Below, piece after piece: positions 1 through 64,000 of a stretch of DNA of 64,000 nucleotides (positions are counted from its first letter, which is position 1; each line of letters starts with the position of its first letter). The notes below the pieces were generated by a model. That model did not search any database and was not told where the DNA came from. It saw nothing but the letters and a program-made list of their open reading frames with translations. The DNA is from an uncultured Clostridia bacterium (GTDB lineage: Bacteria; Bacillota; Clostridia; Oscillospirales; Acutalibacteraceae). The position numbers and the translations under genes are program-made. The stretch covers positions 1 through 64,000 of the forward strand of contig CAMVEX010000005.1 in assembly GCA_947166625.1 (NCBI GenBank), in the 5' to 3' direction.

Positions 1-82
1 TTTGCTCAGCATCATTTACTGTAAAGCGCCTGAGCAATAATCTTTCGGTTTTTATCGGTTTTGTTCCTTTGTGTGTAATCAT
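1..82 (-). CDS. GNAT-family N-acetyltransferase, N-terminal fragment (cut by window edge)
   Basis: Reading leftward from an ATG at 82, 27 codons stay open to the window edge. The residues after the start include TERLLLRRFTVNDAEQ. That is the usual first beta strand and turn of RimJ/RimL-type GNAT acetyltransferases, which transfer acetyl from acetyl-CoA to an amine. A GGGAG ribosome site lies about 8 bases upstream of the start. Only the first strand is visible, so the substrate cannot be stated. The family call rests on this short motif alone. Confidence 0.6.
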   Translation of the reverse strand, partial: MITHKGTKPIKTERLLLRRFTVNDAEQ

Positions 83-138
83 AATAGTATCTCCCAAATT
101 GTTGAATATTTTTTCATGGCATATTAACTAATTAAACT

Positions 139-594
139 TTATAACTCAATATACTGCCTGATAAATCTTTCATACTGCCATTCCGGACCGTCAAAGAGTA
201 GTTCAAGCAATGTCTGTTGCAGTTCATCCTTCTTCAACTTGCAAACATAATCAATAACCTTCTGCTCTATCTCCGCCTGTCTTTTCTCTTCCTGTTCCTC
301 ATACTCAATCACTTCTTGATAATACCTTTCTGCTTCATAAGGAAACGCAGAAAAGAACAGCGCAACCTGATGTTTGCAAATAATTCTTTTGCCTTTTGCG
401 TGTGGACAGTTGCATTCCGATTTTCTCGGATGAACGGTATCTATTCTGACATCGTAAACTTTATTGCCGTCGCCCGATACCTTTCCGGTAAATACGGTGT
501 CGGAAATGCTTGCAACATTCTTAACTTTTCCGTTTTTATAGTATTCGTAACCGCGCCATACAGAGTTTCCGCTCGCAAGAGAAAGAATTCCCAT
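139..594 (-). CDS. SWIM zinc-finger domain protein
   Basis: A 151-residue protein with a SWIM-type zinc site: C61-x-C63, then C73-x-H75 (CNCPHAKGKRIICKH). SWIM domains bind nucleic acid or protein partners in bacterial and eukaryotic proteins. This is a short stand-alone copy: a small beta-rich N-terminus, the zinc knuckle at 61-75, and a charged Glu/Lys/Gln helical tail with no helicase or nuclease part. The start is supported by AGGAGG just upstream (599-606 on this strand). It sits between a GNAT gene and dcd, with no clear operon partner. Its job is unknown; a regulatory or nucleic-acid-binding role is inference. Confidence 0.75.
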   Translation of the reverse strand: MGILSLASGNSVWRGYEYYKNGKVKNVASISDTVFTGKVSGDGNKVYDVRIDTVHPRKSECNCPHAKGKRIICKHQVALFFSAFPYEAERYYQEVIEYEEQEEKRQAEIEQKVIDYVCKLKKDELQQTLLELLFDGPEWQYERFIRQYIEL

Positions 595-652
595 ATTGGC
601 CTCCTTTTGCGTTGCTGAATTACTTTTATGCGTCTAAAATACAAAGATGGAT

Positions 653-1186
653 TTATTTATCCTTATCCATAAAAACGCGTGAACCGGTCGCACCCCTTTG
701 TCCCTGATATTTACCGCGATAAGGGTTGACGGCAGGAACATCCATTTCTGCGAAAACAAGCTGACCTACACGGCGCCACGCCTTGAGTTCTATTGCGCAA
801 CGGTTCGCATTGTATAACTCAAGCGTAATCTCACCTTTAAAACCGGGATCGACCCAACCTGCATTTTGAATAAACAACCCCATCCTGCCGAGAGAACTTC
901 TTCCCTCAACAAAAGCCGTCAGATTATCGGGCAATTCAAAATATTCCATAGTCGTAGCCAATACAAATTGACCGGGTAAAATAAGATAAGTATCTGCAGT
1001 AATTGTTTTATATTTTATTTCAGAGTCAAGTTTAATAATGCCGGAAGGAGTATCATCAACAACACTGAAAGTATTACCAAGTCGAATATCTACACTTGCA
1101 GGCTGAATCTGTTCAGGTGTAACCGGTTCAATAACAAGGGATTTTCCTTTAAGCATTTTTTGCAAAGTTCCGTCAGACAGAATCAT
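653..1186 (-). CDS. dcd: dCTP deaminase (possibly bifunctional dCTP deaminase/dUTPase)
   Basis: A 177-residue cytosolic enzyme of the trimeric Dcd/dUTPase fold that deaminates dCTP toward dUMP/dTTP synthesis. The phosphate-binding RSSLGR motif is at 96-101. The catalytic segment GEITLELYN holds the likely general base E123. The loop before it reads QNAGWVDPGF. It resembles the A-G-F-I-D-P-G-F form of bifunctional deaminase/diphosphatases more than the T-A-H-R-I-D-P-G-W form of the enterobacterial enzyme, so it may release dUMP directly (inference). A GGAGG site precedes the ATG by about 8 bases. Length is normal for the family. Confidence 0.9.
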   Translation of the reverse strand: MILSDGTLQKMLKGKSLVIEPVTPEQIQPASVDIRLGNTFSVVDDTPSGIIKLDSEIKYKTITADTYLILPGQFVLATTMEYFELPDNLTAFVEGRSSLGRMGLFIQNAGWVDPGFKGEITLELYNANRCAIELKAWRRVGQLVFAEMDVPAVNPYRGKYQGQRGATGSRVFMDKDK

Positions 1187-1300
1187 TTTGATACCTCCGT
1201 ATATTTATGCTTTTGATTATACCTGAAACACTTAATAAAATCAATGCTTTGCGGAGCAAAACTGCCTTTTCTTTTTCTCTTCCCCGGAAAAGTCGCGGCA

Positions 1301-1369
1301 GAGAACGGAGAGAAGAGATAGAAATGAAGAGAAGAAAGGAGAACGGAGAGAAGAGATAAAAATGAAGAG
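1301..1369. repeat. Purine-rich tandem duplication between dcd and the tRNA
   Basis: Two 31-base copies at 1301-1331 and 1339-1369 differ at one base and lie 38 bases apart. Each runs GAGAACGGAGAGAAGAGATA and then R-AAATGAAGAG. The plus strand is almost entirely purine from about 1300 to 1390. A 15-base block at 1288-1302 is nearly the reverse complement of 1401-1415, in the tRNA terminator. The segment could be a small decayed repeat element or simple slippage. Confidence 0.7.
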
Positions 1370-1386
1370 TAAAAAGTGAAGAGAAC

Positions 1387-1419
1387 AAAAAGAAAAGCCG
1401 CTGACGCGACTTTTCTTTT
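1387..1419 (-). terminator. Rho-independent terminator of the alanine tRNA
   Basis: On the minus strand, directly after the tRNA CCA end, AAAAGTCGC pairs with GCGGCTTTT around a GTCA loop. A U-rich run (CTTTTT) follows. The stem and U-tract are of the classical intrinsic type. Confidence 0.85.
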
Positions 1420-1495
1420 TGGTGGACCCGGAGGGATTCGAACCCTTGACCTCTCGGATGCGAACCGAACGCTCTCCCAACTGAGCTACGGGCCC
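1420..1495 (-). tRNA. tRNA-Ala (anticodon CGC)
   Basis: A 76-nt cloverleaf with an encoded CCA end. The acceptor stem is GGGCCCG/CGGGTCC and includes the G3:U70 pair that identifies alanine tRNA. The D-stem is GCTC/GAGC, the anticodon stem TTCGG/CCGAG, the loop TTCGCAT and the T-arm GGG-TTCGAAT-CCC. The anticodon CGC (1460-1462) reads GCG. It stands alone, with a consensus promoter upstream and a terminator directly downstream. Confidence 0.96.
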
Positions 1496-1542
1496 ACGAT
1501 ATATGACTTGATTGCGGAGCGGTCAGCTCCGAACGCTTGATG

Positions 1543-1571
1543 ATTATACAACAATCTTTCGCTCTTGTCAA
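1543..1571 (-). promoter_or_regulatory. Sigma-70 promoter of the alanine tRNA
   Basis: Reading leftward, TTGACA (1566-1571) and TATAAT (1543-1548) are separated by 17 bases. Both hexamers are perfect matches to the vegetative consensus, as is usual for a stable-RNA gene. The -10 box lies about 48 bases before the tRNA 5' end. Confidence 0.92.
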
Positions 1572-1708
1572 TGAATTAAATCAAAAAAATTCATAATTAA
1601 AAAAACGGATGTAACAAAAGCCCTTTGTTGTCGTGCTTGCCGCTTAAACATTTTACATATTTACCTCCGAAAAACGAAATTATATATGAGCGCTTTGGCT
1701 TTTGCCGC
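1572..1708. other. Intergenic stretch with no supported gene
   Basis: AT-rich spacer between the tRNA promoter and the sigma-factor promoter. A leftward frame with a GGAGG-like site near 1665 opens here but encodes no recognisable protein. I see no RNA structure strong enough to call. Confidence 0.5.
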
Positions 1709-1737
1709 TTGAACGGGAAGCAGCGAGGCAGTAAAAT
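1709..1737 (+). promoter_or_regulatory. Probable promoter of the ECF sigma operon
   Basis: TTGAAC (1709-1714), a 17-base spacer, then TAAAAT (1732-1737). It resembles a vegetative promoter rather than an ECF -35 AAC / -10 CGT type. Autoregulation by the sigma factor is therefore not evident. Confidence 0.5.
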
Positions 1738-1812
1738 ATTTGTCGGAATATCAAAAAAATGAGACATTTTTGCCTTGCGGATTGTGTTATGGGTGAAAGG
1801 AGGAAGCAGATA

Positions 1813-2292
1813 TTGAAATTGAGCAGAGTTCAACCGGATATTGAAGCTCTTGTCCGGAATCATTCCCGCGATATGCTTCGCGCAGCATATACTGTTCTTC
1901 ATAATACCGATGACGCAGAGGATGTGGTCCAGAATGTGTTTTTGAAGGTGGTGCAAAAGAAACCGTCTTTTAACGACGACGGGCATTCAAAAGCCTGGCT
2001 TCTGAGAGCTACTCTGAATGAAGCTAAAAATATGCTGAAGAAGCGCGCAAAATCCGAAAACATTGCCGATATACCGGACGGCACCGCGGGATTTGATGAT
2101 ACGTACAGCGAAGTGCTTGAAGCGGTGATGAGTATTCCCGGGGATTACCGCGAAGTGATTTTTCTGTATTATTATGAGGGATACAGCGTGAAGGAGATCG
2201 CCGGTATAATTCAAAAACCGGTTTCTACAGTCACGACGTTGCTTTCAAGGGCAAGAGCGAAGCTGAAAATTAAATTGGAAGGAGAAATTTAA
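1813..2292 (+). CDS. RNA polymerase sigma factor, ECF (sigma-70 family)
   Basis: A 159-residue sigma factor with the two ECF domains. Region 2 spans about 15-75 (AAYTVLHNTDDAEDVVQNVF, then KAWLLRATLNEAKN). Region 4 spans about 100-155, with the helix-turn-helix YYYEGYSVKEIAGIIQKP and TLLSRARAKLK. I chose the TTG at 1813 because AAAGGAGG ends 9 bases upstream; in-frame ATGs at 1759 and 1789 lie before that site. It would direct RNA polymerase to a small stress or envelope regulon. Two bases separate its stop from the next gene, a membrane protein that is the natural candidate for its anti-sigma factor. Confidence 0.88.
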   Translation: MKLSRVQPDIEALVRNHSRDMLRAAYTVLHNTDDAEDVVQNVFLKVVQKKPSFNDDGHSKAWLLRATLNEAKNMLKKRAKSENIADIPDGTAGFDDTYSEVLEAVMSIPGDYREVIFLYYYEGYSVKEIAGIIQKPVSTVTTLLSRARAKLKIKLEGEI

Positions 2293-2294
2293 AA

Positions 2295-3014
2295 ATGACG
2301 GATCTCACAAGAGAAAAATATATCGGAGAGCTTGAAAATATCAGATTTTCACCTGATTTTGAAGATAAGACGATAGAGCTTGTCAATTCGCTCGGTAAGC
2401 CGTATAAAACGGGGGGCAAAATGAAGGCAATATTGGCTGCGGCGGCTGTTCTCATTCTCTCCTGCGTGACCGCTTTTGCGATGCCGGGATTTCTGACGGC
2501 GAGGCAGGTTGCCGAGCGGCTGAATATGACCGAGCTCGGTGCTCTGCTTGAATCCGATAGATCCGTAAAAGCGGAGAAGAGCATCGACGCAGGCGAATAT
2601 CTGATCACCCTGCATTCGGCAGTCAGCGCGGATGAGCTGGTCAATATTGAGGGCGCAGATACCCTTTCGGAGAGGGAATATTTTGTGATTTCCCTGATGA
2701 AAAAGGATGGCTCGGCTTTGGATAATACGAAGGATATTATCAGATTCACCCCGCTTGTTGACGGCTTTAACGTGAATGATGTCAATGTGTGTACACTCGG
2801 AACAAGTATGCATATAATTGAAGAAAACGGCATTTTGTATTACCTTGCCGCGACCGATTCTCTCAAGCCGTATCGGGGCAAAAAAATCTATATGGCGGCA
2901 TTTGACGGAATGATGCCGTTCGGCAAGATAATAACAAAGGAAAACGGTGAATTTGATTATGCCGAAAATTACGAGGGCATAAGAGCGATTTTTGAACTCC
3001 CCGAGATTTTCTGA
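2295..3014 (+). CDS. Single-pass membrane protein, putative anti-sigma factor
   Basis: A 239-residue protein with a short cytosolic N-terminus (about 1-42), one membrane helix at about 43-63 (AAAAVLILSCVTAFAM) and a large extracytoplasmic domain. GGAGA overlapping the end of the sigma gene serves as its ribosome site, so the two are co-translated. The pairing with an ECF sigma factor and the topology suggest an anti-sigma factor. No HxxxCxxC zinc anti-sigma motif is present and I recognise no named family, so the role is inferred from context. The outer domain contains no obvious catalytic motif. Confidence 0.6.
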   Translation: MTDLTREKYIGELENIRFSPDFEDKTIELVNSLGKPYKTGGKMKAILAAAAVLILSCVTAFAMPGFLTARQVAERLNMTELGALLESDRSVKAEKSIDAGEYLITLHSAVSADELVNIEGADTLSEREYFVISLMKKDGSALDNTKDIIRFTPLVDGFNVNDVNVCTLGTSMHIIEENGILYYLAATDSLKPYRGKKIYMAAFDGMMPFGKIITKENGEFDYAENYEGIRAIFELPEIF

Positions 3015-3021
3015 CACATAA

Positions 3022-3053
3022 GGACCGCAGGCGTTTTGATATGCCTGCGGTCC
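3022..3053 (+). terminator. Stem-loop after the sigma/anti-sigma operon
   Basis: GGACCGCAGGC pairs perfectly with GCCTGCGGTCC around a 10-base loop. The sequence after it (GATTTTACGGTTTT) is only moderately T-rich. A terminator is likely, possibly serving the converging gene as well. Confidence 0.65.
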
Positions 3054-3115
3054 GATTTTACGGTTTTATCAATTTTTCAGAGGGCTGTGCGTTTAGCATA
3101 TAAAGCAGGCGACTG

Positions 3116-3900
3116 TTATGAAATCGCAAACCTGACAATATTGAAGATGCAGATGAATACAACGAGAATTTGAACTGCTATAAAAAGCTTTTTTACCGTC
3201 TTTTCTCCGGCTCTTTTATTTAATGCTCTGCCGATCACGGCTCCGATGATGCCCGCCGCGATCGTAAACGGCAGGATTTTAATGAGAAAGGGCTCCGCGC
3301 CGCCCTGAATAAGGACAGAAACCGTTTTGGCGCCCTGCGAGAGAAGGACAGAACTCAGCGAACAGATGACCGCGGTTTTGATACCCATACCGAATACAAT
3401 GGTGAGCACGGTGACGTTTATCGGCCCGCCGCCTATGCCGAGGAAAGCGGAAACCGCGCCGAGCATGATCCCGACGGGGATCCCCGCCGCAGCGTTTTTT
3501 ATATTCAGAGATTTCCTCTCGCCGCGCATATAAATGATGACGGCGACCACAAAAGCAAGCAGCACGGAATTCTGTATTATTTTTACTGCGGTGTCGCTTG
3601 AATTCGCGACGAGTCTTGAAAAATTTCATTGCCGGCAAGACCGCCGAGCAGAGAGCCTGCCGCAGTTGTGACAATGGTTTTTATATTCTCTTTTTCCGCT
3701 TTTATCTGACCTGCGCTTGAAATTACTGAGGTGAGGCTCATGGCGAGCACTGTGCAGGAGGTAAGCACCGAGATTTCAGAGGCTGAGTATGCGCCTGCCA
3801 GATCAAATACCGGCTTCATTATTACTCCGCCGCCCATGCCCGATATTGCCCCGATAAAGGTTGAAAAAAGAGTGACGGCTACATAGATGATGTCAATCAT
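3116..3900 (-). pseudogene. TSUP (TauE/SafE-like) permease with a frameshift
   Basis: Two leftward frames together make one TSUP-family permease, a small-anion or sulfite-exporter-like protein. The first (from ATG 3900) carries the N-terminal repeat with FIGAISGMGGGVIMKPV. The second, ending at 3116, carries AVSAFLGIGGGPINVTVLT and three or four more membrane helices. The frames join at a run of five A (3619-3623). One extra base there gives a continuous 261-residue protein (GNEIFSRLVANSSDTAV across the join), the normal family length. It is either a true one-base deletion or a homopolymer sequencing error. Its stop lies about 60 bp past the converging sigma-operon stem-loop. Confidence 0.85.
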
Positions 3901-4960
3901 CCGAAAGCTCCTTTACGGCGTTTTTAAGTCTGTCTATCGAGTATTCAAAAAAGTTATAATACGCTTTGCAGTATTTGTTTTCGGTAAATCCGTTTATCCT
4001 GTCGCGTTTACAGCCGCCGCGGCAGAGATATTGATATTTACATTCTGCGCATTGAGGCCGTATGAGCATTGATTCCTCAATGAATTTTTTGTGTTTTTCG
4101 TTTATTTCAAACGGCTTTTCGTCCGTGATATGCCCGATCTTAAATTCCTCTTTGCAATAAAAATCGCAGGGGAAAATATCGCCGTTTGCCTCTATCACGT
4201 AATAATGGCCGCAGGTGCCGCACATCGCGCAGTTTTCGGGAGGGAAGCCGGCGATTATGTCGAGATAGTTATCTATATGGCGGATCTGAATGAAATCGTC
4301 GGGGTCAAAATCCTCATACCATAAATCAAAAATCCGCTTGAGAAACGCTTCGTATGCTTCAGGTGAAAGTGAAATGCCGTCATATTCATCAACATACGGG
4401 ATAAACTGGAGATCATAAAAGCCGTGCTTTTTGAAATAGGTGTAAGTGGAATCGATATCCGCGGCATTTTTATTATCCGTAACCGACAGGATATTAAACA
4501 TCACATTGCGCTTTTTAAGAGCGTTTATCGCCGAGAGGGTCGCGGGCAACACGCTTTCTCCGTGTTTATCAACTCTGTATCTGTCGTTGGTTTTGCGGTT
4601 TCCGTCAAGCGAAATACCCACCAGATAATCGTTCCGGGCAAAAAAATCTGCGAATTTATTATCTATGAGAGTGCCGTTTGTCTGGATCGAAAAGAATATA
4701 TCCGCCTTGATCCTTTTCTTTGCCTGCTCGGTAAAATATTCAAAGAATTGAAGCCCTGCCAGGGTGGGCTCGCCTCCCTGAAAAATGACCGTCAGCCCGG
4801 CGGGTCCGTAATCCGATACCTTTTGCAGAAGAATATCGACGGTTTCTTTGCTCATTATTCCGTTTTCTCTGCCCTCGCTCGCCGTGCGGTAAAAGCAGTA
4901 GCCGCAATTCATATTGCAAAGACCGGAAGCGGGCTTTATGAGAAGCGTGAGACTTTTCAT
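3893..4960 (-). CDS. Anaerobic sulfatase-maturating enzyme (radical SAM/SPASM)
   Basis: A 355-residue radical SAM enzyme that oxidises the active-site cysteine of a sulfatase to formylglycine. The cluster motif C15-x3-C19-x2-C22 (CNMNCGYCFY) has the typical Phe-Tyr after the last cysteine. The C-terminal SPASM part carries CAMCGTCGHYY, PCDFYC and CAECKYQYLCRGGC for two auxiliary iron-sulfur clusters. The ATG at 4960 has AGAGGT 7 bases upstream and gives the usual start K-x-LTLLIKPASGLCN. It diverges from a sulfatase gene 78 bp away, its probable client. Its 3' end overlaps the TSUP gene start by 8 bp. Confidence 0.93.
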   Translation of the reverse strand: MKSLTLLIKPASGLCNMNCGYCFYRTASEGRENGIMSKETVDILLQKVSDYGPAGLTVIFQGGEPTLAGLQFFEYFTEQAKKRIKADIFFSIQTNGTLIDNKFADFFARNDYLVGISLDGNRKTNDRYRVDKHGESVLPATLSAINALKKRNVMFNILSVTDNKNAADIDSTYTYFKKHGFYDLQFIPYVDEYDGISLSPEAYEAFLKRIFDLWYEDFDPDDFIQIRHIDNYLDIIAGFPPENCAMCGTCGHYYVIEANGDIFPCDFYCKEEFKIGHITDEKPFEINEKHKKFIEESMLIRPQCAECKYQYLCRGGCKRDRINGFTENKYCKAYYNFFEYSIDRLKNAVKELSDD

Positions 4961-4971
4961 TTCGTTACCTC

Positions 4972-4999
4972 TTGACTTATGATACACTTAAAGTATAAT
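4972..4999 (+). promoter_or_regulatory. Promoter of the sulfatase gene
   Basis: TTGACT (4972-4977), a 16-base spacer, TATAAT (4994-4999). The start codon is 40 bases downstream. It lies in the gap between the divergent maturase and sulfatase genes. Confidence 0.8.
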
Positions 5000-5038
5000 T
5001 GAAATGCAAATCATATTCAATATGTTTCAGGAGAAAAT

Positions 5039-6370
5039 ATGAAAAAGCCTAATGTAATAATCATAATGACCGATGATCAGGGCTACGGCGACCTCGGCTG
5101 TATGGGCTCACGGGAGATCAAAACTCCGAATATCGATTCTCTTGCCGAAAAGGGCGCCCTCTTTTCGTGTATGTATTCCGCATCTCCCGTCTGCTCTCCC
5201 TCAAGGGCTTCTCTGCTGACGGGGAGATACCCCGCGAGGGCGGGGGTCAGGGCGATTCTTGCCGGCCACAGAAAGGCGAGCGGGCTCACTCCAAAAGTCC
5301 CCACTCTCGCCTCTGCCTTGAAGAATGATGGCTATAAAACGGGTATATGCGGCAAATGGCATCTCGGATTAAAGGCGGAGTGCCGCCCGAATTCAAACGG
5401 ATTTGATGAATTCAGCGGTTTTCTGGCGGGGTGTCTCGATTATTATTCTCATATTTTTTATTACGGGATGAGCGACGGCGGAGTGAATCCCACCCACGAT
5501 TTGTGGGAGAATGAAAACGAGGTCTATGCCAACGGAGAGTATCTGACCGAGAGGATCACCCGCAAGAGCGTTGATTTCATAAAGAGGCATAAAGATGAGC
5601 CCTTCTTTCTCTATGTTGCCTACAACGCTCCGCATTATCCCATGCACGCGCCCGAAAAATATCTTGACCGCTTCCCCGACCTGCCGTGGGACAGAAGGAT
5701 AATGGCGGCAATGATAAGCGCGGTGGATGACGGGGTGGGGGAGATAACCGCCGCTCTTGAATCTCTCGGGCTTTCGGATGATACCATCATTTATTTCCAA
5801 AGTGACAACGGCCCCTCGCGAGAGAGCAGAAATTGGCTCGACGGGACGGAAGACCCGTATTACGGAGGTTCAAGCGGAATCTTTACCGGCCACAAATTCA
5901 GCCTGTTTGAGGGCGGCATCCGTGTACCCGCTCTGATTTCGTGGGGCAAAAATATCCGCAGCCGGGTCATTGATACGCCTCACTGCGCCGTTGATATTTT
6001 CCCGACCGTTCTGGAGGCATGCGGAGGAGATGCGGGGGAATACGATCTCGACGGTATCAGCCTTCTCGATATGCTCAAGGGCGAAGGGGAATGCCTTCAC
6101 GACAGCCTGTTTTGGGAGATGGAGGATCAGACGGCGATAAGGCGCGGCAATTTCAAACTTGTTCTCAACGGAAGGATCGCCGAGAGCGAAACGCCCCGTT
6201 CCGAAGTGTTTTTATCTGATCTGAGCACAGACCCCGGCGAGAAAAACAATCTCGCTGATAAAATGCCTGAGCTCTGCGCCGAGCTTACCGAAGCGGCTCT
6301 CTCCTGGAGAGAGGGCATAGAAGAAATATGGGAGAAAGAATTCGCGAAAAACTACAGCCTTACTTCCTGA
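5039..6370 (+). CDS. Sulfatase, Cys-type (alkaline-phosphatase superfamily)
   Basis: A 443-residue arylsulfatase-like hydrolase. Metal-binding N-terminus IIIMTDDQGYGDLG; formylglycine motif C52-S-P-S-R (VCSPSRASLLTGRYPAR); GKWHLG; and the second metal site QSDNG. The Cys-type motif fits the anaerobic maturase encoded divergently. The N-terminus begins at the catalytic domain with no signal peptide, so the enzyme is probably cytosolic and acts on imported sulfated sugars or other sulfate esters. GGAG lies about 6 bases before the ATG. The sulfated substrate cannot be deduced. Confidence 0.92.
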   Translation: MKKPNVIIIMTDDQGYGDLGCMGSREIKTPNIDSLAEKGALFSCMYSASPVCSPSRASLLTGRYPARAGVRAILAGHRKASGLTPKVPTLASALKNDGYKTGICGKWHLGLKAECRPNSNGFDEFSGFLAGCLDYYSHIFYYGMSDGGVNPTHDLWENENEVYANGEYLTERITRKSVDFIKRHKDEPFFLYVAYNAPHYPMHAPEKYLDRFPDLPWDRRIMAAMISAVDDGVGEITAALESLGLSDDTIIYFQSDNGPSRESRNWLDGTEDPYYGGSSGIFTGHKFSLFEGGIRVPALISWGKNIRSRVIDTPHCAVDIFPTVLEACGGDAGEYDLDGISLLDMLKGEGECLHDSLFWEMEDQTAIRRGNFKLVLNGRIAESETPRSEVFLSDLSTDPGEKNNLADKMPELCAELTEAALSWREGIEEIWEKEFAKNYSLTS

Positions 6371-6412
6371 ATAAAAAAGACCGCTTTTGGGGCTCCTGTC
6401 ATAAAGAAGGTT

Positions 6413-6453
6413 TACAGACTGAAAGAGTATTTTCTCTTTCGGTCTGTTTTTTT
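6413..6453 (+). terminator. Intrinsic terminator after the sulfatase
   Basis: ACAGACTGAAAGAG pairs with CTCTTTCGGTCTGT (one G-T pair) around a 5-base loop. Seven T follow. Confidence 0.9.
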
Positions 6454-6504
6454 GATTTGGCATTACAAATCCTATGCTCGCTACCGTCTGTGACTAAATG
6501 AATC

Positions 6505-6533
6505 TTGAATGAAACATAGCTGTTTGATATAAT
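6505..6533 (+). promoter_or_regulatory. Promoter of the pyrophosphatase-like gene
   Basis: TTGAAT (6505-6510), a 17-base spacer, TATAAT (6528-6533), 22 bases ahead of the GTG start. Confidence 0.8.
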
Positions 6534-6554
6534 AAGCAAAAGGGGATGAACAGA

Positions 6555-7094
6555 GTGAAAAACTTTAAAAATTACGATGAGTTTCAGGCTTATATAGCAA
6601 GAGAGTATTTGAAAAAGCACAAGGTTTATCGATACCGTACAGTAAAAATCGACGAGATTGATGATAACAAGATTGTTAATGTTTGTCATTGGTTTTGCGA
6701 AGAGAACAATCTTGTTCAAGACTACGTGTTTTTTCTTGATCAAGAACTTAACCTACAAAACGGAAAAGAGTATTTGGGGAAAACGATAAGGGTAATTATT
6801 GACAGACCCCTTGGCTCACATCACCCGCAACACAAAGAATTGGTATATCCTATTAATTACGGATATTATGAAGATGTTTATGCTCCTGACGGAGAACCAC
6901 AGGACGTATATGTTTTAGGAGTTTACGAACCAATATCCTTCTTTGAAGGTAAAGTTATCGCTATTATTCATCGGCTTGACGACGTTGAAGATAAATGGGT
7001 TGTTGCCCCTGAAGAATTCAGTTATACAAAAGATGATATTAGCGAAGCGACGCGTTTTCAAGAGCAGTTTTTTAATAGTGAAATCATCATGTAA
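6555..7094 (+). CDS. Inorganic pyrophosphatase-like protein with an extra N-terminal domain
   Basis: A 179-residue protein in two parts. The C-terminal part (from about 73) matches short clostridial proteins annotated as family I inorganic pyrophosphatase: VIIDRPLGSHHP, YPINYGYYEDV, then the acidic APDGEPQDVYVLGV in the place of the metal-binding motif, and IIHRLDDVEDKWVVAPE. The first 72 residues are an added domain I do not recognise (KVYRYRTVKIDEIDDNKIVN). AAGGGG lies 9 bases before the GTG at 6555; an ATG at 6546 would leave no spacing. It is a single gene with its own promoter and terminator. Pyrophosphate hydrolysis is likely but not certain, because the acidic motif is shorter than in classical enzymes. 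Confidence 0.7.
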   Translation: MKNFKNYDEFQAYIAREYLKKHKVYRYRTVKIDEIDDNKIVNVCHWFCEENNLVQDYVFFLDQELNLQNGKEYLGKTIRVIIDRPLGSHHPQHKELVYPINYGYYEDVYAPDGEPQDVYVLGVYEPISFFEGKVIAIIHRLDDVEDKWVVAPEEFSYTKDDISEATRFQEQFFNSEIIM

Positions 7095-7112
7095 ATAATT
7101 CCCTTTAGAAGA

Positions 7113-7147
7113 AAAGAAGGTTGACTGGTTTTCAGTCAACCTTCTTT
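7113..7147. terminator. Bidirectional terminator between converging operons
   Basis: AAGAAGGTTGACTG and CAGTCAACCTTCTT form a perfect 14-bp stem with a 4-5 base loop. T-rich sequence lies on the right and A-rich on the left, so it can end both the pyrophosphatase-like gene and the leftward tyrS operon. Confidence 0.9.
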
Positions 7148-7186
7148 ATTGCGGGAACCCCTTTTGAGCGGTCCTTTGCGTTATTA

Positions 7187-8149
7187 TCAGAATTCGATAT
7201 ATTTGCCGATGAATTCTTTGACCTTGTTCCAATAGAGCTCGTTGTCAAAGAATGCGGAGGCGGTGTGGAAAGCGCCGGGTATGGTGAGCATATCCTTATC
7301 GGGAGCTCCGCACGCCTCATAGAGCGGCTGCATCATTTCGTAGGGTACGAATTTATCTGCATCGCCGTGTATAAAGAGAGTGGGAGTTTTTGAATGGACG
7401 ATTGCTTTGATCGGCGCTGCTTCTTTGAAATCGAAATTCCTGCGTGCTTTTGATACTATGTTTGCGGCGGTGAGAACGGGGGCGGCAGGCAGATGGAACA
7501 TCGGGCCCACCTGGCTCGCATATTCTTCATAAGCGGAGGTGAATCCGCAGTCTTCGACCGCAGCGACAACATTTGAGGGCAGATTTTCGCCGGTTACCAT
7601 CATAGTGGTCGCCGCGCCCATCGACACGCCATGTATAACTATCTTCGCGTCTTTGTTGAGGCCGACGATATAATCGATCCAATCAAGAATGATGAGCTTG
7701 TCATAATAGCCCATCGAAGTATAGCTGCTCTTATCGGAGCCGTGGCCTATCATGTGGGGCATAAGAACATTGAAGCCGTGTTCGAAATAAACCTTGGCGT
7801 AGTGTGCCATTCCGCGCGGGCTCGATGAATAGCCGTGAATGACTATCGCCCACTTATCCGATTTTTCATCGGCAAAGTAAACCTTTGCGAATGTGTTTCT
7901 CTTTATCCTGTCCGAAGCGAGGACCGTATCGCCGGCGGCCTTTGCGTCATACCACGCGTCAGCCTCCTGCCTGAGCTTGTTGTTTGCCCAGAAATCGTTT
8001 TCATCCGCGTTTTCAAAAGCCCCGTTTCTGCGGATAAAATGATTGAGGGGTATATTGAGAACTCCTTCATACATCACTTCGCCGACGGCGAGATATGCAG
8101 CGCCTGCGCCTATGGCGGCTTTTGCAAGAACTTTCAACGGTTTTTTCAT
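7187..8149 (-). CDS. Alpha/beta hydrolase, membrane-anchored
   Basis: A 320-residue serine hydrolase of the YqkD/BEM46-like type. The N-terminus holds a hydrophobic anchor or uncleaved signal (about 6-27). The oxyanion segment is VIHGYSSSP. The nucleophile elbow is G174-x-S176-x-G178 (HGVSMG). The likely acid is D263 or D265 (FIHGDADKFVP) and the base H295 (GAFHTAS). The residues N-terminal to the core (30-95) form a cap-like extension seen in Firmicute homologues. It is the last gene of the tyrS - HAD operon, 4 bp after the HAD gene. Natural substrate unknown; peptidase, esterase or thioesterase activity is possible. Confidence 0.85.
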   Translation of the reverse strand: MKKPLKVLAKAAIGAGAAYLAVGEVMYEGVLNIPLNHFIRRNGAFENADENDFWANNKLRQEADAWYDAKAAGDTVLASDRIKRNTFAKVYFADEKSDKWAIVIHGYSSSPRGMAHYAKVYFEHGFNVLMPHMIGHGSDKSSYTSMGYYDKLIILDWIDYIVGLNKDAKIVIHGVSMGAATTMMVTGENLPSNVVAAVEDCGFTSAYEEYASQVGPMFHLPAAPVLTAANIVSKARRNFDFKEAAPIKAIVHSKTPTLFIHGDADKFVPYEMMQPLYEACGAPDKDMLTIPGAFHTASAFFDNELYWNKVKEFIGKYIEF

Positions 8150-8153
8150 TGTT

Positions 8154-8927
8154 TTATCCCCTTCTTAATAATAATTCTTCTATTGCGCTGCCTACTCCGC
8201 CCTCATAATTCGGGAGGGTGACAAGGTCGGCGGCTTTTATCAGCTCTTCGCAGGCGTTGGCGACCGCTACGCCTGTTCCGGCGGATCTGAGCATATTCAT
8301 ATCGTTATCCCCGTCGCCGAAGGCAACAGACCTCTCGCGCGGGATACCGAGCATTTCAAGCACCTTTATCATCGAATTCGATTTGTTGTTTCCGTGGCTG
8401 ACGATGTCATAATACCGGTCAAATCTGAAATAAGTTATCTCTTCTTTGATCGATTCGAGAAATGCCGGGTCCGTTTCTTTACTGCCGGCGATTACCTGTA
8501 TATTGTCGTCGGCGGATTTTTCAAAGAAATCCTCAAGGCTTTTTACCGGAGTTTCAAGGCTTGTGAGCTTCCGCGGTCTGCCCGGGATGGAGTAGCTGCG
8601 TTTTTCGCCCTCAAAAGCCGCCCAGAGATGCTCATTCTCAAAGAAATAACGGGCGAGCTTCATGCAAATATCATCCGGCATGAATTCGCTGAATACGGTT
8701 TTGCCTCCGATGGTTATCATGGTGCCGTTTCCGGAGAGCACACCGTCAAATTCAAGCTGATCGAATATCACGGGAGGAATGTTTCCGAGCGATCTGCCCG
8801 TGTTTATAAAAACCTTGTGACCGATGCGGCGCGCCTCGTTTATCGCGTTGATATTCCGCCGCGGGATCTTATGATCGGCGGCGGTCAAAGTATTGTCAAT
8901 GTCAATAAACAGGGCGTAGGGTTTCAT
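8154..8927 (-). CDS. HAD-superfamily phosphatase, Cof (type IIB) family
   Basis: A 257-residue cytosolic phosphatase. The catalytic motif is FIDIDNTLT with nucleophile D9 and acid D11. The third and fourth motifs are represented by K-S-N-S-M and GDGDNDMNML. A C2-type cap lies between (about 85-190). Cof enzymes dephosphorylate sugar phosphates or flavin and pyridoxal phosphates; the substrate here is not predictable. Its start codon directly follows the tyrS stop, so the two are translationally coupled. Confidence 0.88.
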   Translation of the reverse strand: MKPYALFIDIDNTLTAADHKIPRRNINAINEARRIGHKVFINTGRSLGNIPPVIFDQLEFDGVLSGNGTMITIGGKTVFSEFMPDDICMKLARYFFENEHLWAAFEGEKRSYSIPGRPRKLTSLETPVKSLEDFFEKSADDNIQVIAGSKETDPAFLESIKEEITYFRFDRYYDIVSHGNNKSNSMIKVLEMLGIPRERSVAFGDGDNDMNMLRSAGTGVAVANACEELIKAADLVTLPNYEGGVGSAIEELLLRRG

Positions 8928-10166
8928 TTAAGCCTCAACTTTATGAAAGATCTTTTTACCTTTTTTGACCGTTATCGGGTTTTCGGCGAGTTCTTCCTTT
9001 GTGTAGGATGTGTATGTATCGGTTACCTTGACGTCGTTTACGGAAACGCCGTTTTGCTCGCAGAGCTTCCTTCCCTCGCTTCTTGATTTCGCGATGCCCG
9101 TTTTGACGAGAATTGAAAGAATGTCTATTTTGCCGTCCGTAAAATCTTCATCCGAAAGCTTTGTGGAGGGCATATTTTCGGCGTTTGCTCCGCCGCCGAA
9201 GAGGGCTTTTGCGGTAGCCTGAGCTTTTGCCGCCTCCTCCTCGCCGTGGACGAGCTTTGTGAGCTCAAAAGCAAGTATCTCCTTTGCGGTATTGAGCTGG
9301 CTGCCCTCCCACTTATCCATTTTATCTATCTCCTCGAGGGGAAGGAAGGTGAGCATCCTTATGCATTTGAGCACATCCGCGTCGTCAACGTTGCGCCAAT
9401 ACTGATAGAATTCATAGGGCGAAGTCTTTTCGGGATCGAGCCAGACGGCGCCGGATACGGTCTTGCCCATCTTTTTGCCCTCGGAGTTGAGGAGCAGGGT
9501 GATTGTCATTGCCTGCGCCTTGGCGTCTTTTTCTTCAAGACCGAGTTTTTTGCGTATCAGCTCTCTGCCGAAGAGCATATTGCTCCACTGATCGTCGCCG
9601 CCGAACTGGAGGTTGCAGCCGTAATCGAGATAGAGCTTGTAAAAATCGTATGACTGGAGGATCATATAGTTGAATTCAAGGAATGAAAGCCCGTTTTCCA
9701 TCCTCTGCTTGTAGCATTCGGCTCTGAGCATATTGTTTACGGAAAAATAGGGGCCTACATCTCTGAGCACATCTATGTAGTTGAGATCGAGGATCCAATC
9801 GGCGTTGTTTACCATAAGCGCCTTGCCGTCTGAAAAATCAATGAATCTCGCCATCTGCTTCTTGAAGCAGGCGATATTGTGATCTATCGTTTCTTTGGTG
9901 AGCACCTTGCGCATATCGCTTTTGCCCGAAGGATCTCCTATCATACCGGTACCGCCGCCGAGAAGCGCGATGGGCTTGTTGCCCGCCATCTGTAAGCGCT
10001 TCATAAGGAGCAGAGCCATAAAATGGCCGACATGGAGTGAATCGGCGGTAGGGTCAAATCCAATATAAAAAGTGGCTTTGCCGTTATTTATAAGGTCTCT
10101 GACCTTTTCCTCATCCGTTACCTGCGCAATAAGGCCTCTTGCCTTGAGTTCTTCATAAATCTGCAT
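8928..10166 (-). CDS. tyrS: Tyrosyl-tRNA synthetase
   Basis: A 412-residue class I aminoacyl-tRNA synthetase that charges tRNA-Tyr. HIGH-type motif H45-V-G-H48, tyrosine site YDFYKLYLDYGCNLQFGGDDQW at about 173-194 (abridged), KMSKS-type loop K232-M-G-K-T236, and a C-terminal S4 RNA-binding domain from about 345. The KMGKT loop places it in the TyrS rather than the TyrZ group. The leader before the ATG is only about 30 bases from the -10 box, so there is no T-box riboswitch, unlike many Firmicute tyrS genes. Confidence 0.97.
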   Translation of the reverse strand: MQIYEELKARGLIAQVTDEEKVRDLINNGKATFYIGFDPTADSLHVGHFMALLLMKRLQMAGNKPIALLGGGTGMIGDPSGKSDMRKVLTKETIDHNIACFKKQMARFIDFSDGKALMVNNADWILDLNYIDVLRDVGPYFSVNNMLRAECYKQRMENGLSFLEFNYMILQSYDFYKLYLDYGCNLQFGGDDQWSNMLFGRELIRKKLGLEEKDAKAQAMTITLLLNSEGKKMGKTVSGAVWLDPEKTSPYEFYQYWRNVDDADVLKCIRMLTFLPLEEIDKMDKWEGSQLNTAKEILAFELTKLVHGEEEAAKAQATAKALFGGGANAENMPSTKLSDEDFTDGKIDILSILVKTGIAKSRSEGRKLCEQNGVSVNDVKVTDTYTSYTKEELAENPITVKKGKKIFHKVEA

Positions 10167-10202
10167 AATAATCTCTTTCTTTCAGCAAAAAATTTATATT
10201 TT

Positions 10203-10231
10203 ATTTTAGTATGAAGGAGATTATTTGTCAA
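10203..10231 (-). promoter_or_regulatory. Promoter of the tyrS operon
   Basis: Reading leftward, TTGACA (10226-10231), 17 bases, TAAAAT (10203-10208). The short leader excludes a T-box. Confidence 0.85.
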
Positions 10232-10291
10232 GATGAAATACCGCCTTTATTTCGGTATTGCTCCACTTATTTTATTTATAAGAATAAACTG

Positions 10292-10320
10292 TTGCAAGAG
10301 GGAAAAAACTGTGATACAAT
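10292..10320 (+). promoter_or_regulatory. Promoter of the surface-polysaccharide operon
   Basis: TTGCAA (10292-10297), a 17-base spacer, TACAAT (10315-10320), 45 bases ahead of the first gene. It is the only clear promoter I found for the 34-kb operon that follows. No terminator or JUMPstart/ops-like leader element is obvious in the short leader. Confidence 0.75.
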
Positions 10321-10364
10321 TAAAATCGGTTTATTCTGTGAGAATCAAAACGGAGCGGATAAAG

Positions 10365-11096
10365 ATGTTTGATATTCATTGCCACATCTGTTACGGATGC
10401 GATGACGGCGCCGACAGCCTCGATACCGCCGTTAAAATGGCGGAGCTTGCCCTCGAAAAAGGCACAAAAGCGATAGCGGCCACTCCGCATTGCAATATCC
10501 CCGGCTCCTTCGCGAATTTTTGGAGCGAAGATTTTGAAACAAAGCTCGACCTTCTCAGGGCAGCCCTTGCCGAGAGAGGGACGGAGATCGAAATCTATCC
10601 CGGGCAGGAGATTTTTTGCACCTCGCGCACTCCTCAGCTTCTTGAGAGCGGCGAGCTCATCACCTTGAATAATTCCCGTTATCCGCTTGTTGAATTTGAT
10701 TTTTATGAATTTTCCGATTCCGTCTATGATAAACTGCGTTCGCTCGTTTCTCACGGATATGTGCCGGTCGTGGCTCATCCCGAGAGATACGCTTTTGTGA
10801 GCGAAGAGAGCGGAGCCGCCTCCGCAATGAAGAGCATAGGCTGCCTCTTGCAGATAAATAAGGGCTCGCTTGACGGCAGATTCGGCATGCAGGCTTATAT
10901 CGCGGCGAGCGAGATGCTCGGCGGAAGGCTTGCCGATGTGATAGCGAGCGACGCTCATTCGCCTTATATGCGTACCCCGGATATGTCTCATATCCACGAA
11001 AAAATATGCGAAGAGTATTCTTATGAATACGCCGATTTGCTTTTCAGCGGGAATCCCGAAAGAATTCTTGAAAACAGGGAAACTCTCGCTTTTTGA
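10365..11096 (+). CDS. CpsB/YwqE-type PHP-family tyrosine-protein phosphatase
   Basis: A 243-residue manganese-dependent phosphatase that removes phosphate from the tyrosine tail of BY-kinases and so cycles polysaccharide assembly. PHP metal-site motifs: DIHCH at 3-7, DDGA, TPHCN, GQE, AHPERY and SDAHS. The ATG at 10365 gives the family start MFDIHCH, with GGAG upstream; an earlier in-frame ATG would add an unrelated 44 residues. It is the first gene of the operon. Two candidate substrate kinases follow one gene later, as in Gram-positive capsule loci. Confidence 0.92.
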   Translation: MFDIHCHICYGCDDGADSLDTAVKMAELALEKGTKAIAATPHCNIPGSFANFWSEDFETKLDLLRAALAERGTEIEIYPGQEIFCTSRTPQLLESGELITLNNSRYPLVEFDFYEFSDSVYDKLRSLVSHGYVPVVAHPERYAFVSEESGAASAMKSIGCLLQINKGSLDGRFGMQAYIAASEMLGGRLADVIASDAHSPYMRTPDMSHIHEKICEEYSYEYADLLFSGNPERILENRETLAF

Positions 11097-11108
11097 CAGG
11101 AGATTATT

Positions 11109-11930
11109 ATGCTGATGAAACTGATGAGAATAGCCGTTGCCGCTCTGACCGTGATCACCGTCGCGGTCTTTGCAGCGGTGTTTTTTACCGAAAAGGTAAC
11201 GGATGATAAAACGATACCCGTTATCAATATGGATGACGGGGTGCTTGAAGTTAAGGCGGGGTCCGGTGAAAAGGAGCTTCTTGCCGGAGTTACTGCTTAT
11301 GATGAGAAGGACGGAGATATTACCGACAGAGTCCTTGTTGAATCCATAGGCAAGTTTTCCGAAATCGGCTATTGCAAGGTGACCTACGCCGTGAGCGATA
11401 AAGATAATCATGTTGTCACCGCAAAAAGGCAGATTCATTATACAAACTACACCCCGCCCAGATTCACAATGAGCCGCCCGCTGGTATTCTCGGTTTATAA
11501 AGAGCTCAATGTTGTGGGGATCGTGGGCGCGAAGGATTGCCTTGACGGAGATATTTCTTCAAATGTGATAATCTATTCTCCCGATTATGAGGCTGCCAGA
11601 GAGGGCTCGTTCACCCTCCACGCGAATGTGATGAATTCTAAGGGCGACAGAGCCGAGATCGACCTGCCCATGCTTGTCGAAAAGCTCCCGAAGGATGCGC
11701 CGCAGATAATCCTCTCAGATTATCTCATCTATCTCAAAAAGGGCAAGAATCCCGATTGGAAGAGCTATATAGACGATATGACCGACGCCAACGGTCTTGA
11801 GGCTCAGCTCGAGATAAATATAGAGACCGATTTCAAATCCGGTACCGCCGGAATGTATAACATAGACTATTACGGAACTGACGTAAACGGCTTCACCGGC
11901 CACACAAGGCTTATCGCGGTGGTCGAATAA
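11109..11930 (+). CDS. Membrane-anchored protein with DUF5011-like Ig repeats
   Basis: A 273-residue protein with an N-terminal membrane helix (about 7-26) and at least two bacterial Ig-like (DUF5011/HYR) repeats outside the cell. The repeat signature is clear in GVTAYDEKDGDITDRV followed by VTYAVSDKDNHV. A degenerate second copy reads AKDCLDGDISSNV. It has no catalytic motif. AGGAG lies 6 bases before the ATG. Lying between the phosphatase and the Wzz kinases, it may be an external scaffold or polymer-contacting part of the assembly machine (inference). Confidence 0.75.
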   Translation: MLMKLMRIAVAALTVITVAVFAAVFFTEKVTDDKTIPVINMDDGVLEVKAGSGEKELLAGVTAYDEKDGDITDRVLVESIGKFSEIGYCKVTYAVSDKDNHVVTAKRQIHYTNYTPPRFTMSRPLVFSVYKELNVVGIVGAKDCLDGDISSNVIIYSPDYEAAREGSFTLHANVMNSKGDRAEIDLPMLVEKLPKDAPQIILSDYLIYLKKGKNPDWKSYIDDMTDANGLEAQLEINIETDFKSGTAGMYNIDYYGTDVNGFTGHTRLIAVVE

Positions 11931-11942
11931 CGGGGTAGTAAG

Positions 11943-13493
11943 ATGGATGAAAAGAAATTGAGCATAGAGTGGCACAGCATACTCAGGGATCTTTTACGAA
12001 ACGCCTGGGTGATCGTCTGCGCCGCCGTCATAGGTATTCTGGGCACCTATGTTGTCAAACACGTGATCTACAATCCGGAATACACTTCCACAGCCACCGT
12101 CATAGTCAACAGCGCCGCCGGCAAATCAAACGCCGTCGCCTCTCTCTCCCAATCCGGCGAGATAGCGCAGATCTATGCAGAGGTCTTTACCCAGCCCACA
12201 ATGGAAAAGAAGGTGTGCGAATACCTCGGCACCGAGGCTTTTCAGGGCAGGATAAACGCCAAAGTGAATTACGGCACAAACATTATGGATATTTCGGTGA
12301 CTTCGTCCAATCCGATCGACTCATACAAAGAGGTCAACGCGATACTCAAGGTTTATCCGCAGATAACCTCCTCCCTGTATTCAAACGGCGTCGTTTCGGT
12401 TTTAAGGCCTGCGGGAGTGCCGAAAGCGCCTTCAAACAGCATGACCTCAACGAGCGTTATCAAGACCGCCGCGGTTTCGATGCTGCTCGCGGTGATAATG
12501 ATAATTGCCCTTTCCGTATTCAGAGACACGGTCAAAAATGAAGAATCATTCAGCGAAAAAATCGATGCGAAGCTCATAGGCACCATTCCTCATGAGAGAA
12601 AGAGAGAAAAGATCCTCGACACTTTCAGAGGGGAGAAAACGGGGCTTCTCTTTTCGGAGAGCGCCTTTACGAGCCTCAAATTTACGGAGAATATCAATAA
12701 GATAGCCTCAAGGCTTGAGTATCTTCACAGGACCAAGGGCGAGAAGGTATTTACCATAACGAGCGTTGCCGAGAATGAGGGCAAATCCACCGTCGCTTCC
12801 AATATAGCCATTGCCCTCGCGATGAAGGGCTCAAGAGTGGTGCTGCTCGATCTTGACGGCAAAAAACCCGCCCTCTATAAGATATTCGAGCAGAAGCCGG
12901 ATGACAATTATGAATTCGGCAATTTTCTCTCGGGCGCGGTCGATATAAGGCATTTCAAATTTACCAGATATAAAAAAACAAATCTTTTCCTTGCGCTCAA
13001 TACCAAGGTGCATAAGGATTATCAGAAATGGTTTGACAGCGGAGCGGTCGAGAGGGTCCTTGACGGGCTGAGAAAGACCTCCGATTATGTCATCATAGAT
13101 ACGGCGCCCGTCTCCGTTGACGGAGCGGTAACGAGCATAGCGAAACTGAGCGATAAAACCCTTCTTACCGTCAGGACCGATTGCGTATATGCTCCCGTAA
13201 TAAACGATACAATATTGACCCTCACCAACGCCGGCGCCGCATTTTACGGCTGTATTCTCAACGATGTGTATGAAGAGGTCTCCCTTTTCAATCAGCTCGG
13301 CACGGATGAAACCGGCTATTATTCTTACGGCAAATACGGCAGGTACGGCAAATACGGTAAATATTCAAAGCAGCAGAATTATTCCCGCTACGGCAAAAAA
13401 GCCGCTGTGCAGGGTCTTTCCGAGGGCGAGCTTTCATCGGGCAGCGCTGCCGATATTCTGACGGGTGATTCTGAGAACGGAGGCGGCGTATGA
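11943..13493 (+). CDS. Wzz chain-length regulator fused to BY-kinase (copy 1)
   Basis: A 516-residue polysaccharide co-polymerase. The Wzz domain has membrane helices at about 20-42 and 172-193 and an outer loop between. The cytosolic BY-kinase has a Walker A around 274-282 (AENEGKST), a Walker A' VVLLDLDGKKP and a Walker B VIIDTAP. A tyrosine cluster lies at about 458-486 (YGKYGRYGKYGKYSK). The tail is the expected autophosphorylation site, reversed by the upstream phosphatase. Many Firmicutes split these domains into CapA and CapB; here they are fused. Walker A' has Gly-Lys-Lys where copy 2 has Ala-Asp-Met-Arg. Its last 4 bp overlap the second copy. Confidence 0.9.
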   Translation: MDEKKLSIEWHSILRDLLRNAWVIVCAAVIGILGTYVVKHVIYNPEYTSTATVIVNSAAGKSNAVASLSQSGEIAQIYAEVFTQPTMEKKVCEYLGTEAFQGRINAKVNYGTNIMDISVTSSNPIDSYKEVNAILKVYPQITSSLYSNGVVSVLRPAGVPKAPSNSMTSTSVIKTAAVSMLLAVIMIIALSVFRDTVKNEESFSEKIDAKLIGTIPHERKREKILDTFRGEKTGLLFSESAFTSLKFTENINKIASRLEYLHRTKGEKVFTITSVAENEGKSTVASNIAIALAMKGSRVVLLDLDGKKPALYKIFEQKPDDNYEFGNFLSGAVDIRHFKFTRYKKTNLFLALNTKVHKDYQKWFDSGAVERVLDGLRKTSDYVIIDTAPVSVDGAVTSIAKLSDKTLLTVRTDCVYAPVINDTILTLTNAGAAFYGCILNDVYEEVSLFNQLGTDETGYYSYGKYGRYGKYGKYSKQQNYSRYGKKAAVQGLSEGELSSGSAADILTGDSENGGGV

Positions 13494-15001
13494 GCGAAAA
13501 CAAAAAAAGCCGGGATTACTCCGAAAACAAGCAGGAAGAAAAGACCTTTGTCAGATTCTCCGACGTATGGAAGGGGATAATGAAATTCTGGTGGGTTGCC
13601 GCAGCGCTTGGCGTCATCATCAGCCTGATAATGTTCTTTACATCATATTCGAGATTCAGGCCGCAGTATCAATGCTCCGCGACATTTACGGTAAATACCG
13701 AAACCCTGTCGCTCACCGGCGAAGGTCTGCCGTCATATTCTTATATCTACGATAACGCCACGGCGACCAACCTCGCGGATACCTTCCCTTATATCCTGTC
13801 GAGCGATATTCTCACCGAGGCCATCAGAGACGATCTTGATCTCGATTATGTGCCCGCGTCCCTTTCGGCGAAGGCGGTTTCATCAACGAATATGTTTACT
13901 TTGACCGCTGTGGGCTCCGATCCTCAAAAGACCTACGATGTGCTCGTATCGGCGATGAAGCATTATCCCGATGCGGCAAAATATCTTGTTGGCAATGTCA
14001 GGCTCACCATGATAACCGAGCCGCAGATACCTCTCGAGCCCATGAATAAATTCACCTATGTCACCGCGTTCAAGGGATTCGGTCTCGGTATCCTTCTCGG
14101 AGCGGGATGGATCTTGATCTATGCGCTGATGCGCAAAACGATAAAGACAAAGAATGACATCAAGCAGAATCTCAAGCTTGAAACGGTCGGCACTCTGCCC
14201 GAAGTCACCTTCAAAAAATACAAAAAGCAGACTATTGATAAGACCATCACCGTCAAAAACGAAAAGATAGGCAAGGGATTCCTTGAATCCGTCAGGGTGT
14301 TCAGAAACAGCTTTATTAATCTTGCCGGCGAGAGCGACAAGGTCATCATGGCTACGAGCACCGCGCCCGGCGAGGGCAAGACGACCGCTGTCGTAAACCT
14401 TGCTCTCTCTCTTGCCGAATCGGGCAAAAAAGTGCTTATGGTCGATGCGGATATGCGAAACCCGAGCGTTGCCGCCGTATTGAAATATGATACGGACGCT
14501 CTCAGGCCTTCGGGCGATGAACCTTATTACCACATCACCTCACTCACCGATTGCGGCCTGCATTATCTCGGATTTTCCGATAACGAGGATTTTTATTGGA
14601 AGATAATCAATGTGGAATTCCTCAAAAACCTGTTTGATTCTCTCAGAGACAGCTATGATTACATCCTTGTTGATACTCCTCCCTGCGGCCTTGTTTCGGA
14701 TACTCTGCTGATCGCGGAGGCGTGCGACGCTATGCTCTATGTGATCTTGCAGGATACGGTCAGAATCAACCGCATCCGCGGCGGAGTGGATTCTCTCAGC
14801 CACACCGATATCAGAATTATCGGCGCCGTTATGAACGGAGCGCAGTCCGGCTTCGCAGGTTACGGAGAGAATTACGGCTACGGTTACGGAAGTTACGGGC
14901 ATTATAAAAGCTATTCCCGCTACGGCTACGGCTATGGTTACGGATATGGATACGGCGCCGAAACGGGTAAACGCGCTTCAAAGCGCGGCAAGTCAAAATA
15001 A
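13490..15001 (+). CDS. Wzz chain-length regulator fused to BY-kinase (copy 2)
   Basis: A 503-residue paralogue of the preceding gene with the same plan. Wzz helices lie at about 33-52 and 190-212. The kinase has Walker A STAPGEGKTT at about 289-298, Walker A' VLMVDADMRNPS and Walker B ILVDTPP. It ends in a Gly-Tyr tail (YGYGYGSYGHY, then GYGYGYGYGYG). The tail differs in spacing from copy 1, whose tyrosines alternate with Gly-Lys. Walker A' is more canonical than in copy 1, so this may be the stronger kinase (inference). Tandem full-length BY-kinases under one phosphatase are unusual. Confidence 0.9.
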   Translation: MSENKKSRDYSENKQEEKTFVRFSDVWKGIMKFWWVAAALGVIISLIMFFTSYSRFRPQYQCSATFTVNTETLSLTGEGLPSYSYIYDNATATNLADTFPYILSSDILTEAIRDDLDLDYVPASLSAKAVSSTNMFTLTAVGSDPQKTYDVLVSAMKHYPDAAKYLVGNVRLTMITEPQIPLEPMNKFTYVTAFKGFGLGILLGAGWILIYALMRKTIKTKNDIKQNLKLETVGTLPEVTFKKYKKQTIDKTITVKNEKIGKGFLESVRVFRNSFINLAGESDKVIMATSTAPGEGKTTAVVNLALSLAESGKKVLMVDADMRNPSVAAVLKYDTDALRPSGDEPYYHITSLTDCGLHYLGFSDNEDFYWKIINVEFLKNLFDSLRDSYDYILVDTPPCGLVSDTLLIAEACDAMLYVILQDTVRINRIRGGVDSLSHTDIRIIGAVMNGAQSGFAGYGENYGYGYGSYGHYKSYSRYGYGYGYGYGYGAETGKRASKRGKSK

Positions 15002-15018
15002 ATTTTTCAGGGGAAGAA

Positions 15019-16749
15019 ATGAAGAGTCAGGAAAGGTATGTTTCGACATTGAGAAATATGCTCCGGGAATGGCGCTGGATTCTGGGATATGTCAACCGTT
15101 ACAGATTCACGGTGCTGCTCTATATAATTCTCGGGATCACGGGCACCGTTATGTCGCTGGGCACGGCGGTCGCCTCCAAATTTCTCATTGACGCCGTCGT
15201 TTCAAAATATGATTACAAACTGTTTGAATACGCGGCTGTAACTGTCGGTCTGGCGCTCTTTCAGTTTGTTTTCTCTGCCGCTGCGTCATGGATCTCCGCG
15301 GTCATCGGCACCAAAGTAAATAACGAGATCAGAGAAGAGATCTATTCCAATATACTCAAATCGAAATGGGAGGATATCCATTCCTTCCATTCCGGCGATC
15401 TGCTCAACAGGATCGAGGGCGATGCGGCAGCGGTCTCAAACGGGGTCATTTCATTCATCCCGGGCGCGGTCACAAAGCTGCTCCAGTTTTTCGGCTCTCT
15501 CATCATCGTTCTTTACTATGATAAGGTCATGGCGCTCATCTCTCTGCTCAGCGCGCCGTTTCTCTTTCTCGCCTCGCGCATCCTGATAAAAACCATGCGC
15601 AAATACAATGCGGCGTCGAGGGATCTCAACGGCAAAGTGATTTCATTCAGCGAGGAATCCATAAGAAACATACATATAATCAAGGCGTTTGACCTGACCG
15701 CGAGCTACATAAATAATTTCCGCAAAACCATCGACGCTTACAGAAGCGTGAAGCTCTCATACGAAAAGTTTTCGGTGGTGACCACATTTATTCTTTCCGT
15801 CATCGGGCTTGCCGTTTCTTATGCCTGCTACGGATGGGGAGTTTACCGCCTTTGGCAGGGAGCCATAACTTTCGGCACAATGACCCTGTTTTTACAGATT
15901 TCGGGAGGTCTTTCATCCTCCTTCTCCGCCCTTGCTTCCCTTGTTCCCTCGGCGGTATCCATCGCGACCTCCGCCGGCAGGATAATGGAGGTCACCTCTT
16001 ATGAAAAAGAGGCGGACGGCGACCGCGGGCTCGCGCTCGAAATTCTCGAAAAATCAAAGAATTCCCCCGTGACTGTCTGCATGGAAAATGTGACTTTTAC
16101 CTACAGCGACGGAGGGTCCGCGGTGCTCAATAATGTTTCGCTCAGGGCGTCAAGCGGCGAAACAGTGGCTCTGGTAGGCCCGTCCGGCGAAGGCAAGACG
16201 ACCGTATTAAAGCTTCTGCTCGGGCTGACAGAGCCCGACAGCGGCACCATCACCATATCCGCGGGCGGAGAAAAAATCAAGGTATCCGACAGCACCCGCA
16301 GGTTTTTCAGCTATGTGCCGCAGGAAACGGGTATGTTTTCGGGCACAGTTGCCGACAATCTCCGCGCTGTCAACGCTTCGGCTGAGGATTCAGAGCTGCT
16401 CGAGGCTCTTGAACAGACGGAGATGGCTGATTTTATCGGCTCCCTTTCGGAAGGGATATATTCTCAGCTCGGAGAGATGGGCGGGAATGTGTCGGCAGGC
16501 CAGGCTCAGAGGCTCGCGATAGCCAGAGCCCTTCTCAAAAAGGCGCCCATACTGCTTCTCGATGAGGCGACGGGCTCGCTTGACCCCGAGACGGAGGATA
16601 AGGTCCTGCGTAATATAATGACCCATAACCCTGCGCAAATCTGTATTCTCACCACTCACAGAGAGAGTATGCTCAGATATTGCGACAGAATATACAGAGT
16701 GAATTCCGACGGTTCCGTGACCGCTGCGGATTTCAAAACGGAGTTGTAA
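15019..16749 (+). CDS. ABC half-transporter (permease-ATPase fusion), PglK/MsbA-like
   Basis: A 576-residue exporter with six membrane helices in the first ~310 residues and a C-terminal ATPase. Walker A GPSGEGKTT, Q-loop SYVPQETGMFSG, signature VSAGQAQR (Ala in place of the second Ser-Gly-Gly residue), Walker B ILLLDEATGSLD, H-loop TTH. In N-glycosylation loci the PglK half-transporter flips lipid-linked oligosaccharide. Its place before a PglF-like dehydratase and the phosphoglycosyl transferase supports a flippase role here. A peptide or lipid exporter is the alternative. AGGGGAAGAA precedes the ATG. Confidence 0.85.
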   Translation: MKSQERYVSTLRNMLREWRWILGYVNRYRFTVLLYIILGITGTVMSLGTAVASKFLIDAVVSKYDYKLFEYAAVTVGLALFQFVFSAAASWISAVIGTKVNNEIREEIYSNILKSKWEDIHSFHSGDLLNRIEGDAAAVSNGVISFIPGAVTKLLQFFGSLIIVLYYDKVMALISLLSAPFLFLASRILIKTMRKYNAASRDLNGKVISFSEESIRNIHIIKAFDLTASYINNFRKTIDAYRSVKLSYEKFSVVTTFILSVIGLAVSYACYGWGVYRLWQGAITFGTMTLFLQISGGLSSSFSALASLVPSAVSIATSAGRIMEVTSYEKEADGDRGLALEILEKSKNSPVTVCMENVTFTYSDGGSAVLNNVSLRASSGETVALVGPSGEGKTTVLKLLLGLTEPDSGTITISAGGEKIKVSDSTRRFFSYVPQETGMFSGTVADNLRAVNASAEDSELLEALEQTEMADFIGSLSEGIYSQLGEMGGNVSAGQAQRLAIARALLKKAPILLLDEATGSLDPETEDKVLRNIMTHNPAQICILTTHRESMLRYCDRIYRVNSDGSVTAADFKTEL

Positions 16750-18710
16750 TGAAGAGGATTGTTTACACTATCAAAAATTCATCTTGGCCGCTGATGCTTT
16801 TTGACGCTCTTGCGGTAAACGCCGCTTACGGCCTTGTGCTGCTGCTGCGATATGACGGCTTGCTCCACTACATAGATGTAGCTTATGTTCATACTTACAA
16901 GTGGCTTATGATTCCCTATGCGGTCATAAGCGTCACCGTTTTTTGGCTGAGCAGGATGTATAAGAGCATCTGGAAGTTTGCGGGCTTTGATGAGCTGATA
17001 AGAGCGCTTTTCGGCAGCACGGCTGCAAGTGTGATTTACAGCGTCATGTGTACGGCGCTCATCAACATCGCTTATACCGATTATTCGAGAATGCCGCTCA
17101 CATTCTATGTTTTCGGCTATTTTGTCCAGCTCGCCGCGATATGCGGTATCAGGTTTATCTGGCGTTTTGTTTTCAGCCGCAAAAAAAGCGTGAGGAACAG
17201 CCGCAGCGCCTACATAGACAGAATTCTGCTTATCGGCGCCGGCGAAGCGGGGCAGATCACTCTGCGCACTCTCAGAATGGAAAAAGATCCGAGAGAAAAG
17301 ATAGTTGCCGTGATAGACGATGACCCCGCCAAATGGGGCAAATATGTTGAGGGCGTAAAGATAGTCGGAGGCAGAGACAGCATTCTCTCCGCCGTTGAGA
17401 AATATAAAATAGACAAAATCTATGTCGCGATTCCAAGCGCCACCGATGAGCAGAAGAGAGAGATCCTCGGCGTATGCAGCGAAACGGATTGCAAGCTCAA
17501 AAATCTGCCGAGCGCATATCTTTCGCTGACCGGTAAGATAGATACATCATCATTTAAGGATGTTTCGGTAGAAGACCTTCTCGGCAGAGATACGGTAAGA
17601 CCCGATCTCAATGAAATATTCAAATTCATCAAAGGCAAGAGGATCCTCGTCACGGGCGGAGGCGGCTCCATCGGAAGCGAGCTCTGCCGTCAGATAGCGA
17701 GCCACGAGCCCGAAACGCTCGTTATCTTTGATGTTTATGAAAATAATGCTTACAATATCCAGCTCGAGCTTAAAAAGAAATATCCTCAGCTCAGCCTCCA
17801 TACTCTTATCGGCTCGGTGAGAGATTCGCGAAGGCTTGAGCAGGTCTTCAAAACCTATAAGCCCGATATAGTCTATCACGCCGCTGCTCACAAGCACGTT
17901 CCCCTTATGGAAGACAGCCCGTGTGAAGCTATAAAAAACAATGTGATAGGCACTTATAAAACCGCCTACGCCGCCATGATGAGCGGCTGCAAGAGATTTG
18001 TCCTTATCTCAACGGATAAAGCCGTCAATCCCTCAAATATAATGGGGGCGAGCAAGAGAATCTGCGAAATGGTAATCCAGGCTTTTGACCGCAAGATAAG
18101 AGAGGGCAAGGCAAATGAGATAGTCCGCCTGTTTACCCACGGCGAGACGGACAGAGAAAATACCGAGCTCCCCGAAAATGTTCAGACGGAGTTTGTTGCG
18201 GTCCGTTTCGGAAATGTTCTCGGCTCAAACGGCTCTGTGGTCCCGATTTTCAAAAAGCAGATCGAGGAGGGCGGCCCCGTCACGGTGACCCATCCGGATA
18301 TAATCCGTTATTTTATGACTATTCCCGAGGCTGTTTCCCTCGTCCTTTTAGCGGGCACTTACGCCGCGGTCGGCGAGATATATGTGCTCGATATGGGCTC
18401 TCCCGTCAAAATAGATACCCTCGCGAGAAATCTCATCAAACTGTCGGGTCTCAAGCCCGATGTTGATATAAAGATAGAATACACGGGTCTCAGACAGGGC
18501 GAAAAACTCTATGAAGAAAAGCTGATGGCGGAGGAAGGTCTTAAAAAGACTTCAAATGAACTGATACATATCGGCTGCCCGATCCCGTTTGATGTGGATA
18601 TTTTCCAAAAACAGCTTGTGAAGCTGATGACCGCTTCTTATGAGAATGACGAAAATATACGAGAGATAGTCAAAGAGACGGTACCGACTTATCACCCTGC
18701 GGAGAATTGA
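16749..18710 (+). CDS. Membrane-bound nucleotide-sugar 4,6-dehydratase (PglF/CapD/EpsC family)
   Basis: A 653-residue enzyme with four N-terminal membrane helices (about 10-145), a CoA-binding-like Rossmann domain, and a C-terminal NAD-dependent dehydratase. NAD motif GGGGSIGSE at about 301; active-site STDKAVNPSNIMGASK at about 420. It would convert UDP-GlcNAc to the 4-keto-6-deoxy sugar for later amination. An extra ~25 residues (EIVRLFTHGETDRENTELPE) sit between the active-site helix and the VRFGNVLGSNGSV strand, where relatives are shorter. The ATG at 16749 overlaps the previous stop (TAATG); earlier starts would run into the ABC gene. Confidence 0.9.
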   Translation: MKRIVYTIKNSSWPLMLFDALAVNAAYGLVLLLRYDGLLHYIDVAYVHTYKWLMIPYAVISVTVFWLSRMYKSIWKFAGFDELIRALFGSTAASVIYSVMCTALINIAYTDYSRMPLTFYVFGYFVQLAAICGIRFIWRFVFSRKKSVRNSRSAYIDRILLIGAGEAGQITLRTLRMEKDPREKIVAVIDDDPAKWGKYVEGVKIVGGRDSILSAVEKYKIDKIYVAIPSATDEQKREILGVCSETDCKLKNLPSAYLSLTGKIDTSSFKDVSVEDLLGRDTVRPDLNEIFKFIKGKRILVTGGGGSIGSELCRQIASHEPETLVIFDVYENNAYNIQLELKKKYPQLSLHTLIGSVRDSRRLEQVFKTYKPDIVYHAAAHKHVPLMEDSPCEAIKNNVIGTYKTAYAAMMSGCKRFVLISTDKAVNPSNIMGASKRICEMVIQAFDRKIREGKANEIVRLFTHGETDRENTELPENVQTEFVAVRFGNVLGSNGSVVPIFKKQIEEGGPVTVTHPDIIRYFMTIPEAVSLVLLAGTYAAVGEIYVLDMGSPVKIDTLARNLIKLSGLKPDVDIKIEYTGLRQGEKLYEEKLMAEEGLKKTSNELIHIGCPIPFDVDIFQKQLVKLMTASYENDENIREIVKETVPTYHPAEN

Positions 18711-18728
18711 TTTAAGGAGACTGTTGAT

Positions 18729-19424
18729 ATGAAATATCTTGTTGTCGCCGCTCATCCGGATGATGAAGCGCTCGGAGCCGGCGGGACTTTGTATAATCTC
18801 AAAAAAAACTCGGATGAGGTCGATATCTGTATTATGAGCGGCAAGGCGGAGGCGAGAGCCTTCCGACCCGGTGATGAAGAGCTCAGCGGAGATATGGAGG
18901 AAAGTTTCAGAATTTTGGGGATAAACAGAGCCTACATTGGCGATTTCCCAAATATCAGATTCAACACCGTGCCCCATCTCGAGTTGGTGAAACATATTGA
19001 AAATGCGATCCTCGAATCAAAGCCCGATATAGTCATCACCCATCACGCCTGCGATACAAATAACGATCATATGCATACCTCGCTCGCCTGCCAGGCGGCG
19101 GTCAGGCTTTTTCAGCGCAGGGAGGATGTTTACCCGGTCAGCGAGCTGTGGTTTATGGAGGTCCCTTCCTCTACGGAATGGAGTGTCAATAATTCGATGA
19201 ATAAGTTTTCTCCCGATACCTTCTTTGAGATCGGAGAGGACGGGCTTGAATGTAAATTAAAGGCTCTCGGAGCTTACAGGGGAGTAAAAAGACCTTACCC
19301 CCATCCGAGAAGCGACGAGGCAATAAGAGGGCTTGCCGCGTTCCGCGGATCGCAGTCCGGCTGCCTTTACGCCGAAAGCTTTGAAACGGCGTTCAGGCGG
19401 ATAGCTCCTCATACCGGAAAATAA
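18729..19424 (+). CDS. PIG-L/LmbE-family deacetylase
   Basis: A 231-residue zinc deacetylase. The metal motif AHPDDEALGAGGTL is at about 8-21, and the distal histidines are in ITHHACDTNNDHMHTS. The family removes acetyl from N-acetyl sugars or related small molecules. Set between the 4,6-dehydratase and the initiating sugar transferase, it probably de-N-acetylates a nucleotide-linked or lipid-linked amino sugar, giving a free amine for later acylation. It has no signal peptide. Confidence 0.88.
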   Translation: MKYLVVAAHPDDEALGAGGTLYNLKKNSDEVDICIMSGKAEARAFRPGDEELSGDMEESFRILGINRAYIGDFPNIRFNTVPHLELVKHIENAILESKPDIVITHHACDTNNDHMHTSLACQAAVRLFQRREDVYPVSELWFMEVPSSTEWSVNNSMNKFSPDTFFEIGEDGLECKLKALGAYRGVKRPYPHPRSDEAIRGLAAFRGSQSGCLYAESFETAFRRIAPHTGK

Positions 19425-19460
19425 ACTCAAATCATCGTTTTGCCGAAGGTAAGTGATTTT

Positions 19461-20087
19461 TTGAAAACAGAAACATTTGACAAGGTCAAAAGAATATTTG
19501 ATATTTCCGCTGCTGCGGCAGGGTCGGTTGCCGCCTGCCCGGTGATACTCGGAGCCATGGCGGTGATCCGCCTGAATTCCCCCGAAAGCCCGGTGATTTT
19601 TAAGCAGAAGAGGATCGGTTATATGGGCAGGGAATTCACTATCTATAAGCTTCGCACCATGACGGATGAAAGGGATGCCGACGGCAACCTGCTGCCCGAT
19701 GAATCAAGGCTCAGAAACTGGGGCAGAGCGATAAGAAAGCTGAGCATCGACGAATTGCCTCAGATGGTCAATATATTGAAGGGTGAAATGTCGTGGATAG
19801 GCCCGAGACCGCTGCTTCCCCGTGAAATGCTCGTTATGACAGACAGCGAGCAGGCTGAGCGGCAGTCCGTGCTTCCCGGTATCACAGGCTGGGAGGCGGT
19901 AAACGAGAAATATTCGGATTCACGCAGGCGCATGGCTGAATTCGATCTTGAATATGTGAGAAACAGATCGCTTAAATTCGATATGAAGATCATCCTCAAA
20001 ACAGCGCTTATTATCCTCGGGGCAGACAGAGCGAGCGATGAGCTCAGAGCCCCCGAAATGCGTGATGAAGATATACGCTCTGTGTGA
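19461..20087 (+). CDS. Initiating phosphoglycosyl transferase (bacterial sugar transferase, PglC-like)
   Basis: About 208 residues, a monotopic membrane enzyme that moves a sugar-1-phosphate from UDP-sugar to undecaprenyl phosphate, the first committed step. One re-entrant hydrophobic segment (about 12-33). Catalytic region PVIFKQKRIGYMGREFTIYK, LRTM, then LSIDELPQMVNILKGEMSWI and GPRPLLP. The size fits the minimal PglC/WcaJ-core type. I prefer the TTG at 19461, with GAAGGTAAG upstream; a TTG at 19440 is possible but lacks a ribosome site. Confidence 0.92.
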   Translation: MKTETFDKVKRIFDISAAAAGSVAACPVILGAMAVIRLNSPESPVIFKQKRIGYMGREFTIYKLRTMTDERDADGNLLPDESRLRNWGRAIRKLSIDELPQMVNILKGEMSWIGPRPLLPREMLVMTDSEQAERQSVLPGITGWEAVNEKYSDSRRRMAEFDLEYVRNRSLKFDMKIILKTALIILGADRASDELRAPEMRDEDIRSV

Positions 20088-20102
20088 GGATTCGGAGATA
20101 AA

Positions 20103-20807
20103 ATGACAGTATCAATCCATCAGCCGGATTATATCTCATATCTCGGCTATTTCTATAAAATATGCAAGTCGGATGTTTTCGTGTTTCTTGATGATTGCCA
20201 GTTTTCAAATGACAACATGCATCATTGGAACAGGATCAAAACCCCCCAGGGCGAATGCCGGCTTAAAATTCCTGTTGAGCAGCATCTCGGCGATCCGATA
20301 AACAGGGTCAGGACGAGGGACGAGCTCGGCTGGAAAGAAAAGCATCTCAAAACCATCGAGATGAATTATTCAAGAGCAAAATATTTCGGGGATTTTTTCC
20401 CTGTTTTCAAAGAAATGCTCACGGCGGATTACGGAAATATCGCCGATATGAATAAGGTGATAAATACCGAGATAGCCCGCAGATTCGGCTTTAAGGCCGA
20501 GATCATCAGCTCCTCCGATATGAATATCGGATCCGTCAGGGAGCAGAGGGTGATAGATATCGTATCATCGCTCGGCGCAGATACCTATATTTCGGGTCAC
20601 GGAGCGAAAGCGTATCAATCAGACGAGCATTTTAACGCGGCGGGCATTAAACTTGTATATACCGATTATTCGCCCGTGGAATACAGACAGCAGTGGCCTA
20701 AGGTCGGATTTTTGCCCTATATGTCAACGATAGATTATATTTTTAACTGCGGCTTTGATTTTGATTATGTCGAGCGCGCGGTTGCCGAAAATCAGAAGGA
20801 AATTTGA
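20103..20807 (+). CDS. WbqC-family protein
   Basis: A 234-residue WbqC-like protein, beginning VSIHQPDYISYLGYFYKI with DDCQFSNDNMHHWNRIKT after it. The C-terminal half holds SLGADTYISGHGAKAYQ. Members occur in O-antigen and glycosylation loci and are often linked to amino-sugar modification, but the reaction is not established. Direct pairing with a DegT-like enzyme (2 bp after) suggests the two act on the same sugar nucleotide, perhaps adding an amine or acyl group. Confidence 0.85.
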   Translation: MTVSIHQPDYISYLGYFYKICKSDVFVFLDDCQFSNDNMHHWNRIKTPQGECRLKIPVEQHLGDPINRVRTRDELGWKEKHLKTIEMNYSRAKYFGDFFPVFKEMLTADYGNIADMNKVINTEIARRFGFKAEIISSSDMNIGSVREQRVIDIVSSLGADTYISGHGAKAYQSDEHFNAAGIKLVYTDYSPVEYRQQWPKVGFLPYMSTIDYIFNCGFDFDYVERAVAENQKEI

Positions 20808-20809
20808 TA

Positions 20810-21769
20810 ATGGAAATCGGAAGCTTTCTGGAATTATCTTTCAGATCGGGAAATGAATATCGCGGCGGTGACACCGGCGTCGCGAGGCTCAACAGCGGCA
20901 GAGCGGCGATATATCACGCCTTCCGGCTGACCGGATGCAAGTCGATATATATTCCCTTTTATCAGTGTGACACCGTTCGTGATTTTCTCAGAAGAAAGGG
21001 ATGCGATGTCAGATTTTATCATATTGACGAAAACTTTGACCCCGTTGATTTGGAGCCGGCGGATGATGCCGCGGTGCTTACAGTCAATTATTTCGGCATC
21101 ATGTCTTACGAAAGGATCAAATCGCTCACATCGCGTTTTAAGAATTCAATCATAGATAATTCGCAGGCTTTTTTTGCGAGAGCGCTTGAAACCTCTTTCA
21201 ACGTTTATTCCGCGAGAAAATTTATCGGCGTGCCGGACGGAGCTTATGTTCTCGGCAACGGAGCGGATAAATATCTTTCGGATTATCCGCAGGGCTATTC
21301 GAGCGACACTTCCGCCTTTTTGCTTCAGAGGATCGAATACGGCTGTGAGGGCAAAGCTTATGAATCCCGTATGCTCAATGAAAAACGGATAGACGGCGAG
21401 GATGTCAGCCTTATGTCCGCCCTCACCCGAAAAATCCTGGACGGCACCGATTATGAGAGCATAATCGCAAAAAGAAAGGAAAATTTTTCATACGCCTGCA
21501 AAATTTTTGCGGATGTAAATAAAATCGATCCGCTGATTTATTATGATGATGACTGCGTACCGATGGTGTATCCGCTGGTCTGCGAGGATGATTCGCTTCT
21601 CGGCAGAATGCTTGAGGGCAAGCATTTTCAGGGTCACTGGTGGTCTTATCTGCTTGACGAAATGGATCCCGACAGCTTTGAATATTATCTTTCACGCTAC
21701 ATCATCCCCGTTACCGTAGATCAGCGATACGGAAAAAAAGAAATCGACTATATCAGGAGCCTGGTTTGA
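20810..21769 (+). CDS. Divergent DegT/aminotransferase-like PLP protein
   Basis: A 319-residue protein resembling a small DegT/DnrJ/EryC1 sugar aminotransferase. N-terminal anchor LNSGRAAIYHAF, strand IYIPFYQCDT, NYFGIM, DNSQAF (the Asp over the pyridine ring) and SARKFIGVPDGAYV with a lysine in the Schiff-base position. It is about 50 residues shorter than usual and lacks long conserved C-terminal stretches, so activity is uncertain. The ATG at 20810 has AGAAGGA upstream. It may aminate the 4-keto sugar made by the PglF-like enzyme (inference). Confidence 0.65.
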   Translation: MEIGSFLELSFRSGNEYRGGDTGVARLNSGRAAIYHAFRLTGCKSIYIPFYQCDTVRDFLRRKGCDVRFYHIDENFDPVDLEPADDAAVLTVNYFGIMSYERIKSLTSRFKNSIIDNSQAFFARALETSFNVYSARKFIGVPDGAYVLGNGADKYLSDYPQGYSSDTSAFLLQRIEYGCEGKAYESRMLNEKRIDGEDVSLMSALTRKILDGTDYESIIAKRKENFSYACKIFADVNKIDPLIYYDDDCVPMVYPLVCEDDSLLGRMLEGKHFQGHWWSYLLDEMDPDSFEYYLSRYIIPVTVDQRYGKKEIDYIRSLV

Positions 21770-22899
21770 TGAATGATAACAAAACACCGGTTTTTTTGAT
21801 CGCCGCTTCCGAGGGGAAATCGCTCGTCAATTTTCGCGGCTCTCTGATAAGGCACATCATCTCTCAGGGGTGTGAAGTCGTCTGTACTTCAATCGAGCCC
21901 TCCGAAGAAATATCGGAGAGTATAGAGGATCTCGGAGCACGGTATTTACAGACCTGCGGCAACAGGGTTGGCATCGGAATAAAAGACGGTCTTAAAATGA
22001 TCGGCGAATACAGGAAAGTATTCAAAACCGTGAAACCCGATTGCTGTCTGTTCTATATGAGCAAACCGACTGCATTCGGCTCTGTCGCAGCAGTATTGAG
22101 CGGAGTCAAGCATTTCAATATTCTTGTCAACGGGCTTGAAAACGCCTTTTACCGCCGCGGCGTGAAGGATTTTTTGGTGCGTTTTGTAATGACTTCGGCT
22201 TACCGTTTCGCCTGCGGTCATGCGGATAATGTGTTTTTTCAAAATCATGACGACCGTGATTATTTCAAAAAGCGCAGGATATTGAGAAAAGCCAATTCTT
22301 CCGTAGTAGGCGGCTCCGGCGTTGATATGGAGCATTTTTCAAAACAGCCTCTGCCCGAAAAGCCGGTTTTTCTTATGGTATCCCGTCTGCTTTTCAGTAA
22401 GGGAATAAGAGAATATCTGAGCGCTTCGTCAAAGGTCAGGTCGGAATGCCCCGGGGCGAGAATTATGCTTCTGGGCGGTCTTGATAATAACGATGAAGCA
22501 ATCAGTGAAGAAGAGCTGAGACAATACACAGACCGATTTGATATTGAATATTGCGGATTTACCGATGATGTGAGACCGTTTTTGTCGCAGTGTTCGGTAT
22601 TTGTCCTGCCTTCTTATCACGAGGGACTGCCGAGGAGCGTTATTGAGGCTATGTCTGTGGGCAGAGCGATAATCACAACGGATGTCCCCGGGTGCCGTGA
22701 GACTGTTGAGGACGGTGTAAACGGATTTCTTGTGCCGTGCGCCGATTCAGAAGCTTTGGCGCAAAAAATGATATGCCTCGCCAAAGACGGAGCGTTGCGC
22801 TCATCAATGGCGGAGCAATCCATGAAGATCTGCTCGGAAAAGTTTGAAGTGAGCAAAGTTAATCATTCTATGTTTTCCAAAATGAAAGAATATATTTGA
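21769..22899 (+). CDS. Glycosyltransferase family 4
   Basis: A 376-residue GT-B enzyme. C-terminal donor domain with VSRLLFSKGIREYL, then the E-x7-E region SYHEGLPRSVIEAMSVG and VPGCRETVEDGVNGFLV. It resembles WbpX/PglA-like second-sugar transferases that extend undecaprenyl-linked sugars. GGAG lies 9 bases before the ATG at 21769, and the start overlaps the previous stop. Cytosolic face of the membrane. Confidence 0.9.
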   Translation: MNDNKTPVFLIAASEGKSLVNFRGSLIRHIISQGCEVVCTSIEPSEEISESIEDLGARYLQTCGNRVGIGIKDGLKMIGEYRKVFKTVKPDCCLFYMSKPTAFGSVAAVLSGVKHFNILVNGLENAFYRRGVKDFLVRFVMTSAYRFACGHADNVFFQNHDDRDYFKKRRILRKANSSVVGGSGVDMEHFSKQPLPEKPVFLMVSRLLFSKGIREYLSASSKVRSECPGARIMLLGGLDNNDEAISEEELRQYTDRFDIEYCGFTDDVRPFLSQCSVFVLPSYHEGLPRSVIEAMSVGRAIITTDVPGCRETVEDGVNGFLVPCADSEALAQKMICLAKDGALRSSMAEQSMKICSEKFEVSKVNHSMFSKMKEYI

Positions 22900-22913
22900 A
22901 TCGGGAGTATGTG

Positions 22914-24230
22914 ATGATTTCAAATTTATATCAAAAACTGATAAACAGAGAGGAAAAGCTCTCTCTCATAGGTCTCGGATATGTCGGTATGCCTATTGCC
23001 GTTGCGTTCGCGCAGAAGCTCGATGTGATAGGATATGACCTCAACGAGGAAAAGATCCGCCTTTACAAGAGCGGGATCGACCCTACCGGCGAGGTCGGCG
23101 ACGAGGCTGTCAAAAACACCTCGGTTTGTTTCACAGCCGATGAAACTCTCTTAAAACAGGCGAAGTTTCATATAGTCGCGGTGCCGACCCCTGTTAATGC
23201 GGATCACACTCCCGACCTCACTCCCGTTGAAGGCGCGAGCCGAATTCTCGGCAGAAACCTCACGCCCGGCAGTGTCGTTGTATATGAATCGACCGTTTAT
23301 CCCGGAGTTACGCAAGAGGTCTGTGTGCCTATTCTCGAAAAAGAATCGGGGCTCAGATGCGGCGAGGATTTCAAAATAGGTTATTCGCCCGAAAGGATCA
23401 ATCCGGGCGACAAGGTGCATCGGCTCGAGACTATCACAAAAATAGTCTCCGGTATGGATGCCGAAACTCTTGACTGCGTAGCCAAGGTGTATGAAACCGT
23501 CGTCAAGGCGGGAGTCCACAGGGCAGAGAGCATAAAGGTAGCCGAGGCGGCGAAGGTCATAGAAAACAGCCAGCGCGATATAAATATTGCCTTTATGAAT
23601 GAATTATCCATTATCTTCAATAAAATGGGGATAGATACAAAATCCGTGCTTGAGGCTGCGGGGACAAAATGGAATTTCCTTCATTTTTATCCCGGTCTTG
23701 TCGGCGGCCACTGCATCGGCGTCGATCCCTATTATCTCACTTACAAAGCCGAAATGCTCGGATATCACAGCCAGGTTATTCTTGCGGGCAGGCGAATAAA
23801 CGACGATATGGGCAGATATGTTGCAGAGAATACCGTTAAAAAGCTGATCGCCTGCGGCAAAAATGTCAGCGACGCAAAAGTTGCCATACTCGGCTTTACC
23901 TTCAAAGAAAACTGCCCCGATACCAGAAACACAAGGGTTATTGATATGTACAATGAACTGCGTGAATACGGCATCAATCCTGTCATTGCCGACCCCGTCG
24001 CCGATTCAGATGAGGCGAAGCGCCTTTACGCAACAGAGTTCCTTGATATCAAAGATATCAAAGACGCGGACGCCGTGATCCTCGCAGTCGCCCACAGAGA
24101 ATTCAGCGCTCTTACTCCCGCGGATACAGACAGAATGATGTCCGGCAGCGGTAAGGTAATGATTGATGTAAAAGGAATTCTCAATAAAGAAGAATTTGAA
24201 AGCGCCGGCTACCTCTATTGGAGGCTTTGA
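22914..24230 (+). CDS. Nucleotide-sugar dehydrogenase (WbpO/TviB-like UDP-HexNAc 6-dehydrogenase)
   Basis: A 438-residue UDP-glucose/GDP-mannose dehydrogenase-family enzyme that oxidises C6 of a UDP-N-acetylhexosamine to a uronic acid in two NAD-dependent steps. N-terminal SLIGLGYVGMPIAVAF; middle domain with EAAKVIENSQRDINIAFMNE; catalytic cysteine in GLVGGHCIGVDPYYL; C-terminal GFTFKENCPDTRNT. This form is typical of the WbpO/VipA group rather than Ugd. I use the ATG at 22914, with CGGGAG upstream. The epimerase that follows completes a TviB/TviC-like pair. Confidence 0.9.
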   Translation: MISNLYQKLINREEKLSLIGLGYVGMPIAVAFAQKLDVIGYDLNEEKIRLYKSGIDPTGEVGDEAVKNTSVCFTADETLLKQAKFHIVAVPTPVNADHTPDLTPVEGASRILGRNLTPGSVVVYESTVYPGVTQEVCVPILEKESGLRCGEDFKIGYSPERINPGDKVHRLETITKIVSGMDAETLDCVAKVYETVVKAGVHRAESIKVAEAAKVIENSQRDINIAFMNELSIIFNKMGIDTKSVLEAAGTKWNFLHFYPGLVGGHCIGVDPYYLTYKAEMLGYHSQVILAGRRINDDMGRYVAENTVKKLIACGKNVSDAKVAILGFTFKENCPDTRNTRVIDMYNELREYGINPVIADPVADSDEAKRLYATEFLDIKDIKDADAVILAVAHREFSALTPADTDRMMSGSGKVMIDVKGILNKEEFESAGYLYWRL

Positions 24231-24259
24231 TGAGTTTATCCGGTTCGGAGGTGTGAAAT

Positions 24260-25234
24260 TTGAATTACACTCAGCTTGAATTTCCCGAAAATTCCGTGTT
24301 TCTTGTTACCGGAGGAGCGGGATTTATCGGATCGAATCTCTGCGAAGCCATCCTCGGGCTCGGCCACAGGGTGAGGTGTCTTGACGATTTATCGACCGGC
24401 AAGCAAAAAAATGTCGATATATTCAAAGACGATCCCCGATATGAATTTATGCTCGGCGATATCAAGGATTTCGATACCTGTATGAAGGCCTGCGAGGGCG
24501 TTGATTATGTCCTCAACCAGGCGGCGTGGGGTTCGGTGCCCCGCAGCATCGAGATGCCGCTTTTTTACTGTGCAAATAATATTCAGGGCACCTTGAATAT
24601 GCTTGAGGCCGCAAGGCGCAGCGGTGTTAAAAAATTTGTCTATGCGTCGAGCTCGTCCGTTTACGGCGATGAGCCGCATCTGCCTAAAAAAGAGGGGACG
24701 GAGGGCAATCTGCTTTCGCCTTATGCGCTTACAAAGAGATGCGACGAGGAATGGGCGAAGCAATACACCCTGCATTACGGTCTTGACACATACGGTCTGA
24801 GGTATTTCAATGTTTTCGGCAGACGTCAGGATCCTGACGGAGCCTATGCGGCGGTAATACCCAAATTCATAAAAATGCTGCTCAGCGGCGAGAGACCCAA
24901 AATCAACGGCGACGGCAGGCAGAGCAGGGATTTTACATATATTGAAAATGTTGTTGAGGCTAATCTCAAGGCGTGCCTTGCCCCTCACGAAGCGGCGGGC
25001 GAAGCCTTCAATATCGCCTACGGCGGCAGGGAATACCTCATAGATATCTATTACGGGCTCACCAAAGCGCTCGGTGTCGATATCGAGCCGGAATTCGGCC
25101 CCGACAGACCGGGGGATATAAAGCACAGCAACGCCGATATTTCAAAAGCAAAGCGCCTGCTCGGATATTCGCCCGAATGGTCGTTTGAGCGCGGGATCGA
25201 GGCGGCGATCGAATGGTATAAGGAGAATCTTTGA
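24260..25234 (+). CDS. NAD-dependent sugar-nucleotide epimerase (TviC/WbpP-like)
   Basis: A 324-residue extended short-chain dehydrogenase. NAD motif GGAGFIGSNL, catalytic SSSSVYG and Y-x3-K (SPYALTKRCDE). With the preceding dehydrogenase it would interconvert UDP-GlcNAc(A) and UDP-GalNAc(A), as TviB/TviC do for Vi antigen. Start is TTG 24260 with CGGAGG upstream. Its last base overlaps the next start. Confidence 0.9.
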   Translation: MNYTQLEFPENSVFLVTGGAGFIGSNLCEAILGLGHRVRCLDDLSTGKQKNVDIFKDDPRYEFMLGDIKDFDTCMKACEGVDYVLNQAAWGSVPRSIEMPLFYCANNIQGTLNMLEAARRSGVKKFVYASSSSVYGDEPHLPKKEGTEGNLLSPYALTKRCDEEWAKQYTLHYGLDTYGLRYFNVFGRRQDPDGAYAAVIPKFIKMLLSGERPKINGDGRQSRDFTYIENVVEANLKACLAPHEAAGEAFNIAYGGREYLIDIYYGLTKALGVDIEPEFGPDRPGDIKHSNADISKAKRLLGYSPEWSFERGIEAAIEWYKENL

Positions 25235-26058
25235 TGAAGGAATACGGAAAGATTTCCGTTATTATGGGCATCTATAATTGCGAGAGCACTCTCGCCGAAG
25301 CGATAGATTCAATCATCGCTCAGACCTATCCCGATTGGGAACTGATACTCTGCGATGATTGCTCGGGCGACGGCACATACGCTCTCGCGAAGCAATATGC
25401 AGAAAAATATCCCGAAAAAATCATTCTCCTTAAAAATGAGACCAACTCAAAGCTCGCTTTTACTCTTAACCGCTGCCTCGAAAAGGCAACGGGCAGATAT
25501 ATCGCCCGGATGGACGGCGACGATAAGTGCCTTCCCGAAAGATTTGAAAAACAGCTTGAATATCTCGAAAGCAGACCGGATGCCGTGCTTGTCGGCACCG
25601 CGATGCAAAGATTTTATAATGACGGCAGGCTCGGAGCCGTTGCCTATTGCCCTTCCGAACCGGACAGATTCACTCCTCATAAAAACGGACCTTCTTTCAA
25701 TCATGCGACGATCCTCGCGTTCAAATCCGTTTTTGATGAGCTCGGAGGATACACCGTATGCCCGAGAACTGTGAGAGGGCAGGATCGCGACCTGTGGTTC
25801 CGCTTTTTTGCCGCGGGCTTCAAGGGCGTGAATATGCCGGATGCGCTTTACCTCGTAAGAGAAGATGTCGAGGCGGTAAAAAGGCGCACTTTCAAGGACA
25901 GATATATTTCTTTTCAGACCGAAATATACGGCTACAGGCTTCTCGGATATCCCAAAAACTGGTATATAATGCCGGTTTTACGGCTTTCAAAAGCGTTTGT
26001 TCCTCAGAAGCTTCAGCTGGTTTACCGCAGCTTACAGACCAAACTGCAAAACCGTTAA
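25234..26058 (+). CDS. Glycosyltransferase family 2
   Basis: A 274-residue GT-A enzyme. N-terminal SVIMGIYNCESTLAEAI, CDDCSGDGT and the metal-binding MDGDD, with GQDRDLWFR as the acceptor-side motif. It has no membrane helix. ATG 25234 overlaps the epimerase stop, with AAGGAG upstream. It is one of several chain-elongation enzymes; its donor is unknown. Confidence 0.9.
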   Translation: MKEYGKISVIMGIYNCESTLAEAIDSIIAQTYPDWELILCDDCSGDGTYALAKQYAEKYPEKIILLKNETNSKLAFTLNRCLEKATGRYIARMDGDDKCLPERFEKQLEYLESRPDAVLVGTAMQRFYNDGRLGAVAYCPSEPDRFTPHKNGPSFNHATILAFKSVFDELGGYTVCPRTVRGQDRDLWFRFFAAGFKGVNMPDALYLVREDVEAVKRRTFKDRYISFQTEIYGYRLLGYPKNWYIMPVLRLSKAFVPQKLQLVYRSLQTKLQNR

Positions 26059-26083
26059 ATTCATTGAAGGGAGAATACGGGTG

Positions 26084-27013
26084 ATGAAATCGGTATCAAA
26101 GCTTAAAAATCTGATAAAATCCAATGACTTTGCCCGTATTTTTATCGAGGAGCGCAAGCGAATAAAATACGGCAGACTTCTAAAAAAATACTCCGACAGA
26201 GAGTTTATTGAGATGCTCTATGAGCGCAATATCGGCAGGCGCCCCGATCTGGATGATCCAAAAACCTTTACGGAAAAACTTCAATGGCTTAAGCTCAATT
26301 ACCGCGATCCCGATATTCCGCTCGCTTCCGATAAATATGAGGCAAAAAAATACATTGAGCGCAGGGGATTCTCCGAGCTTCTTATACCGACCCTTGCCGT
26401 TTATGACAGCGCGGATGAGATAAATCCCGACGACCTTCCCGATGAATTTATCATCAAAGCAACTCACGGCAGCGGGTGGAATTTTATCTGCCGCGATAAA
26501 AAAAGCTTCAATCTGAAGGCAAAGAAAAAAGTGATGAATTCTTGGCTTCGCCAGAATCTCTATGTTTATGGCAGAGAATGGAATTATAAGGATCAGAAGC
26601 CGAGGCTTATTATCGAGCCGCTTATAGATGACAAACCGCTTGTCGATTATAAATTCCTTTGCTTCAACGGAAAATGCAAAGCCGTGCAGGTAAATCACGA
26701 TGACGGCGGAATTCATTATGTCGATTATTATGATGACGAATGGAATCTTTTCCCCGATATGGGCTCGGGAACAGCTCCGATTTTCGGCAGGCCGCTTGCA
26801 AAGCCCGCTGTTTTTGAAGAAATGAAAGCGATCGCTGAAAAAACAGCAGCGGATTTCCCTTTTGTAAGAGTTGATCTTTATGATGTCAACGGCAAAATTT
26901 ATTTCGGCGAAATGACATTTTTTCCCGGCAGCGGATTCTGGCACATCACCCCCGAAAAATATGATAATATGTTCGGCGAATGGCTTGAAATCAAGGAGTT
27001 AGTTGATGATTAA
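26084..27013 (+). CDS. TupA-like ATP-grasp protein (copy 1)
   Basis: A 309-residue protein of the TupA-like ATP-grasp family. Motifs: FTEKLQWLKLNYRDPDI, SDKYEAKKYI, the phosphate-binding EFIIKATHGSGWN, and the C-terminal metal-binding FVRVDLYDVNGKIYFGEMTF. TupA is linked to teichuronopeptide synthesis in Bacillus, and ATP-grasp enzymes form amide or ester bonds through acyl phosphates. A ligase that adds amino acids or peptides to uronic acids of the polymer fits. A GTG three bases earlier is an alternative start. A second copy lies at 39983. Confidence 0.85.
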   Translation: MKSVSKLKNLIKSNDFARIFIEERKRIKYGRLLKKYSDREFIEMLYERNIGRRPDLDDPKTFTEKLQWLKLNYRDPDIPLASDKYEAKKYIERRGFSELLIPTLAVYDSADEINPDDLPDEFIIKATHGSGWNFICRDKKSFNLKAKKKVMNSWLRQNLYVYGREWNYKDQKPRLIIEPLIDDKPLVDYKFLCFNGKCKAVQVNHDDGGIHYVDYYDDEWNLFPDMGSGTAPIFGRPLAKPAVFEEMKAIAEKTAADFPFVRVDLYDVNGKIYFGEMTFFPGSGFWHITPEKYDNMFGEWLEIKELVDD

Positions 27014-28124
27014 GACTGTAAAAAGAATTGAAAACTTCATCAATGATTTACCTGAAAAATTGTATTTGTTTAAGATTCTTTACAGCGAAAAAGCTGCAAT
27101 CAAGAAAAAAAGATCATTATTTTCTAATGTCAAATGGTCTGAAAGTCAGCAAAAGGAATTTGATGATTTTTGGGTTGAGAACTACGGTAAAAAGATTAAA
27201 CCTTATTGGAATAAGTTGTATGAAAGCATAAACGGGGTTTATCATTACGATTATTTTCCCGAAATACTGTATTCAACCGAACTTGAACCGTTGCTTAATC
27301 CTGCGGAATATTGTAAAGTATTCAGCGATAAAAGTTTGACGGAAATTGTTTACGGAAAGGTGTGCGGCGCTTTTTTTCCGGAGATGCTGCTTGCCAACTG
27401 TAATGGCAGTTTCATTGACGGTAACAGGTCGATGCTCAGCTTTGATGACGCTGTTAAATCTATATGTGAAGCAGGCAACTGTGTAATTAAGCCTACAGTC
27501 GAAACGGGCTCGGGCAAAGGAGTCCGTCTTTTGAATATCGTAAATGGCAAGGATTCGGCAACGGGAATTGAGACAGAAACGATAATTAAAAACTACTCTG
27601 AAAACTTTATTGTTCAGAGATTGATTAAAAACAGCAAAGCTCTTTCAAATCTAAATCCCGGTTCACTCAACACTTTCAGAGTCATCACATACATTGTCAA
27701 TGGGAAAATCAATGCCGCCCCCGTTTCATTAAGAATGGGAGTGGGTGACAGCGGTGTTGATAATATTCACAAAGGTGGTCTTGTTGCAGGAGTAAACGAA
27801 GACGGGACTCTGAAAAAATATGCCTATCAACTCGGCTACGGCGACAACTCAGCGAAGTTTACCAAACACCCGGACACAAATATAGTTTTTGAGAATTATT
27901 GTGTAGGCGATATAAAAAAATTGCTTTCAACAGCTATTAAACTTCATGAGACAACTCCGCAATTAGGCATTATTTCATGGGATCTGACCTTCGATGAAAA
28001 AGACAATGTTGTTTTGATTGAGGCAAATTGTAAAGAGCAGTCCGTTTGGTTTCCTCAGATAATCAACGGATGTTCGCTGTTTGGCGAGGACACACGATAT
28101 ATGATTAATAAAATCAGACATTAA
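27006..28124 (+). CDS. Sugar-transfer-associated ATP-grasp protein
   Basis: A 372-residue protein of the ATPgrasp_ST type. Nucleotide-binding CVIKPTVETGSGKGVRLL; GSLNTFRVITY; metal-binding IISWDLTFDEKDNVVLIEAN. The family is found in polysaccharide loci beside TupA and glycosyltransferases but its reaction is unknown. The gene is clearly more AT-rich than its upstream neighbours, which suggests separate acquisition. The start overlaps the preceding gene by 8 bp with AAGGAG in place. Confidence 0.85.
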   Translation: MIKTVKRIENFINDLPEKLYLFKILYSEKAAIKKKRSLFSNVKWSESQQKEFDDFWVENYGKKIKPYWNKLYESINGVYHYDYFPEILYSTELEPLLNPAEYCKVFSDKSLTEIVYGKVCGAFFPEMLLANCNGSFIDGNRSMLSFDDAVKSICEAGNCVIKPTVETGSGKGVRLLNIVNGKDSATGIETETIIKNYSENFIVQRLIKNSKALSNLNPGSLNTFRVITYIVNGKINAAPVSLRMGVGDSGVDNIHKGGLVAGVNEDGTLKKYAYQLGYGDNSAKFTKHPDTNIVFENYCVGDIKKLLSTAIKLHETTPQLGIISWDLTFDEKDNVVLIEANCKEQSVWFPQIINGCSLFGEDTRYMINKIRH

Positions 28125-28126
28125 AA

Positions 28127-29227
28127 ATGGAAAAGATAAAAATTCTTTTTATTCTTGAAAATCTGTCAGTGGGCGGAGCGGAAAGAGTACTTGTCAATTT
28201 GGTTAACAATATGGATTCTGAGCGATTTGATATTTCCGTTTTGACTCTGTTCAGCGACGGTCTGAATGCTGACAGTTTGAAAAAAAATATAAAATATATC
28301 TCATTAAAGCGTAAAAAGTTCAAAGGAATAAGACTGTTTACAAAGTTTTTTCCCAAAAGAATTCTGTATAGGCTTTATGTCAAAGAGGATGATTATGATA
28401 TTGTCGTTGCTTTTATGACAGGGGTTCCGACCTTTGTTGCTGCGGGGGCAAAATCAAAGAAAATCTCTTGGCTTCACGGTGAATTTTTTGAAAATAAAAA
28501 ATTATATAATTTCGGATTAAAATCGGTCTATAACAGATTTGATGCTGTTGCAGGTGTTTCGGATTTTGTATGCAACAGTTTCAAAAAAGCCATAGACCCG
28601 GTGACAGATCCCGTGACAGTTTATAACACCAATGATGTCAAAAAAATCAGAGACAGTGCCTCGGAGAAATTCTCGCTTCCCTTTGATAAAAAAGGCCCGC
28701 TGATTTGCTCTGTCGGAAGGCTTGTCAAAGAAAAGGGATTTGAAAGATTGATCTCAGCCGTTGTCAGGCTTCGCAGCGAAGTCCCCGGGCTTGAGCTTAT
28801 GCTTATCGGTGACGGTGAAGAGGCGGGACGGCTCAATTCCCTGATAAACGGATACGGCGCCGGCGAATATATACATCTTGTCGGCTTTGATATCAATCCT
28901 TACAAATATATGATTCGAAGCGATTATTTTGTCTGCTCATCATATACCGAAGGGCTTTCGACCGCCCTCACCGAGGCGGTAATTCTCGGGATGCCTTGTG
29001 TTTCGACCGATGTATCGGGCGCGAAAGAAATTCTCGGTGAAAATAATGAATTCGGAATAGTCACCGAAAACAGCGAGCAGGGGATTTATGAAGGAATGAA
29101 ACGCCTGCTCAAAGATGAAAAAATTGCGGAACATTACCGCAAAAAAGCGGAGGAACGCGCCGCGTTTTTTGATACTGAAAATACCGTTAAACAGGCGGAG
29201 GATCTTTTTCTTTCCCTTATGAACTAA
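28127..29227 (+). CDS. Glycosyltransferase family 4
   Basis: A 366-residue GT-B enzyme. N-terminal FILENLSVGGAERVLVNLVN, and the donor domain with SVGRLVKEKGFERLI, LIGDGEEAG, and SSYTEGLSTALTEAVILG followed by STDVSGAKEIL. The first half (28127 to about 28680) is AT-rich like the preceding ATP-grasp gene; the second half is noticeably GC-richer. In GT-B enzymes the N-terminal half usually binds the acceptor and the C-terminal half the nucleotide sugar, so a recombinant origin is possible. Confidence 0.9.
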   Translation: MEKIKILFILENLSVGGAERVLVNLVNNMDSERFDISVLTLFSDGLNADSLKKNIKYISLKRKKFKGIRLFTKFFPKRILYRLYVKEDDYDIVVAFMTGVPTFVAAGAKSKKISWLHGEFFENKKLYNFGLKSVYNRFDAVAGVSDFVCNSFKKAIDPVTDPVTVYNTNDVKKIRDSASEKFSLPFDKKGPLICSVGRLVKEKGFERLISAVVRLRSEVPGLELMLIGDGEEAGRLNSLINGYGAGEYIHLVGFDINPYKYMIRSDYFVCSSYTEGLSTALTEAVILGMPCVSTDVSGAKEILGENNEFGIVTENSEQGIYEGMKRLLKDEKIAEHYRKKAEERAAFFDTENTVKQAEDLFLSLMN

Positions 29228-29248
29228 AATGAAAGGAGTGACGGCTTA

Positions 29249-30424
29249 ATGATATTCTGGATAATGTTGATATGGATATTTGCCGTTACTCTTCTTTTTC
29301 AGCCGAAGCTCAGCAAAAAAGTGCTTGCCGGGGACGGGGTCGAAGATTATCACGCGGGCATCGGATTCGGTATTCTTGTTTTTTCTCTGCCGCTCTTTTT
29401 CATTGCCCTGCGGAGCGGGTTTATAGATACAGCCTCTTACATCGGTACTTTTAACCACGCCCCTACGGATATGCAGCTTTTTGATTCGTTCGTAAATAAA
29501 ACGGATAAATCATATTTCTTCTACGCACTGATGATGCTTTTTAAGGTCTATATCAGCGACAATGCCCAGTGGTGGATAGCGGCGATAGCGATTTTTCAGA
29601 CTGCTCTTGTAATGAGGACTTTCCGCAGATATTCATGCGATATGGGGCTTACCGTTTTCCTGTTTATGGCGTCGGGGATAGTCTGCAGCTGGATGTGCAA
29701 CGGGATCAGGCAGTTTATTGCCGTTGCAGTGATCTTTGCCTGCACTCAGTTTCTTATTGATAAAAAATGGTATATTTATGTGCCCGTCGTTTTGCTTATG
29801 ATGGGTCTGCTCCCGATAACCTCAAGATTCGGCTGGGAAACTCCTCCTTGGTATCTTTGCGGGGTGCATCAGTCAACTCTCGTTATGTTGCTCGGCTGCT
29901 TTTTTATCCAGGGCAAGGCTTTCAATAAGAGAGTGTGGATTCTTGCGGCGGTGTTTGTTGCCCTTGTCTTAACGGGAGGGCTTGATTCCGCTCTTGATAC
30001 ATCGGTCGAAAACACAACTTATGTAAAAGATATGGAGTATGTTGACGCCGATACCGGCACAAGCTGGTTCAGGGTAATCGTCGAATCCGTCCCGATGATA
30101 ATGGCGGTGATCGCGCATAAACAGTTCAAGAACGAAGACACACCGGATATCATCAATCTTGCCGTAAATGCTTCCGTCATCACCTCTGTGCTTTATATCG
30201 CCAGCGCCTTTACAAGCGGCATGTATGTCGGCAGGCTTCCGATTTTTACCGAAATGTATAATTTTATACTTGTTCCGTGGCTCATAAAGCATCCGTTCAA
30301 AAAATACCGGCAGATTTTAACTATAGTTTTTATACTCGGATATACCGCGTATTTTTTCTATCAGGTAAATATCGCCTGGGCAGAATCCGTATATCAAAGT
30401 GAACTGCTCGGAATAAATGTATAG
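29249..30424 (+). CDS. EpsG-like polysaccharide polymerase (Wzy-type)
   Basis: A 391-residue polytopic membrane protein with about ten helices. EpsG features: RSGFIDTASYIGTF near the N-terminus, FYALMMLFKVY, and the conserved NGIRQFIAVAVIFACTQ. EpsG/Wzy proteins join lipid-linked repeat units on the outer face. GAAAGGAG precedes the ATG. Its presence argues for a repeat-unit polymerisation route, which the two Wzz kinases would control. Confidence 0.85.
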   Translation: MIFWIMLIWIFAVTLLFQPKLSKKVLAGDGVEDYHAGIGFGILVFSLPLFFIALRSGFIDTASYIGTFNHAPTDMQLFDSFVNKTDKSYFFYALMMLFKVYISDNAQWWIAAIAIFQTALVMRTFRRYSCDMGLTVFLFMASGIVCSWMCNGIRQFIAVAVIFACTQFLIDKKWYIYVPVVLLMMGLLPITSRFGWETPPWYLCGVHQSTLVMLLGCFFIQGKAFNKRVWILAAVFVALVLTGGLDSALDTSVENTTYVKDMEYVDADTGTSWFRVIVESVPMIMAVIAHKQFKNEDTPDIINLAVNASVITSVLYIASAFTSGMYVGRLPIFTEMYNFILVPWLIKHPFKKYRQILTIVFILGYTAYFFYQVNIAWAESVYQSELLGINV

Positions 30425-30431
30425 GTGATTT

Positions 30432-31406
30432 ATGAAAATCAGCATTATCATACCTTTTTATAATCTCGAAAAATATGCCGGAAAAACCCTCGAGAGTGTA
30501 TTTGCTCAGACTTACGGCAACATAGAGGTTGTTGCCGTTGATGACGGGTCGGCAGACGGAACCGGCAAAATCCTCAATGAATATGCCGCGCACGAAAACC
30601 GCCTCAGAGTGATCCACAAGCAAAACGAGGGAGTTTCAAAGGCACGCCTTGACGGAGTTAAAGCTGCAAGCGGTGAATATATCGGCTTTGTTGACGGGGA
30701 CGATCTGATTGACAGCGATATGTATGAGAGGCTTCTTATAAATGCTCTCAAATACGATGCGGATATTTCCCATTGCGGATACAGAATGATCAGACCCGAC
30801 GGCACGACGGAGTATTATTATAACACAGGCGAGGTTATCCTTCAGGATAACAGGCAGGGCATTTACGACCTGCTGGACGGCTCAAAAATTGAGCCGAGCG
30901 TTTGCAACAAGCTTTTTCACAAAAACCTGTTTCACAGTTTGTTACAAAAATCCGACGCTGACCTGTTTTTGAAAAACAACGAAGATCTCTTGATGAATTA
31001 CCGTTTATTCAAAGGATCGAAGAAAAACGTTTATGAGGATTTTTGCCCTTATCAGTATATCGTGAGAGAAAATTCCGCTTCAAAAGCATCATTCAGCGTC
31101 AACAAACTCTCCGACCCCGTAAAAGCGGCAAATATCATATTCAATGATGTTGAAAATGATCAAAGGCTCAAAAGCGTTGCCGCGCGTCTGTACGGGATAA
31201 AGCTTGTCAGCGCCGCAACATATACCGGCAAAAAAGATGCCGAGATCAGCTCAGCCGTAAAATCGGCGCGCAGAGAATTAAAGCTTTTCCTTCCGGCGTA
31301 TAAATCGCATACAATCCGTAAAAGCGATTTGGTTAAAACTGCGTTCGCGGCGTATTTTCCGAGTTTGTATTCAGTTATTCACGCTTTTTATCTCAGGCTG
31401 AAATAG
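30432..31406 (+). CDS. Glycosyltransferase family 2
   Basis: A 324-residue GT-A enzyme. Domain start ISIIIPFYNLEKYAGKTLES, DDGSADGTG, KQNEGVSKARLDGV and FVDGDDLID. It is the first of four adjacent family 2 genes with a similar N-terminal domain and diverged tails, as expected from duplication followed by change of acceptor. Confidence 0.9.
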   Translation: MKISIIIPFYNLEKYAGKTLESVFAQTYGNIEVVAVDDGSADGTGKILNEYAAHENRLRVIHKQNEGVSKARLDGVKAASGEYIGFVDGDDLIDSDMYERLLINALKYDADISHCGYRMIRPDGTTEYYYNTGEVILQDNRQGIYDLLDGSKIEPSVCNKLFHKNLFHSLLQKSDADLFLKNNEDLLMNYRLFKGSKKNVYEDFCPYQYIVRENSASKASFSVNKLSDPVKAANIIFNDVENDQRLKSVAARLYGIKLVSAATYTGKKDAEISSAVKSARRELKLFLPAYKSHTIRKSDLVKTAFAAYFPSLYSVIHAFYLRLK

Positions 31407-31414
31407 GAGTATTT

Positions 31415-32389
31415 ATGGATTTAATAAGCGTAATTATTCCCGTTTACAATGTTGAAAAATATCTTGATATCTGCGTTGAGTCAGTTGTGCGCCAAACTTA
31501 TGAGAATCTTGAAATAATCCTCGTTGATGACGGATCGACCGATAACTGCCCCGCGATATGTGATGAGTGGGCCCGCAAAGATTCGCGGATCAAAGTGATT
31601 CATAAACAAAACGGCGGGCTTTCTTCGGCGAGAAACGTCGGTATGAAAAATGCCTCCGGAGATTATATCGGATTTATTGACAGCGACGATGTTGTTTCTT
31701 TAGATATGTATGAGAAGCTGCTTTCATCATTGAAAGAAAATGATGCAGATATCGCTCAATGCGGATATTTTACATTTTCTGATTATTCCAAAATATCCGA
31801 TTTCAATAACGATAAAACGGTTTATAAAAGGAAGCTTAATTCACGTAATGCGGTTAAATCCCTGCTCACTGACGGAACGGTTTCTGTCATTTGTTGCTCA
31901 AAACTCTATAAGAATCAGGTAATCAAAAATGTTTTCTTTGAAGAGGGCGTCATTAATGAGGATGTGCTTTGGACATATCAAGTTCTTGCTAAATCGGATA
32001 ACGTTGTTACAATAAGCGAAAAACTTTATGGTTATTATCAACGCGAAGGAAGTATTATGAACAGCGCATACAGCGAAAGGCGTTTTGATGCACTGTACGC
32101 TCTTTCAAAACGCTCCGATGCGGTCAAAACCGACTTTCCGGATCTGTTTCCTCTTGCCGAGCGTGCCTACGCGGGCGGATGTATGTATCATTATCAGTGG
32201 CTTTGCCGCCTTAATGATACGGAAGAATACAGAGATTTCCGCAAACGGCTTCATAAAATGTTCCTTTCCTCCGATTTGAAATCCGTGTTTTCGGTAACAG
32301 ACTTAAAATATAAGATCTGGTACACGGCGTTTAAGCATTTCCCGGCATTCACCTGCAAAATAAGAAATATATTGAAGATAGGGTTATAG
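31415..32389 (+). CDS. Glycosyltransferase family 2
   Basis: A 324-residue enzyme with SVIIPVYNVEKYLDICVESV, DDGSTDNCP, KQNGGLSSARNVG and FIDSDD. The C-terminal half has EEGVINEDVLWTYQVL and YYQREGSIMN, the pattern of many Firmicute capsule transferases. It most resembles the next gene. Confidence 0.9.
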   Translation: MDLISVIIPVYNVEKYLDICVESVVRQTYENLEIILVDDGSTDNCPAICDEWARKDSRIKVIHKQNGGLSSARNVGMKNASGDYIGFIDSDDVVSLDMYEKLLSSLKENDADIAQCGYFTFSDYSKISDFNNDKTVYKRKLNSRNAVKSLLTDGTVSVICCSKLYKNQVIKNVFFEEGVINEDVLWTYQVLAKSDNVVTISEKLYGYYQREGSIMNSAYSERRFDALYALSKRSDAVKTDFPDLFPLAERAYAGGCMYHYQWLCRLNDTEEYRDFRKRLHKMFLSSDLKSVFSVTDLKYKIWYTAFKHFPAFTCKIRNILKIGL

Positions 32390-32391
32390 AT

Positions 32392-33354
32392 ATGCCTCTC
32401 ATCAGCGTAATAGTTCCCGTTTATAAAGTTGAAAAATATCTCCATCGTTGTATCGACAGTGTTCTTGCACAGACTTTTACGGATTTTGAGCTGTGGCTTG
32501 TCGATGACGGCTCACCCGATTCCTGCCCCGAAATCTGCGATGAATACGCCCGCAGGGATCGGCGTATAAGCGTTATTCACAAAGAAAACGGCGGGCTGTC
32601 ATCCGCGCGCAACGCCGCATTGGACCGCGCAACGGGCAAATATGTCAGCTTTGTTGACAGCGATGATTACATCACTGCGGATGCGCTTCAAACACTTTAT
32701 TCGGCGCTGACAGAGACCGATTCCGACATAGCCGTAGGAAATATGATGAGCATTGATGAAAGCGGAAATATCAGTGAATTCTATATTCCCGCAGCCGGGA
32801 GGACCTTACTCGAAGGCGACGAAATTCTTTCAACACTCAACCAGCCATGTGCCTGTAACAGGCTGTATAAATCCGAAATATTCCGTTCGCTTCGCTTCCC
32901 CGAAGGCAGGCTTTATGAGGATGTTTTTATCTATCATAAAATCCTCGCTCAGACAAAGCGTATGGTTCTGACGGGCAAAACGGATTATTATTATCTCATC
33001 CGCTCAGACAGCATAATGCATTCTGAATATGATATCCGTTTTACCGATATCGTATTTGCCGTAAAAGAGCGATATGAGTGGCTCGATTCCGTAGGTCAGA
33101 AAGAACTCGCGAACGAAGCGAGGATGTTCGTTTATTCAAGAGTTGCCGCCGCATACGCAAATCTTGACGCGGCGATACCCGAAAACAGGAAAAAACTGCA
33201 GGAGATCAGGGATATTTACATAAGCTGCTACCGAGTGCTTATGAACGACAGATCGATCGGTATAAAGCAGAGGATCAGACTTTTTCTGCTGCGTTATCTG
33301 CCGCATATCCATACAAAACTTTTCGGCAAAAATATGCCTGTTTCATTGGGCTGA
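32392..33354 (+). CDS. Glycosyltransferase family 2
   Basis: A 320-residue enzyme with SVIVPVYKVEKYLHRCIDSV, DDGSPDSCP, KENGGLSSARNAA and FVDSDDYI. The C-terminal half keeps PEGRLYEDVFIYHKIL and YYLIRSDSIMHS. It sits 2 bp after the previous gene and probably arose with it by tandem duplication. Confidence 0.9.
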   Translation: MPLISVIVPVYKVEKYLHRCIDSVLAQTFTDFELWLVDDGSPDSCPEICDEYARRDRRISVIHKENGGLSSARNAALDRATGKYVSFVDSDDYITADALQTLYSALTETDSDIAVGNMMSIDESGNISEFYIPAAGRTLLEGDEILSTLNQPCACNRLYKSEIFRSLRFPEGRLYEDVFIYHKILAQTKRMVLTGKTDYYYLIRSDSIMHSEYDIRFTDIVFAVKERYEWLDSVGQKELANEARMFVYSRVAAAYANLDAAIPENRKKLQEIRDIYISCYRVLMNDRSIGIKQRIRLFLLRYLPHIHTKLFGKNMPVSLG

Positions 33355-33363
33355 GGAGAAGAT

Positions 33364-34368
33364 ATGTCTATTAAAGTCAGTGTAATTATTCCCGTTTACA
33401 ATGTTGAAAAATACCTCAGAGAGTGCCTTGAAAGTGTTGTTTCACAGACTCTTGAAGATATCGAAATAATTGCGGTAAATGACGGCTCTCCCGATAATTC
33501 CCTGTCAATTCTTAAGGAATACTCTGCAAAAGACAGCAGAATAGTTATAATCGACAAGCAAAATGAAGGCGTCGGGAAAGCGCGCAACGACGGCATAAAC
33601 GCCGCTTCAGGTGAGTTCCTGGCTTTTATGGATTCGGATGATTTTTATCCATCGGCAGATGTGCTCAAAACACTTTATGATACCGCGATAAAGAACAGTG
33701 TCAAAATCTGCGGAGGTCCGAAGATCAAGCTCAATACAGACGGGACTCTTGATAAGACCGATCTTTCTTTTGAAGAGGCAGGTATAATATTCAGCGCATC
33801 CGGCCTTACAAATTACAGCGATTATCAATATGATTACGGTTATACTCAGTTTATATTTGAACGGAAAATGCTTGTTGAAAACGGCATTTATTTTCCGCCG
33901 TACAGGCGTTTTCAGGATCCGCCGTTTTTTGTGAGAGCAATGGCTGCAGCGGGTAAGTTTTATATGACTGAGTGCGAAAGCTACTGTTACAGAATGGTGC
34001 CCTCCGAGGCAAAATATTCCGTTAAAAATACAGTGGATTTTCTTCGCGGCCTTATTGATAATATTGAGTTTTCCAAACAGAATGATCTTGCCAAGCTGCA
34101 TTATCTCTGCGCCAAACGGCTTGACCGTGAGGGCTCATTTATGGCAACGCGCAATCTTTTTGACAGCGGAGCGAAACAAATCATATCTCTTTTAATTAAG
34201 GCTGTCGCTTCGATTGATACACGGTGGCTTAAAGAAAGAGGTTATGAATTGCCCGAGCCGTTTGTCCCCGAAGTGTTTGATTACGTGATTTCCGCTGCGG
34301 GGAAATATGAAAAATTGCGGCAGAATAAAATTTTGAGGATCGCCGGTAAACTGACAGGGAAAAAATGA
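33364..34368 (+). CDS. Glycosyltransferase family 2
   Basis: A 334-residue enzyme with SVIIPVYNVEKYLRECLESV, NDGSPDNSL, KQNEGVGKARNDG and FMDSDD. The C-terminal half differs from its neighbours (YRRFQDPPFFVRAMAAAGKF), so it likely uses another acceptor. It is last of the four-gene family 2 block. Confidence 0.9.
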   Translation: MSIKVSVIIPVYNVEKYLRECLESVVSQTLEDIEIIAVNDGSPDNSLSILKEYSAKDSRIVIIDKQNEGVGKARNDGINAASGEFLAFMDSDDFYPSADVLKTLYDTAIKNSVKICGGPKIKLNTDGTLDKTDLSFEEAGIIFSASGLTNYSDYQYDYGYTQFIFERKMLVENGIYFPPYRRFQDPPFFVRAMAAAGKFYMTECESYCYRMVPSEAKYSVKNTVDFLRGLIDNIEFSKQNDLAKLHYLCAKRLDREGSFMATRNLFDSGAKQIISLLIKAVASIDTRWLKERGYELPEPFVPEVFDYVISAAGKYEKLRQNKILRIAGKLTGKK

Positions 34369-34377
34369 GGTTTTGAT

Positions 34378-35013
34378 ATGGGTAACAGTATTATTGCCCG
34401 CGCCGAGCATAGGCTGTATATCGAGAATAAACGCAGAAGACTGAAAAATAAAGATTTCTCAATACTGTCAGATAACTGTAATTCGGGTATTATTCTTCAC
34501 GATCTTGGGCAGCGTTTTAATTCGCCGACCGTAAATTTATATTTTGAGCCTGCGGATTTTATCAAATTCCTTAAAAATCCGCAAAAGTATCTGAATGCCG
34601 ATCCGATTCAAACGGAATCAGACAAGCCTTTTCCGGTCGGTAAAATTGACGATATCACCGTATTCTTTATGCATTATCCCGATTTTAATAATGCGAGAGA
34701 ACAATGGAAGAAACGCTCTGCACGCGTAAATTTTGACAATCTGTTTGTAATGATGACCGATAAAAACGGCTGCGCTTATGAGCAGATCGCTGATTTTGAT
34801 TCCCTGCCTTATGCGCATAAGGTCATTTTTACACATAAACCATATCCCGAGTTTAGGAGTGCCTGCTGCATAAAAGGATTTGAAAATGACGGCGAGGTAG
34901 GAGTTCTCTCCGATTGGAAGCCCGGCTTTCTCAAGCGCAGATATCTCGATGATTTTGATTATGTATCCTTCTTGAATGGAGAAATTTATAATTTTTCGGA
35001 GTTTAACAGATGA
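34378..35013 (+). CDS. DUF1919-family polysaccharide protein
   Basis: A 211-residue protein of the DUF1919 type. Hallmarks: FSILSDNCNSGIILHDLG, FNSPTVNLYFEPADFIKFL and the acidic-aromatic YPDFNNAREQWKKRS. These proteins occur in capsule and exopolysaccharide loci; the reaction is unproven, although a transferase role is often assumed. Its stop overlaps the next start by 4 bp, tying it to the asparagine-synthetase-like gene. Confidence 0.85.
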   Translation: MGNSIIARAEHRLYIENKRRRLKNKDFSILSDNCNSGIILHDLGQRFNSPTVNLYFEPADFIKFLKNPQKYLNADPIQTESDKPFPVGKIDDITVFFMHYPDFNNAREQWKKRSARVNFDNLFVMMTDKNGCAYEQIADFDSLPYAHKVIFTHKPYPEFRSACCIKGFENDGEVGVLSDWKPGFLKRRYLDDFDYVSFLNGEIYNFSEFNR

Positions 35014-36581
35014 AAATACTGTCAGGATATTACGATTTAAAGACAAATGAATATACCGATTTGTCCCGCTGTATATATTCCTTTTCCGCTGATTCCCGTG
35101 AGTTGTTTGTGTTCGGCAGCGTTTATACCGGCACAGAGCGAAATGACGGCAAAAAAATACTTTCTCTTTATAGTGAGTATGGCAGGGAGATCACGGGATA
35201 TTTAAGCGGCAGCTATATTTTGCTTATTTATGATTCTGCGAAAAAAAACGTGCGCGTTTTTTATGACCGCGCGACCTCTCCCGTCGCATTTTATTATACG
35301 GTTGCCGATGACGGGATTTATATGTCAACTTCTCTCGGGGACTTGCTCGACAGATCGGCAATTGAGCGCTCTCTCAACGATGATGTCATTGAGGAATTTC
35401 TGCTTAACGGCTTTATTTACGGAAGCGAAACCCTGATTAAAAATGTAAAGAAGGCACAGGCATACCGCTTCCTTGAAATATCAAACGGCAGGCTTTCCGA
35501 GCATAAGGCCGAATATCCCCTGAAATCCTTTTCGCCCGGTGAAGCTCTTGAATCTTATGCCCGGTTACTCGATTCTGCGATAATCAAAACAGCAGGGGCG
35601 GATAAAGAGGTCAATTTGCCCCTTTCGAGCGGATACGATTCAAATTATATTGCCTATGTCATTACCGAAAAGGCAGGATGTAAAGCCAAGGCTTTTTCTG
35701 TCGGCGGTAAGCGCGGTAAAAACGAACTGCCTGTCGTTGAAGAAAACATAAAATACTATAGAAATCTTGAGCTCAAATCCGCAGTTACAGACGGTGATTC
35801 TCTCAAAAACCTGCCGGATATAGTTTTGCGGCTTGAGGGCAATGTGTATGAAAGCGGTATTTTCCTGCAATATGAGCTTATGAAGCTCGTTAAAAATTCC
35901 GGAGCCGATAAACTGATTTGCGGCGAATGTGCCGATCAGGTCATGAATCTTTATTACCATACCGCAGACAGAATCGACCCCGGCAGCATCGGCAAGCCGG
36001 TCTATTATGAATTCAGCGAATACCCCTATATTTTCAGCAGTTATCTTATTCTCAAAAAAAGCGGTATTCTTGCCAATTCATTCGGTATTGACACCGAATA
36101 TCCCTATCTCGATGAAGATTTTATTTCCGTCTGCGCACCGCTCGGCTTTATCAGCCGAAAAGATAAGCGGGTACATGTTGCCAACTGTTGCAAATGTCTT
36201 CCGCCCGAGATTGTCCGCAATATGAGCAAAAAAGGCGGATCGACCGATTGCCGTTCTCTGTTTGACAGCGATGATGAAATCAAACGGTTTTTCAAAAGAA
36301 TTGAGAAAAATCCGCTTTTCAGAAAATATTCCGATTATATTTTTAATAATGATGTTTTCAAAAAAGAGAAGCAGACCGGCATCACGCTTTTGAAAACAAA
36401 GGTCAGAAATCTTATCCTTGCCGCTTTGCGAATGAAAAAAGATGACCCTTATTTCATCGAGGTCAAACTCCGTCTTTATCTGTGCGCCGCTTATCTGATT
36501 ATTTTCAATGAACTTTTTGTCATTCGCGGCGGCAGTGATGAAGAATGCAAAAATCTTACTTTTGATGATATAGTCAAATAA
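35010..36581 (+). CDS. Asparagine-synthetase-like amide ligase without the glutaminase cysteine
   Basis: A 523-residue protein with the two-domain plan of AsnB. The N-terminal half keeps the fold (GSYILLIYDSAKKNVRVFYD) but starts MKILSGYY, with no Cys2, so glutamine hydrolysis is not expected. The synthetase half has the PP-loop LSSGYDSNYIAY at about 205-216 (usual SGGxDS), ICGECADQVM and the Y-P-Y-L-D element. AsnB-like WbpS amidates a uronic acid in Pseudomonas O-antigen. Here free ammonia or an amino group from another molecule may be the nucleophile (inference). Confidence 0.85.
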   Translation: MKILSGYYDLKTNEYTDLSRCIYSFSADSRELFVFGSVYTGTERNDGKKILSLYSEYGREITGYLSGSYILLIYDSAKKNVRVFYDRATSPVAFYYTVADDGIYMSTSLGDLLDRSAIERSLNDDVIEEFLLNGFIYGSETLIKNVKKAQAYRFLEISNGRLSEHKAEYPLKSFSPGEALESYARLLDSAIIKTAGADKEVNLPLSSGYDSNYIAYVITEKAGCKAKAFSVGGKRGKNELPVVEENIKYYRNLELKSAVTDGDSLKNLPDIVLRLEGNVYESGIFLQYELMKLVKNSGADKLICGECADQVMNLYYHTADRIDPGSIGKPVYYEFSEYPYIFSSYLILKKSGILANSFGIDTEYPYLDEDFISVCAPLGFISRKDKRVHVANCCKCLPPEIVRNMSKKGGSTDCRSLFDSDDEIKRFFKRIEKNPLFRKYSDYIFNNDVFKKEKQTGITLLKTKVRNLILAALRMKKDDPYFIEVKLRLYLCAAYLIIFNELFVIRGGSDEECKNLTFDDIVK

Positions 36582-36599
36582 AAATCGGGAGAGCTTTTT

Positions 36600-37481
36600 G
36601 TGAGCAATAATAAATACACTGAAATTGACAATCTGCAATTTGATACCGTCGTTGAGCCGAAAAACAAGCTTTTTGATTTGGATGTCAAAGAGTTGTGGAA
36701 ATACCGGGATTTGATTTTTCTTTTTGTCAAAAGGAATTTCATATCGCAATATAAGCAGACCGTGCTCGGCCCCGCGTGGGCGGTCATTCAGCCGCTGCTT
36801 ACCACAGTTGTATTCACCATTATTTTCGGTAATGTCGCAGGGCTTGCCCCGGGCGGTGTAAACAGCTTTGTCTATTATCTTTGCGGCACGATTTTCTGGC
36901 AGTATTTTGCATCGTGCCTCACCATGGTGAGCAATACATTTACGGGCAATTCCCATATCTTCGGCAAGGTCTATTTTCCCAGAATGGTCCTGCCCGTTTC
37001 AACGGTCATCACAAATCTGATATCTCTCGGCATACAGTTTTTTTTCTTCATTGTTGCCTGGGTGATCTTTATGTTTGTGCCCGGCTATTCGATGAGCCCG
37101 GGATGGCAGATCCTTCTTTTGCCGCTTATGCTTGTTGAACTTGCCCTGCTTGCGCTTGGCTGCGGGATCGTCATTTCCGCACTTACGACAAAATACCGCG
37201 ATCTCGCGATGCTTGTTTCGTTCGGAGTTCAGCTTTGGATGTATGCAACTCCCGTCGCTTATGCCGCGGATATGTTCAGCGGCTCAAAAATTGAATTTAT
37301 TTATTGGCTTAATCCGACCTGCCCGGTGATCGAAACGATCCGCTATGCCTTTCTCGGCTCTTCTGCGGCGCAGTTCCGCCCGGTAATGTGGGGGATAAGC
37401 TGGATTACAACATTTGTCATTTTGTGTATCGGCATCCTCCTCTTCAGCAAAGTCGAAAAAACATTTATGGATACGGTGTGA
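36600..37481 (+). CDS. ABC-2 polysaccharide exporter permease (Wzm/TagG-like)
   Basis: A 293-residue permease with six membrane helices and the family segment LFVKRNFISQYKQTVLGPAW near the N-terminus. With the Wzt-like ATPase two genes on it forms an exporter for long undecaprenyl-linked polymer. The start is a GTG with CGGGAG upstream. The two subunits are separated by one glycosyltransferase, which is uncommon. Confidence 0.92.
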   Translation: MSNNKYTEIDNLQFDTVVEPKNKLFDLDVKELWKYRDLIFLFVKRNFISQYKQTVLGPAWAVIQPLLTTVVFTIIFGNVAGLAPGGVNSFVYYLCGTIFWQYFASCLTMVSNTFTGNSHIFGKVYFPRMVLPVSTVITNLISLGIQFFFFIVAWVIFMFVPGYSMSPGWQILLLPLMLVELALLALGCGIVISALTTKYRDLAMLVSFGVQLWMYATPVAYAADMFSGSKIEFIYWLNPTCPVIETIRYAFLGSSAAQFRPVMWGISWITTFVILCIGILLFSKVEKTFMDTV

Positions 37482-37482
37482 T

Positions 37483-38685
37483 ATGAAACATATAATTATT
37501 GTTATCCACACTCTTGCTGTCGGCGGGGCGGAAAGACGGATTTCGACCCTTGCAAATTTTATGGCACGGCAGGGTCACAAAGTATCAATTCTGCTTATTG
37601 ACAATCCGACCGTTGACTTTCCGATAGACCCGGATATAAATATTTTGTGCACAAATCAGAATCTGCAGTTTGACGGATGTGAGAGGAAAAACTGTGATTT
37701 ATTCAGGCCCGGAAAGTCTTTCCACACATCCTTTTCGGATAATTTGCGCTTGCGTAAGGCGCGTCTCAAGGGCTGTGAGTCTGCCTCATTTGTCGAAACC
37801 GAGCTTTTCGTAAAGTACAAATATGCTTTGCCTTTGTATGAGTATATAAGACAGTTTCCCGATGCTGTGATCGTATCGTTTATGACAATTTCGAATATCT
37901 CGCTGATGATGGCGGCTCAAAGCCTTAAAAACAGGGTCGTTTTCGGAGATTGCACCGATGTTGCAAACGAATATCCGGAGGGCTCACCATACAACGATTT
38001 GCGTAAAAAGTATTATTCACGCGCTGATGCGGCGTTGCTTCAGACCGATGTTCAAAGCGCTTATTATTCTTTTTTGCCCGGTCTTAAAAAGAATGTAATA
38101 CCCAATTTTATAAAAAGTGATCATTTTCCCGAGCGGTTTGAAGGAAAGCGCAGGAAAGAAATTGTCAATTTCTGCCGGCTGAGCCCGGCGAAAAATCTGC
38201 CTCTTTTGATAGATGCGTTTGCGCTTCTTAACAGAGATTATCCGGAATATACTCTTTCAATTTACGGCGAGGGTGAGTTAAAAGAGAGCCTGACCGAAAA
38301 AATCTCTTCTCTCAATCTCAAAAAGAGCGTTTTTATCCATGATTTTGATTTGAATATTCATTCAAAAATCGTTGATTCCGCCATGTTTGTTTCTTCATCG
38401 GACAGAGAGGGTATTTCAAATTCAATGCTTGAGGCGATGGCCATAGGCTTGCCGTGTGTTTGTACGGATTGTCTCGGCGGCGGAGCGCGTATGATGATTG
38501 AAGACGGCAAAAACGGTCTGCTTGTTCCTATGAATAATGCAAAAGCTCTTTATTTTGCCATGAAAAAAATAATCGAAAACCCGGATTTGGCAGAGAGGAT
38601 CTCACGAAACGCTGTAAAAATCCGAGAACGGCTTGAGCCGGAAAAAATCTGCGAACTGATGCTTTCTGCAATAACAGGTGAATGA
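37483..38685 (+). CDS. Glycosyltransferase family 4
   Basis: A 400-residue GT-B enzyme with IIIVIHTLAVGGAERRISTL, VNFCRLSPAKNLPLLIDAF, LSIYGEGELKE, and SSSDREGISNSMLEAMAIG followed by CTDCLGGGARMMIEDGKNG. The start at 37483 follows the permease stop by one base, so it is translationally coupled. Its place between Wzm and Wzt suggests that it acts near the end of chain synthesis. Confidence 0.9.
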   Translation: MKHIIIVIHTLAVGGAERRISTLANFMARQGHKVSILLIDNPTVDFPIDPDINILCTNQNLQFDGCERKNCDLFRPGKSFHTSFSDNLRLRKARLKGCESASFVETELFVKYKYALPLYEYIRQFPDAVIVSFMTISNISLMMAAQSLKNRVVFGDCTDVANEYPEGSPYNDLRKKYYSRADAALLQTDVQSAYYSFLPGLKKNVIPNFIKSDHFPERFEGKRRKEIVNFCRLSPAKNLPLLIDAFALLNRDYPEYTLSIYGEGELKESLTEKISSLNLKKSVFIHDFDLNIHSKIVDSAMFVSSSDREGISNSMLEAMAIGLPCVCTDCLGGGARMMIEDGKNGLLVPMNNAKALYFAMKKIIENPDLAERISRNAVKIRERLEPEKICELMLSAITGE

Positions 38686-38700
38686 TAAAAGGAAAAAACT

Positions 38701-39996
38701 ATGAATGACCTTGCAATCAGAATTGAACATGTTTCCAAGCAATACCGTTTGGGTGCGATAGGCGGAGGAACTTTGAAAGGCGATATTCAGTCCTTTATTG
38801 CCCGCCGCAGGGGAGAGGAGGATCCGAACAGCAAAATCGGCTCCGATTCCGCTTATCACAAAAACGAGAAATTTCTGGCGCTTGACGATGTATCTTTTGA
38901 TGTTAAAAAAGGCGAGATAGTCGGTATAATCGGCCACAACGGAGCCGGTAAATCAACGCTTCTGAAGCTGCTTTCGCGTGTTACCGCCCCCACAAGCGGC
39001 AGGATCGGAATAAACGGCCGTATCGCGTCTATGCTTGAGGTCGGTACGGGTTTTCATCCCGAGCTGACCGGTCGCGAAAATGTTTATATGAACGGTGCCA
39101 TTCTCGGTATGACAAAAGCGGAAATCTCCGCTAAGTTTGATGAAATTGTCAAATTTGCCGAGATGGAAAAATTCATTGACACACCCGTTAAAAGATACTC
39201 AAGCGGCATGTATGTCAAGCTTGCTTTCGCCGTCGCGGCTCACCTTGACAGTGAGATCATGGTTATGGATGAAGTGCTCGCCGTCGGCGATATGAAGTTT
39301 CAGGATAAGTGCCTCGGCAAAATGAGCGACGTTTCCAATCAGGAGGGCAGGACCGTCCTTTATGTCAGCCATAATATGAGCACGATCAAACGCCTCTGTA
39401 ACCGCTGCATAGTTCTTGACCGAGGTAAGGTCGTATTTGACGGGGATGTTAACGACGCTGTAAATATTTATTTGCAAAACGGAAAAGTAGAAAAGAAAAC
39501 ATTTTATTCGTTTGAAAACACAGAGCATAAAGACTATTATTTGCGTCAGATTAAAATGCTGTCAAATGAAGTTTTAAACACCAAAGACTGTGTTTTCAAA
39601 ATTGGTGAAAAAATTAAATGCAAACTGAAGTGCCATTCCGATTGTGAAGAAAGCGGTGTCAGACTCAGAGTGGAAATAATAAATAAGTCTGATGTTGTAA
39701 CAGGAATACTATTTTCCGATGTTTTACCGACCTTTTCAAAAAATGAGACTTTAGATGTTAATTTTGAAATTGATACTTCTCAATTTATGAACGGTAATTA
39801 TCATGCGCAGTTTGTGTTATTTAAAATAAATAACTACGGAATTACTGAAACAATAGATTTTATCAAAGGCGCTATGGCATTTGATATCTTCAGTCCTACA
39901 AACGAAGATAATATGGAGTGGTTTCCTCAATATGGCGGCGCTTCAAGACTAAAAGATTTATCAGTAACAGGAATCAATAAATATGAAAATAGGTAA
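38701..39996 (+). CDS. ABC polysaccharide exporter ATPase with C-terminal carbohydrate-binding domain (Wzt-like)
   Basis: A 431-residue ATPase. Walker A GHNGAGKSTLLKLLSR, LTGRENVYMNGAILGM, signature YSSGMYVKLAFAVA and Walker B IMVMDEVLAVGD fill about 1-255. Residues from about 265 form a Wzt_C-like beta-sandwich, which in O9a-type systems binds the modified chain end before export. The base composition becomes clearly AT-rich from about 39480, where this second domain starts. The last 14 bp overlap the next gene. Confidence 0.92.
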   Translation: MNDLAIRIEHVSKQYRLGAIGGGTLKGDIQSFIARRRGEEDPNSKIGSDSAYHKNEKFLALDDVSFDVKKGEIVGIIGHNGAGKSTLLKLLSRVTAPTSGRIGINGRIASMLEVGTGFHPELTGRENVYMNGAILGMTKAEISAKFDEIVKFAEMEKFIDTPVKRYSSGMYVKLAFAVAAHLDSEIMVMDEVLAVGDMKFQDKCLGKMSDVSNQEGRTVLYVSHNMSTIKRLCNRCIVLDRGKVVFDGDVNDAVNIYLQNGKVEKKTFYSFENTEHKDYYLRQIKMLSNEVLNTKDCVFKIGEKIKCKLKCHSDCEESGVRLRVEIINKSDVVTGILFSDVLPTFSKNETLDVNFEIDTSQFMNGNYHAQFVLFKINNYGITETIDFIKGAMAFDIFSPTNEDNMEWFPQYGGASRLKDLSVTGINKYENR

Positions 39997-40933
39997 GATT
40001 ATTCCACGACCCTTAAAAAACTTAATACTCAGGATTGTCCGTATTCCCGAAAGAATAAAAGTTAAAATTTACAAAGCGGCGTCTCTGGGCAAAATACCTT
40101 TTCCGGATAAGGCCTTTCAAAAATGGGATTATAAAATCCACACGGGAAGGAAGCTTAATCTGCGCCATCCCGTCACTTTTCAGGAAAAGCTTCAATGGAT
40201 GAAGTACTATTACAGAAATCCCGAATTGACACGGCTTGTGGACAAATATGAAGTTCGTGACTATGTCAGAGAAAAAATCGGGGAGGAATACCTTGTTCCT
40301 CTTTACGGAGTTTATGACGGATGGGAAGAAATCGACTTTTCCACTCTGCCTAACGAGTTTGTTATCAAGTGCACCCACGACAGCGGAAGCGTTGTAATTT
40401 GCACAGATAAAAATTCTTTTGATTTTGAATCTGCAAGAAAGAAAATCGAGGCGGGCCTTGCACGAAACCAGTTTTATCTCAGCCGTGAGTGGCCTTATAA
40501 AAATGTCAAGCCGAGGATCATTATCGAGAAATACCTTAAAGATATGGCGACAGATGATTTGCCCGATTACAAGTTCTTCTGCTTTGAAGGAAAAGTTAGA
40601 ATACTGGAATCAAACACGGAAAGGCAGAGCTCAACCGGGACGAAAACAGATTTTTATACATCTGACTTTGAATTGATAAAGATGAGAGAAAAAGGGTATC
40701 CAAACAGCAATAAAATTCACTCTAAACCAACTAAATTTGAAGAAATGAAACAATTTGCTGAGCTCTTATCTTCAAATTACCCTTTTCTAAGAGTGGATTT
40801 TAACTACGCCGATAATTCTTTTTATTTTGGAGAATTAACGCTGTATCATTGCGGTGGCAGAATGTTGTTTGAACCCGATGAATATAACAAGATGTTGGGA
40901 GATATGATTAGCTTACCTGAAAAAATCAGATAG
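39983..40933 (+). CDS. TupA-like ATP-grasp protein (copy 2)
   Basis: A 316-residue relative of the protein at 26084. Shared motifs: FQEKLQWMKYYYRNPELT, VDKYEVRDYVREK, EFVIKCTHDSGSVVIC, KPRIIIEKYL and FLRVDFNYADNSFYFGELTL. It keeps about 60 extra N-terminal residues. Its last third is AT-rich like the following gene. Two TupA-like copies in one locus suggest two amide or ester decorations, or two positions for one decoration (inference). Confidence 0.87.
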   Translation: MKIGKIIPRPLKNLILRIVRIPERIKVKIYKAASLGKIPFPDKAFQKWDYKIHTGRKLNLRHPVTFQEKLQWMKYYYRNPELTRLVDKYEVRDYVREKIGEEYLVPLYGVYDGWEEIDFSTLPNEFVIKCTHDSGSVVICTDKNSFDFESARKKIEAGLARNQFYLSREWPYKNVKPRIIIEKYLKDMATDDLPDYKFFCFEGKVRILESNTERQSSTGTKTDFYTSDFELIKMREKGYPNSNKIHSKPTKFEEMKQFAELLSSNYPFLRVDFNYADNSFYFGELTLYHCGGRMLFEPDEYNKMLGDMISLPEKIR

Positions 40934-40952
40934 CCTAAGATCAGTAAATAAT

Positions 40953-42020
40953 ATGATTAAAGTTTTTAGTGAAATATATAAAATTAAAGATGAATGGAAT
41001 GCTCTGTTTTCTTCGAATGATGAATTGTCTGTTTATCAGTCGTTTTCATGGAATGAGAATCTATTCTCTCGATATAAATTATTAAGAACAGACAGAAAAA
41101 GATTCTCTGTAATTTTTCTATTATACTATGATGATGCAGATCAATTGAAAATAATTGCACCCTTATCTATACCCCAAAACACAGATGATTCTATTATTAT
41201 TTTTGGCGGAGGTACCAAAACGGGTATTTTGAATTTTGTTTATTCAAATGATGTGAAGAATAGTGATTTTATTTCAGTATTTAACTATTTGTTTGAAAGT
41301 TATCCAAATCAAAAAATAGCCTTGAGAGAAGTACCGAGGGAAACAAAACTGGGGCGCTTTCTTGGTAAAAGCAGTCAATTTACATTGTTCTTTAACCGCG
41401 GCAGCGTTAGATGTGCCGTGCCAAACAGTAAAGATGAGTTGTTGAAAAGTTTGTCAAAGAGCGTTAGGCAAACAATTAGGACAAGCTATAACAGAATGAA
41501 AAGGAACGAAGTTGAATCCAAACTTGTAATTGATTATGGCTATCATTTTTGTATCAGCGAAAAGAGAAAATTGAATGACTTACAAATAGAGAGAAAAAGG
41601 CACTGGGGTTATAAAATAGATAATGAAGATGCAAACCTAATTATGAAAACAAAGCAATTATTCAGAGACATCATTACTGACCCCATTTTTAGGTATTCAG
41701 GCAACAAAGAATTTACTTATGTCAGATTTTATATCGGTAATGAAATTGCTGCATATTTTTTTGGACTAAGAAACGAAGTCGGTTATTGCATAGTTCCTAC
41801 TCTCATACATAATGTTAAATTTAAGGAATATAACCCCGGGTTGTTGATGATTTTTGAATTTTTAAATAAGATGATAGAAACCAAGGAAATTAAAGTCTTT
41901 GATTTGTCTAGAGGCGTTGATGAATACAAAATGAGATATTTACCTAATCCGGAAATATATGACCAAGATATGTTTGATTGCGAAAACAACAAAAAACACA
42001 GTTTGCTTGATTTGACTTGA
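40953..42020 (+). CDS. GNAT/FemAB-like acyltransferase (Acetyltransf_6 / CelD type)
   Basis: A 355-residue double-GNAT-fold protein. It has the basic helix SLSKSVRQTIRTSYNRMKR and, near the end, the acyl-donor region GLLMIFEFLNKMIETKEIKVFDLSRGVDEYKMRY (abridged from about 300). Such proteins acylate sugars in polysaccharide loci, or add amino acids in FemX-type enzymes. It could N-acylate the amino sugar made by the early genes. This is the most AT-rich gene of the operon, and composition recovers sharply in the next gene. Confidence 0.8.
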   Translation: MIKVFSEIYKIKDEWNALFSSNDELSVYQSFSWNENLFSRYKLLRTDRKRFSVIFLLYYDDADQLKIIAPLSIPQNTDDSIIIFGGGTKTGILNFVYSNDVKNSDFISVFNYLFESYPNQKIALREVPRETKLGRFLGKSSQFTLFFNRGSVRCAVPNSKDELLKSLSKSVRQTIRTSYNRMKRNEVESKLVIDYGYHFCISEKRKLNDLQIERKRHWGYKIDNEDANLIMKTKQLFRDIITDPIFRYSGNKEFTYVRFYIGNEIAAYFFGLRNEVGYCIVPTLIHNVKFKEYNPGLLMIFEFLNKMIETKEIKVFDLSRGVDEYKMRYLPNPEIYDQDMFDCENNKKHSLLDLT

Positions 42021-42031
42021 CTAAATAACCT

Positions 42032-42577
42032 ATGTTCTACTACATCTACCGAATTCCTTTACCGATTACGGTCATAATAATTGCCGCTGCGGTTGTCGGG
42101 TGGGCGCTCATTATGCGCTTTTCGGCGCGGCGCGGTGCGGCGGCGGTCAGGGCAATAAACATTATTCTTGTTTTTATTGCCCTGGGCGGGATACTTTATA
42201 TCACCCTTCATCACCGCCTGCCGGGTCAGCGTGAGCTGATCCTTATGCCGTTTCACTCTTTTATTGAGGCGAAGGCGGAGCGTGAAATGTATCGCGAAAT
42301 GCTGATGAATTTGTTTCTTTTTGTTCCGCTCGGCGTGACGATGCCTTTTGCGCTGCTTAAAAACGGCGTTCCCGCTTCCTCTCAGCGGCTTAAAAACATC
42401 CTTGTAACAGTTGCCTTTGCCCTTATTCTCTCGCTTGCAATTGAGTCGATACAGTATTTTTTCGCTCTGGGCAGAGCCGAGACCGATGATGTGATCTGCA
42501 ACACCTCGGGAGCGCTTGCAGGCATTCTCTCTTTTACGATATATTCCGCCTGCGGCAAACGCAATAATGATCATTGA
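42032..42577 (+). CDS. VanZ-family membrane protein
   Basis: A 181-residue protein with four or five membrane helices and VanZ hallmarks: NLFLFVPLGVTMPF, then LAIESIQYFFALGRAETDDVICNTSGALAG. VanZ domains are tied to glycopeptide tolerance and polysaccharide loci, but the biochemical role is unknown. The ribosome site is weak. A second VanZ domain follows 18 bp later. Confidence 0.9.
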   Translation: MFYYIYRIPLPITVIIIAAAVVGWALIMRFSARRGAAAVRAINIILVFIALGGILYITLHHRLPGQRELILMPFHSFIEAKAEREMYREMLMNLFLFVPLGVTMPFALLKNGVPASSQRLKNILVTVAFALILSLAIESIQYFFALGRAETDDVICNTSGALAGILSFTIYSACGKRNNDH

Positions 42578-42595
42578 CTTGTTAACTTTATCGAA

Positions 42596-44263
42596 ATGAC
42601 TGAATTTGAGAAGAAAAAAAGAATAATCAGATTCATCTCCGCAGCCGCCTCGCTGGCGCTTATGGGGATAATATTCTTTTTGTCCGCGCAGAGGGGCGAA
42701 GAATCCGACGACCTCAGCATCGGGCTGATCGCCTCGCTTTTCGGCGGCTTCAACAAGGCTCTCGCACTGAATGCTCTCATACGCGAATTCGGTCATATAC
42801 TTGAATTCGGAGCCCTCGCCCTGCCTGTCTATATCTTTTTCTCGTCCTTCGGATTTGGGCCTCACAGAGCGTTCTGGTCAACCTCCTTTTTCGGCTTTTT
42901 CTTTGCCGTCAGCGATGAGATCCATCAGTTCTTTGTCCCCGGCAGAGGATGTGAATTTGCGGATATTGTCGCCGATACGCTCGGTGCAGTGATAATGTCA
43001 CTGATTCTTTTTGTGATCCATTTCAAGGCAAGAAAAAAGAAAAATTCTCAGAGCGACGGCGAAAATGAAAAGATCCGCGATGCGGAGCGATCGGTGCTTG
43101 AGGCGTTTTCGGCTTTTGTAAGAAGCGAAGATTACGATGCAAAGTTGAATCAGGGCGACTTCGGCGAATTTATCGGGAAATCCTTTGACCATAAGATCCT
43201 TCCCATGACGGGGAGCGTCATTCTCAGAGGCGGCTCCGGCTTTACGGATAAACAGCTTGATTTTATCCGAAATGAATCCTTCGGTCAGGTCGCGGTCCAG
43301 ACCCGCAAAACCTCGCAGTTTCTCAAGGCTTACCGCGAGATGATCTCGAGAGGAGCGAAGCCGCTTTGCGTCAAAGGCATTATCTGCCGGGCGCTCTATC
43401 CTGATTTTGATTTGAGAATTTCCTCGGATGAAGACCTTGTAGCCTGCGATGAAGATTTCGGCGTTTGCGCTGAAACTTTGCTTGATCTCGGCTTTGAGCC
43501 GCTTGACGGCGGAAAGAATTATGAAACGGGATATATTCATAAAGAGAGCGGTTGTGTGATAGAGCTCCATAAAACGCTCTTCCCCGATGACGGAGCGGTT
43601 TATACCCGATTCAATGAGGCGCTGGGAGATATTTTTGAAAGACCCGCGAGCCTCAGGGTCGAAAAAACCGAGATTTTCTGCCCCTGCAACGAGAAACATT
43701 TTATCTATCTCGTGCTCCACGCCTTCAAACATTTTTTGATAGCGGGCGTCGGGATCCGCCAAATTGCGGATATTTCCCTCTTTGCAAAAGCGACCGCCCT
43801 CGATTGGGACAGAGTTTTTGAAATATGCTCATCCCTCAATATCAACGGATTTCTCTGCGCAGTTTTATCCATTGGCAAAAAATATTTTGATTTTGATGCT
43901 TCTGCGGTCAAATGCGCGGATTTTGTCCCCGTTGAAAATACGGATGACATCATCGCGGATATTATGGGCGGCGCGATTTACGGCTCACGCGATGCGGATA
44001 AGATCCATTCGGGGATAATGACTTTCAATTATTACGCCGGCACCATCGGCTGCGGCAGGGCGACCGTCTCGACCGCTCTGTTTCCGCCCGCCGAAAGCAT
44101 GATAAAGAAATATCCGTTTCTCAAAGGCAAAAAATATCTTCTTCCCTTCGCTTACCTTATGCGTATTTCCGGATATATTTTTTCCGAGCATGATTCCGGT
44201 AATACCGTGTCGGAGGCGGGCAGGAGAGAGAAGCTTATGGCAAGATACGGAATTTTCAAATAA
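42596..44263 (+). CDS. VanZ domain fused to an NTP_transf_5-like nucleotidyltransferase
   Basis: A 555-residue fusion. Residues about 10-140 are a complete VanZ domain (LSAQRGEESDDLS, GHILEFGALALPVY, SDEIHQFFVPGRGCEFADIVAD). A charged linker of about 25 residues leads to a cytosolic uncharacterised-nucleotidyltransferase domain. It has CVKGIICRALYPDFDLRISSDEDL, where the acidic SDEDL is the catalytic-like motif, then ELHKTLFP and a helical tail. Both families occur separately in capsule loci. Composition is GC-rich, unlike the AT-rich genes upstream. It closes the operon: a new promoter begins at the end of this gene. Confidence 0.88.
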   Translation: MTEFEKKKRIIRFISAAASLALMGIIFFLSAQRGEESDDLSIGLIASLFGGFNKALALNALIREFGHILEFGALALPVYIFFSSFGFGPHRAFWSTSFFGFFFAVSDEIHQFFVPGRGCEFADIVADTLGAVIMSLILFVIHFKARKKKNSQSDGENEKIRDAERSVLEAFSAFVRSEDYDAKLNQGDFGEFIGKSFDHKILPMTGSVILRGGSGFTDKQLDFIRNESFGQVAVQTRKTSQFLKAYREMISRGAKPLCVKGIICRALYPDFDLRISSDEDLVACDEDFGVCAETLLDLGFEPLDGGKNYETGYIHKESGCVIELHKTLFPDDGAVYTRFNEALGDIFERPASLRVEKTEIFCPCNEKHFIYLVLHAFKHFLIAGVGIRQIADISLFAKATALDWDRVFEICSSLNINGFLCAVLSIGKKYFDFDASAVKCADFVPVENTDDIIADIMGGAIYGSRDADKIHSGIMTFNYYAGTIGCGRATVSTALFPPAESMIKKYPFLKGKKYLLPFAYLMRISGYIFSEHDSGNTVSEAGRREKLMARYGIFK

Positions 44264-44268
44264 ATCTC

Positions 44269-44297
44269 TTGTAATAAGACACTTGCCGTGCTATAAT
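44269..44297 (+). promoter_or_regulatory. Promoter of the sortase operon
   Basis: TTGTAA (44269-44274), a 17-base spacer, TATAAT (44292-44297), 32 bases before the ATG. It marks the end of the polysaccharide operon. Confidence 0.82.
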
Positions 44298-44328
44298 ACG
44301 AAATGGTAAAAATTAACGGAGGATGTAT

Positions 44329-44838
44329 ATGAATAAGAAAATTTCGGTGTTGTGCGCAGTTATTCTGGCGCTTTCTGTGATGTTTGTTAATTGTGCTGTT
44401 TTGGCCTTTGCCGCCCCGAGCCCCGAGGCTACCGTTTACCCCGCCACATCCGGCAACGGTCACGGCGGCATCGCCGGCGATGTGACAGACAGGACCAATA
44501 ACGGCGGAGCCACGACCCCCGGTAACAGCGGCAATGTTGTCCCCGGAAATAACGGAGGCTATACCGGGTATAACGGATACACCGGTTATACCGGCAGGGG
44601 AAGGACTACAAGAGGAGATATCAACGGCGATAATAACTACAATACCAATAACGGTAAGGACGATCCGAACAGCCCGAATTACACCGGAAGCCGTGCGGTT
44701 TCTTCGGATAAATCCGAAACCTCGCCCAAAACATCGGCGGGCGGTGTTGATATATTTGCGGTGACCGTGACGCTTTTAGTTCTTCTGATGGCGGCAACTG
44801 CCGTTACGGTATCCAAAAAGAATACACAAAAAAACTGA
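44329..44838 (+). CDS. Cell-wall protein with an SPKTS-type sorting signal (sortase substrate)
   Basis: A 169-residue secreted protein. Signal peptide about 1-28 (FAAP cleavage region), then a low-complexity Gly/Asn/Thr/Tyr domain with Gly-Tyr repeats (GYTGYNGYTGYTG at about 77-89). A C-terminal sorting signal follows: SPKTS at 132-136, a helix at about 141-161 and a KK-rich tail. The motif resembles (S/N)PxTG signals of class B sortases, and a class B sortase is the next gene. The ATG at 44329 has GGAGG six bases upstream; an ATG right after GGAGG at 44323 is too close. Confidence 0.8.
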   Translation: MNKKISVLCAVILALSVMFVNCAVLAFAAPSPEATVYPATSGNGHGGIAGDVTDRTNNGGATTPGNSGNVVPGNNGGYTGYNGYTGYTGRGRTTRGDINGDNNYNTNNGKDDPNSPNYTGSRAVSSDKSETSPKTSAGGVDIFAVTVTLLVLLMAATAVTVSKKNTQKN

Positions 44839-44843
44839 TGACG

Positions 44844-44868
44844 AAAGGGGACCGGTAAGGTCCCCTTT
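44844..44868 (+). other. Strong stem-loop between substrate and sortase genes
   Basis: AAAGGGGACC and GGTCCCCTTT form a perfect 10-bp stem with a 5-base loop in the 40-bp gap. Only three T end the second arm, so full termination is doubtful. It may be an attenuator, giving more substrate than sortase, or an mRNA-stabilising hairpin. Confidence 0.7.
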
Positions 44869-44878
44869 AAGGTATGAT

Positions 44879-45628
44879 ATGGTTAATTTCAAAAGATTTC
44901 TCTGCGTTTTTACGGCGCTTTGCACCGTGTTTCTCTGCTCCTGCTCATTGAATAAAACCGAGATTGAGACCACCTCGGCCCCCGTAACCGAAACAAGGCT
45001 TCCGGATGAAACCGTCGAGGCGGGTGCGGAATACCCCGATCCGGTCGATTTCGGCGAATACAGGTCTGTCAACCGTGAGGTCTATGCCTTTATAAAGATA
45101 CCCGGTACGGATATCGAGTATCCCGTGCTCCAGAGCGGAAAAAGCGATGATTATTATCTCAGACGCGATTGGAAGGGCGCCTCAAGCTACAGGGGATGTA
45201 TCTATACCCAATCGGCAAATGCCAAAGAATTTACCGATCCGATAACGGTGGTTTACGGCCATAATACAGATAAGGGAGATATGTTCAGCCAGCTTCTGAG
45301 ATTTCAGGATAAAGAATTTTTTGACAGCCACGATGTGTTTTACATTTTTATTCCCGGCCATATCCTTGTTTACAAAATATTTTCCGCCCATTCTTTTGAT
45401 GACAGGCATATACTCAATTCATACGATTTCAGTTCTCCGGAGGTGCTCGCTTCCTTTCAGCAGATGCTTCTCAATCCGTCAGCCCTCGAAAAGAATACCC
45501 GCGAAGGCGTTTCTCTCAACGAATACAGCGAGATAGTGATTCTTTCCACCTGCGCTGAGCCGAGAAGCACAAGTAATTTCAGATACCTTGTAAACGGAGT
45601 GTTGGTAAACGATGTTGTCACGGCTTAA
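44879..45628 (+). CDS. Class B sortase
   Basis: A 249-residue transpeptidase with all three catalytic residues: H128 in VYGHN, C225 in ILSTC and R235 in STSNFRYLV. The extra class B helix (HDVFYIF to FSSPEVLASFQQ) is present. The N-terminus carries a hydrophobic segment ending LCSC (C22), which looks like a lipobox. The enzyme may thus be lipid-anchored rather than held by a helix. Its likely substrate is the SPKTS protein just upstream. Confidence 0.93.
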   Translation: MVNFKRFLCVFTALCTVFLCSCSLNKTEIETTSAPVTETRLPDETVEAGAEYPDPVDFGEYRSVNREVYAFIKIPGTDIEYPVLQSGKSDDYYLRRDWKGASSYRGCIYTQSANAKEFTDPITVVYGHNTDKGDMFSQLLRFQDKEFFDSHDVFYIFIPGHILVYKIFSAHSFDDRHILNSYDFSSPEVLASFQQMLLNPSALEKNTREGVSLNEYSEIVILSTCAEPRSTSNFRYLVNGVLVNDVVTA

Positions 45629-46724
45629 ATATATCGAATACCCCAAAGAGGTGCGCAAAAATCTGATCGAGCGCGATAAAAACAATAAACGTAAAACACG
45701 CAAAAAAAAGAAAAAACTCCTTGTTTTTCTTATCATTCTGCTTGCGCTGATCATCGCTGCGGCGGGGGTGTTCTGTTTCTTTTGGTACAGAAGCCGGAGC
45801 AATATGCATCCGAACGGAGATATAAATTTTGATCCCGGTGATATAGGCCTTGATGATGATACCGCTCCCGTCATACACGATTCGGGAAAGATCATCGAAT
45901 ATAAGGGCGAAAAATATTATTTCAATGAAAATATAGTTTCTCTGGCGCTTATGGGAGTTGATAAAAACACTCTCGGCACCGATTACGGAGCGGTCGGCAC
46001 CGGCGGCCAGGCGGATACGATAGCCCTCGCTCTCTATGATATCTCAAACGGTAAAATAAATATCGCTGTTATCCCGAGAGATACCATGGTAGGGGTCAAT
46101 ACCTACGACAAAGAGGGCGGATTCATAGATATCAAAGAGCAGCAGATATGTGTTTCTTACGCCTACGGCGACGGGAAAAAGACAAGCTGTGACAATACCA
46201 TGAGAAGCATCAACAGGCTATTTATGGGGATACCGATAGATTATTATCTCGCAATGGATCTTGACGGGATTCCAGCTCTGAATGACGCTATCGGCGGTGT
46301 GACCCTCACCTGCCTTGAAACCGAAGGCAGGTTTACGGCGGGTCAGACCGTCACCCTCAGCGGTGAAGACGCAGACGCCTATGTCCGCGACAGAGATATG
46401 AGCAGGGTGGATTCAGATACCGCGCGAAGGGCAAGGCAGAAGCAGTATATGGAGTGTTATATCTCTCAGGCGACAGATCTGATAAAAAAGAATTTTTCGC
46501 TTGTCGGAACTCTTTACAGGCGCGCCATGAATTATACAGTGACCGATATTTCGCTTGATAACGCCACCTATATCGCATCCACGGCGATTTCAAATAATCT
46601 GAGCGTCAATGATTTCAAAACCGTTCCCGGGAAATATGAGGCGGGAGCCAGATACGCGGAATATCATATTGATGAAACTGCCCTGTTTGAAATGATCCTC
46701 GAGCTTTATTATACCAAGCAATAA
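45612..46724 (+). CDS. LytR-CpsA-Psr (LCP) family glycopolymer transferase
   Basis: A 370-residue membrane-anchored enzyme. Very basic cytosolic N-terminus (RKTRKKKKK at about 27-35), one helix at about 36-58, then the LCP domain with LALMGVD, GGQADTIALALYD, IAVIPRDTMV, SINRLFMGIPIDYYL and a late YVRDRDMSRVDSDTARRARQ. LCP proteins attach undecaprenyl-linked glycopolymers to peptidoglycan. It is the best candidate to ligate the polymer made by the upstream operon. The start overlaps the sortase gene by 17 bp. Confidence 0.93.
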   Translation: MLSRLKYIEYPKEVRKNLIERDKNNKRKTRKKKKKLLVFLIILLALIIAAAGVFCFFWYRSRSNMHPNGDINFDPGDIGLDDDTAPVIHDSGKIIEYKGEKYYFNENIVSLALMGVDKNTLGTDYGAVGTGGQADTIALALYDISNGKINIAVIPRDTMVGVNTYDKEGGFIDIKEQQICVSYAYGDGKKTSCDNTMRSINRLFMGIPIDYYLAMDLDGIPALNDAIGGVTLTCLETEGRFTAGQTVTLSGEDADAYVRDRDMSRVDSDTARRARQKQYMECYISQATDLIKKNFSLVGTLYRRAMNYTVTDISLDNATYIASTAISNNLSVNDFKTVPGKYEAGARYAEYHIDETALFEMILELYYTKQ

Positions 46725-46732
46725 AATGTTTA

Positions 46733-46758
46733 CCGGCAGCCCCGTGAGAGGCTGCCGG
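46733..46758 (+). terminator. Stem-loop terminator after the LCP gene
   Basis: CCGGCAGCC pairs with GGCTGCCGG around an 8-base loop, followed by ATTTTGTG. It probably ends the sortase-LCP operon and may also serve the converging phosphoesterase gene. Confidence 0.75.
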
Positions 46759-46776
46759 ATTTTGTGTTCGGATTTT

Positions 46777-47877
46777 TTATTTCAGCGCATCATAATATGT
46801 GAATTGTTCAAAAGTCGATTTGCCGGGCGAAACGACAGATACAGAGTAGCCCTGAAGCCATTCCTCCTCGGGGTATCCCTTTTTATGAAGTCCGTATGAG
46901 CCGTAGCCGGAGGTTTCGAGGTAGGCGAGCTCAATCCCGTCGATATTTACAGCAAAATTATTGTTGTGGTCGTGGCCGAAATAAGCGGCGCTGATTCCCG
47001 CCTTTTTCATCTCTTCAAAAAGACCGCTGTCAAATGAGGTGCAGCATACATTCTCTCCCTTTGAGCCGCGGATGAAATTTTCTTCGTTTTCAGCCGCTTC
47101 TCCGAGCTGAGGCAGGGGAATATGCATCAGCATAACGCCGGTGTATTCGCCGTATTTCTCTTTTATGGAGGCGGCCTTATCCGCAAACCATTTCACCTGG
47201 TTTTCGTGAGCGCCGTCAATTCCTCTTGAATCCTCGGGCAGATCATAATGATTTCTGAGTTCATCGCTCATTTCGTCAAATGTGTCAAGGCAAAATACGG
47301 TTTCAAGCAGTTTCCCGCTTCTGTCCGTAAGATTTATTGCGTAGTTGCAGTTGCCGTCGATTTCGCCGATGCCTTTGAGCATTATACATCTGTCATAAGA
47401 AGAGAAAATATCCGCCATTTTTTCGCGTTTTATCGAATAGGGATTATCGCCCTCGTGGTTTCCGATAACGCCGCCCCAGTAGATCCCCAGTTTTTCAAAA
47501 ATCTCCGCAAGCTGATGCGAGCGCTTTGAGTTAAAGGCGCTTGTCACATTGTCGCCGCCCAAAAGCACAAGGTCGGGCTTCTCTTTGCGTATTGCCGCTA
47601 TCATATTTTCAAGCGTTGTATTTGATGTCTTGTTATTTCCGTCAAGGTGTATGTCGCTGAAAAAGATGATTTTATACGGCTTGCCGTCTTTTTTGCGCAG
47701 TGTCACGCTGTCTGTTTCGGTTTCCGCAATTTCAACCGTGTCGATACCGAGCGGCTCAATTCCTTTTATGTCATAGTTCAGAGGATGGGGAAGAAATGCC
47801 CAAGCAACGCAGCCGCCTGCGATAATTATAACGAGAAAAACGCAGATCATGATTTTTGCGATTTTTTTCTTATTCAT
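46777..47877 (-). CDS. Calcineurin-like metallophosphoesterase, membrane-anchored
   Basis: A 366-residue enzyme with one N-terminal helix (about 7-29) and the five metallophosphoesterase motifs: FFSDIHLDG, LLGGDNVTS, IGNHEGD, LMHIPLP and YFGHDHNN. The domain lies outside the cytoplasm. Substrate unknown; PhoD-independent families of this type include purple-acid-like phosphatases. AAGGAGAG precedes the ATG by a few bases. It stands alone, converging with the LCP gene. Confidence 0.9.
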   Translation of the reverse strand: MNKKKIAKIMICVFLVIIIAGGCVAWAFLPHPLNYDIKGIEPLGIDTVEIAETETDSVTLRKKDGKPYKIIFFSDIHLDGNNKTSNTTLENMIAAIRKEKPDLVLLGGDNVTSAFNSKRSHQLAEIFEKLGIYWGGVIGNHEGDNPYSIKREKMADIFSSYDRCIMLKGIGEIDGNCNYAINLTDRSGKLLETVFCLDTFDEMSDELRNHYDLPEDSRGIDGAHENQVKWFADKAASIKEKYGEYTGVMLMHIPLPQLGEAAENEENFIRGSKGENVCCTSFDSGLFEEMKKAGISAAYFGHDHNNNFAVNIDGIELAYLETSGYGSYGLHKKGYPEEEWLQGYSVSVVSPGKSTFEQFTYYDALK

Positions 47878-47961
47878 TTGACCCTCTCCTTTGCAATTTC
47901 AATTTAACTATATCAAACTCTGCTTAAAATGCAATCCTTTTTTGAAAATATCCTTCATCGA

Positions 47962-47989
47962 TTGACTTTTGTATTCATTGATATATAAT
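47962..47989 (+). promoter_or_regulatory. Promoter of the MGH1-like glycosidase
   Basis: TTGACT (47962-47967), a 16-base spacer, TATAAT (47984-47989), 19 bases before the ATG at 48008. Confidence 0.8.
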
Positions 47990-48007
47990 AAACCCGAGGT
48001 GAGTTAT

Positions 48008-49666
48008 ATGCTTCTTCCCGATCATTACGGCTACGGCAATTTGTTCGCGTTCAGCGGGCTGGACGGCGAAAATTCTCATTCCGAAGATTTCGCGGGAATG
48101 ATAATGGATAAAAAGTTGACCGTCAGATTTGACGGCGAAAATCCCGTAACTCTCTTTGCCGATACGGGAGATATCGAATTCAAAGCGGTGCTTTCCGATG
48201 TGATGATCGGCGAGAATATCAGAATCGTTTTTGCCGATAAAAACACGGTAGCCGGAATTTTTGACGGAGAAGTGACGATTTTTTGCGAAACCGCGCCTTG
48301 CGAATCGGAAGGGGATAATATCCTGATCGGGACAGACGGATTTTATTATTCGCTTTCACGCCGGGGCGGCAGATTTGCGCTTTGCAGAGAAAAAAGCCGT
48401 GAAAAAGCGTTTACCCTCTCCGAAGAAAAACTCGGTATTGATATTGAGAGTCTGTGCGAAAAAAGGATCTCATATTACCGCTCTTTGCCGGAATGCAAAC
48501 GGCCTGAGTATGAGAAGCTCTATTATAAATGTCTTGAAGTCAATAAATTGAATGTTTATTCGCCGCAGGACGGTATAGATTGCAGATTTACCACTCCCGA
48601 CAGGCTCCCTCACCGCCATATGTGGCTTTGGGATTCAATGTTTCACGCGGTCGCCATAAGCGGATATGATATTTCTCTCGCAAAAGACGCCATAAGAGCG
48701 GTGCTTCAATGTCAGAGAGATGACGGATTTATCCCTCATATGATCAAGAGCCGCGCTGATATTTCATCCATCACTCAGCCGCAGGTCATCGCCTGGGCGG
48801 TGTTAAAGGTCTATGACCGTGACAAGGATAAATCCTTCCTCGCAGAGTGCGCTTATAAGATCGAGAAATACCTGCTGTGGTTTATCGAAAACAGAGATAA
48901 AAACCGCAACGGTCTTTTTGAGTGGAAGACCGATTTTGCCAATACAAGATGCAGATGCGACGAAAGCGGAATGGATAATTCTCCGCGCTTTGATACCGTC
49001 GAAACGCTCGACGCGATAGATTGCTCCTGCTTTATGGTGAATGACTGCCGGTGTCTTTCGGAAATCTTTTCAATTATCGGCGAGAGCGAAAGATCGCAAA
49101 AATTCAAAAATATCGCCGATAAAACCGCTGGGCTGATAAATGAATGTCTGTGGGATGAGAATACCGGCGCATATTGCGACCGCACTTTTTCCGGGGAGCT
49201 CACGGGCGTTTTGACCTGCTCATCATTTTTGCCGCTTTTTGCGGGGGTTTGCGATAAATCCCGTGTAGAGAGGCTTCTTTCGCTGCTCTGTGATGAATCG
49301 AAATTTGCCACGGCGTTTCCCGTGCCGAGCATCGCCCGCTGCAATCCGCTTTACGGAGCCGATATGTGGCGCGGCGGCACCTGGCTCAATTACAATTATT
49401 TCATAGCCTCCGGTCTCAGAAGATACGGATTTGAGAGCCATGCGCGCGGGCTCGTTGAGAAAACTCTTGAATGCGTCGGCAAATGGTATGATGTCACCGG
49501 CAACATCTTTGAGTTTTATGATGCGGAGGATAAAATTGCCCCGTGGTTTCTTAACAGAAAAGGCACTCAGCCGGAAAAGCCGGATTACAGGATCCGTTAC
49601 CATTCGATCACGGACTATAACTGGTCCGCCTGCTTTATTTTGCTTATGCTTGCCGGCGAATTTTAA
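48008..49666 (+). CDS. MGH1/GH63-like glycoside hydrolase
   Basis: A 552-residue enzyme: a beta-rich N-terminal domain (about 1-150) and a C-terminal alpha/alpha barrel. Barrel motifs include PHRHMWLWDSMFHA, CQRDDGFIPHMI, GLFEWKTD, SGMDNSPRFDTVETLDAIDC, YGADMWRGGTWLNYNYFIA and YHSITDYNWSA. These place it with mannosylglycerate-hydrolase-like and GH63 alpha-glucosidase-type enzymes. Absence of a signal peptide implies a cytosolic role. The sugar is not predictable. GAGGTGAG precedes the ATG at 48008. Confidence 0.85.
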   Translation: MLLPDHYGYGNLFAFSGLDGENSHSEDFAGMIMDKKLTVRFDGENPVTLFADTGDIEFKAVLSDVMIGENIRIVFADKNTVAGIFDGEVTIFCETAPCESEGDNILIGTDGFYYSLSRRGGRFALCREKSREKAFTLSEEKLGIDIESLCEKRISYYRSLPECKRPEYEKLYYKCLEVNKLNVYSPQDGIDCRFTTPDRLPHRHMWLWDSMFHAVAISGYDISLAKDAIRAVLQCQRDDGFIPHMIKSRADISSITQPQVIAWAVLKVYDRDKDKSFLAECAYKIEKYLLWFIENRDKNRNGLFEWKTDFANTRCRCDESGMDNSPRFDTVETLDAIDCSCFMVNDCRCLSEIFSIIGESERSQKFKNIADKTAGLINECLWDENTGAYCDRTFSGELTGVLTCSSFLPLFAGVCDKSRVERLLSLLCDESKFATAFPVPSIARCNPLYGADMWRGGTWLNYNYFIASGLRRYGFESHARGLVEKTLECVGKWYDVTGNIFEFYDAEDKIAPWFLNRKGTQPEKPDYRIRYHSITDYNWSACFILLMLAGEF

Positions 49667-49682
49667 TATCGTAATAAAATTG

Positions 49683-49710
49683 TTGATTTTTTGTCGCTTT
49701 ATGCTATAAT
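49683..49710 (+). promoter_or_regulatory. Promoter of the VWA-protein gene
   Basis: TTGATT (49683-49688), a 16-base spacer, TATAAT (49705-49710). Confidence 0.75.
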
Positions 49711-49754
49711 ATTTTAATGTATAAGCGTTAGTAAGTTAGGAGTGAATACGGCTC

Positions 49755-51263
49755 TTGTCTATCAAAAGAATTTTAACGGCGGTTTTGTCGCTTGCATTGA
49801 TCGCCTCTCTTGCCGTGCCGTCTTTTGCGGCAAGCATTACGGGCGTTGAGGAAAATCTGCCTGAGCTCGATGTAAAAGTTTCCGCCCCTCCGGGCACTTA
49901 TGATAAGTTGAAGCCTTCTCAGATCAGCGGAAAGCTCGGCGGAAACGAACTCATAACGACGGATTTTCAGAAGGAAACCGCCTCGGTCGAATGGATCATC
50001 GTAATCGACACTTCAAAATCACTGTCTGAGGAGCATTTTAAGGCTCAAAAGGCGGCGGTGCTTGAGGTGCTTAAAAATCTGCGCGATTCGGACCGTCTTG
50101 TTCTGTTTACGTTTGATGATGCGGTAAGGCAGAAGCTTTACGGCAATGAGTCGCTCCAGGCGGCTAAAAAGGCGCTTGACAATATAGAATCAAACGGCCA
50201 GGATACCGCGTTTTACGCCGCTGCCATAAAGCTTGCCCAGCTCGCCGAAAAGAGCGAAGCGGCAGTTTGCGTTCCCGTTATATTCTCCGACGGCGTTGAA
50301 ACCGTAAAAAAAGGCGACAGAGCCAAAACTCTCACCGCTCTCAAGCAGTCGCCCGTTCCCATTTACGGATTCTATCCCAATGTAGCTAATGACAGCATCA
50401 AAAAATCCTTTAATGAAGTCATAAAGGCGTCGGGCGGCACAACTAAATCATTCAGCCTCAAAAATGCCGCTCAGCAGCTCGCATCCTTTAACAGCGACGA
50501 TACCTATTCCATCACTTTCTCTGCCACAAAGGGCATCAAAGCGAGTAAAAACGCGCCCCTTGAGATAGATATGGGCGACGGGAAAATACTCACCAAAGAA
50601 ATAGTTGTCGAGGAGTGGAAGGGCGATACCGAGCCCCCCGAGGTGGTCAGCGCCATCACCGATGATTCGCGCAATACCGTCACGGTCAATTTCAGCGAGA
50701 TTGTAGTAAACTGCACCGACGAATCCATTTATAAATTCACCGCAGCCGATGAAACGGTCGCTCCGCCCAAAATTCTGAGCATTACAAAAAGCGCCGCAGA
50801 TACTGTGGTCATCACGGTCGATAATGTGGATATTTCCGGGGTCAAATTGCTTGTCTCCGGCTATGAGGACGCTGCCGGCAATGTGGGCGAAGATAAAGAG
50901 TTTTCCGTTTCGATAAATGAAGACGTGGTCAAGACTCTTGTGACCATCGGTATTGCCGCAGGCGCCGTGATATTGCTTGTGCTTGCCATCCTCTTTATCA
51001 TCATGAAGCTCAACCGCGCCAAGAAGCGCAAGGAAGAAGCAGTGGTCCAGGCGGCTTATAAGAAGGGCAAAAAAATAGAGCCTAAAAAAGAGAAGCCCAA
51101 AAAAGAAAAACCGCAGAAAGAAAAGCTCACCGCCGAAGAAAAGGCCGAGAAGGAGCGCCTCGAAAAGCAAAAGAAAAAAGAGGAAGAGAAGCGCAGAGCC
51201 GAAGAGGATAAATTCAGATTCTATTTTGAAGAAAAATTCGATCCCAATAAGGACGACAGATAA
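49755..51263 (+). CDS. Secreted, membrane-anchored VWA-domain protein with charged cytosolic tail
   Basis: A 502-residue protein. Signal peptide about 1-26 (VPSFAAS), VWA domain about 77-240 with MIDAS D85-x-S87-x-S89 (IVIDTSKSL), then an Ig/SbsA-like beta domain about 290-385 (SAITDDSRNTVTVNFSEIVV), one helix at about 394-419, and a cytosolic tail of Lys/Glu repeats (EKPKKEKPQKEKLTAEEKAE). A TTG start lies 11 bases after AGGAG. The lone gene has its own promoter and terminator. It may sense or bind an external ligand; no enzymatic motif is seen. Confidence 0.85.
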   Translation: MSIKRILTAVLSLALIASLAVPSFAASITGVEENLPELDVKVSAPPGTYDKLKPSQISGKLGGNELITTDFQKETASVEWIIVIDTSKSLSEEHFKAQKAAVLEVLKNLRDSDRLVLFTFDDAVRQKLYGNESLQAAKKALDNIESNGQDTAFYAAAIKLAQLAEKSEAAVCVPVIFSDGVETVKKGDRAKTLTALKQSPVPIYGFYPNVANDSIKKSFNEVIKASGGTTKSFSLKNAAQQLASFNSDDTYSITFSATKGIKASKNAPLEIDMGDGKILTKEIVVEEWKGDTEPPEVVSAITDDSRNTVTVNFSEIVVNCTDESIYKFTAADETVAPPKILSITKSAADTVVITVDNVDISGVKLLVSGYEDAAGNVGEDKEFSVSINEDVVKTLVTIGIAAGAVILLVLAILFIIMKLNRAKKRKEEAVVQAAYKKGKKIEPKKEKPKKEKPQKEKLTAEEKAEKERLEKQKKKEEEKRRAEEDKFRFYFEEKFDPNKDDR

Positions 51264-51268
51264 AATCA

Positions 51269-51298
51269 AAACAGGTCACCCGAGTGTGACCTGTTTTC
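51269..51298. terminator. Terminator after the VWA gene
   Basis: AACAGGTCAC pairs with GTGACCTGTT around a short loop, followed by TTCTTTCGTTTT. A-rich sequence on the other side suggests bidirectional use with the leftward HAD gene. Confidence 0.87.
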
Positions 51299-51321
51299 TT
51301 TCGTTTTATTGAAACGTAAAA

Positions 51322-52107
51322 TCAAAGATACTCTGCAAGCGCCTTCAGATTCTGCACGGCCACGCTCGCTCTTATCTGAGATTTTTCATACATTTCCGGG
51401 GTCGTTACGCCGCTGTAAACGAGTGCGCAGGGGATGCCGTGATTCATACCTATTGCTATATCGGTCGCGAGGCGGTCGCCGACAAAGGCGAGCTCATCCC
51501 TGCCGCATCCGAGCAGATCCGTGATGTAATCCACCGTCGCCGTCATCGGCTTGCCCAGCACGAGCGGACGGCGGCCCGTAGATGCCGCAAACATCTCTAT
51601 CATCGAGCCCGTGTCAAGCATAAAGCCGTCTGCCGTCGGGCAGTTGAGATCCGGATGGGTAGCGAGATAGACCGCTCCCGCGCTGATGTAAAGAGCCGCT
51701 TTGCGTATTTTTTCGTATGTAAGAGTGGTGTCAAATCCGAGCAGGACTATATCCGGGTCTTCATCGACGAGATTTATACCCGCATTTTCCATATCGGCTG
51801 TCAGCCTCTCGTTTCCGAGCAGATAGACCCGCTTGCCGGGATGTTTTTTGTTAAGATAATCCGCGGCAACGTGGCTCGATACGATCACTTTTTCTTTTTT
51901 GACGGGAAACCCCATCTTTTCAAGCTTCGCGCGGCATACCTCAACATTATTGGATGAATTATTTGTGAAGAAATAATAGTCTCTGCCCGTTTCTTTGAGA
52001 CGGTCTATGAAATCAACGGAGCCTTCGATAAGATTGCCGCTGAGATAAAAGGTGCCGTCCATATCGATAATGAAATATTTTGTTTTTGCAAAAACAGATT
52101 TATCCAT
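51322..52107 (-). CDS. HAD-IIA family phosphatase (NagD-like)
   Basis: A 261-residue phosphatase. Nucleophile motif FIIDMDGTFYLSGNLIEG, threonine motif FFTNNSSNN, lysine and acidic motifs in GKPMT and FVGDRLATDIAIG, with a C2 cap between. HAD-IIA enzymes remove phosphate from glycerol-phosphate-like or nucleotide substrates. The start at 52107 lies 1 base past the preceding stop; an earlier ATG at 52137 would overlap that gene. Last gene of the rsmD operon. Confidence 0.9.
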   Translation of the reverse strand: MDKSVFAKTKYFIIDMDGTFYLSGNLIEGSVDFIDRLKETGRDYYFFTNNSSNNVEVCRAKLEKMGFPVKKEKVIVSSHVAADYLNKKHPGKRVYLLGNERLTADMENAGINLVDEDPDIVLLGFDTTLTYEKIRKAALYISAGAVYLATHPDLNCPTADGFMLDTGSMIEMFAASTGRRPLVLGKPMTATVDYITDLLGCGRDELAFVGDRLATDIAIGMNHGIPCALVYSGVTTPEMYEKSQIRASVAVQNLKALAEYL

Positions 52108-52108
52108 C

Positions 52109-52891
52109 TTATTCGCCGACCGAAGATATTTCTTCATCTCCGACCTTGCCCGTCACCTTTCTGAGATTGGTGTGAACCGCGCGTACCTGAGCGAGGCTTT
52201 CGGAAATTGCCTTATCTGCGTCGCCCATTACCTTCTCGGCGAATTCGGCAGCGCCGTTTCTTATTTCGGCAGACCATTTGTTTGCCTTGTCAACTATCTG
52301 CGCCGCCTTTTCTTTTGCCTGATTTTCGGTCAGCTCGCCCTGCTCTATTGAAGTCTTGACTATGGCGTCCGCTTTTGCGTTGGCCTCAACTATCAGCCTG
52401 CCGGCGGTTTCGTTTGCCTGGGCTATGAGCTCATCGGCCTTCTTTTGCGATTCGATCACTATGGCACTGCTGTCAACGGCCTTTGCCGCTTCTTCCATGG
52501 CCTGCGCCTTTATTTCTTCACCCTCGGCTGTTGCGGCGTCGGTGATATTTTTTGCTTCTGCGTCTGCCTGAGCCACCTTGCCCTTGCAGTAATCCTCGGT
52601 CTTGAGTACAAGATTTCTGACCTTTTCTTCCGCGGCGGAAACGAGCGCTCGTGATTTTTCCTGAGCTTCGGTAACTACCGTAACGCTCTCCTGCTTGGCC
52701 TTGGCGAGGATATTGTTTCTGTCGGCAACGATGATTTTTGCCTGCTGTATCTCCTTGGGCAGCCCTGCTCTTATCTCATCTATCGCGGCTCTCACCGCCT
52801 CGGCGTCAACAGCCACTTTGCCGCCCCTGAGAGTTTTGGAGCCTGCGTCTATAATGTCCTCTATCTGGTTGAGAAGCTGGTCTGTGTTCAT
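52109..52891 (-). CDS. Coiled-coil protein of unknown function next to coaD
   Basis: A 260-residue, almost entirely helical protein rich in Ala, Glu and Lys. Long coiled coil spans about 40-240 with an ATP-synthase-b/DivIVA-like look (KIIVADRNNILAKAKQES, VESQ-type heptads, QANETAGRLIVEANAKADAI). No signal peptide, membrane helix or catalytic motif. AAAGGAG lies 9 bases before the ATG at 52891, which overlaps the coaD stop (ATGA). The family is found beside coaD in Clostridia; function unknown. A scaffold or cell-division-linked role is only a guess. Confidence 0.8.
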   Translation of the reverse strand: MNTDQLLNQIEDIIDAGSKTLRGGKVAVDAEAVRAAIDEIRAGLPKEIQQAKIIVADRNNILAKAKQESVTVVTEAQEKSRALVSAAEEKVRNLVLKTEDYCKGKVAQADAEAKNITDAATAEGEEIKAQAMEEAAKAVDSSAIVIESQKKADELIAQANETAGRLIVEANAKADAIVKTSIEQGELTENQAKEKAAQIVDKANKWSAEIRNGAAEFAEKVMGDADKAISESLAQVRAVHTNLRKVTGKVGDEEISSVGE

Positions 52892-53388
52892 ACTATGGAA
52901 CTCCTTTCTTTGATCCTTCTGATAATGTCTTCGCTTACGGGCTCGGGAAGAAATCCGGAGACGTCTCCGCCGAATTCGCACACCTGCTTTACAAGGCTCG
53001 AAGACAGGAACATATTATTCTGATCTGTGGTCATAAATATCGTTTCAAGCTCGGGATTCAGATGCTTGTTGGTAAGCGCCTGCTGGAATTCATATTCAAA
53101 ATCCGAAACCGCTCGCAGACCCTTTACGACCGCGCACGCGCCCTTTTTTTTGCAATATTCGGCAAGAAGCCCGCCGTACATATCCACCTCGCAGTTTGTC
53201 ACATCCGCGGGAAGCGAGCGCAGAATAAGCTCCGTCCTCTCAGACGCGGTAAAGTAGCTGTTGGGCTTGTGAAAATTTATCATCACTACCACGATGACCT
53301 TGTCAAAAAGCTTTGAGGCTCTTTTGATTATGTCAAGATGACCGTTGGTGATCGGGTCAAACGAGCCGGGGCATACCGCGATCCTCAT
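52888..53388 (-). CDS. coaD: Phosphopantetheine adenylyltransferase
   Basis: A 166-residue enzyme of coenzyme A synthesis: ATP plus 4'-phosphopantetheine gives dephospho-CoA. Nucleotidyltransferase motif T14-N-G-H17 (GSFDPITNGHLDII), KGLRAVSDFEYE, and the C-terminal FLSSSLVKQV in place of the usual ISSTxVR. The ATG at 53388 with GAAAGGAT upstream gives the family start. The gene lies 4 bp after rsmD, a conserved bacterial pairing. Confidence 0.96.
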   Translation of the reverse strand: MRIAVCPGSFDPITNGHLDIIKRASKLFDKVIVVVMINFHKPNSYFTASERTELILRSLPADVTNCEVDMYGGLLAEYCKKKGACAVVKGLRAVSDFEYEFQQALTNKHLNPELETIFMTTDQNNMFLSSSLVKQVCEFGGDVSGFLPEPVSEDIIRRIKERSSIV

Positions 53389-53392
53389 AAAA

Positions 53393-53929
53393 TCAATCCT
53401 TTCTGTAAACGGTGATCGAAGTCTTGCCGTATTTGTAGCTTCTGTATTTCTTGAGAGCGCCGCTTTCATCGGGCATTTCCGTTCCGGACGGATGTTCGCA
53501 GATAACGGTGCCTCCGGATTCGGTGAAATCTTCAACTCCGCCGAGAGCCTTTGTGAGAATTCCCGCCGCGTAGGGGGGATCGAGGAACACTATATCGAAT
53601 TTCCTGATATTCATATTCAGGAACGAAAATGCGTCCGACTGAACGATCTGCGATCTGTCTTCAAATTTTACTTTTTTTATATTCTCCTTGATGATCCCGA
53701 CGGCGCCTTTATCCGAATCCACAAAAACGGCGTCTGCCGCGCCTCTGCTCAGCGCCTCAATACCCATCTGGCCGGAGCCGGCGAAAAGATCGAGAATATG
53801 AGCGCCTTCGATTTCAAATTGAATTGAGCTGAAGATAGCCTCCTTGACCTTTTCGGAGGTGGGTCTTGTCGTTTCTCCTTCAAGGGTCCTCAGAGTCATA
53901 CCTCTTGCGCTGCCTGTAATTACTCTCAT
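53393..53929 (-). CDS. rsmD: 16S rRNA (guanine-966-N2) methyltransferase
   Basis: A 178-residue SAM-dependent methyltransferase. Start MRVITGSARGM; SAM motif ILDLFAGSGQMGIEAL at about 45-60; catalytic D117-P-P-Y120 in place of NPPY. First gene of the leftward operon with coaD, the coiled-coil protein and the HAD gene. Confidence 0.95.
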   Translation of the reverse strand: MRVITGSARGMTLRTLEGETTRPTSEKVKEAIFSSIQFEIEGAHILDLFAGSGQMGIEALSRGAADAVFVDSDKGAVGIIKENIKKVKFEDRSQIVQSDAFSFLNMNIRKFDIVFLDPPYAAGILTKALGGVEDFTESGGTVICEHPSGTEMPDESGALKKYRSYKYGKTSITVYRKD

Positions 53930-54003
53930 ATCAAGTCTCCAAATGACAGTATAGCGAAACCGCGTCCGCTCGCAGGCGAAAAAAACGGCTTCTATAGCAA
54001 TTT

Positions 54004-54033
54004 ATTATCTCATTAAAGCCATGGTATTGTCAA
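54004..54033 (-). promoter_or_regulatory. Promoter of the rsmD-coaD operon
   Basis: Reading leftward, TTGACA (54028-54033), an 18-base spacer, GATAAT (54004-54009). The leader to the ATG is about 70 bases. Confidence 0.7.
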
Positions 54034-54076
54034 GTGAATTATTTGTTAATAAAATAATAATTATTATAAAAGAACT

Positions 54077-54105
54077 TGTTTTTTTGTGACCGTGATGTTA
54101 TACTG
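54077..54105 (+). promoter_or_regulatory. Promoter of the DUF512-der-ruv operon
   Basis: TTGTTT (54077-54082), a 17-base spacer, TATACT (54100-54105), 37 bases before the first gene. It is divergent from the rsmD promoter. Confidence 0.65.
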
Positions 54106-54142
54106 ATACAGATTATAATGGGGTCGAATAGGCGGTGAGAAA

Positions 54143-55453
54143 ATGCCCGTAAAAATTAAATCAGTCGAAGCGGGCGGTCTTGCCGGCAGGAAGGGAATTG
54201 AAGCGGGAGATACCCTCATCTCAATCAACGGGAATTCCATAGGAGACGTTTTGGATTACCGATTTTATCTCACGGATAAAAAACTGCGGATAGTTTTCAG
54301 AAAGCCGGACGGCAGAGAAAAATCCGTCCGTATCCGCAAGGGTGAATCCGATGACATAGGTCTTGAATTTGAAACCTACCTTATGGATAAACAGCATTCA
54401 TGCAAAAATAAATGCGTGTTCTGCTTTATAGATCAGCTTCCCAAAGGACTGCGTGAGAGCCTGTATTTCAAGGATGACGATTCGCGCCTTTCATTTCTCT
54501 TCGGCAACTATGTTACGCTGACAAATCTCGATGATGAAGAGGTCGCGAGGATCATAAAAATGCACATAAGCCCCGTGAATATATCGGTCCATACCATGAA
54601 TCCCGAGCTTCGCGTAAAGATGATGCTCAATCCGCGAGCCGGCGAGTGCCTGAGATATATATCCGAATTTACCCGCAACGGTATAGATGTCAATGCTCAG
54701 CTTGTGCTCTGCCCCGGGATAAACGACGGAGCCGAGCTTGAATTTTCGTTGCGCGAGCTTTTCAAACTCGGTAAGAGGATAAGAAGCATAGCTTGCGTTC
54801 CCGTCGGCATCACAAAATACAGGCAAAATCTGCCCGAGCTCAAGAGATATGACGCAGGGACCGCCGGAGAAGTCATAGATATCATTGACAGGCTCAATGC
54901 GGAGAATGTCGCTGCGGGCGGTGAGCCGGTCGCCTGCGCGGCGGATGAATTTTATCTCTATGCGGGCAGACCTATGCCGGATTATGATTATTACAACGGC
55001 TTTCCCCAGCTCGAAAACGGGGTGGGGATGTGGACTCTCTTCAAGGATGAATTTACTCAGGCTCTAAAAGAATGCGATGTGACGGAGCTTCACAGAAGCG
55101 TGTCTCTCGTAACGGGGACTGCGGCGTATCCGCTCCTCTGCGAGCTCACGCGGGCGGCGTGCGAAAAAATCAGCGGGCTTGATGTCGGAGTTTATGAAGT
55201 TGTCAACAGGCTTTTCGGTGAGACTATTACCGTTTCGGGGCTCATAACGGGCGGAGATATCGTATATGCTCTCAAAGGCAAGAAGCTCGGTGATGAGCTG
55301 ATAATCCCGCCAAATTGCCTGAGAAGCGAGGGCGATATGTTTCTCGATAATATGACCGTCGATGAGCTCAGCGAAAAGCTCGGAGGCATCAGGATAAAAC
55401 AAAACGGACCGGGAGGCGCCGATTTGCTTGAGGCGCTAATCGGGGATGATTAA
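54143..55453 (+). CDS. DUF512 protein with PDZ domain and radical-SAM-like cysteine motif
   Basis: A 436-residue protein: a PDZ-like domain at about 1-65 (GGLAGRKGIEAGDTLISING), a cysteine motif C87-x3-C91-x2-C94 (SCKNKCVFCFIDQLP) of radical SAM type, and the DUF512 C-terminal part (CVPVGITKYRQNLPE). Such proteins adjoin der in many Clostridia and cyanobacteria. The reaction is unknown; an RNA- or ribosome-linked modification is plausible given the neighbours. AGGCGGTGAG precedes the ATG. Confidence 0.88.
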   Translation: MPVKIKSVEAGGLAGRKGIEAGDTLISINGNSIGDVLDYRFYLTDKKLRIVFRKPDGREKSVRIRKGESDDIGLEFETYLMDKQHSCKNKCVFCFIDQLPKGLRESLYFKDDDSRLSFLFGNYVTLTNLDDEEVARIIKMHISPVNISVHTMNPELRVKMMLNPRAGECLRYISEFTRNGIDVNAQLVLCPGINDGAELEFSLRELFKLGKRIRSIACVPVGITKYRQNLPELKRYDAGTAGEVIDIIDRLNAENVAAGGEPVACAADEFYLYAGRPMPDYDYYNGFPQLENGVGMWTLFKDEFTQALKECDVTELHRSVSLVTGTAAYPLLCELTRAACEKISGLDVGVYEVVNRLFGETITVSGLITGGDIVYALKGKKLGDELIIPPNCLRSEGDMFLDNMTVDELSEKLGGIRIKQNGPGGADLLEALIGDD

Positions 55454-55468
55454 AAGAAAGAGGAGATT

Positions 55469-56803
55469 ATGGCAGGAAATGTAGTGGCGATAGTCGGCAG
55501 ACCGAATGTCGGCAAATCCACATTATTCAATAAGCTTACCGGTCAGCGCATGGCGATAGTTGACGATACGCCCGGCGTTACGAGAGACCGTATTTACGGC
55601 GAGTGCGAATGGCTCGGCAGGCGCTTTATGCTGATAGATACGGGCGGCATAGAGCCCGCTTCGGAGGATACCATATTAAAGCAGATGCGCCGTCAGGCAC
55701 AGCTCGCGATAGATTCCGCCGAGGTCATCATATTTGTAACGGATATCCGTACCGGCGTTGTGGCGACCGATGTCGATGTCGCGGCAATGCTGCGCAAAAG
55801 CGGCAAGCCCGTGATACTCTGCGTCAATAAGTGCGATACCGTCGGCGAGCTTCCGCCCGATTTTTATGAGTTTTACAATCTCGGTCTGGGAGACCCCTTC
55901 GCCGTTTCTTCGGTCCACGGCCACGGCACGGGCGATCTTCTCGACGAGGTGCTCAAATATCTCGATGTTGAGGCAAACGAAGAGACCGAAGAGGGAGAGG
56001 ACGCCATCAAGGTGGCTGTCATCGGAAAGCCGAATGTCGGCAAATCCTCCCTTGTCAATGCCGTCCTCGGCGAAAACAGGATGATAGTTTCCGATATCGC
56101 GGGCACCACAAGGGACGCTACCGATTCGCTCGTCGAGAATGAATTCGGCAAATTCGTCTTTATAGATACGGCGGGGCTTCGCAGAAAGAGCCGCGTTTAC
56201 GATCAGATCGAGAAGTATTCCGTGATCAGAGCGAGGATGGCGGTTGAGAGAGCTACGGTCTGCGTGATCATGATAGACGCTACCGAAGGCTTCACCGAGC
56301 AGGATTCAAAGGTTGCCGGCATCGCTCACGAGATGGGCAAGGGCTGCATAATCGCCGTCAATAAGTGGGACGCCGTCGAGAAGGACGGCAAGACCATGGA
56401 TAATATGCGCAAAGAGCTGATGAAGGATTTTGCCTTTATGTCCTATGCCCCGATCATATTCATTTCTGCCAAAGAGGGCATCAGGCTCGACCGCCTGTTT
56501 GAGCTTATCAAATTCGTTGATTCTCAGAATGCCATGAGGATATCGACGGGCAAGCTCAATGAAGTGCTCGCCGATGCGACTGCGAGGGTGCAGCCGCCTT
56601 CGGATAAAGGCAGACGGCTCAAGATATTCTATATGACCCAGGCATCCACCAGGCCGCCGACCTTCGTCTGCTTTGTCAACAGCGCCGAGCTGTTTCATTA
56701 CAGCTATCAGAGATATATCGACAATCAGATAAGAGAAATATTCGGTCTTGAGGGTACGCCCACAAGAATGGTGATCCGCGAAAGGGAAACAAATAAAAAA
56801 TGA
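55469..56803 (+). CDS. der: Ribosome-assembly GTPase Der (EngA)
   Basis: A 444-residue protein with two GTPase domains in tandem: GRPNVGKST at about 8-16 with DTPG and NKCD, and GKPNVGKSS at about 183-191 with DIAGTTRD and NKWD. A KH-like domain follows from about 355. It matures the 50S ribosomal subunit. Stop overlaps the ruvC start by 4 bp. Confidence 0.98.
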   Translation: MAGNVVAIVGRPNVGKSTLFNKLTGQRMAIVDDTPGVTRDRIYGECEWLGRRFMLIDTGGIEPASEDTILKQMRRQAQLAIDSAEVIIFVTDIRTGVVATDVDVAAMLRKSGKPVILCVNKCDTVGELPPDFYEFYNLGLGDPFAVSSVHGHGTGDLLDEVLKYLDVEANEETEEGEDAIKVAVIGKPNVGKSSLVNAVLGENRMIVSDIAGTTRDATDSLVENEFGKFVFIDTAGLRRKSRVYDQIEKYSVIRARMAVERATVCVIMIDATEGFTEQDSKVAGIAHEMGKGCIIAVNKWDAVEKDGKTMDNMRKELMKDFAFMSYAPIIFISAKEGIRLDRLFELIKFVDSQNAMRISTGKLNEVLADATARVQPPSDKGRRLKIFYMTQASTRPPTFVCFVNSAELFHYSYQRYIDNQIREIFGLEGTPTRMVIRERETNKK

Positions 56804-57300
56804 CGGTTTTGGGAATAGACCCCGGTTACGCTATAGTCGGCTGCGGGGTAGTGGAACACAAAGATAATAAATTCAAGATGCTCGAATACGGAGCGATCCT
56901 CACCGAGGCTCATTCCCCCTTCAATGAGCGGCTTGAAAAGATATTTGTTGAGGCCGACGCGCTAATGAAAAAATATCCCATTGACGCCGTGTCTATGGAA
57001 AAGCTGTTTTTTAATACAAACCAAAAGACGGCGATAGATGTGGCTCAGGCGAGGGGAGTGCTCGTGCTCGCGGCTCAGCTTAACAAAATACCGATTTACG
57101 AATATACGCCCCTTCAGGTCAAGATGAGCGTTGTGGGCTACGGCAGAGCCGAAAAAAAGCAGGTCCAGGAAATGACAAGGATAATGCTCAATCTCGAAAA
57201 GATACCGAAGCCCGATGACGCCGCGGACGCTCTCGCCATGGCTATCTGCCACTGCCATTCGGCGGGCTCTCTGCTCGGAGCTTTGAAAATGAAAGGATAA
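56800..57300 (+). CDS. ruvC: Holliday-junction resolvase RuvC
   Basis: A 166-residue endonuclease that cuts Holliday junctions. Catalytic acids are D7 (GIDPGYAIVG), E67 (SMEKLFF) and the C-terminal pair in KPDDAADALA. Length is normal. It is translationally coupled to der and lies 4 bp ahead of ruvA, making a full ruvCAB set. Confidence 0.97.
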   Translation: MTVLGIDPGYAIVGCGVVEHKDNKFKMLEYGAILTEAHSPFNERLEKIFVEADALMKKYPIDAVSMEKLFFNTNQKTAIDVAQARGVLVLAAQLNKIPIYEYTPLQVKMSVVGYGRAEKKQVQEMTRIMLNLEKIPKPDDAADALAMAICHCHSAGSLLGALKMKG

Positions 57301-57304
57301 TTCT

Positions 57305-57913
57305 ATGTTTTACAGCCTTACGGGTACTGTCGTCTTTACCGGCGAAAACGCCATAGCGCTTGATTGCGGAGGCGTGGCGTTTTATCTCAATACCACCGCC
57401 AATACTCTCAGGAACTGCGCCGGCGCAGGAGAAAAACAGACTTTATATACTTACCTCAGCGTCAAGGAGGATTCGCTCGACCTTTTCGGCTTTGCCGATA
57501 AAAATGAGCTTGACTGCTACAAAACTCTTATCGGTGTTTCGGGAGTCGGCCCCAAGGCTGCGATAGCCATTCTCTCCGCGATGACCCCGGATATGCTTGC
57601 GGTCGCGGTCGCGGGAGATGATTCGCGAGCCATTACCGCTGCTCAGGGCGTAGGCCCGAAGCTCGCGAACAGAATAGTCCTTGAGCTTAAAGGTAAGGTC
57701 GAATCCTTCGCCGTTTCTTCAAAGGCGGCGGGAGACATCGCCGCAGCGAAAAAATCGACCGTTTCATTTGCCGGCGAAGACGCCGTCAACGCGCTTGTGA
57801 TGCTCGGCTACAGCAGAAGCGAAGCGAGCATAGCGGTTGGAAAGCTTGACGCCAACCTCACCACGGAAGAAATGATCAAGCAGGCTCTCGCTCTGCTTGC
57901 CAAGAAACTTTAA
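57305..57913 (+). CDS. ruvA: Holliday-junction branch-migration protein RuvA
   Basis: A 202-residue protein: N-terminal OB fold, two helix-hairpin-helix motifs (LIGVSGVGPKAAIAIL and AQGVGPKLANRIVLELK) and a C-terminal RuvB-contact domain (DAVNALVMLGYSRSEA). It binds the four-way junction and loads RuvB. Confidence 0.97.
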   Translation: MFYSLTGTVVFTGENAIALDCGGVAFYLNTTANTLRNCAGAGEKQTLYTYLSVKEDSLDLFGFADKNELDCYKTLIGVSGVGPKAAIAILSAMTPDMLAVAVAGDDSRAITAAQGVGPKLANRIVLELKGKVESFAVSSKAAGDIAAAKKSTVSFAGEDAVNALVMLGYSRSEASIAVGKLDANLTTEEMIKQALALLAKKL

Positions 57914-57925
57914 GAGGAGTTACAG

Positions 57926-58960
57926 ATGGATACCGATTACGAAAGCAGATTTGTCGGAGCGGAATTTTCTCCGTCGGAAGATAATGAAACCGAGCTCACT
58001 CTCCGCCCCAAGGTGCTCGGGGATTATATCGGTCAGGATAAGGTGAAAGAGAATCTCTCGGTTTATATCGAAGCGGCAAAAATGAGGGGCGAGCCGCTGG
58101 ATCATGTTTTGCTTTACGGCCCTCCGGGTCTCGGCAAAACCACCCTCGCTGGCATAATTGCAAACGAGATGGGAGTTAATTTCAGAGTGACGAGCGGCCC
58201 CGCCATAGAGAAACCGGGCGACCTTGCGGCTCTGCTTACCAATCTCAGCGAGGGCGATGTCCTCTTTATTGATGAGATCCACCGCCTTTCGCGCCAGGTC
58301 GAAGAGGTGCTTTACCCCGCCATGGAGGATAATGAGCTTGATATCATTATCGGCAAAGGCCCTTCGGCAAGGTCTATAAGGCTTGATCTGAATAAATTCA
58401 CCCTTGTCGGCGCTACCACGAGAGCCGGTCAGCTTTCGGCTCCGCTTCGCGACAGATTCGGCGTTATTTTCCGCCTTGAGCTCTATACTCCGGAGCAGCT
58501 TGCGCAGATAGTCAACCGCTCCGCAGGAATACTCGGCATCGGAATCGATCCCGAGGGAGCGAATGAAATAGCGTCACGCTCAAGAGGAACTCCGAGAATC
58601 GCCAACAGATTTCTCAAGCGCGCGAGAGATTTTGCCCAGATAGTCGGCGACGGAGAAATCACCAAAGAAGCGGCTTCGATAGCCCTCTCAAAGATGGAGA
58701 TAGATTCTCTCGGCCTTGATTCCATAGACAGGCTGATACTCACCTCGATGATAAGAAATTACAACGGCGGCCCCGTCGGCCTTGAAACCATTGCCGCCGC
58801 CATCGGCGAAGAAGCCGTTACGATAGAGGATGTTTACGAGCCCTATCTTATGCAGATAGGCTTCCTCAGCAGGACCCCGAGAGGCAGATGCGTCACCCCT
58901 GCTGGCTACGCTCATCTCGGAATGAAAATGCCCGGTCAGCAAAAATTTGATGAAGTTTAA
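57926..58960 (+). CDS. ruvB: Holliday-junction helicase motor RuvB
   Basis: A 344-residue AAA+ ATPase. Walker [10 protein letters not shown] at 65-73, Walker [12 protein letters not shown], sensor 1 [18 protein letters not shown], and a C-terminal winged helix ([15 protein letters not shown]). It drives branch migration with RuvA. GAGGAG-like sequence precedes the ATG. Confidence 0.98.
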
Positions 58961-58975
58961 CGGAAGGTTATTTTG

Positions 58976-59854
58976 ATGCGAACGGCCGATAACTGGAAAG
59001 ATTATGAGCTCATAGATTGCTCCGGCGGAGAGCGGCTTGAGAGATGGAAGGATATAATCCTCATCAGACCCGATCCGCAGGTGATCTGGCAAACGGAGAA
59101 AGAAAATCCTTTATGGTATTCTCCTCACGCGATCTATAACCGCTCAAATACCGGCGGCGGATCATGGCAGATTTACAAAAAAATGCCCGATATATGGCAG
59201 ATCTCTTTTGAAGAGCTGAAATTCAATATAAAAACAATGGGCTTCAAGCATACGGGTCTTTTTCCCGAGCAGGCTGTGAACTGGCAGATGACCGCCGATA
59301 TTATCAAAAACGCGGGCAGACCCGTAAAGGTGCTCAATCTCTTCGCCTACACCGGAGCGGCGACGGTTGCCGCGCTCAAAGCGGGCGCAAGCGTTACACA
59401 TGTTGACGCTTCCAAGGGGATGACCCAGTGGGCAAAGGAAAATGCCGCGGCGAGCGGCGTGGCGGATCGCAGCGTGCGCTGGCTTGTGGATGACTGCCTT
59501 AAATTCATTCGCCGCGAAATCAGACGCGGAAACAAATACGATATTATAATCATGGATCCGCCTTCATACGGCAGAGGCCCCGGCGGAGAGGTGTGGAAGC
59601 TTGAAAATGAAATTTACGGCTTTGTCTCCGAATGTTCACAGCTTCTCGGCGACGATGCTCTTATGGTGCTCGTGAATTCATATACCACCGGGCTTTCACC
59701 CAGCGTTATGGAATATATCCTCGGCGAAACCGTTTGCCGCAGATTCGGCGGCAGTGTTTCAAGCGATGAGATAGGCTTGCCCGTCTCATCCAAAAAAGGC
59801 AGAGTCCTTCCCTGCGGAGCGAGCGCCGTATGGCTATCTCCCTCTCTCAAATAA
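58976..59854 (+). CDS. Class I SAM-dependent rRNA methyltransferase (RlmI/RlmK-like)
   Basis: A 292-residue methyltransferase. SAM motif [35 protein letters not shown], and catalytic-loop [11 protein letters not shown]. The DPPSYGRG form is typical of putative 23S rRNA methyltransferases. Unlike RlmI it has no PUA domain at the N-terminus. The ATG at 58976 has GGAAGG upstream. The target base is not predictable. Confidence 0.88.
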
Positions 59855-59874
59855 ATCAACTATTCAGAGGTAAT

Positions 59875-60726
59875 ATGGCAGAGAAACTCATTGAACTTAA
59901 AAATGTGACTTATGTTTATGAAGCGGATGAAGAGGGCGAGCCCGGCTACGCCGCTGTCAAAGATGTAAGCCTCGATATACACAAGGGCGAATTTGCGGTG
60001 ATACTGGGCCATAACGGCTCCGGTAAAAGCACCCTCGCAAAGCTGATGAACGCCATATATGAGCCGTCGGAGGGGACGGTCACCGTAAAAGGGATACCCT
60101 CCGATTCAGAAGAAAACGGCGATAAGATCCGCAGGATCGTCGGTATGGTGTTTCAAAATCCCGATAATCAGATCGTCGCCACGATCGTGGAGGATGATGT
60201 GGCTTTCGGCCCCGAAAACCTCGGTGTGGAGCCTTCCGAGATCCGCCGCAGGGTAGATGAAGCTCTCAAAACCGTAGGTATGTATGAGCATCGTGAGAGA
60301 GAGCCTCATAAATTATCGGGCGGTCAGAAGCAGCGCGTCGCCATAGCGGGAGTGCTTGCCATGCAGACAGAGTGCATTATCCTCGATGAGCCGACCGCAA
60401 TGCTTGACCCCGTAGGCAGGGAGGAAGTAATAAACACCATCCGCCGCCTCAATAAAGAAATGGGTATCACCGTTGTGCTCATCACCCATTTTATGGAGGA
60501 GGCAGTTCTTGCAGACAGGGTTATCGTATTCGACGGCGGCAGGTGTATAGCCGAAGGGACTCCGCGCGAGATCTTTTCTCAGCCCGGTTTTCTTATCGAC
60601 CACGGGCTTGATATCCCTCAGTCCGCTCAGCTCAGCAACGCTCTCGGTTTTGAAGAATGCGCTTTGACGCCCGAGGAATGCGTCGATAAAATCACCGAAA
60701 TGATGGGAGGGGCAAAAAATGACTGA
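59875..60726 (+). CDS. ecfA1: Energy-coupling factor transporter ATPase EcfA1
   Basis: A 283-residue ABC ATPase of the shared ECF module that powers vitamin and metal uptake. Walker [11 protein letters not shown]-loop [20 protein letters not shown], signature LSGGQKQR, Walker [14 protein letters not shown]. The ATG at 59875 follows AGAGGT; an earlier in-frame start overlaps the methyltransferase. Overlaps ecfA2 by 8 bp. Confidence 0.95.
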
Positions 60727-61582
60727 TCCCATCAAACTCATAAATGTATCTCATTATTACTCGCAGGGTTTGCCCGTTCAGGTCGCCGCCGTCAAAAATA
60801 TAAATCTCACGATAAAAGCGGGAGAGGCGGTCGGGATCATCGGTCATACCGGCTCAGGCAAATCCACCCTCATATCTCATTTCAACGGCCTTCTGAAGCC
60901 GTCGGAGGGAACCGTGCTCGTTGACGGCGAAGATATCCACAAGGATAAAGAAACGCTCCGCCGTTCGAGATTCAAGATAGGTCTGTGCTTCCAGTATCCC
61001 GAATCCCAGCTCTTTGAGGAAACGGTGGCGAAGGATATAGCTTTCGGGCCCGGGAATATGGGGCTTTCCGATTCTGAAATCGCTCTGAGGGTAGAGAGAG
61101 CCGCCGAATTCGTCGGCCTCAAGCGTGAGCTTCTTTCAAAATCGCCCTTCGATTTATCGGGAGGCGAAAAGAGAAGGGCGGCAATAGCCGGTGTAATGGC
61201 TATGGAGCCCGAGGTGCTCGTGCTTGACGAGCCCGCCGCCGGCCTTGACCCGAGGGGCAAAAACGAAATTCTCAGAATGATCATGAATTACCGTGAGCAA
61301 ACGGGCAGTACGATAGTTTTTGTTTCTCACAGTATGGAAGATATAGCCGCGACAGCAGAGCGGATCATCGTGATGAATCACGGCGAAATCGCCCTTGAAG
61401 GGACGGTTGACGAAGTCTTTTCCCACGGTGAAAGCCTGCGCACGATGGGGCTGAATGTCCCCGAGATTACAAGGATCTTTATGATGCTCAGGCAGAGGGG
61501 TATCGATGTTCCTTCAAATATTTACAGTGTTGAAGAAGGCGCCCGCATTCTCCGCGGCCTTGCCGAAGGGAGGCGGGGCTGA
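60719..61582 (+). CDS. ecfA2: Energy-coupling factor transporter ATPase EcfA2
   Basis: A 287-residue partner ATPase. Walker [11 protein letters not shown]-loop [21 protein letters not shown], signature LSGGEKRR, Walker [14 protein letters not shown]. The YPE-x-QLF Q-loop and GGEKRR signature are typical of EcfA2. It overlaps both neighbours. Confidence 0.95.
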
Positions 61583-62397
61583 TGGTGCGTGATATTACAT
61601 TCGGTCAGTATTATCCCGGCTCATCCGCGGTCCATAAGATGGACGCCAGGATGAAATTCGTGCTTACCTTCGGGATGATAGTCTGCATTTTTGTATGCCG
61701 CAATTTCTTCTCGCTCGGCTTGATGGTGCTGTTCACTTCGGCCGCCGTTGCGGTTTCGCGTATTCCGCTTAAAATGATCCTCAAAAGCATCAAGCCCGTT
61801 GCGGTCATACTGATTTTTACGGGGATCCTCAATATTTTTTACACAAAGGGAGGAGAGACCTGGTTTTCCTTCTGGAAAATCTCGGTCACCGAGAAGGGAG
61901 TATATACGGCTGTTTTTACGATGATAAGGATCATCGTCCTCGTCATAATCAGCTCGCTTCTCACCTATACTACCACTCCGACCATGCTTACGGACGCGCT
62001 CGAACGCCTGCTTTCCCCGCTCAAGGTTTTCCATATCAAGGTGCATACTCTCGCTATGATGATGACTCTGGCGCTCAGATTCATACCCACTCTCATTGAA
62101 GAGATCGAAAGGATCATGAATGCCCAGAAGGCGAGAGGCGCCGATCTTGAGAGCGGCGGGCTTATCCGCAGAGCGAAGGCACTGATCCCGGTCTTTGTGC
62201 CGCTGATGGTGTCTTCATTCAGAAGGGCTTATGAGCTGGCGTTCGCAATGACCTGCCGCTGCTATACGGGAGGAGACGGGCGCACGAGGATGAAACAGAT
62301 GAAGCTCGGTCTGCGCGATTTTATTGCCCTGACCGTCTGCCTCGCGGTCCTCGCGGGCATAATAACCCTCAATCATTTCTTCCCGAAAGTTATCTGA
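61582..62397 (+). CDS. ecfT: Energy-coupling factor transporter transmembrane protein EcfT
   Basis: A 271-residue membrane protein with about five helices. It has the two coupling motifs that contact the ATPases: QKARGADLE in a cytosolic helix, and AMTCRCYTGG. GQYYPGSSAVHKMDAR at the start is standard. The ATG overlaps the ecfA2 stop. No substrate-binding S-component gene is visible here, so this is the shared group II module. Confidence 0.95.
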   Translation: MVRDITFGQYYPGSSAVHKMDARMKFVLTFGMIVCIFVCRNFFSLGLMVLFTSAAVAVSRIPLKMILKSIKPVAVILIFTGILNIFYTKGGETWFSFWKISVTEKGVYTAVFTMIRIIVLVIISSLLTYTTTPTMLTDALERLLSPLKVFHIKVHTLAMMMTLALRFIPTLIEEIERIMNAQKARGADLESGGLIRRAKALIPVFVPLMVSSFRRAYELAFAMTCRCYTGGDGRTRMKQMKLGLRDFIALTVCLAVLAGIITLNHFFPKVI

Positions 62398-62415
62398 TCT
62401 ACGGAGAGAATGAAT

Positions 62416-63150
62416 ATGCGTAATCTTTTGCTTACAATTTCATTTGACGGCTCCGCTTATCACGGCTGGCAGGTGCAGCAAAATGCGGTTACCGTCCAGC
62501 AGACTTTGCAGGATGCGTGGGAGAGTATCTGCCGTTCAAGAGATAATGTGGTCGGATGCTCGCGCACGGACGCGGGAGTTCACGCGAATATGTATTGCTG
62601 TAATATACGGACCCAAACCGGGATCCCGTGCGAAAAGCTTATCGGCGCTCTCAACGCCGTTTTGCCGCGGGATATCGCGGTTTCCGCGTGCCGCGAGGTC
62701 CCTTATGAATTCCACGCGAGATATGATTGCAGGTCAAAGGAATATATCTATCGCATTCTGAATTCTCCCTTCCGCGATCCGTTTGAGAGTAAATATTCGT
62801 TTCATTACAAATATCCGCTTGATGAAAAATTCCTTGATTCTCAGGCAAAGCAGTTTATCCGCACGGCTGATTTCTCCGCCTTCTGCGCCTCAGGCAGCAG
62901 TGTGGAGAATACGGTGAGGACCGTCACGCAGGCCGAGGTCACAAGGCAGGGAGATATAGTTACCTTCCGTGTGTCGGCAAACGGCTTCCTCTACAATATG
63001 GTGAGGATAATGGCGGGCACCCTCATTTACATCGCGTCGGGCAAGATCCCGTCGGATTCGATAGAGGATATAATTCTTTCAAAAGACAGAAACCGTGCGG
63101 GCATCACCGCAAGACCCGAGGGTCTGTTTCTCAATAAAATCATCTACTGA
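62416..63150 (+). CDS. truA: tRNA pseudouridine(38-40) synthase
   Basis: A 244-residue enzyme that isomerises uridines 38-40 of tRNA anticodon arms. Catalytic aspartate D52 in CSRTDAGVHA; SFDGSAYHGWQ at the start; FNGFLY-like SANGFLYNMVRIMAGTLI near the end. The ATG at 62416 has GGAG eight bases upstream; an ATG at 62410 would be too close. The ecf-truA order is common in Firmicutes. Confidence 0.96.
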   Translation: MRNLLLTISFDGSAYHGWQVQQNAVTVQQTLQDAWESICRSRDNVVGCSRTDAGVHANMYCCNIRTQTGIPCEKLIGALNAVLPRDIAVSACREVPYEFHARYDCRSKEYIYRILNSPFRDPFESKYSFHYKYPLDEKFLDSQAKQFIRTADFSAFCASGSSVENTVRTVTQAEVTRQGDIVTFRVSANGFLYNMVRIMAGTLIYIASGKIPSDSIEDIILSKDRNRAGITARPEGLFLNKIIY

Positions 63151-63162
63151 GAGGTGACAGGG

Positions 63163-64000
63163 GTGGCAAATACAACAGTAGATTTCCAAAAAGAGCGAAG
63201 CAGAGCGCTCACAAAAAAGATCCTGAAAAGGCTCAGGATACCTTTGATCATCATAATAATTTTGCTGATCGCCGCATTGATCTATCTCGCTATGGGCGAG
63301 GTAAGGCGTTCAAATATCGCAGATACTTTCAGAGCGATTCCCAAGACTTTCTCCGGCAGTGACGGCTTCCCGTATAATGAGGATGAGCTTTCGCTCGACA
63401 GAGTGATGCTCATTGGCGACAAGCCGCTGATAGTCAGCGATTCGGGAGTTGAGGTCATCTCAAATAATGCCGATAAACTCCTTGAATTCCATCTCAACTG
63501 GGGAGATACAAGGGTCAGTTCATTTAACGGCAGAGCTCTGGTTTACAGCAACACTTCCACAAAGGCATATCTGCTCAGCCGTACCGTTCAGCTCGCTTCC
63601 TATGACGAAGAGAATCCCGTGGTTACGGGCAATGTCGCCGAAAACGGAGCGGTCGCCCTGTCATATTCCACCGAAGGCGCGCAGAGCGTAGTCAAGGTTT
63701 ATCGCCCGTCGGGCAAGCTCCAATGGCAATGGCAGTGCAAAAAGGAATATGTTTCGTCCCTTTCGCTTACCGGAGGAGGCTCCAAAATCGCAATTTCGGC
63801 TCTCGGGGTGGATAATGCCGAGGTCTATTCAAGGATCATCCTCTTCAAAACGGGCAAAACTGAGCCTCAGTTTGATACGGAGCTCAAGGGCACGGCAGTC
63901 CTCAAAATCATTTGCGCCAGAGAGGATAAGATAATCGCCATAGGTGATAACAGGACGGTCATATTCAGCTCCGACGGCGAGATAAAGGGAGAAATGAAAT
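63163..64000 (+). CDS. DUF5711-like membrane-anchored protein (3' end beyond the window)
   Basis: An open frame of 279 codons from a GTG at 63163, preceded by GAGGTGACAGG, runs off the window. It has a basic cytosolic N-terminus (KKILKRLRIPL), one helix at about 26-46 (IIIIILLIAALIYLAMG) and a large outer domain of repeated beta-propeller-like strands (KPLIVSDSGVEVISNNADKL, then GRALVYSNTSTKAYLLSR). This plan matches DUF5711 proteins of Clostridia, whose role is unknown. It continues the truA operon, 12 bp after it. Confidence 0.75.
   Translation, partial: MANTTVDFQKERSRALTKKILKRLRIPLIIIIILLIAALIYLAMGEVRRSNIADTFRAIPKTFSGSDGFPYNEDELSLDRVMLIGDKPLIVSDSGVEVISNNADKLLEFHLNWGDTRVSSFNGRALVYSNTSTKAYLLSRTVQLASYDEENPVVTGNVAENGAVALSYSTEGAQSVVKVYRPSGKLQWQWQCKKEYVSSLSLTGGGSKIAISALGVDNAEVYSRIILFKTGKTEPQFDTELKGTAVLKIICAREDKIIAIGDNRTVIFSSDGEIKGEMK

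Follow-up and report, generated by a model that had tools for sequence, protein, structure and literature searches.

The locus described here raises the question of whether the carboxyl groups of a bacterial surface polymer are converted to amides, and by which enzymes. It lies in an uncultured Clostridia bacterium (Oscillospirales; Acutalibacteraceae; assembly GCA_947166625.1), and the whole stretch analysed, positions 1 to 64,000 of contig CAMVEX010000005.1 (64,000 nucleotides), is called the window below. The original prediction was a uronic acid polymer whose carboxyls are activated by several ligases and joined to amino compounds. Its uronic acid synthesis and TupA-type ligation were supported, but the analogy with the amidating protein WbpS, the general link of ATPgrasp_ST to uronic acids and a place of the FemAB-like and ATPgrasp_ST genes in the core were not. 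We propose, with a probability of roughly 0.62, that an exported HexNAc uronic acid polysaccharide is amidated at C6 by TupA1 and TupA2, and that an AsnB-like protein serves as a third amide-forming enzyme. Such amidation chemistry is known from a few bacteria, and this enzyme set, with its glutaminase-less AsnB relative, is a new combination.

Extent and conservation of the operon

Between 22914 and 42020, 18 open genes follow each other on the + strand, overlapping slightly or separated by no more than 30 bases, and every gene named earlier was found there, open and in one tight operon. The extent assigned to this operon was too small, however, as closely spaced + strand genes run from at least 10233 to 44263 (Table 1). 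Its 5′ part, from at least 10233, encodes CpsB, an Ig-like protein, a Wzz/AAA_31 protein, a second AAA_31 protein and an ABC transporter, followed by the PglF, PIG-L, PglC-type, WbqC, DegT-like and GT4 genes, and two VanZ genes form the 3′ end.

Table 1. Genes of the operon with their positions in the window, occurrence and basis of assignment
Gene product	Position	Strand	Occurrence	Basis
PglF/CapD-like UDP-HexNAc 4,6-dehydratase	16746..18710	+	window, G015	Pfam Polysacc_synt_2, 384 bits
PIG-L family deacetylase	18729..19424	+	core; also G015, G037, G1050, G1032	Pfam PF02585
PglC/WcaJ-type priming sugar-phosphate transferase	19440..20087	+	core	Pfam PF02397; NCBIfam
WbqC-like protein	20103..20807	+	core	Pfam PF08889, 213 bits
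DegT-like PLP aminotransferase	20804..21769	+	core; also G015, G037, G1050, G1032, G1009	named by eye from sequence; 0 Pfam families
GT4 glycosyltransferase	21766..22899	+		Pfam
TviB/WbpO-like UDP-HexNAc 6-dehydrogenase	22914..24230	+	core	Pfam UDPG_MGDP_dh (three domains); NCBIfam best TviB
TviC-like UDP-HexNAcA 4-epimerase	24260..25234	+	core	Pfam Epimerase; NCBIfam best TviC
GT2 glycosyltransferase	25231..26058	+		Pfam
TupA1, TupA-like ATP-grasp ligase	26075..27013	+	core of 4 syntenic loci	Pfam PF14305, 182.6 bits (cut-off 25)
ATPgrasp_ST ligase, overlaps TupA1	27003..28124	+	accessory	Pfam PF14397, 168.2 bits (cut-off 31.4)
GT4 glycosyltransferase	28127..29227	+		Pfam
EpsG-like polymerase	29249..30424	+		Pfam PF14897
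Four consecutive GT2 glycosyltransferases	30432..34368	+		Pfam
DUF1919 protein	34378..35013	+	core	Pfam PF08942, 240.8 bits (cut-off 25)
AsnB-like amide synthetase (putative), shortened glutaminase half without Cys2	35010..36581	+	core	Pfam PF00733; alignments
Wzm-like ABC-2 exporter permease	36600..37481	+		Pfam
GT4 glycosyltransferase	37486..38685	+		Pfam
Wzt-like ABC exporter ATPase, C-terminal extension	38701..39996	+		Pfam; NCBIfam
TupA2, TupA-like ATP-grasp ligase	39983..40933	+	core of 4 syntenic loci	Pfam PF14305, 223.3 bits (cut-off 25)
GNAT/FemAB-like acyltransferase	40953..42020	+	window only of 4 syntenic loci	Pfam PF13480
VanZ protein and VanZ/NTP_transf_5 fusion	42032..44263	+		Pfam

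Syntenic copies were found in two more species of the same genus and in one species of another genus (G015, G1050 and G1032), which together with the window make four syntenic loci. Since the gene order is kept in all three, the arrangement is more than chance. The PglF/CapD-like gene had no tblastn match in the operon stretches fetched from G1050 and G1032, and a fifth genome, G037, holds only fragments of the operon. A search of the open-licence literature by title and beginning of the abstract found no paper on this gene set.

Probable uronic acid synthesis and TupA-type ligation

The best NCBIfam match of the dehydrogenase was TviB at 467.6 bits, and because this lies below the equivalog cut-off of 592, the protein is called TviB-like and not TviB; the cut-off for general nucleotide sugar dehydrogenases was exceeded (384.7 vs 189.8 bits). 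For the epimerase the best match was TviC (290.4 bits, below the equivalog cut-off of 760; best of the 25 families listed, of 26). The two proteins are 79–81% and 87–88% identical, respectively, to their counterparts in the three other syntenic loci. This family membership supports the predicted synthesis of a UDP-HexNAc uronic acid, and, judged from the sequences, the operon probably makes and exports a surface polysaccharide with a HexNAc uronic acid in it, GalNAcA being the likeliest.

TupA1 and TupA2 both exceed the family cut-off and keep the 37 columns that are invariant across 25 aligned TupA rows, in which both are included; the search of solved structures found no solved relative. To place them in context, 80 TupA loci from many phyla (the best 80 of 575 by similarity) were compared with TupA-free control loci; these had the priming transferase PF02397 at their centre and were strong matches to it from one family and one class. 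Of the 49 TupA loci with full flanks, 27 had a dehydrogenase within about 10 kb, as against 6 of 56 controls (Fisher p = 2e-6), in a comparison where taxon is incompletely matched and TupA loci supplied part of the sequences behind the dehydrogenase profile. When at least two recognised glycosyltransferases were required on both sides, the counts were 21/34 vs 2/16 (p = 0.002), with at least three 14/21 vs 1/9 (p = 0.014) and with at least four 3/6 vs 0/5 (p = 0.18), while within the window's family alone they were 5/13 vs 4/40 (p = 0.03). Ligases residing mostly in dehydrogenase-free loci had been named in advance as the outcome speaking against the reading, and for TupA this outcome did not occur: 27 of the 49 loci have a dehydrogenase, though the other 22 have none in their flanks. 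Of the 35 TupA loci that have a dehydrogenase, 31 carry one distant from the TviB type, and the sole control locus with TupA (L280) has none. No TupA match was found in the whole 230-contig genome of G037, where the dehydrogenase, epimerase, DUF1919 and AsnB-like genes are present, or in the fetched stretches of G431, which carry the dehydrogenase/epimerase pair.

Two reports describe the TupA-like ATP-grasp enzyme Cj1438C of Campylobacter as a proven amidoligase on glucuronate, which amidates C6 of GlcA both in glycosides and in a disaccharide of the chain (PMC11800379, PMC11800397). This precedent, together with the co-occurrence of dehydrogenases, supports TupA-type amide ligation by analogy. 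UDP-GlcA was not a substrate of Cj1438C according to PMC11800397, so the assay originally proposed with UDP-HexNAcA would probably fail; by the same analogy, UDP-sugars are probably not substrates of the window ligases.

The most serious alternative, to which we give a minor but real chance, is that the ligases work in the reverse direction, activating the carboxyls of amino acids and coupling them to sugar amines exposed by PIG-L and the DegT-like protein, which would yield N-aminoacyl amino sugars. ATP-grasp chemistry permits amide formation in either direction, the PIG-L, WbqC and DegT-like genes belong to the core of all four syntenic loci, and 22 of the 49 full-flank TupA loci have no dehydrogenase within their flanks. 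The enrichment of dehydrogenases around TupA argues for amidation of the uronic acid instead, as does the assayed enzyme, since Cj1438C takes a sugar carboxylate and an amine.

DUF1919, accessory genes and possible supply of the amine

DUF1919 and the AsnB-like gene occur together in 5 of 5 genomes, with DUF1919 lying directly upstream in 4 of them. A profile search of solved structures led to 2g6t, an uncharacterised protein, and two earlier papers, in their accessible parts, place DUF1919 in capsule or exopolysaccharide clusters with no function given. In 4 of 5 loci from the class (20 kb fetched), DUF1919 occurs with neither TupA nor the dehydrogenase. This distribution would suit an acidic exopolysaccharide operon of the ordinary kind, whose TupA-like, AsnB-like and DUF1919 proteins have nothing to do with amides and act, for example, as transferases, but the ligase motifs are retained and Cj1438C provides a precedent for TupA, and we regard this explanation as improbable.

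Both ATPgrasp_ST, found in 2 of the 4 syntenic loci (window, G015), and the FemAB-like protein, found in 1, are accessory. ATPgrasp_ST is present in 13 of the 80 TupA loci and is common in the window's family (31 of 100 genomes above the cut-off). As a general uronic acid ligase it was rejected, because profiles found no dehydrogenase, TupA or priming transferase in any of 20 other ATPgrasp_ST loci from the family; these loci were hand-picked among the listed matches, not random, and some were cut by contig ends. The FemAB-like protein has one Acetyltransf_6 match (31.0 bits, cut-off 22, residues 255–326), and the solved structures gave no convincing relative (best E 0.55).

In G015, the slot of the FemAB-like gene next to TupA2 is occupied by an EctB-type diaminobutyrate transaminase. 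EctB was also near TupA in Prevotella L099, and L099, L238 and L242 exceed the NCBIfam cut-offs PRK09264, TIGR02407 and TIGR00709. Other neighbours of TupA include an alanine racemase (L052) and two class I aminotransferases with a HAD phosphatase (L082). The iterated EctB profile drifted, and its matches in controls were discarded (L152 is ArgD-like; L145 matches no NCBIfam family at 1e-80); by profile, a third ATPgrasp_ST locus with an EctB match is L249. In the window operon no amine-supplying gene was recognised except the DegT-like one.

A further set of neighbours would fit a teichuronopeptide-like conjugate, where the ligases attach a polyglutamate-like chain to the uronic acid polymer or lengthen such a chain there. 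Of the 80 loci, 16 have a PGA_cap-type cluster at most two genes from TupA, two of its members having been run through Pfam. By profile, 17 of the 80 were positive, compared with 1 of the 40 controls from the family (p = 0.006) and 0 of the 31 from the class; the Bacillus halodurans polymer is, according to PMC8153356, poly-gamma-L-glutamate with polyglucuronate. The 31 proteins of the window operon that were scanned include neither PGA_cap nor a recognised polyglutamate synthetase, however, which leaves this conjugate only a slim chance here.

The AsnB-like protein

The AsnB-like protein matches Asn_synthase (PF00733) with 60.2 bits (cut-off 21). Five orthologues were aligned with three canonical AsnB proteins, after exclusion of a fourth comparison sequence that had been wrongly chosen. 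All three canonical proteins have Cys2 and the stretches HRGPD and NGEIYN, which were absent in 5 of 5 orthologues; cysteines elsewhere in the N-terminus (position 5 in G1050, positions 8 and 9 in G1032) are not at the canonical place. The synthetase PP-loop SSGYDS is kept in 5/5 orthologues, and in all five the Lys of NMSK(K/I)GG, which we take to be the catalytic Lys, aligns with the canonical AsnB Lys. Because the nucleophile and the glutaminase motifs are missing, the protein should not act as a glutamine-dependent enzyme of the WbpS type, and amidation of the uronic acid with glutamine nitrogen, for which the Asn_synthase domain and the nearby uronic acid genes had spoken, is very improbable. 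By sequence it is likelier a glutaminase-dead amide synthetase, combining an Asn_synthase domain with a dead glutaminase half in the manner of beta-lactam synthetase. Beta-lactam synthetase carries a Tyr/Glu pair; no such enzyme was among the matched solved structures listed. The subfamily is rare, being found at E 1e-40 in 5 of 398 genomes of the family and at E 1e-60 in 1 of 398 of the phylum, namely its own, and scans of viral contigs found no relatives of the AsnB-like or DUF1919 proteins.

We tentatively suggest, as a bolder idea that is more probably wrong than right, that the AsnB-like/DUF1919 pair is a carbohydrate amide synthetase of a new type, glutaminase-dead and adenylating, which couples an amine to a HexNAc uronic acid or forms a ring on it, and in the window would act on a polymer that also bears TupA amides. 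If so, the product would be a zwitterionic amidated polysaccharide with two unrelated ligase chemistries on one chain, the polymer of the sister species would carry basic amino acids such as 2,4-diaminobutyrate, and G037, which has the pair and the uronic acid genes and no TupA match, would represent a simpler form.

Proposed mechanism

Considering these results, we infer the following steps for the HexNAc uronic acid polysaccharide. The dehydrogenase/epimerase pair would produce UDP-GlcNAcA and UDP-GalNAcA, and the glycosyltransferases would set the uronic acid into the growing chain. Afterwards TupA1 and TupA2, on the model of Cj1438C, may activate the C6 carboxylate at the expense of ATP and couple a small amine. 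For Cj1438C the amine is serinol phosphate or ethanolamine phosphate (PMC11800379, PMC11800397). Here it would differ by species, 2,4-diaminobutyrate being probable in the sister G015. The AsnB-like protein is the probable third amide-forming enzyme; it would adenylate a carboxylate and use free ammonia or another amine rather than glutamine nitrogen. Beta-lactam synthetase likewise adenylates a carboxylate and uses no glutamine nitrogen. ATPgrasp_ST and the FemAB-like protein might add a second ligation or an acyl cap as accessory functions.

Comparison with known systems

Uronic acid amides make an acidic coat neutral or zwitterionic and alter its recognition by hosts, phages and antibodies. 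The locus allows the action of several ligases on one polymer to be tested, contains a rare AsnB subfamily with a clear biochemical prediction, and it narrows the context of DUF1919 beyond capsule or exopolysaccharide clusters. The dehydrogenase and epimerase families are shared with TviB/TviC of the Vi capsule and with WbpO/WbpP-type UDP-GalNAcA synthesis, although the window scores lie below the equivalog cut-offs. We know of no such ligases in the Vi system, and of no AsnB-like, DUF1919 or ATPgrasp_ST protein in the HS:2 capsule system of Campylobacter jejuni. WbpS of Pseudomonas aeruginosa is an Asn_synthase-type protein among HexNAc uronic acid genes, as in the window, but the window protein has neither the nucleophile nor the motifs of the glutaminase. 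Beta-lactam and carbapenam synthetases are AsnB-fold relatives that have lost the glutaminase function and form amides from an adenylated carboxylate, though they belong to secondary metabolism.

The C. jejuni HS:2 locus (Cj1438C, Cj1435–Cj1437; PMC11800379, PMC11800397) shares with the window a TupA-like ATP-grasp ligase, a uronic acid capsule locus and ABC export, and the amide is added there once the sugar is in the chain, the order proposed here; the HS:2 system differs in using GlcA instead of a HexNAc uronic acid, a ligase fused to a GT2, and serinol or ethanolamine phosphate as amines. The tupA system of B. halodurans teichuronopeptide (PMC8153356) likewise joins a TupA family ligase to a uronic acid polymer, but with a polyglutamate partner and GlcA, whereas the window operon has no recognised polyglutamate genes. 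In the Proteus mirabilis O3 O-antigen, a Gram-negative polymer, GalA is amidated with lysine (PMC7767033), a basic amino acid linked through an amide to a uronic acid, as proposed here.

Results

Gene content and conservation of the operon

The stretch 22914-42020 of the operon comprises 18 genes, all on the plus strand and separated by gaps of ≤30 bases or short overlaps, and the families assigned by the original prediction agree with Pfam and NCBIfam. It also encodes an EpsG-like polymerase, seven glycosyltransferases and a Wzm/Wzt-type ABC exporter pair. The combination of this polymerase and this exporter in one operon is a separate observation, as they represent two export logics that are usually mutually exclusive. 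The upstream continuation contains CpsB, an Ig-like protein, a Wzz/AAA_31 protein, a second AAA_31 protein and an ABC transporter, followed by PglF, PIG-L, a PglC-type priming transferase, WbqC, a DegT-like protein (assigned by eye, without a Pfam match) and a GT4.

Locations of the operon, its features and related loci in other genomes
Feature	Sequence	Position
18-gene stretch of the operon	window	22914-42020
Dehydrogenase (TviB/WbpO-like)	window	22914-24230
Epimerase (TviC-like)	window	24260-25234
TupA1	window	26075-27013
EpsG-like polymerase	window	29249-30424
DUF1919	window	34378-35013
AsnB-like	window	35010-36581
Wzm/Wzt-type exporter	window	36600-39996
TupA2	window	39983-40933
Dehydrogenase, DUF1919, epimerase	L041 (G037)	4753-7583
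Three TupA genes with DUF1919	L082 (Bacteroidales)	6067-14698
EctB-type transaminase and ATPgrasp_ST	L242	7650-10446
EctB-type transaminase and ATPgrasp_ST	L238	6882-10605
PGA_cap-type cluster beside TupA	L046, L047, L062, L064, L073, L074, L081, L086, L089, L091, L095, L099, L100, L115, L117, L120	

An alignment search of 398 family genomes found five carriers of the AsnB-like gene at E 1e-40; besides the window genome, they are G015 and G1050 of its genus, and G037 and G1032 of other genera. The entire gene order is kept in G015 with some insertions, synteny extends over a single contig in G1032 and two contigs in G1050, and G037 has a subset of the genes in two fragments. Common to the four loci that are nearly complete (those of the window, G015, G1050, and G1032) are PIG-L, PglC, WbqC, DegT-like, GT4a, the dehydrogenase, the epimerase, TupA1, EpsG, GT2 genes, DUF1919, AsnB-like, Wzm, Wzt, TupA2, and VanZ; ATPgrasp_ST and PglF (window and G015) and the FemAB-like gene (window only) are accessory. 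A hexapeptide acyltransferase, identified by Pfam in G015 and G1050 and by eye in G1032, separates Wzt from TupA2 in these three. The dehydrogenase/epimerase pair also occurs in three further members of the genus (G431, G959, and G1009); their fetched stretches gave no match to AsnB-like or DUF1919, and TupA was matched in those of G959 and G1009 and not in those of G431. G896, also of this genus, lacked both a window-type dehydrogenase at 1e-100 and the AsnB-like gene.

The slot 3′ of TupA2 holds the FemAB-like gene in the window, a fucosyltransferase and a fucose kinase/pyrophosphorylase in G1050, nucleotide sugar genes in G1032, and a diaminobutyrate--2-oxoglutarate transaminase in G015, starting 6 bases past TupA2. 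The latter scored 576.6 bits with PRK09264 (cut-off 438), 442.1 with TIGR00709 (401.6), and 545.4 with TIGR02407, slightly below the cut-off of 552.2; no ectoine genes were found among the ORFs read beside it. The differing contents in the four genomes give the slot the look of a cassette that varies the decoration. On a Prevotella contig (L099), an EctB exceeding all three cut-offs also follows a TupA gene.

Co-occurrence of TupA with dehydrogenases and other genes

A contig scan with 14 TupA rows found at least 575 relatives, and the analysis retained the best 80 of them. Nucleotide sugar dehydrogenases occurred in 36 of these 80 loci by profile (35 by single-sequence search) and in 27 of the 49 whose flanks were complete. 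Control loci, centred on priming transferases (PF02397), were hand-picked in rank order, one per genome with room on the left required; 4/40 from the family and 4/31 from the class had a dehydrogenase (3/32 and 3/24 among full-flank, TupA-free ones). The pooled full-flank contrast was 27/49 versus 6/56 (p = 2e-6). It was 21/34 versus 2/16 (p = 0.002) when two recognised glycosyltransferases were required, 14/21 versus 1/9 (p = 0.014) with three, and 3/6 versus 0/5 (p = 0.18) with four. The sole control locus containing TupA (L280) lacked a dehydrogenase. Within the family the ratio was 5/13 versus 4/40 (p = 0.03), several of the 13 loci being cut by contig ends; four had a close TviB-type enzyme (G015, G003, G026, and G073) and G017 a distant one. 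Among the best 80 loci, most dehydrogenases were distant from that of the window (E 5e-7 to 7e-27), close TviB-type ones being found in L053, L054, L064, and L086.

A member of one sequence cluster (17 ORFs in all) lay within two genes of TupA in 16 of the best 80 loci. By profile, PGA_cap-type genes occurred in 17/80 of these loci versus 1/40 family and 0/31 class controls, and also in two TupA loci of the family. This suggests a widespread, teichuronopeptide-like TupA/PGA_cap partnership, two of the 17 ORFs having been tested with Pfam and both being PGA_cap (PF09587). An alanine racemase lies near TupA in L052. ATPgrasp_ST was present in 13 of the best 80 loci (14 ORFs), and since 10 of the 14 ORFs listed lie about 300 bases or less from TupA, the window's tandem of TupA1 and ATPgrasp_ST is a recurring arrangement; elsewhere in the family ATPgrasp_ST is not tied to such loci. 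Outside polysaccharide loci, an EctB-type diaminobutyrate transaminase lies within ~0.5 kb (L242) and ~1.4 kb (L238) of ATPgrasp_ST, possibly forming a separate diaminobutyrate ligase module.

The AsnB-like protein and DUF1919

An alignment set the five AsnB-like orthologues against three canonical AsnB proteins taken from genomes of the same family. The canonical proteins start with MCG and contain HRGPD and NGEIYN, whereas the orthologues lack Cys2 and their glutaminase half is ~55-60 residues shorter; SSGYDS and the Lys matching the canonical one are retained in all five. Cysteines occur at position 5 in G1050 and at 8 and 9 in G1032. With Cys2 and this part of the half missing, the protein should not draw on glutamine as AsnB proteins usually do, which argues against the WbpS-like, glutamine-dependent role originally proposed. 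Beta-lactam synthetase, which adenylates a carboxylate and takes another amine, serves as a model, and by this analogy the AsnB-like protein should do likewise.

DUF1919 was present in 5/100 family and 6/291 class genomes, the window genome included in both. All five AsnB-like carriers have it, in four directly 5′ of the AsnB-like gene. In G037 it stands between the dehydrogenase and the epimerase, and no TupA match was found anywhere in this genome (230 contigs, 91% complete); thus, the AsnB-like/DUF1919 pair accompanies uronic acid genes even there. In fetched loci without the AsnB-like gene it adjoins TupA (G076) or lies two genes away (L082), while four of five class DUF1919 loci had neither TupA nor a dehydrogenase within the fetched 20 kb. 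Its solved relative, 2g6t, is an uncharacterised protein. What stands out most in the locus is the rare, apparently glutaminase-dead AsnB together with DUF1919.

Discussion

We consider it reasonably probable (about 0.6) that the locus product is a uronic acid polymer with amide decorations. The overall reading of the original prediction is thereby kept, and the roles of the AsnB-like and accessory genes are corrected; those given here to ATPgrasp_ST, FemAB-like, AsnB-like, and DUF1919 are what we infer. Two reports describe Cj1438C, a Campylobacter jejuni amidoligase, as using ATP with serinol or ethanolamine phosphate and with GlcA that is part of a glycoside or chain disaccharide, UDP-GlcA not being a substrate (PMC11800397, PMC11800379); another proposes sequential action of linked ligases (PMC4431377). 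TupA1 and TupA2 probably carry out a Cj1438C-type reaction on GalNAcA, joining an amine. The L082 set, which combines three TupA genes and DUF1919 with two class I aminotransferases and a HAD phosphatase, resembles the Campylobacter serinol-amide set. The locus of the window is a variation on an already known type of system.
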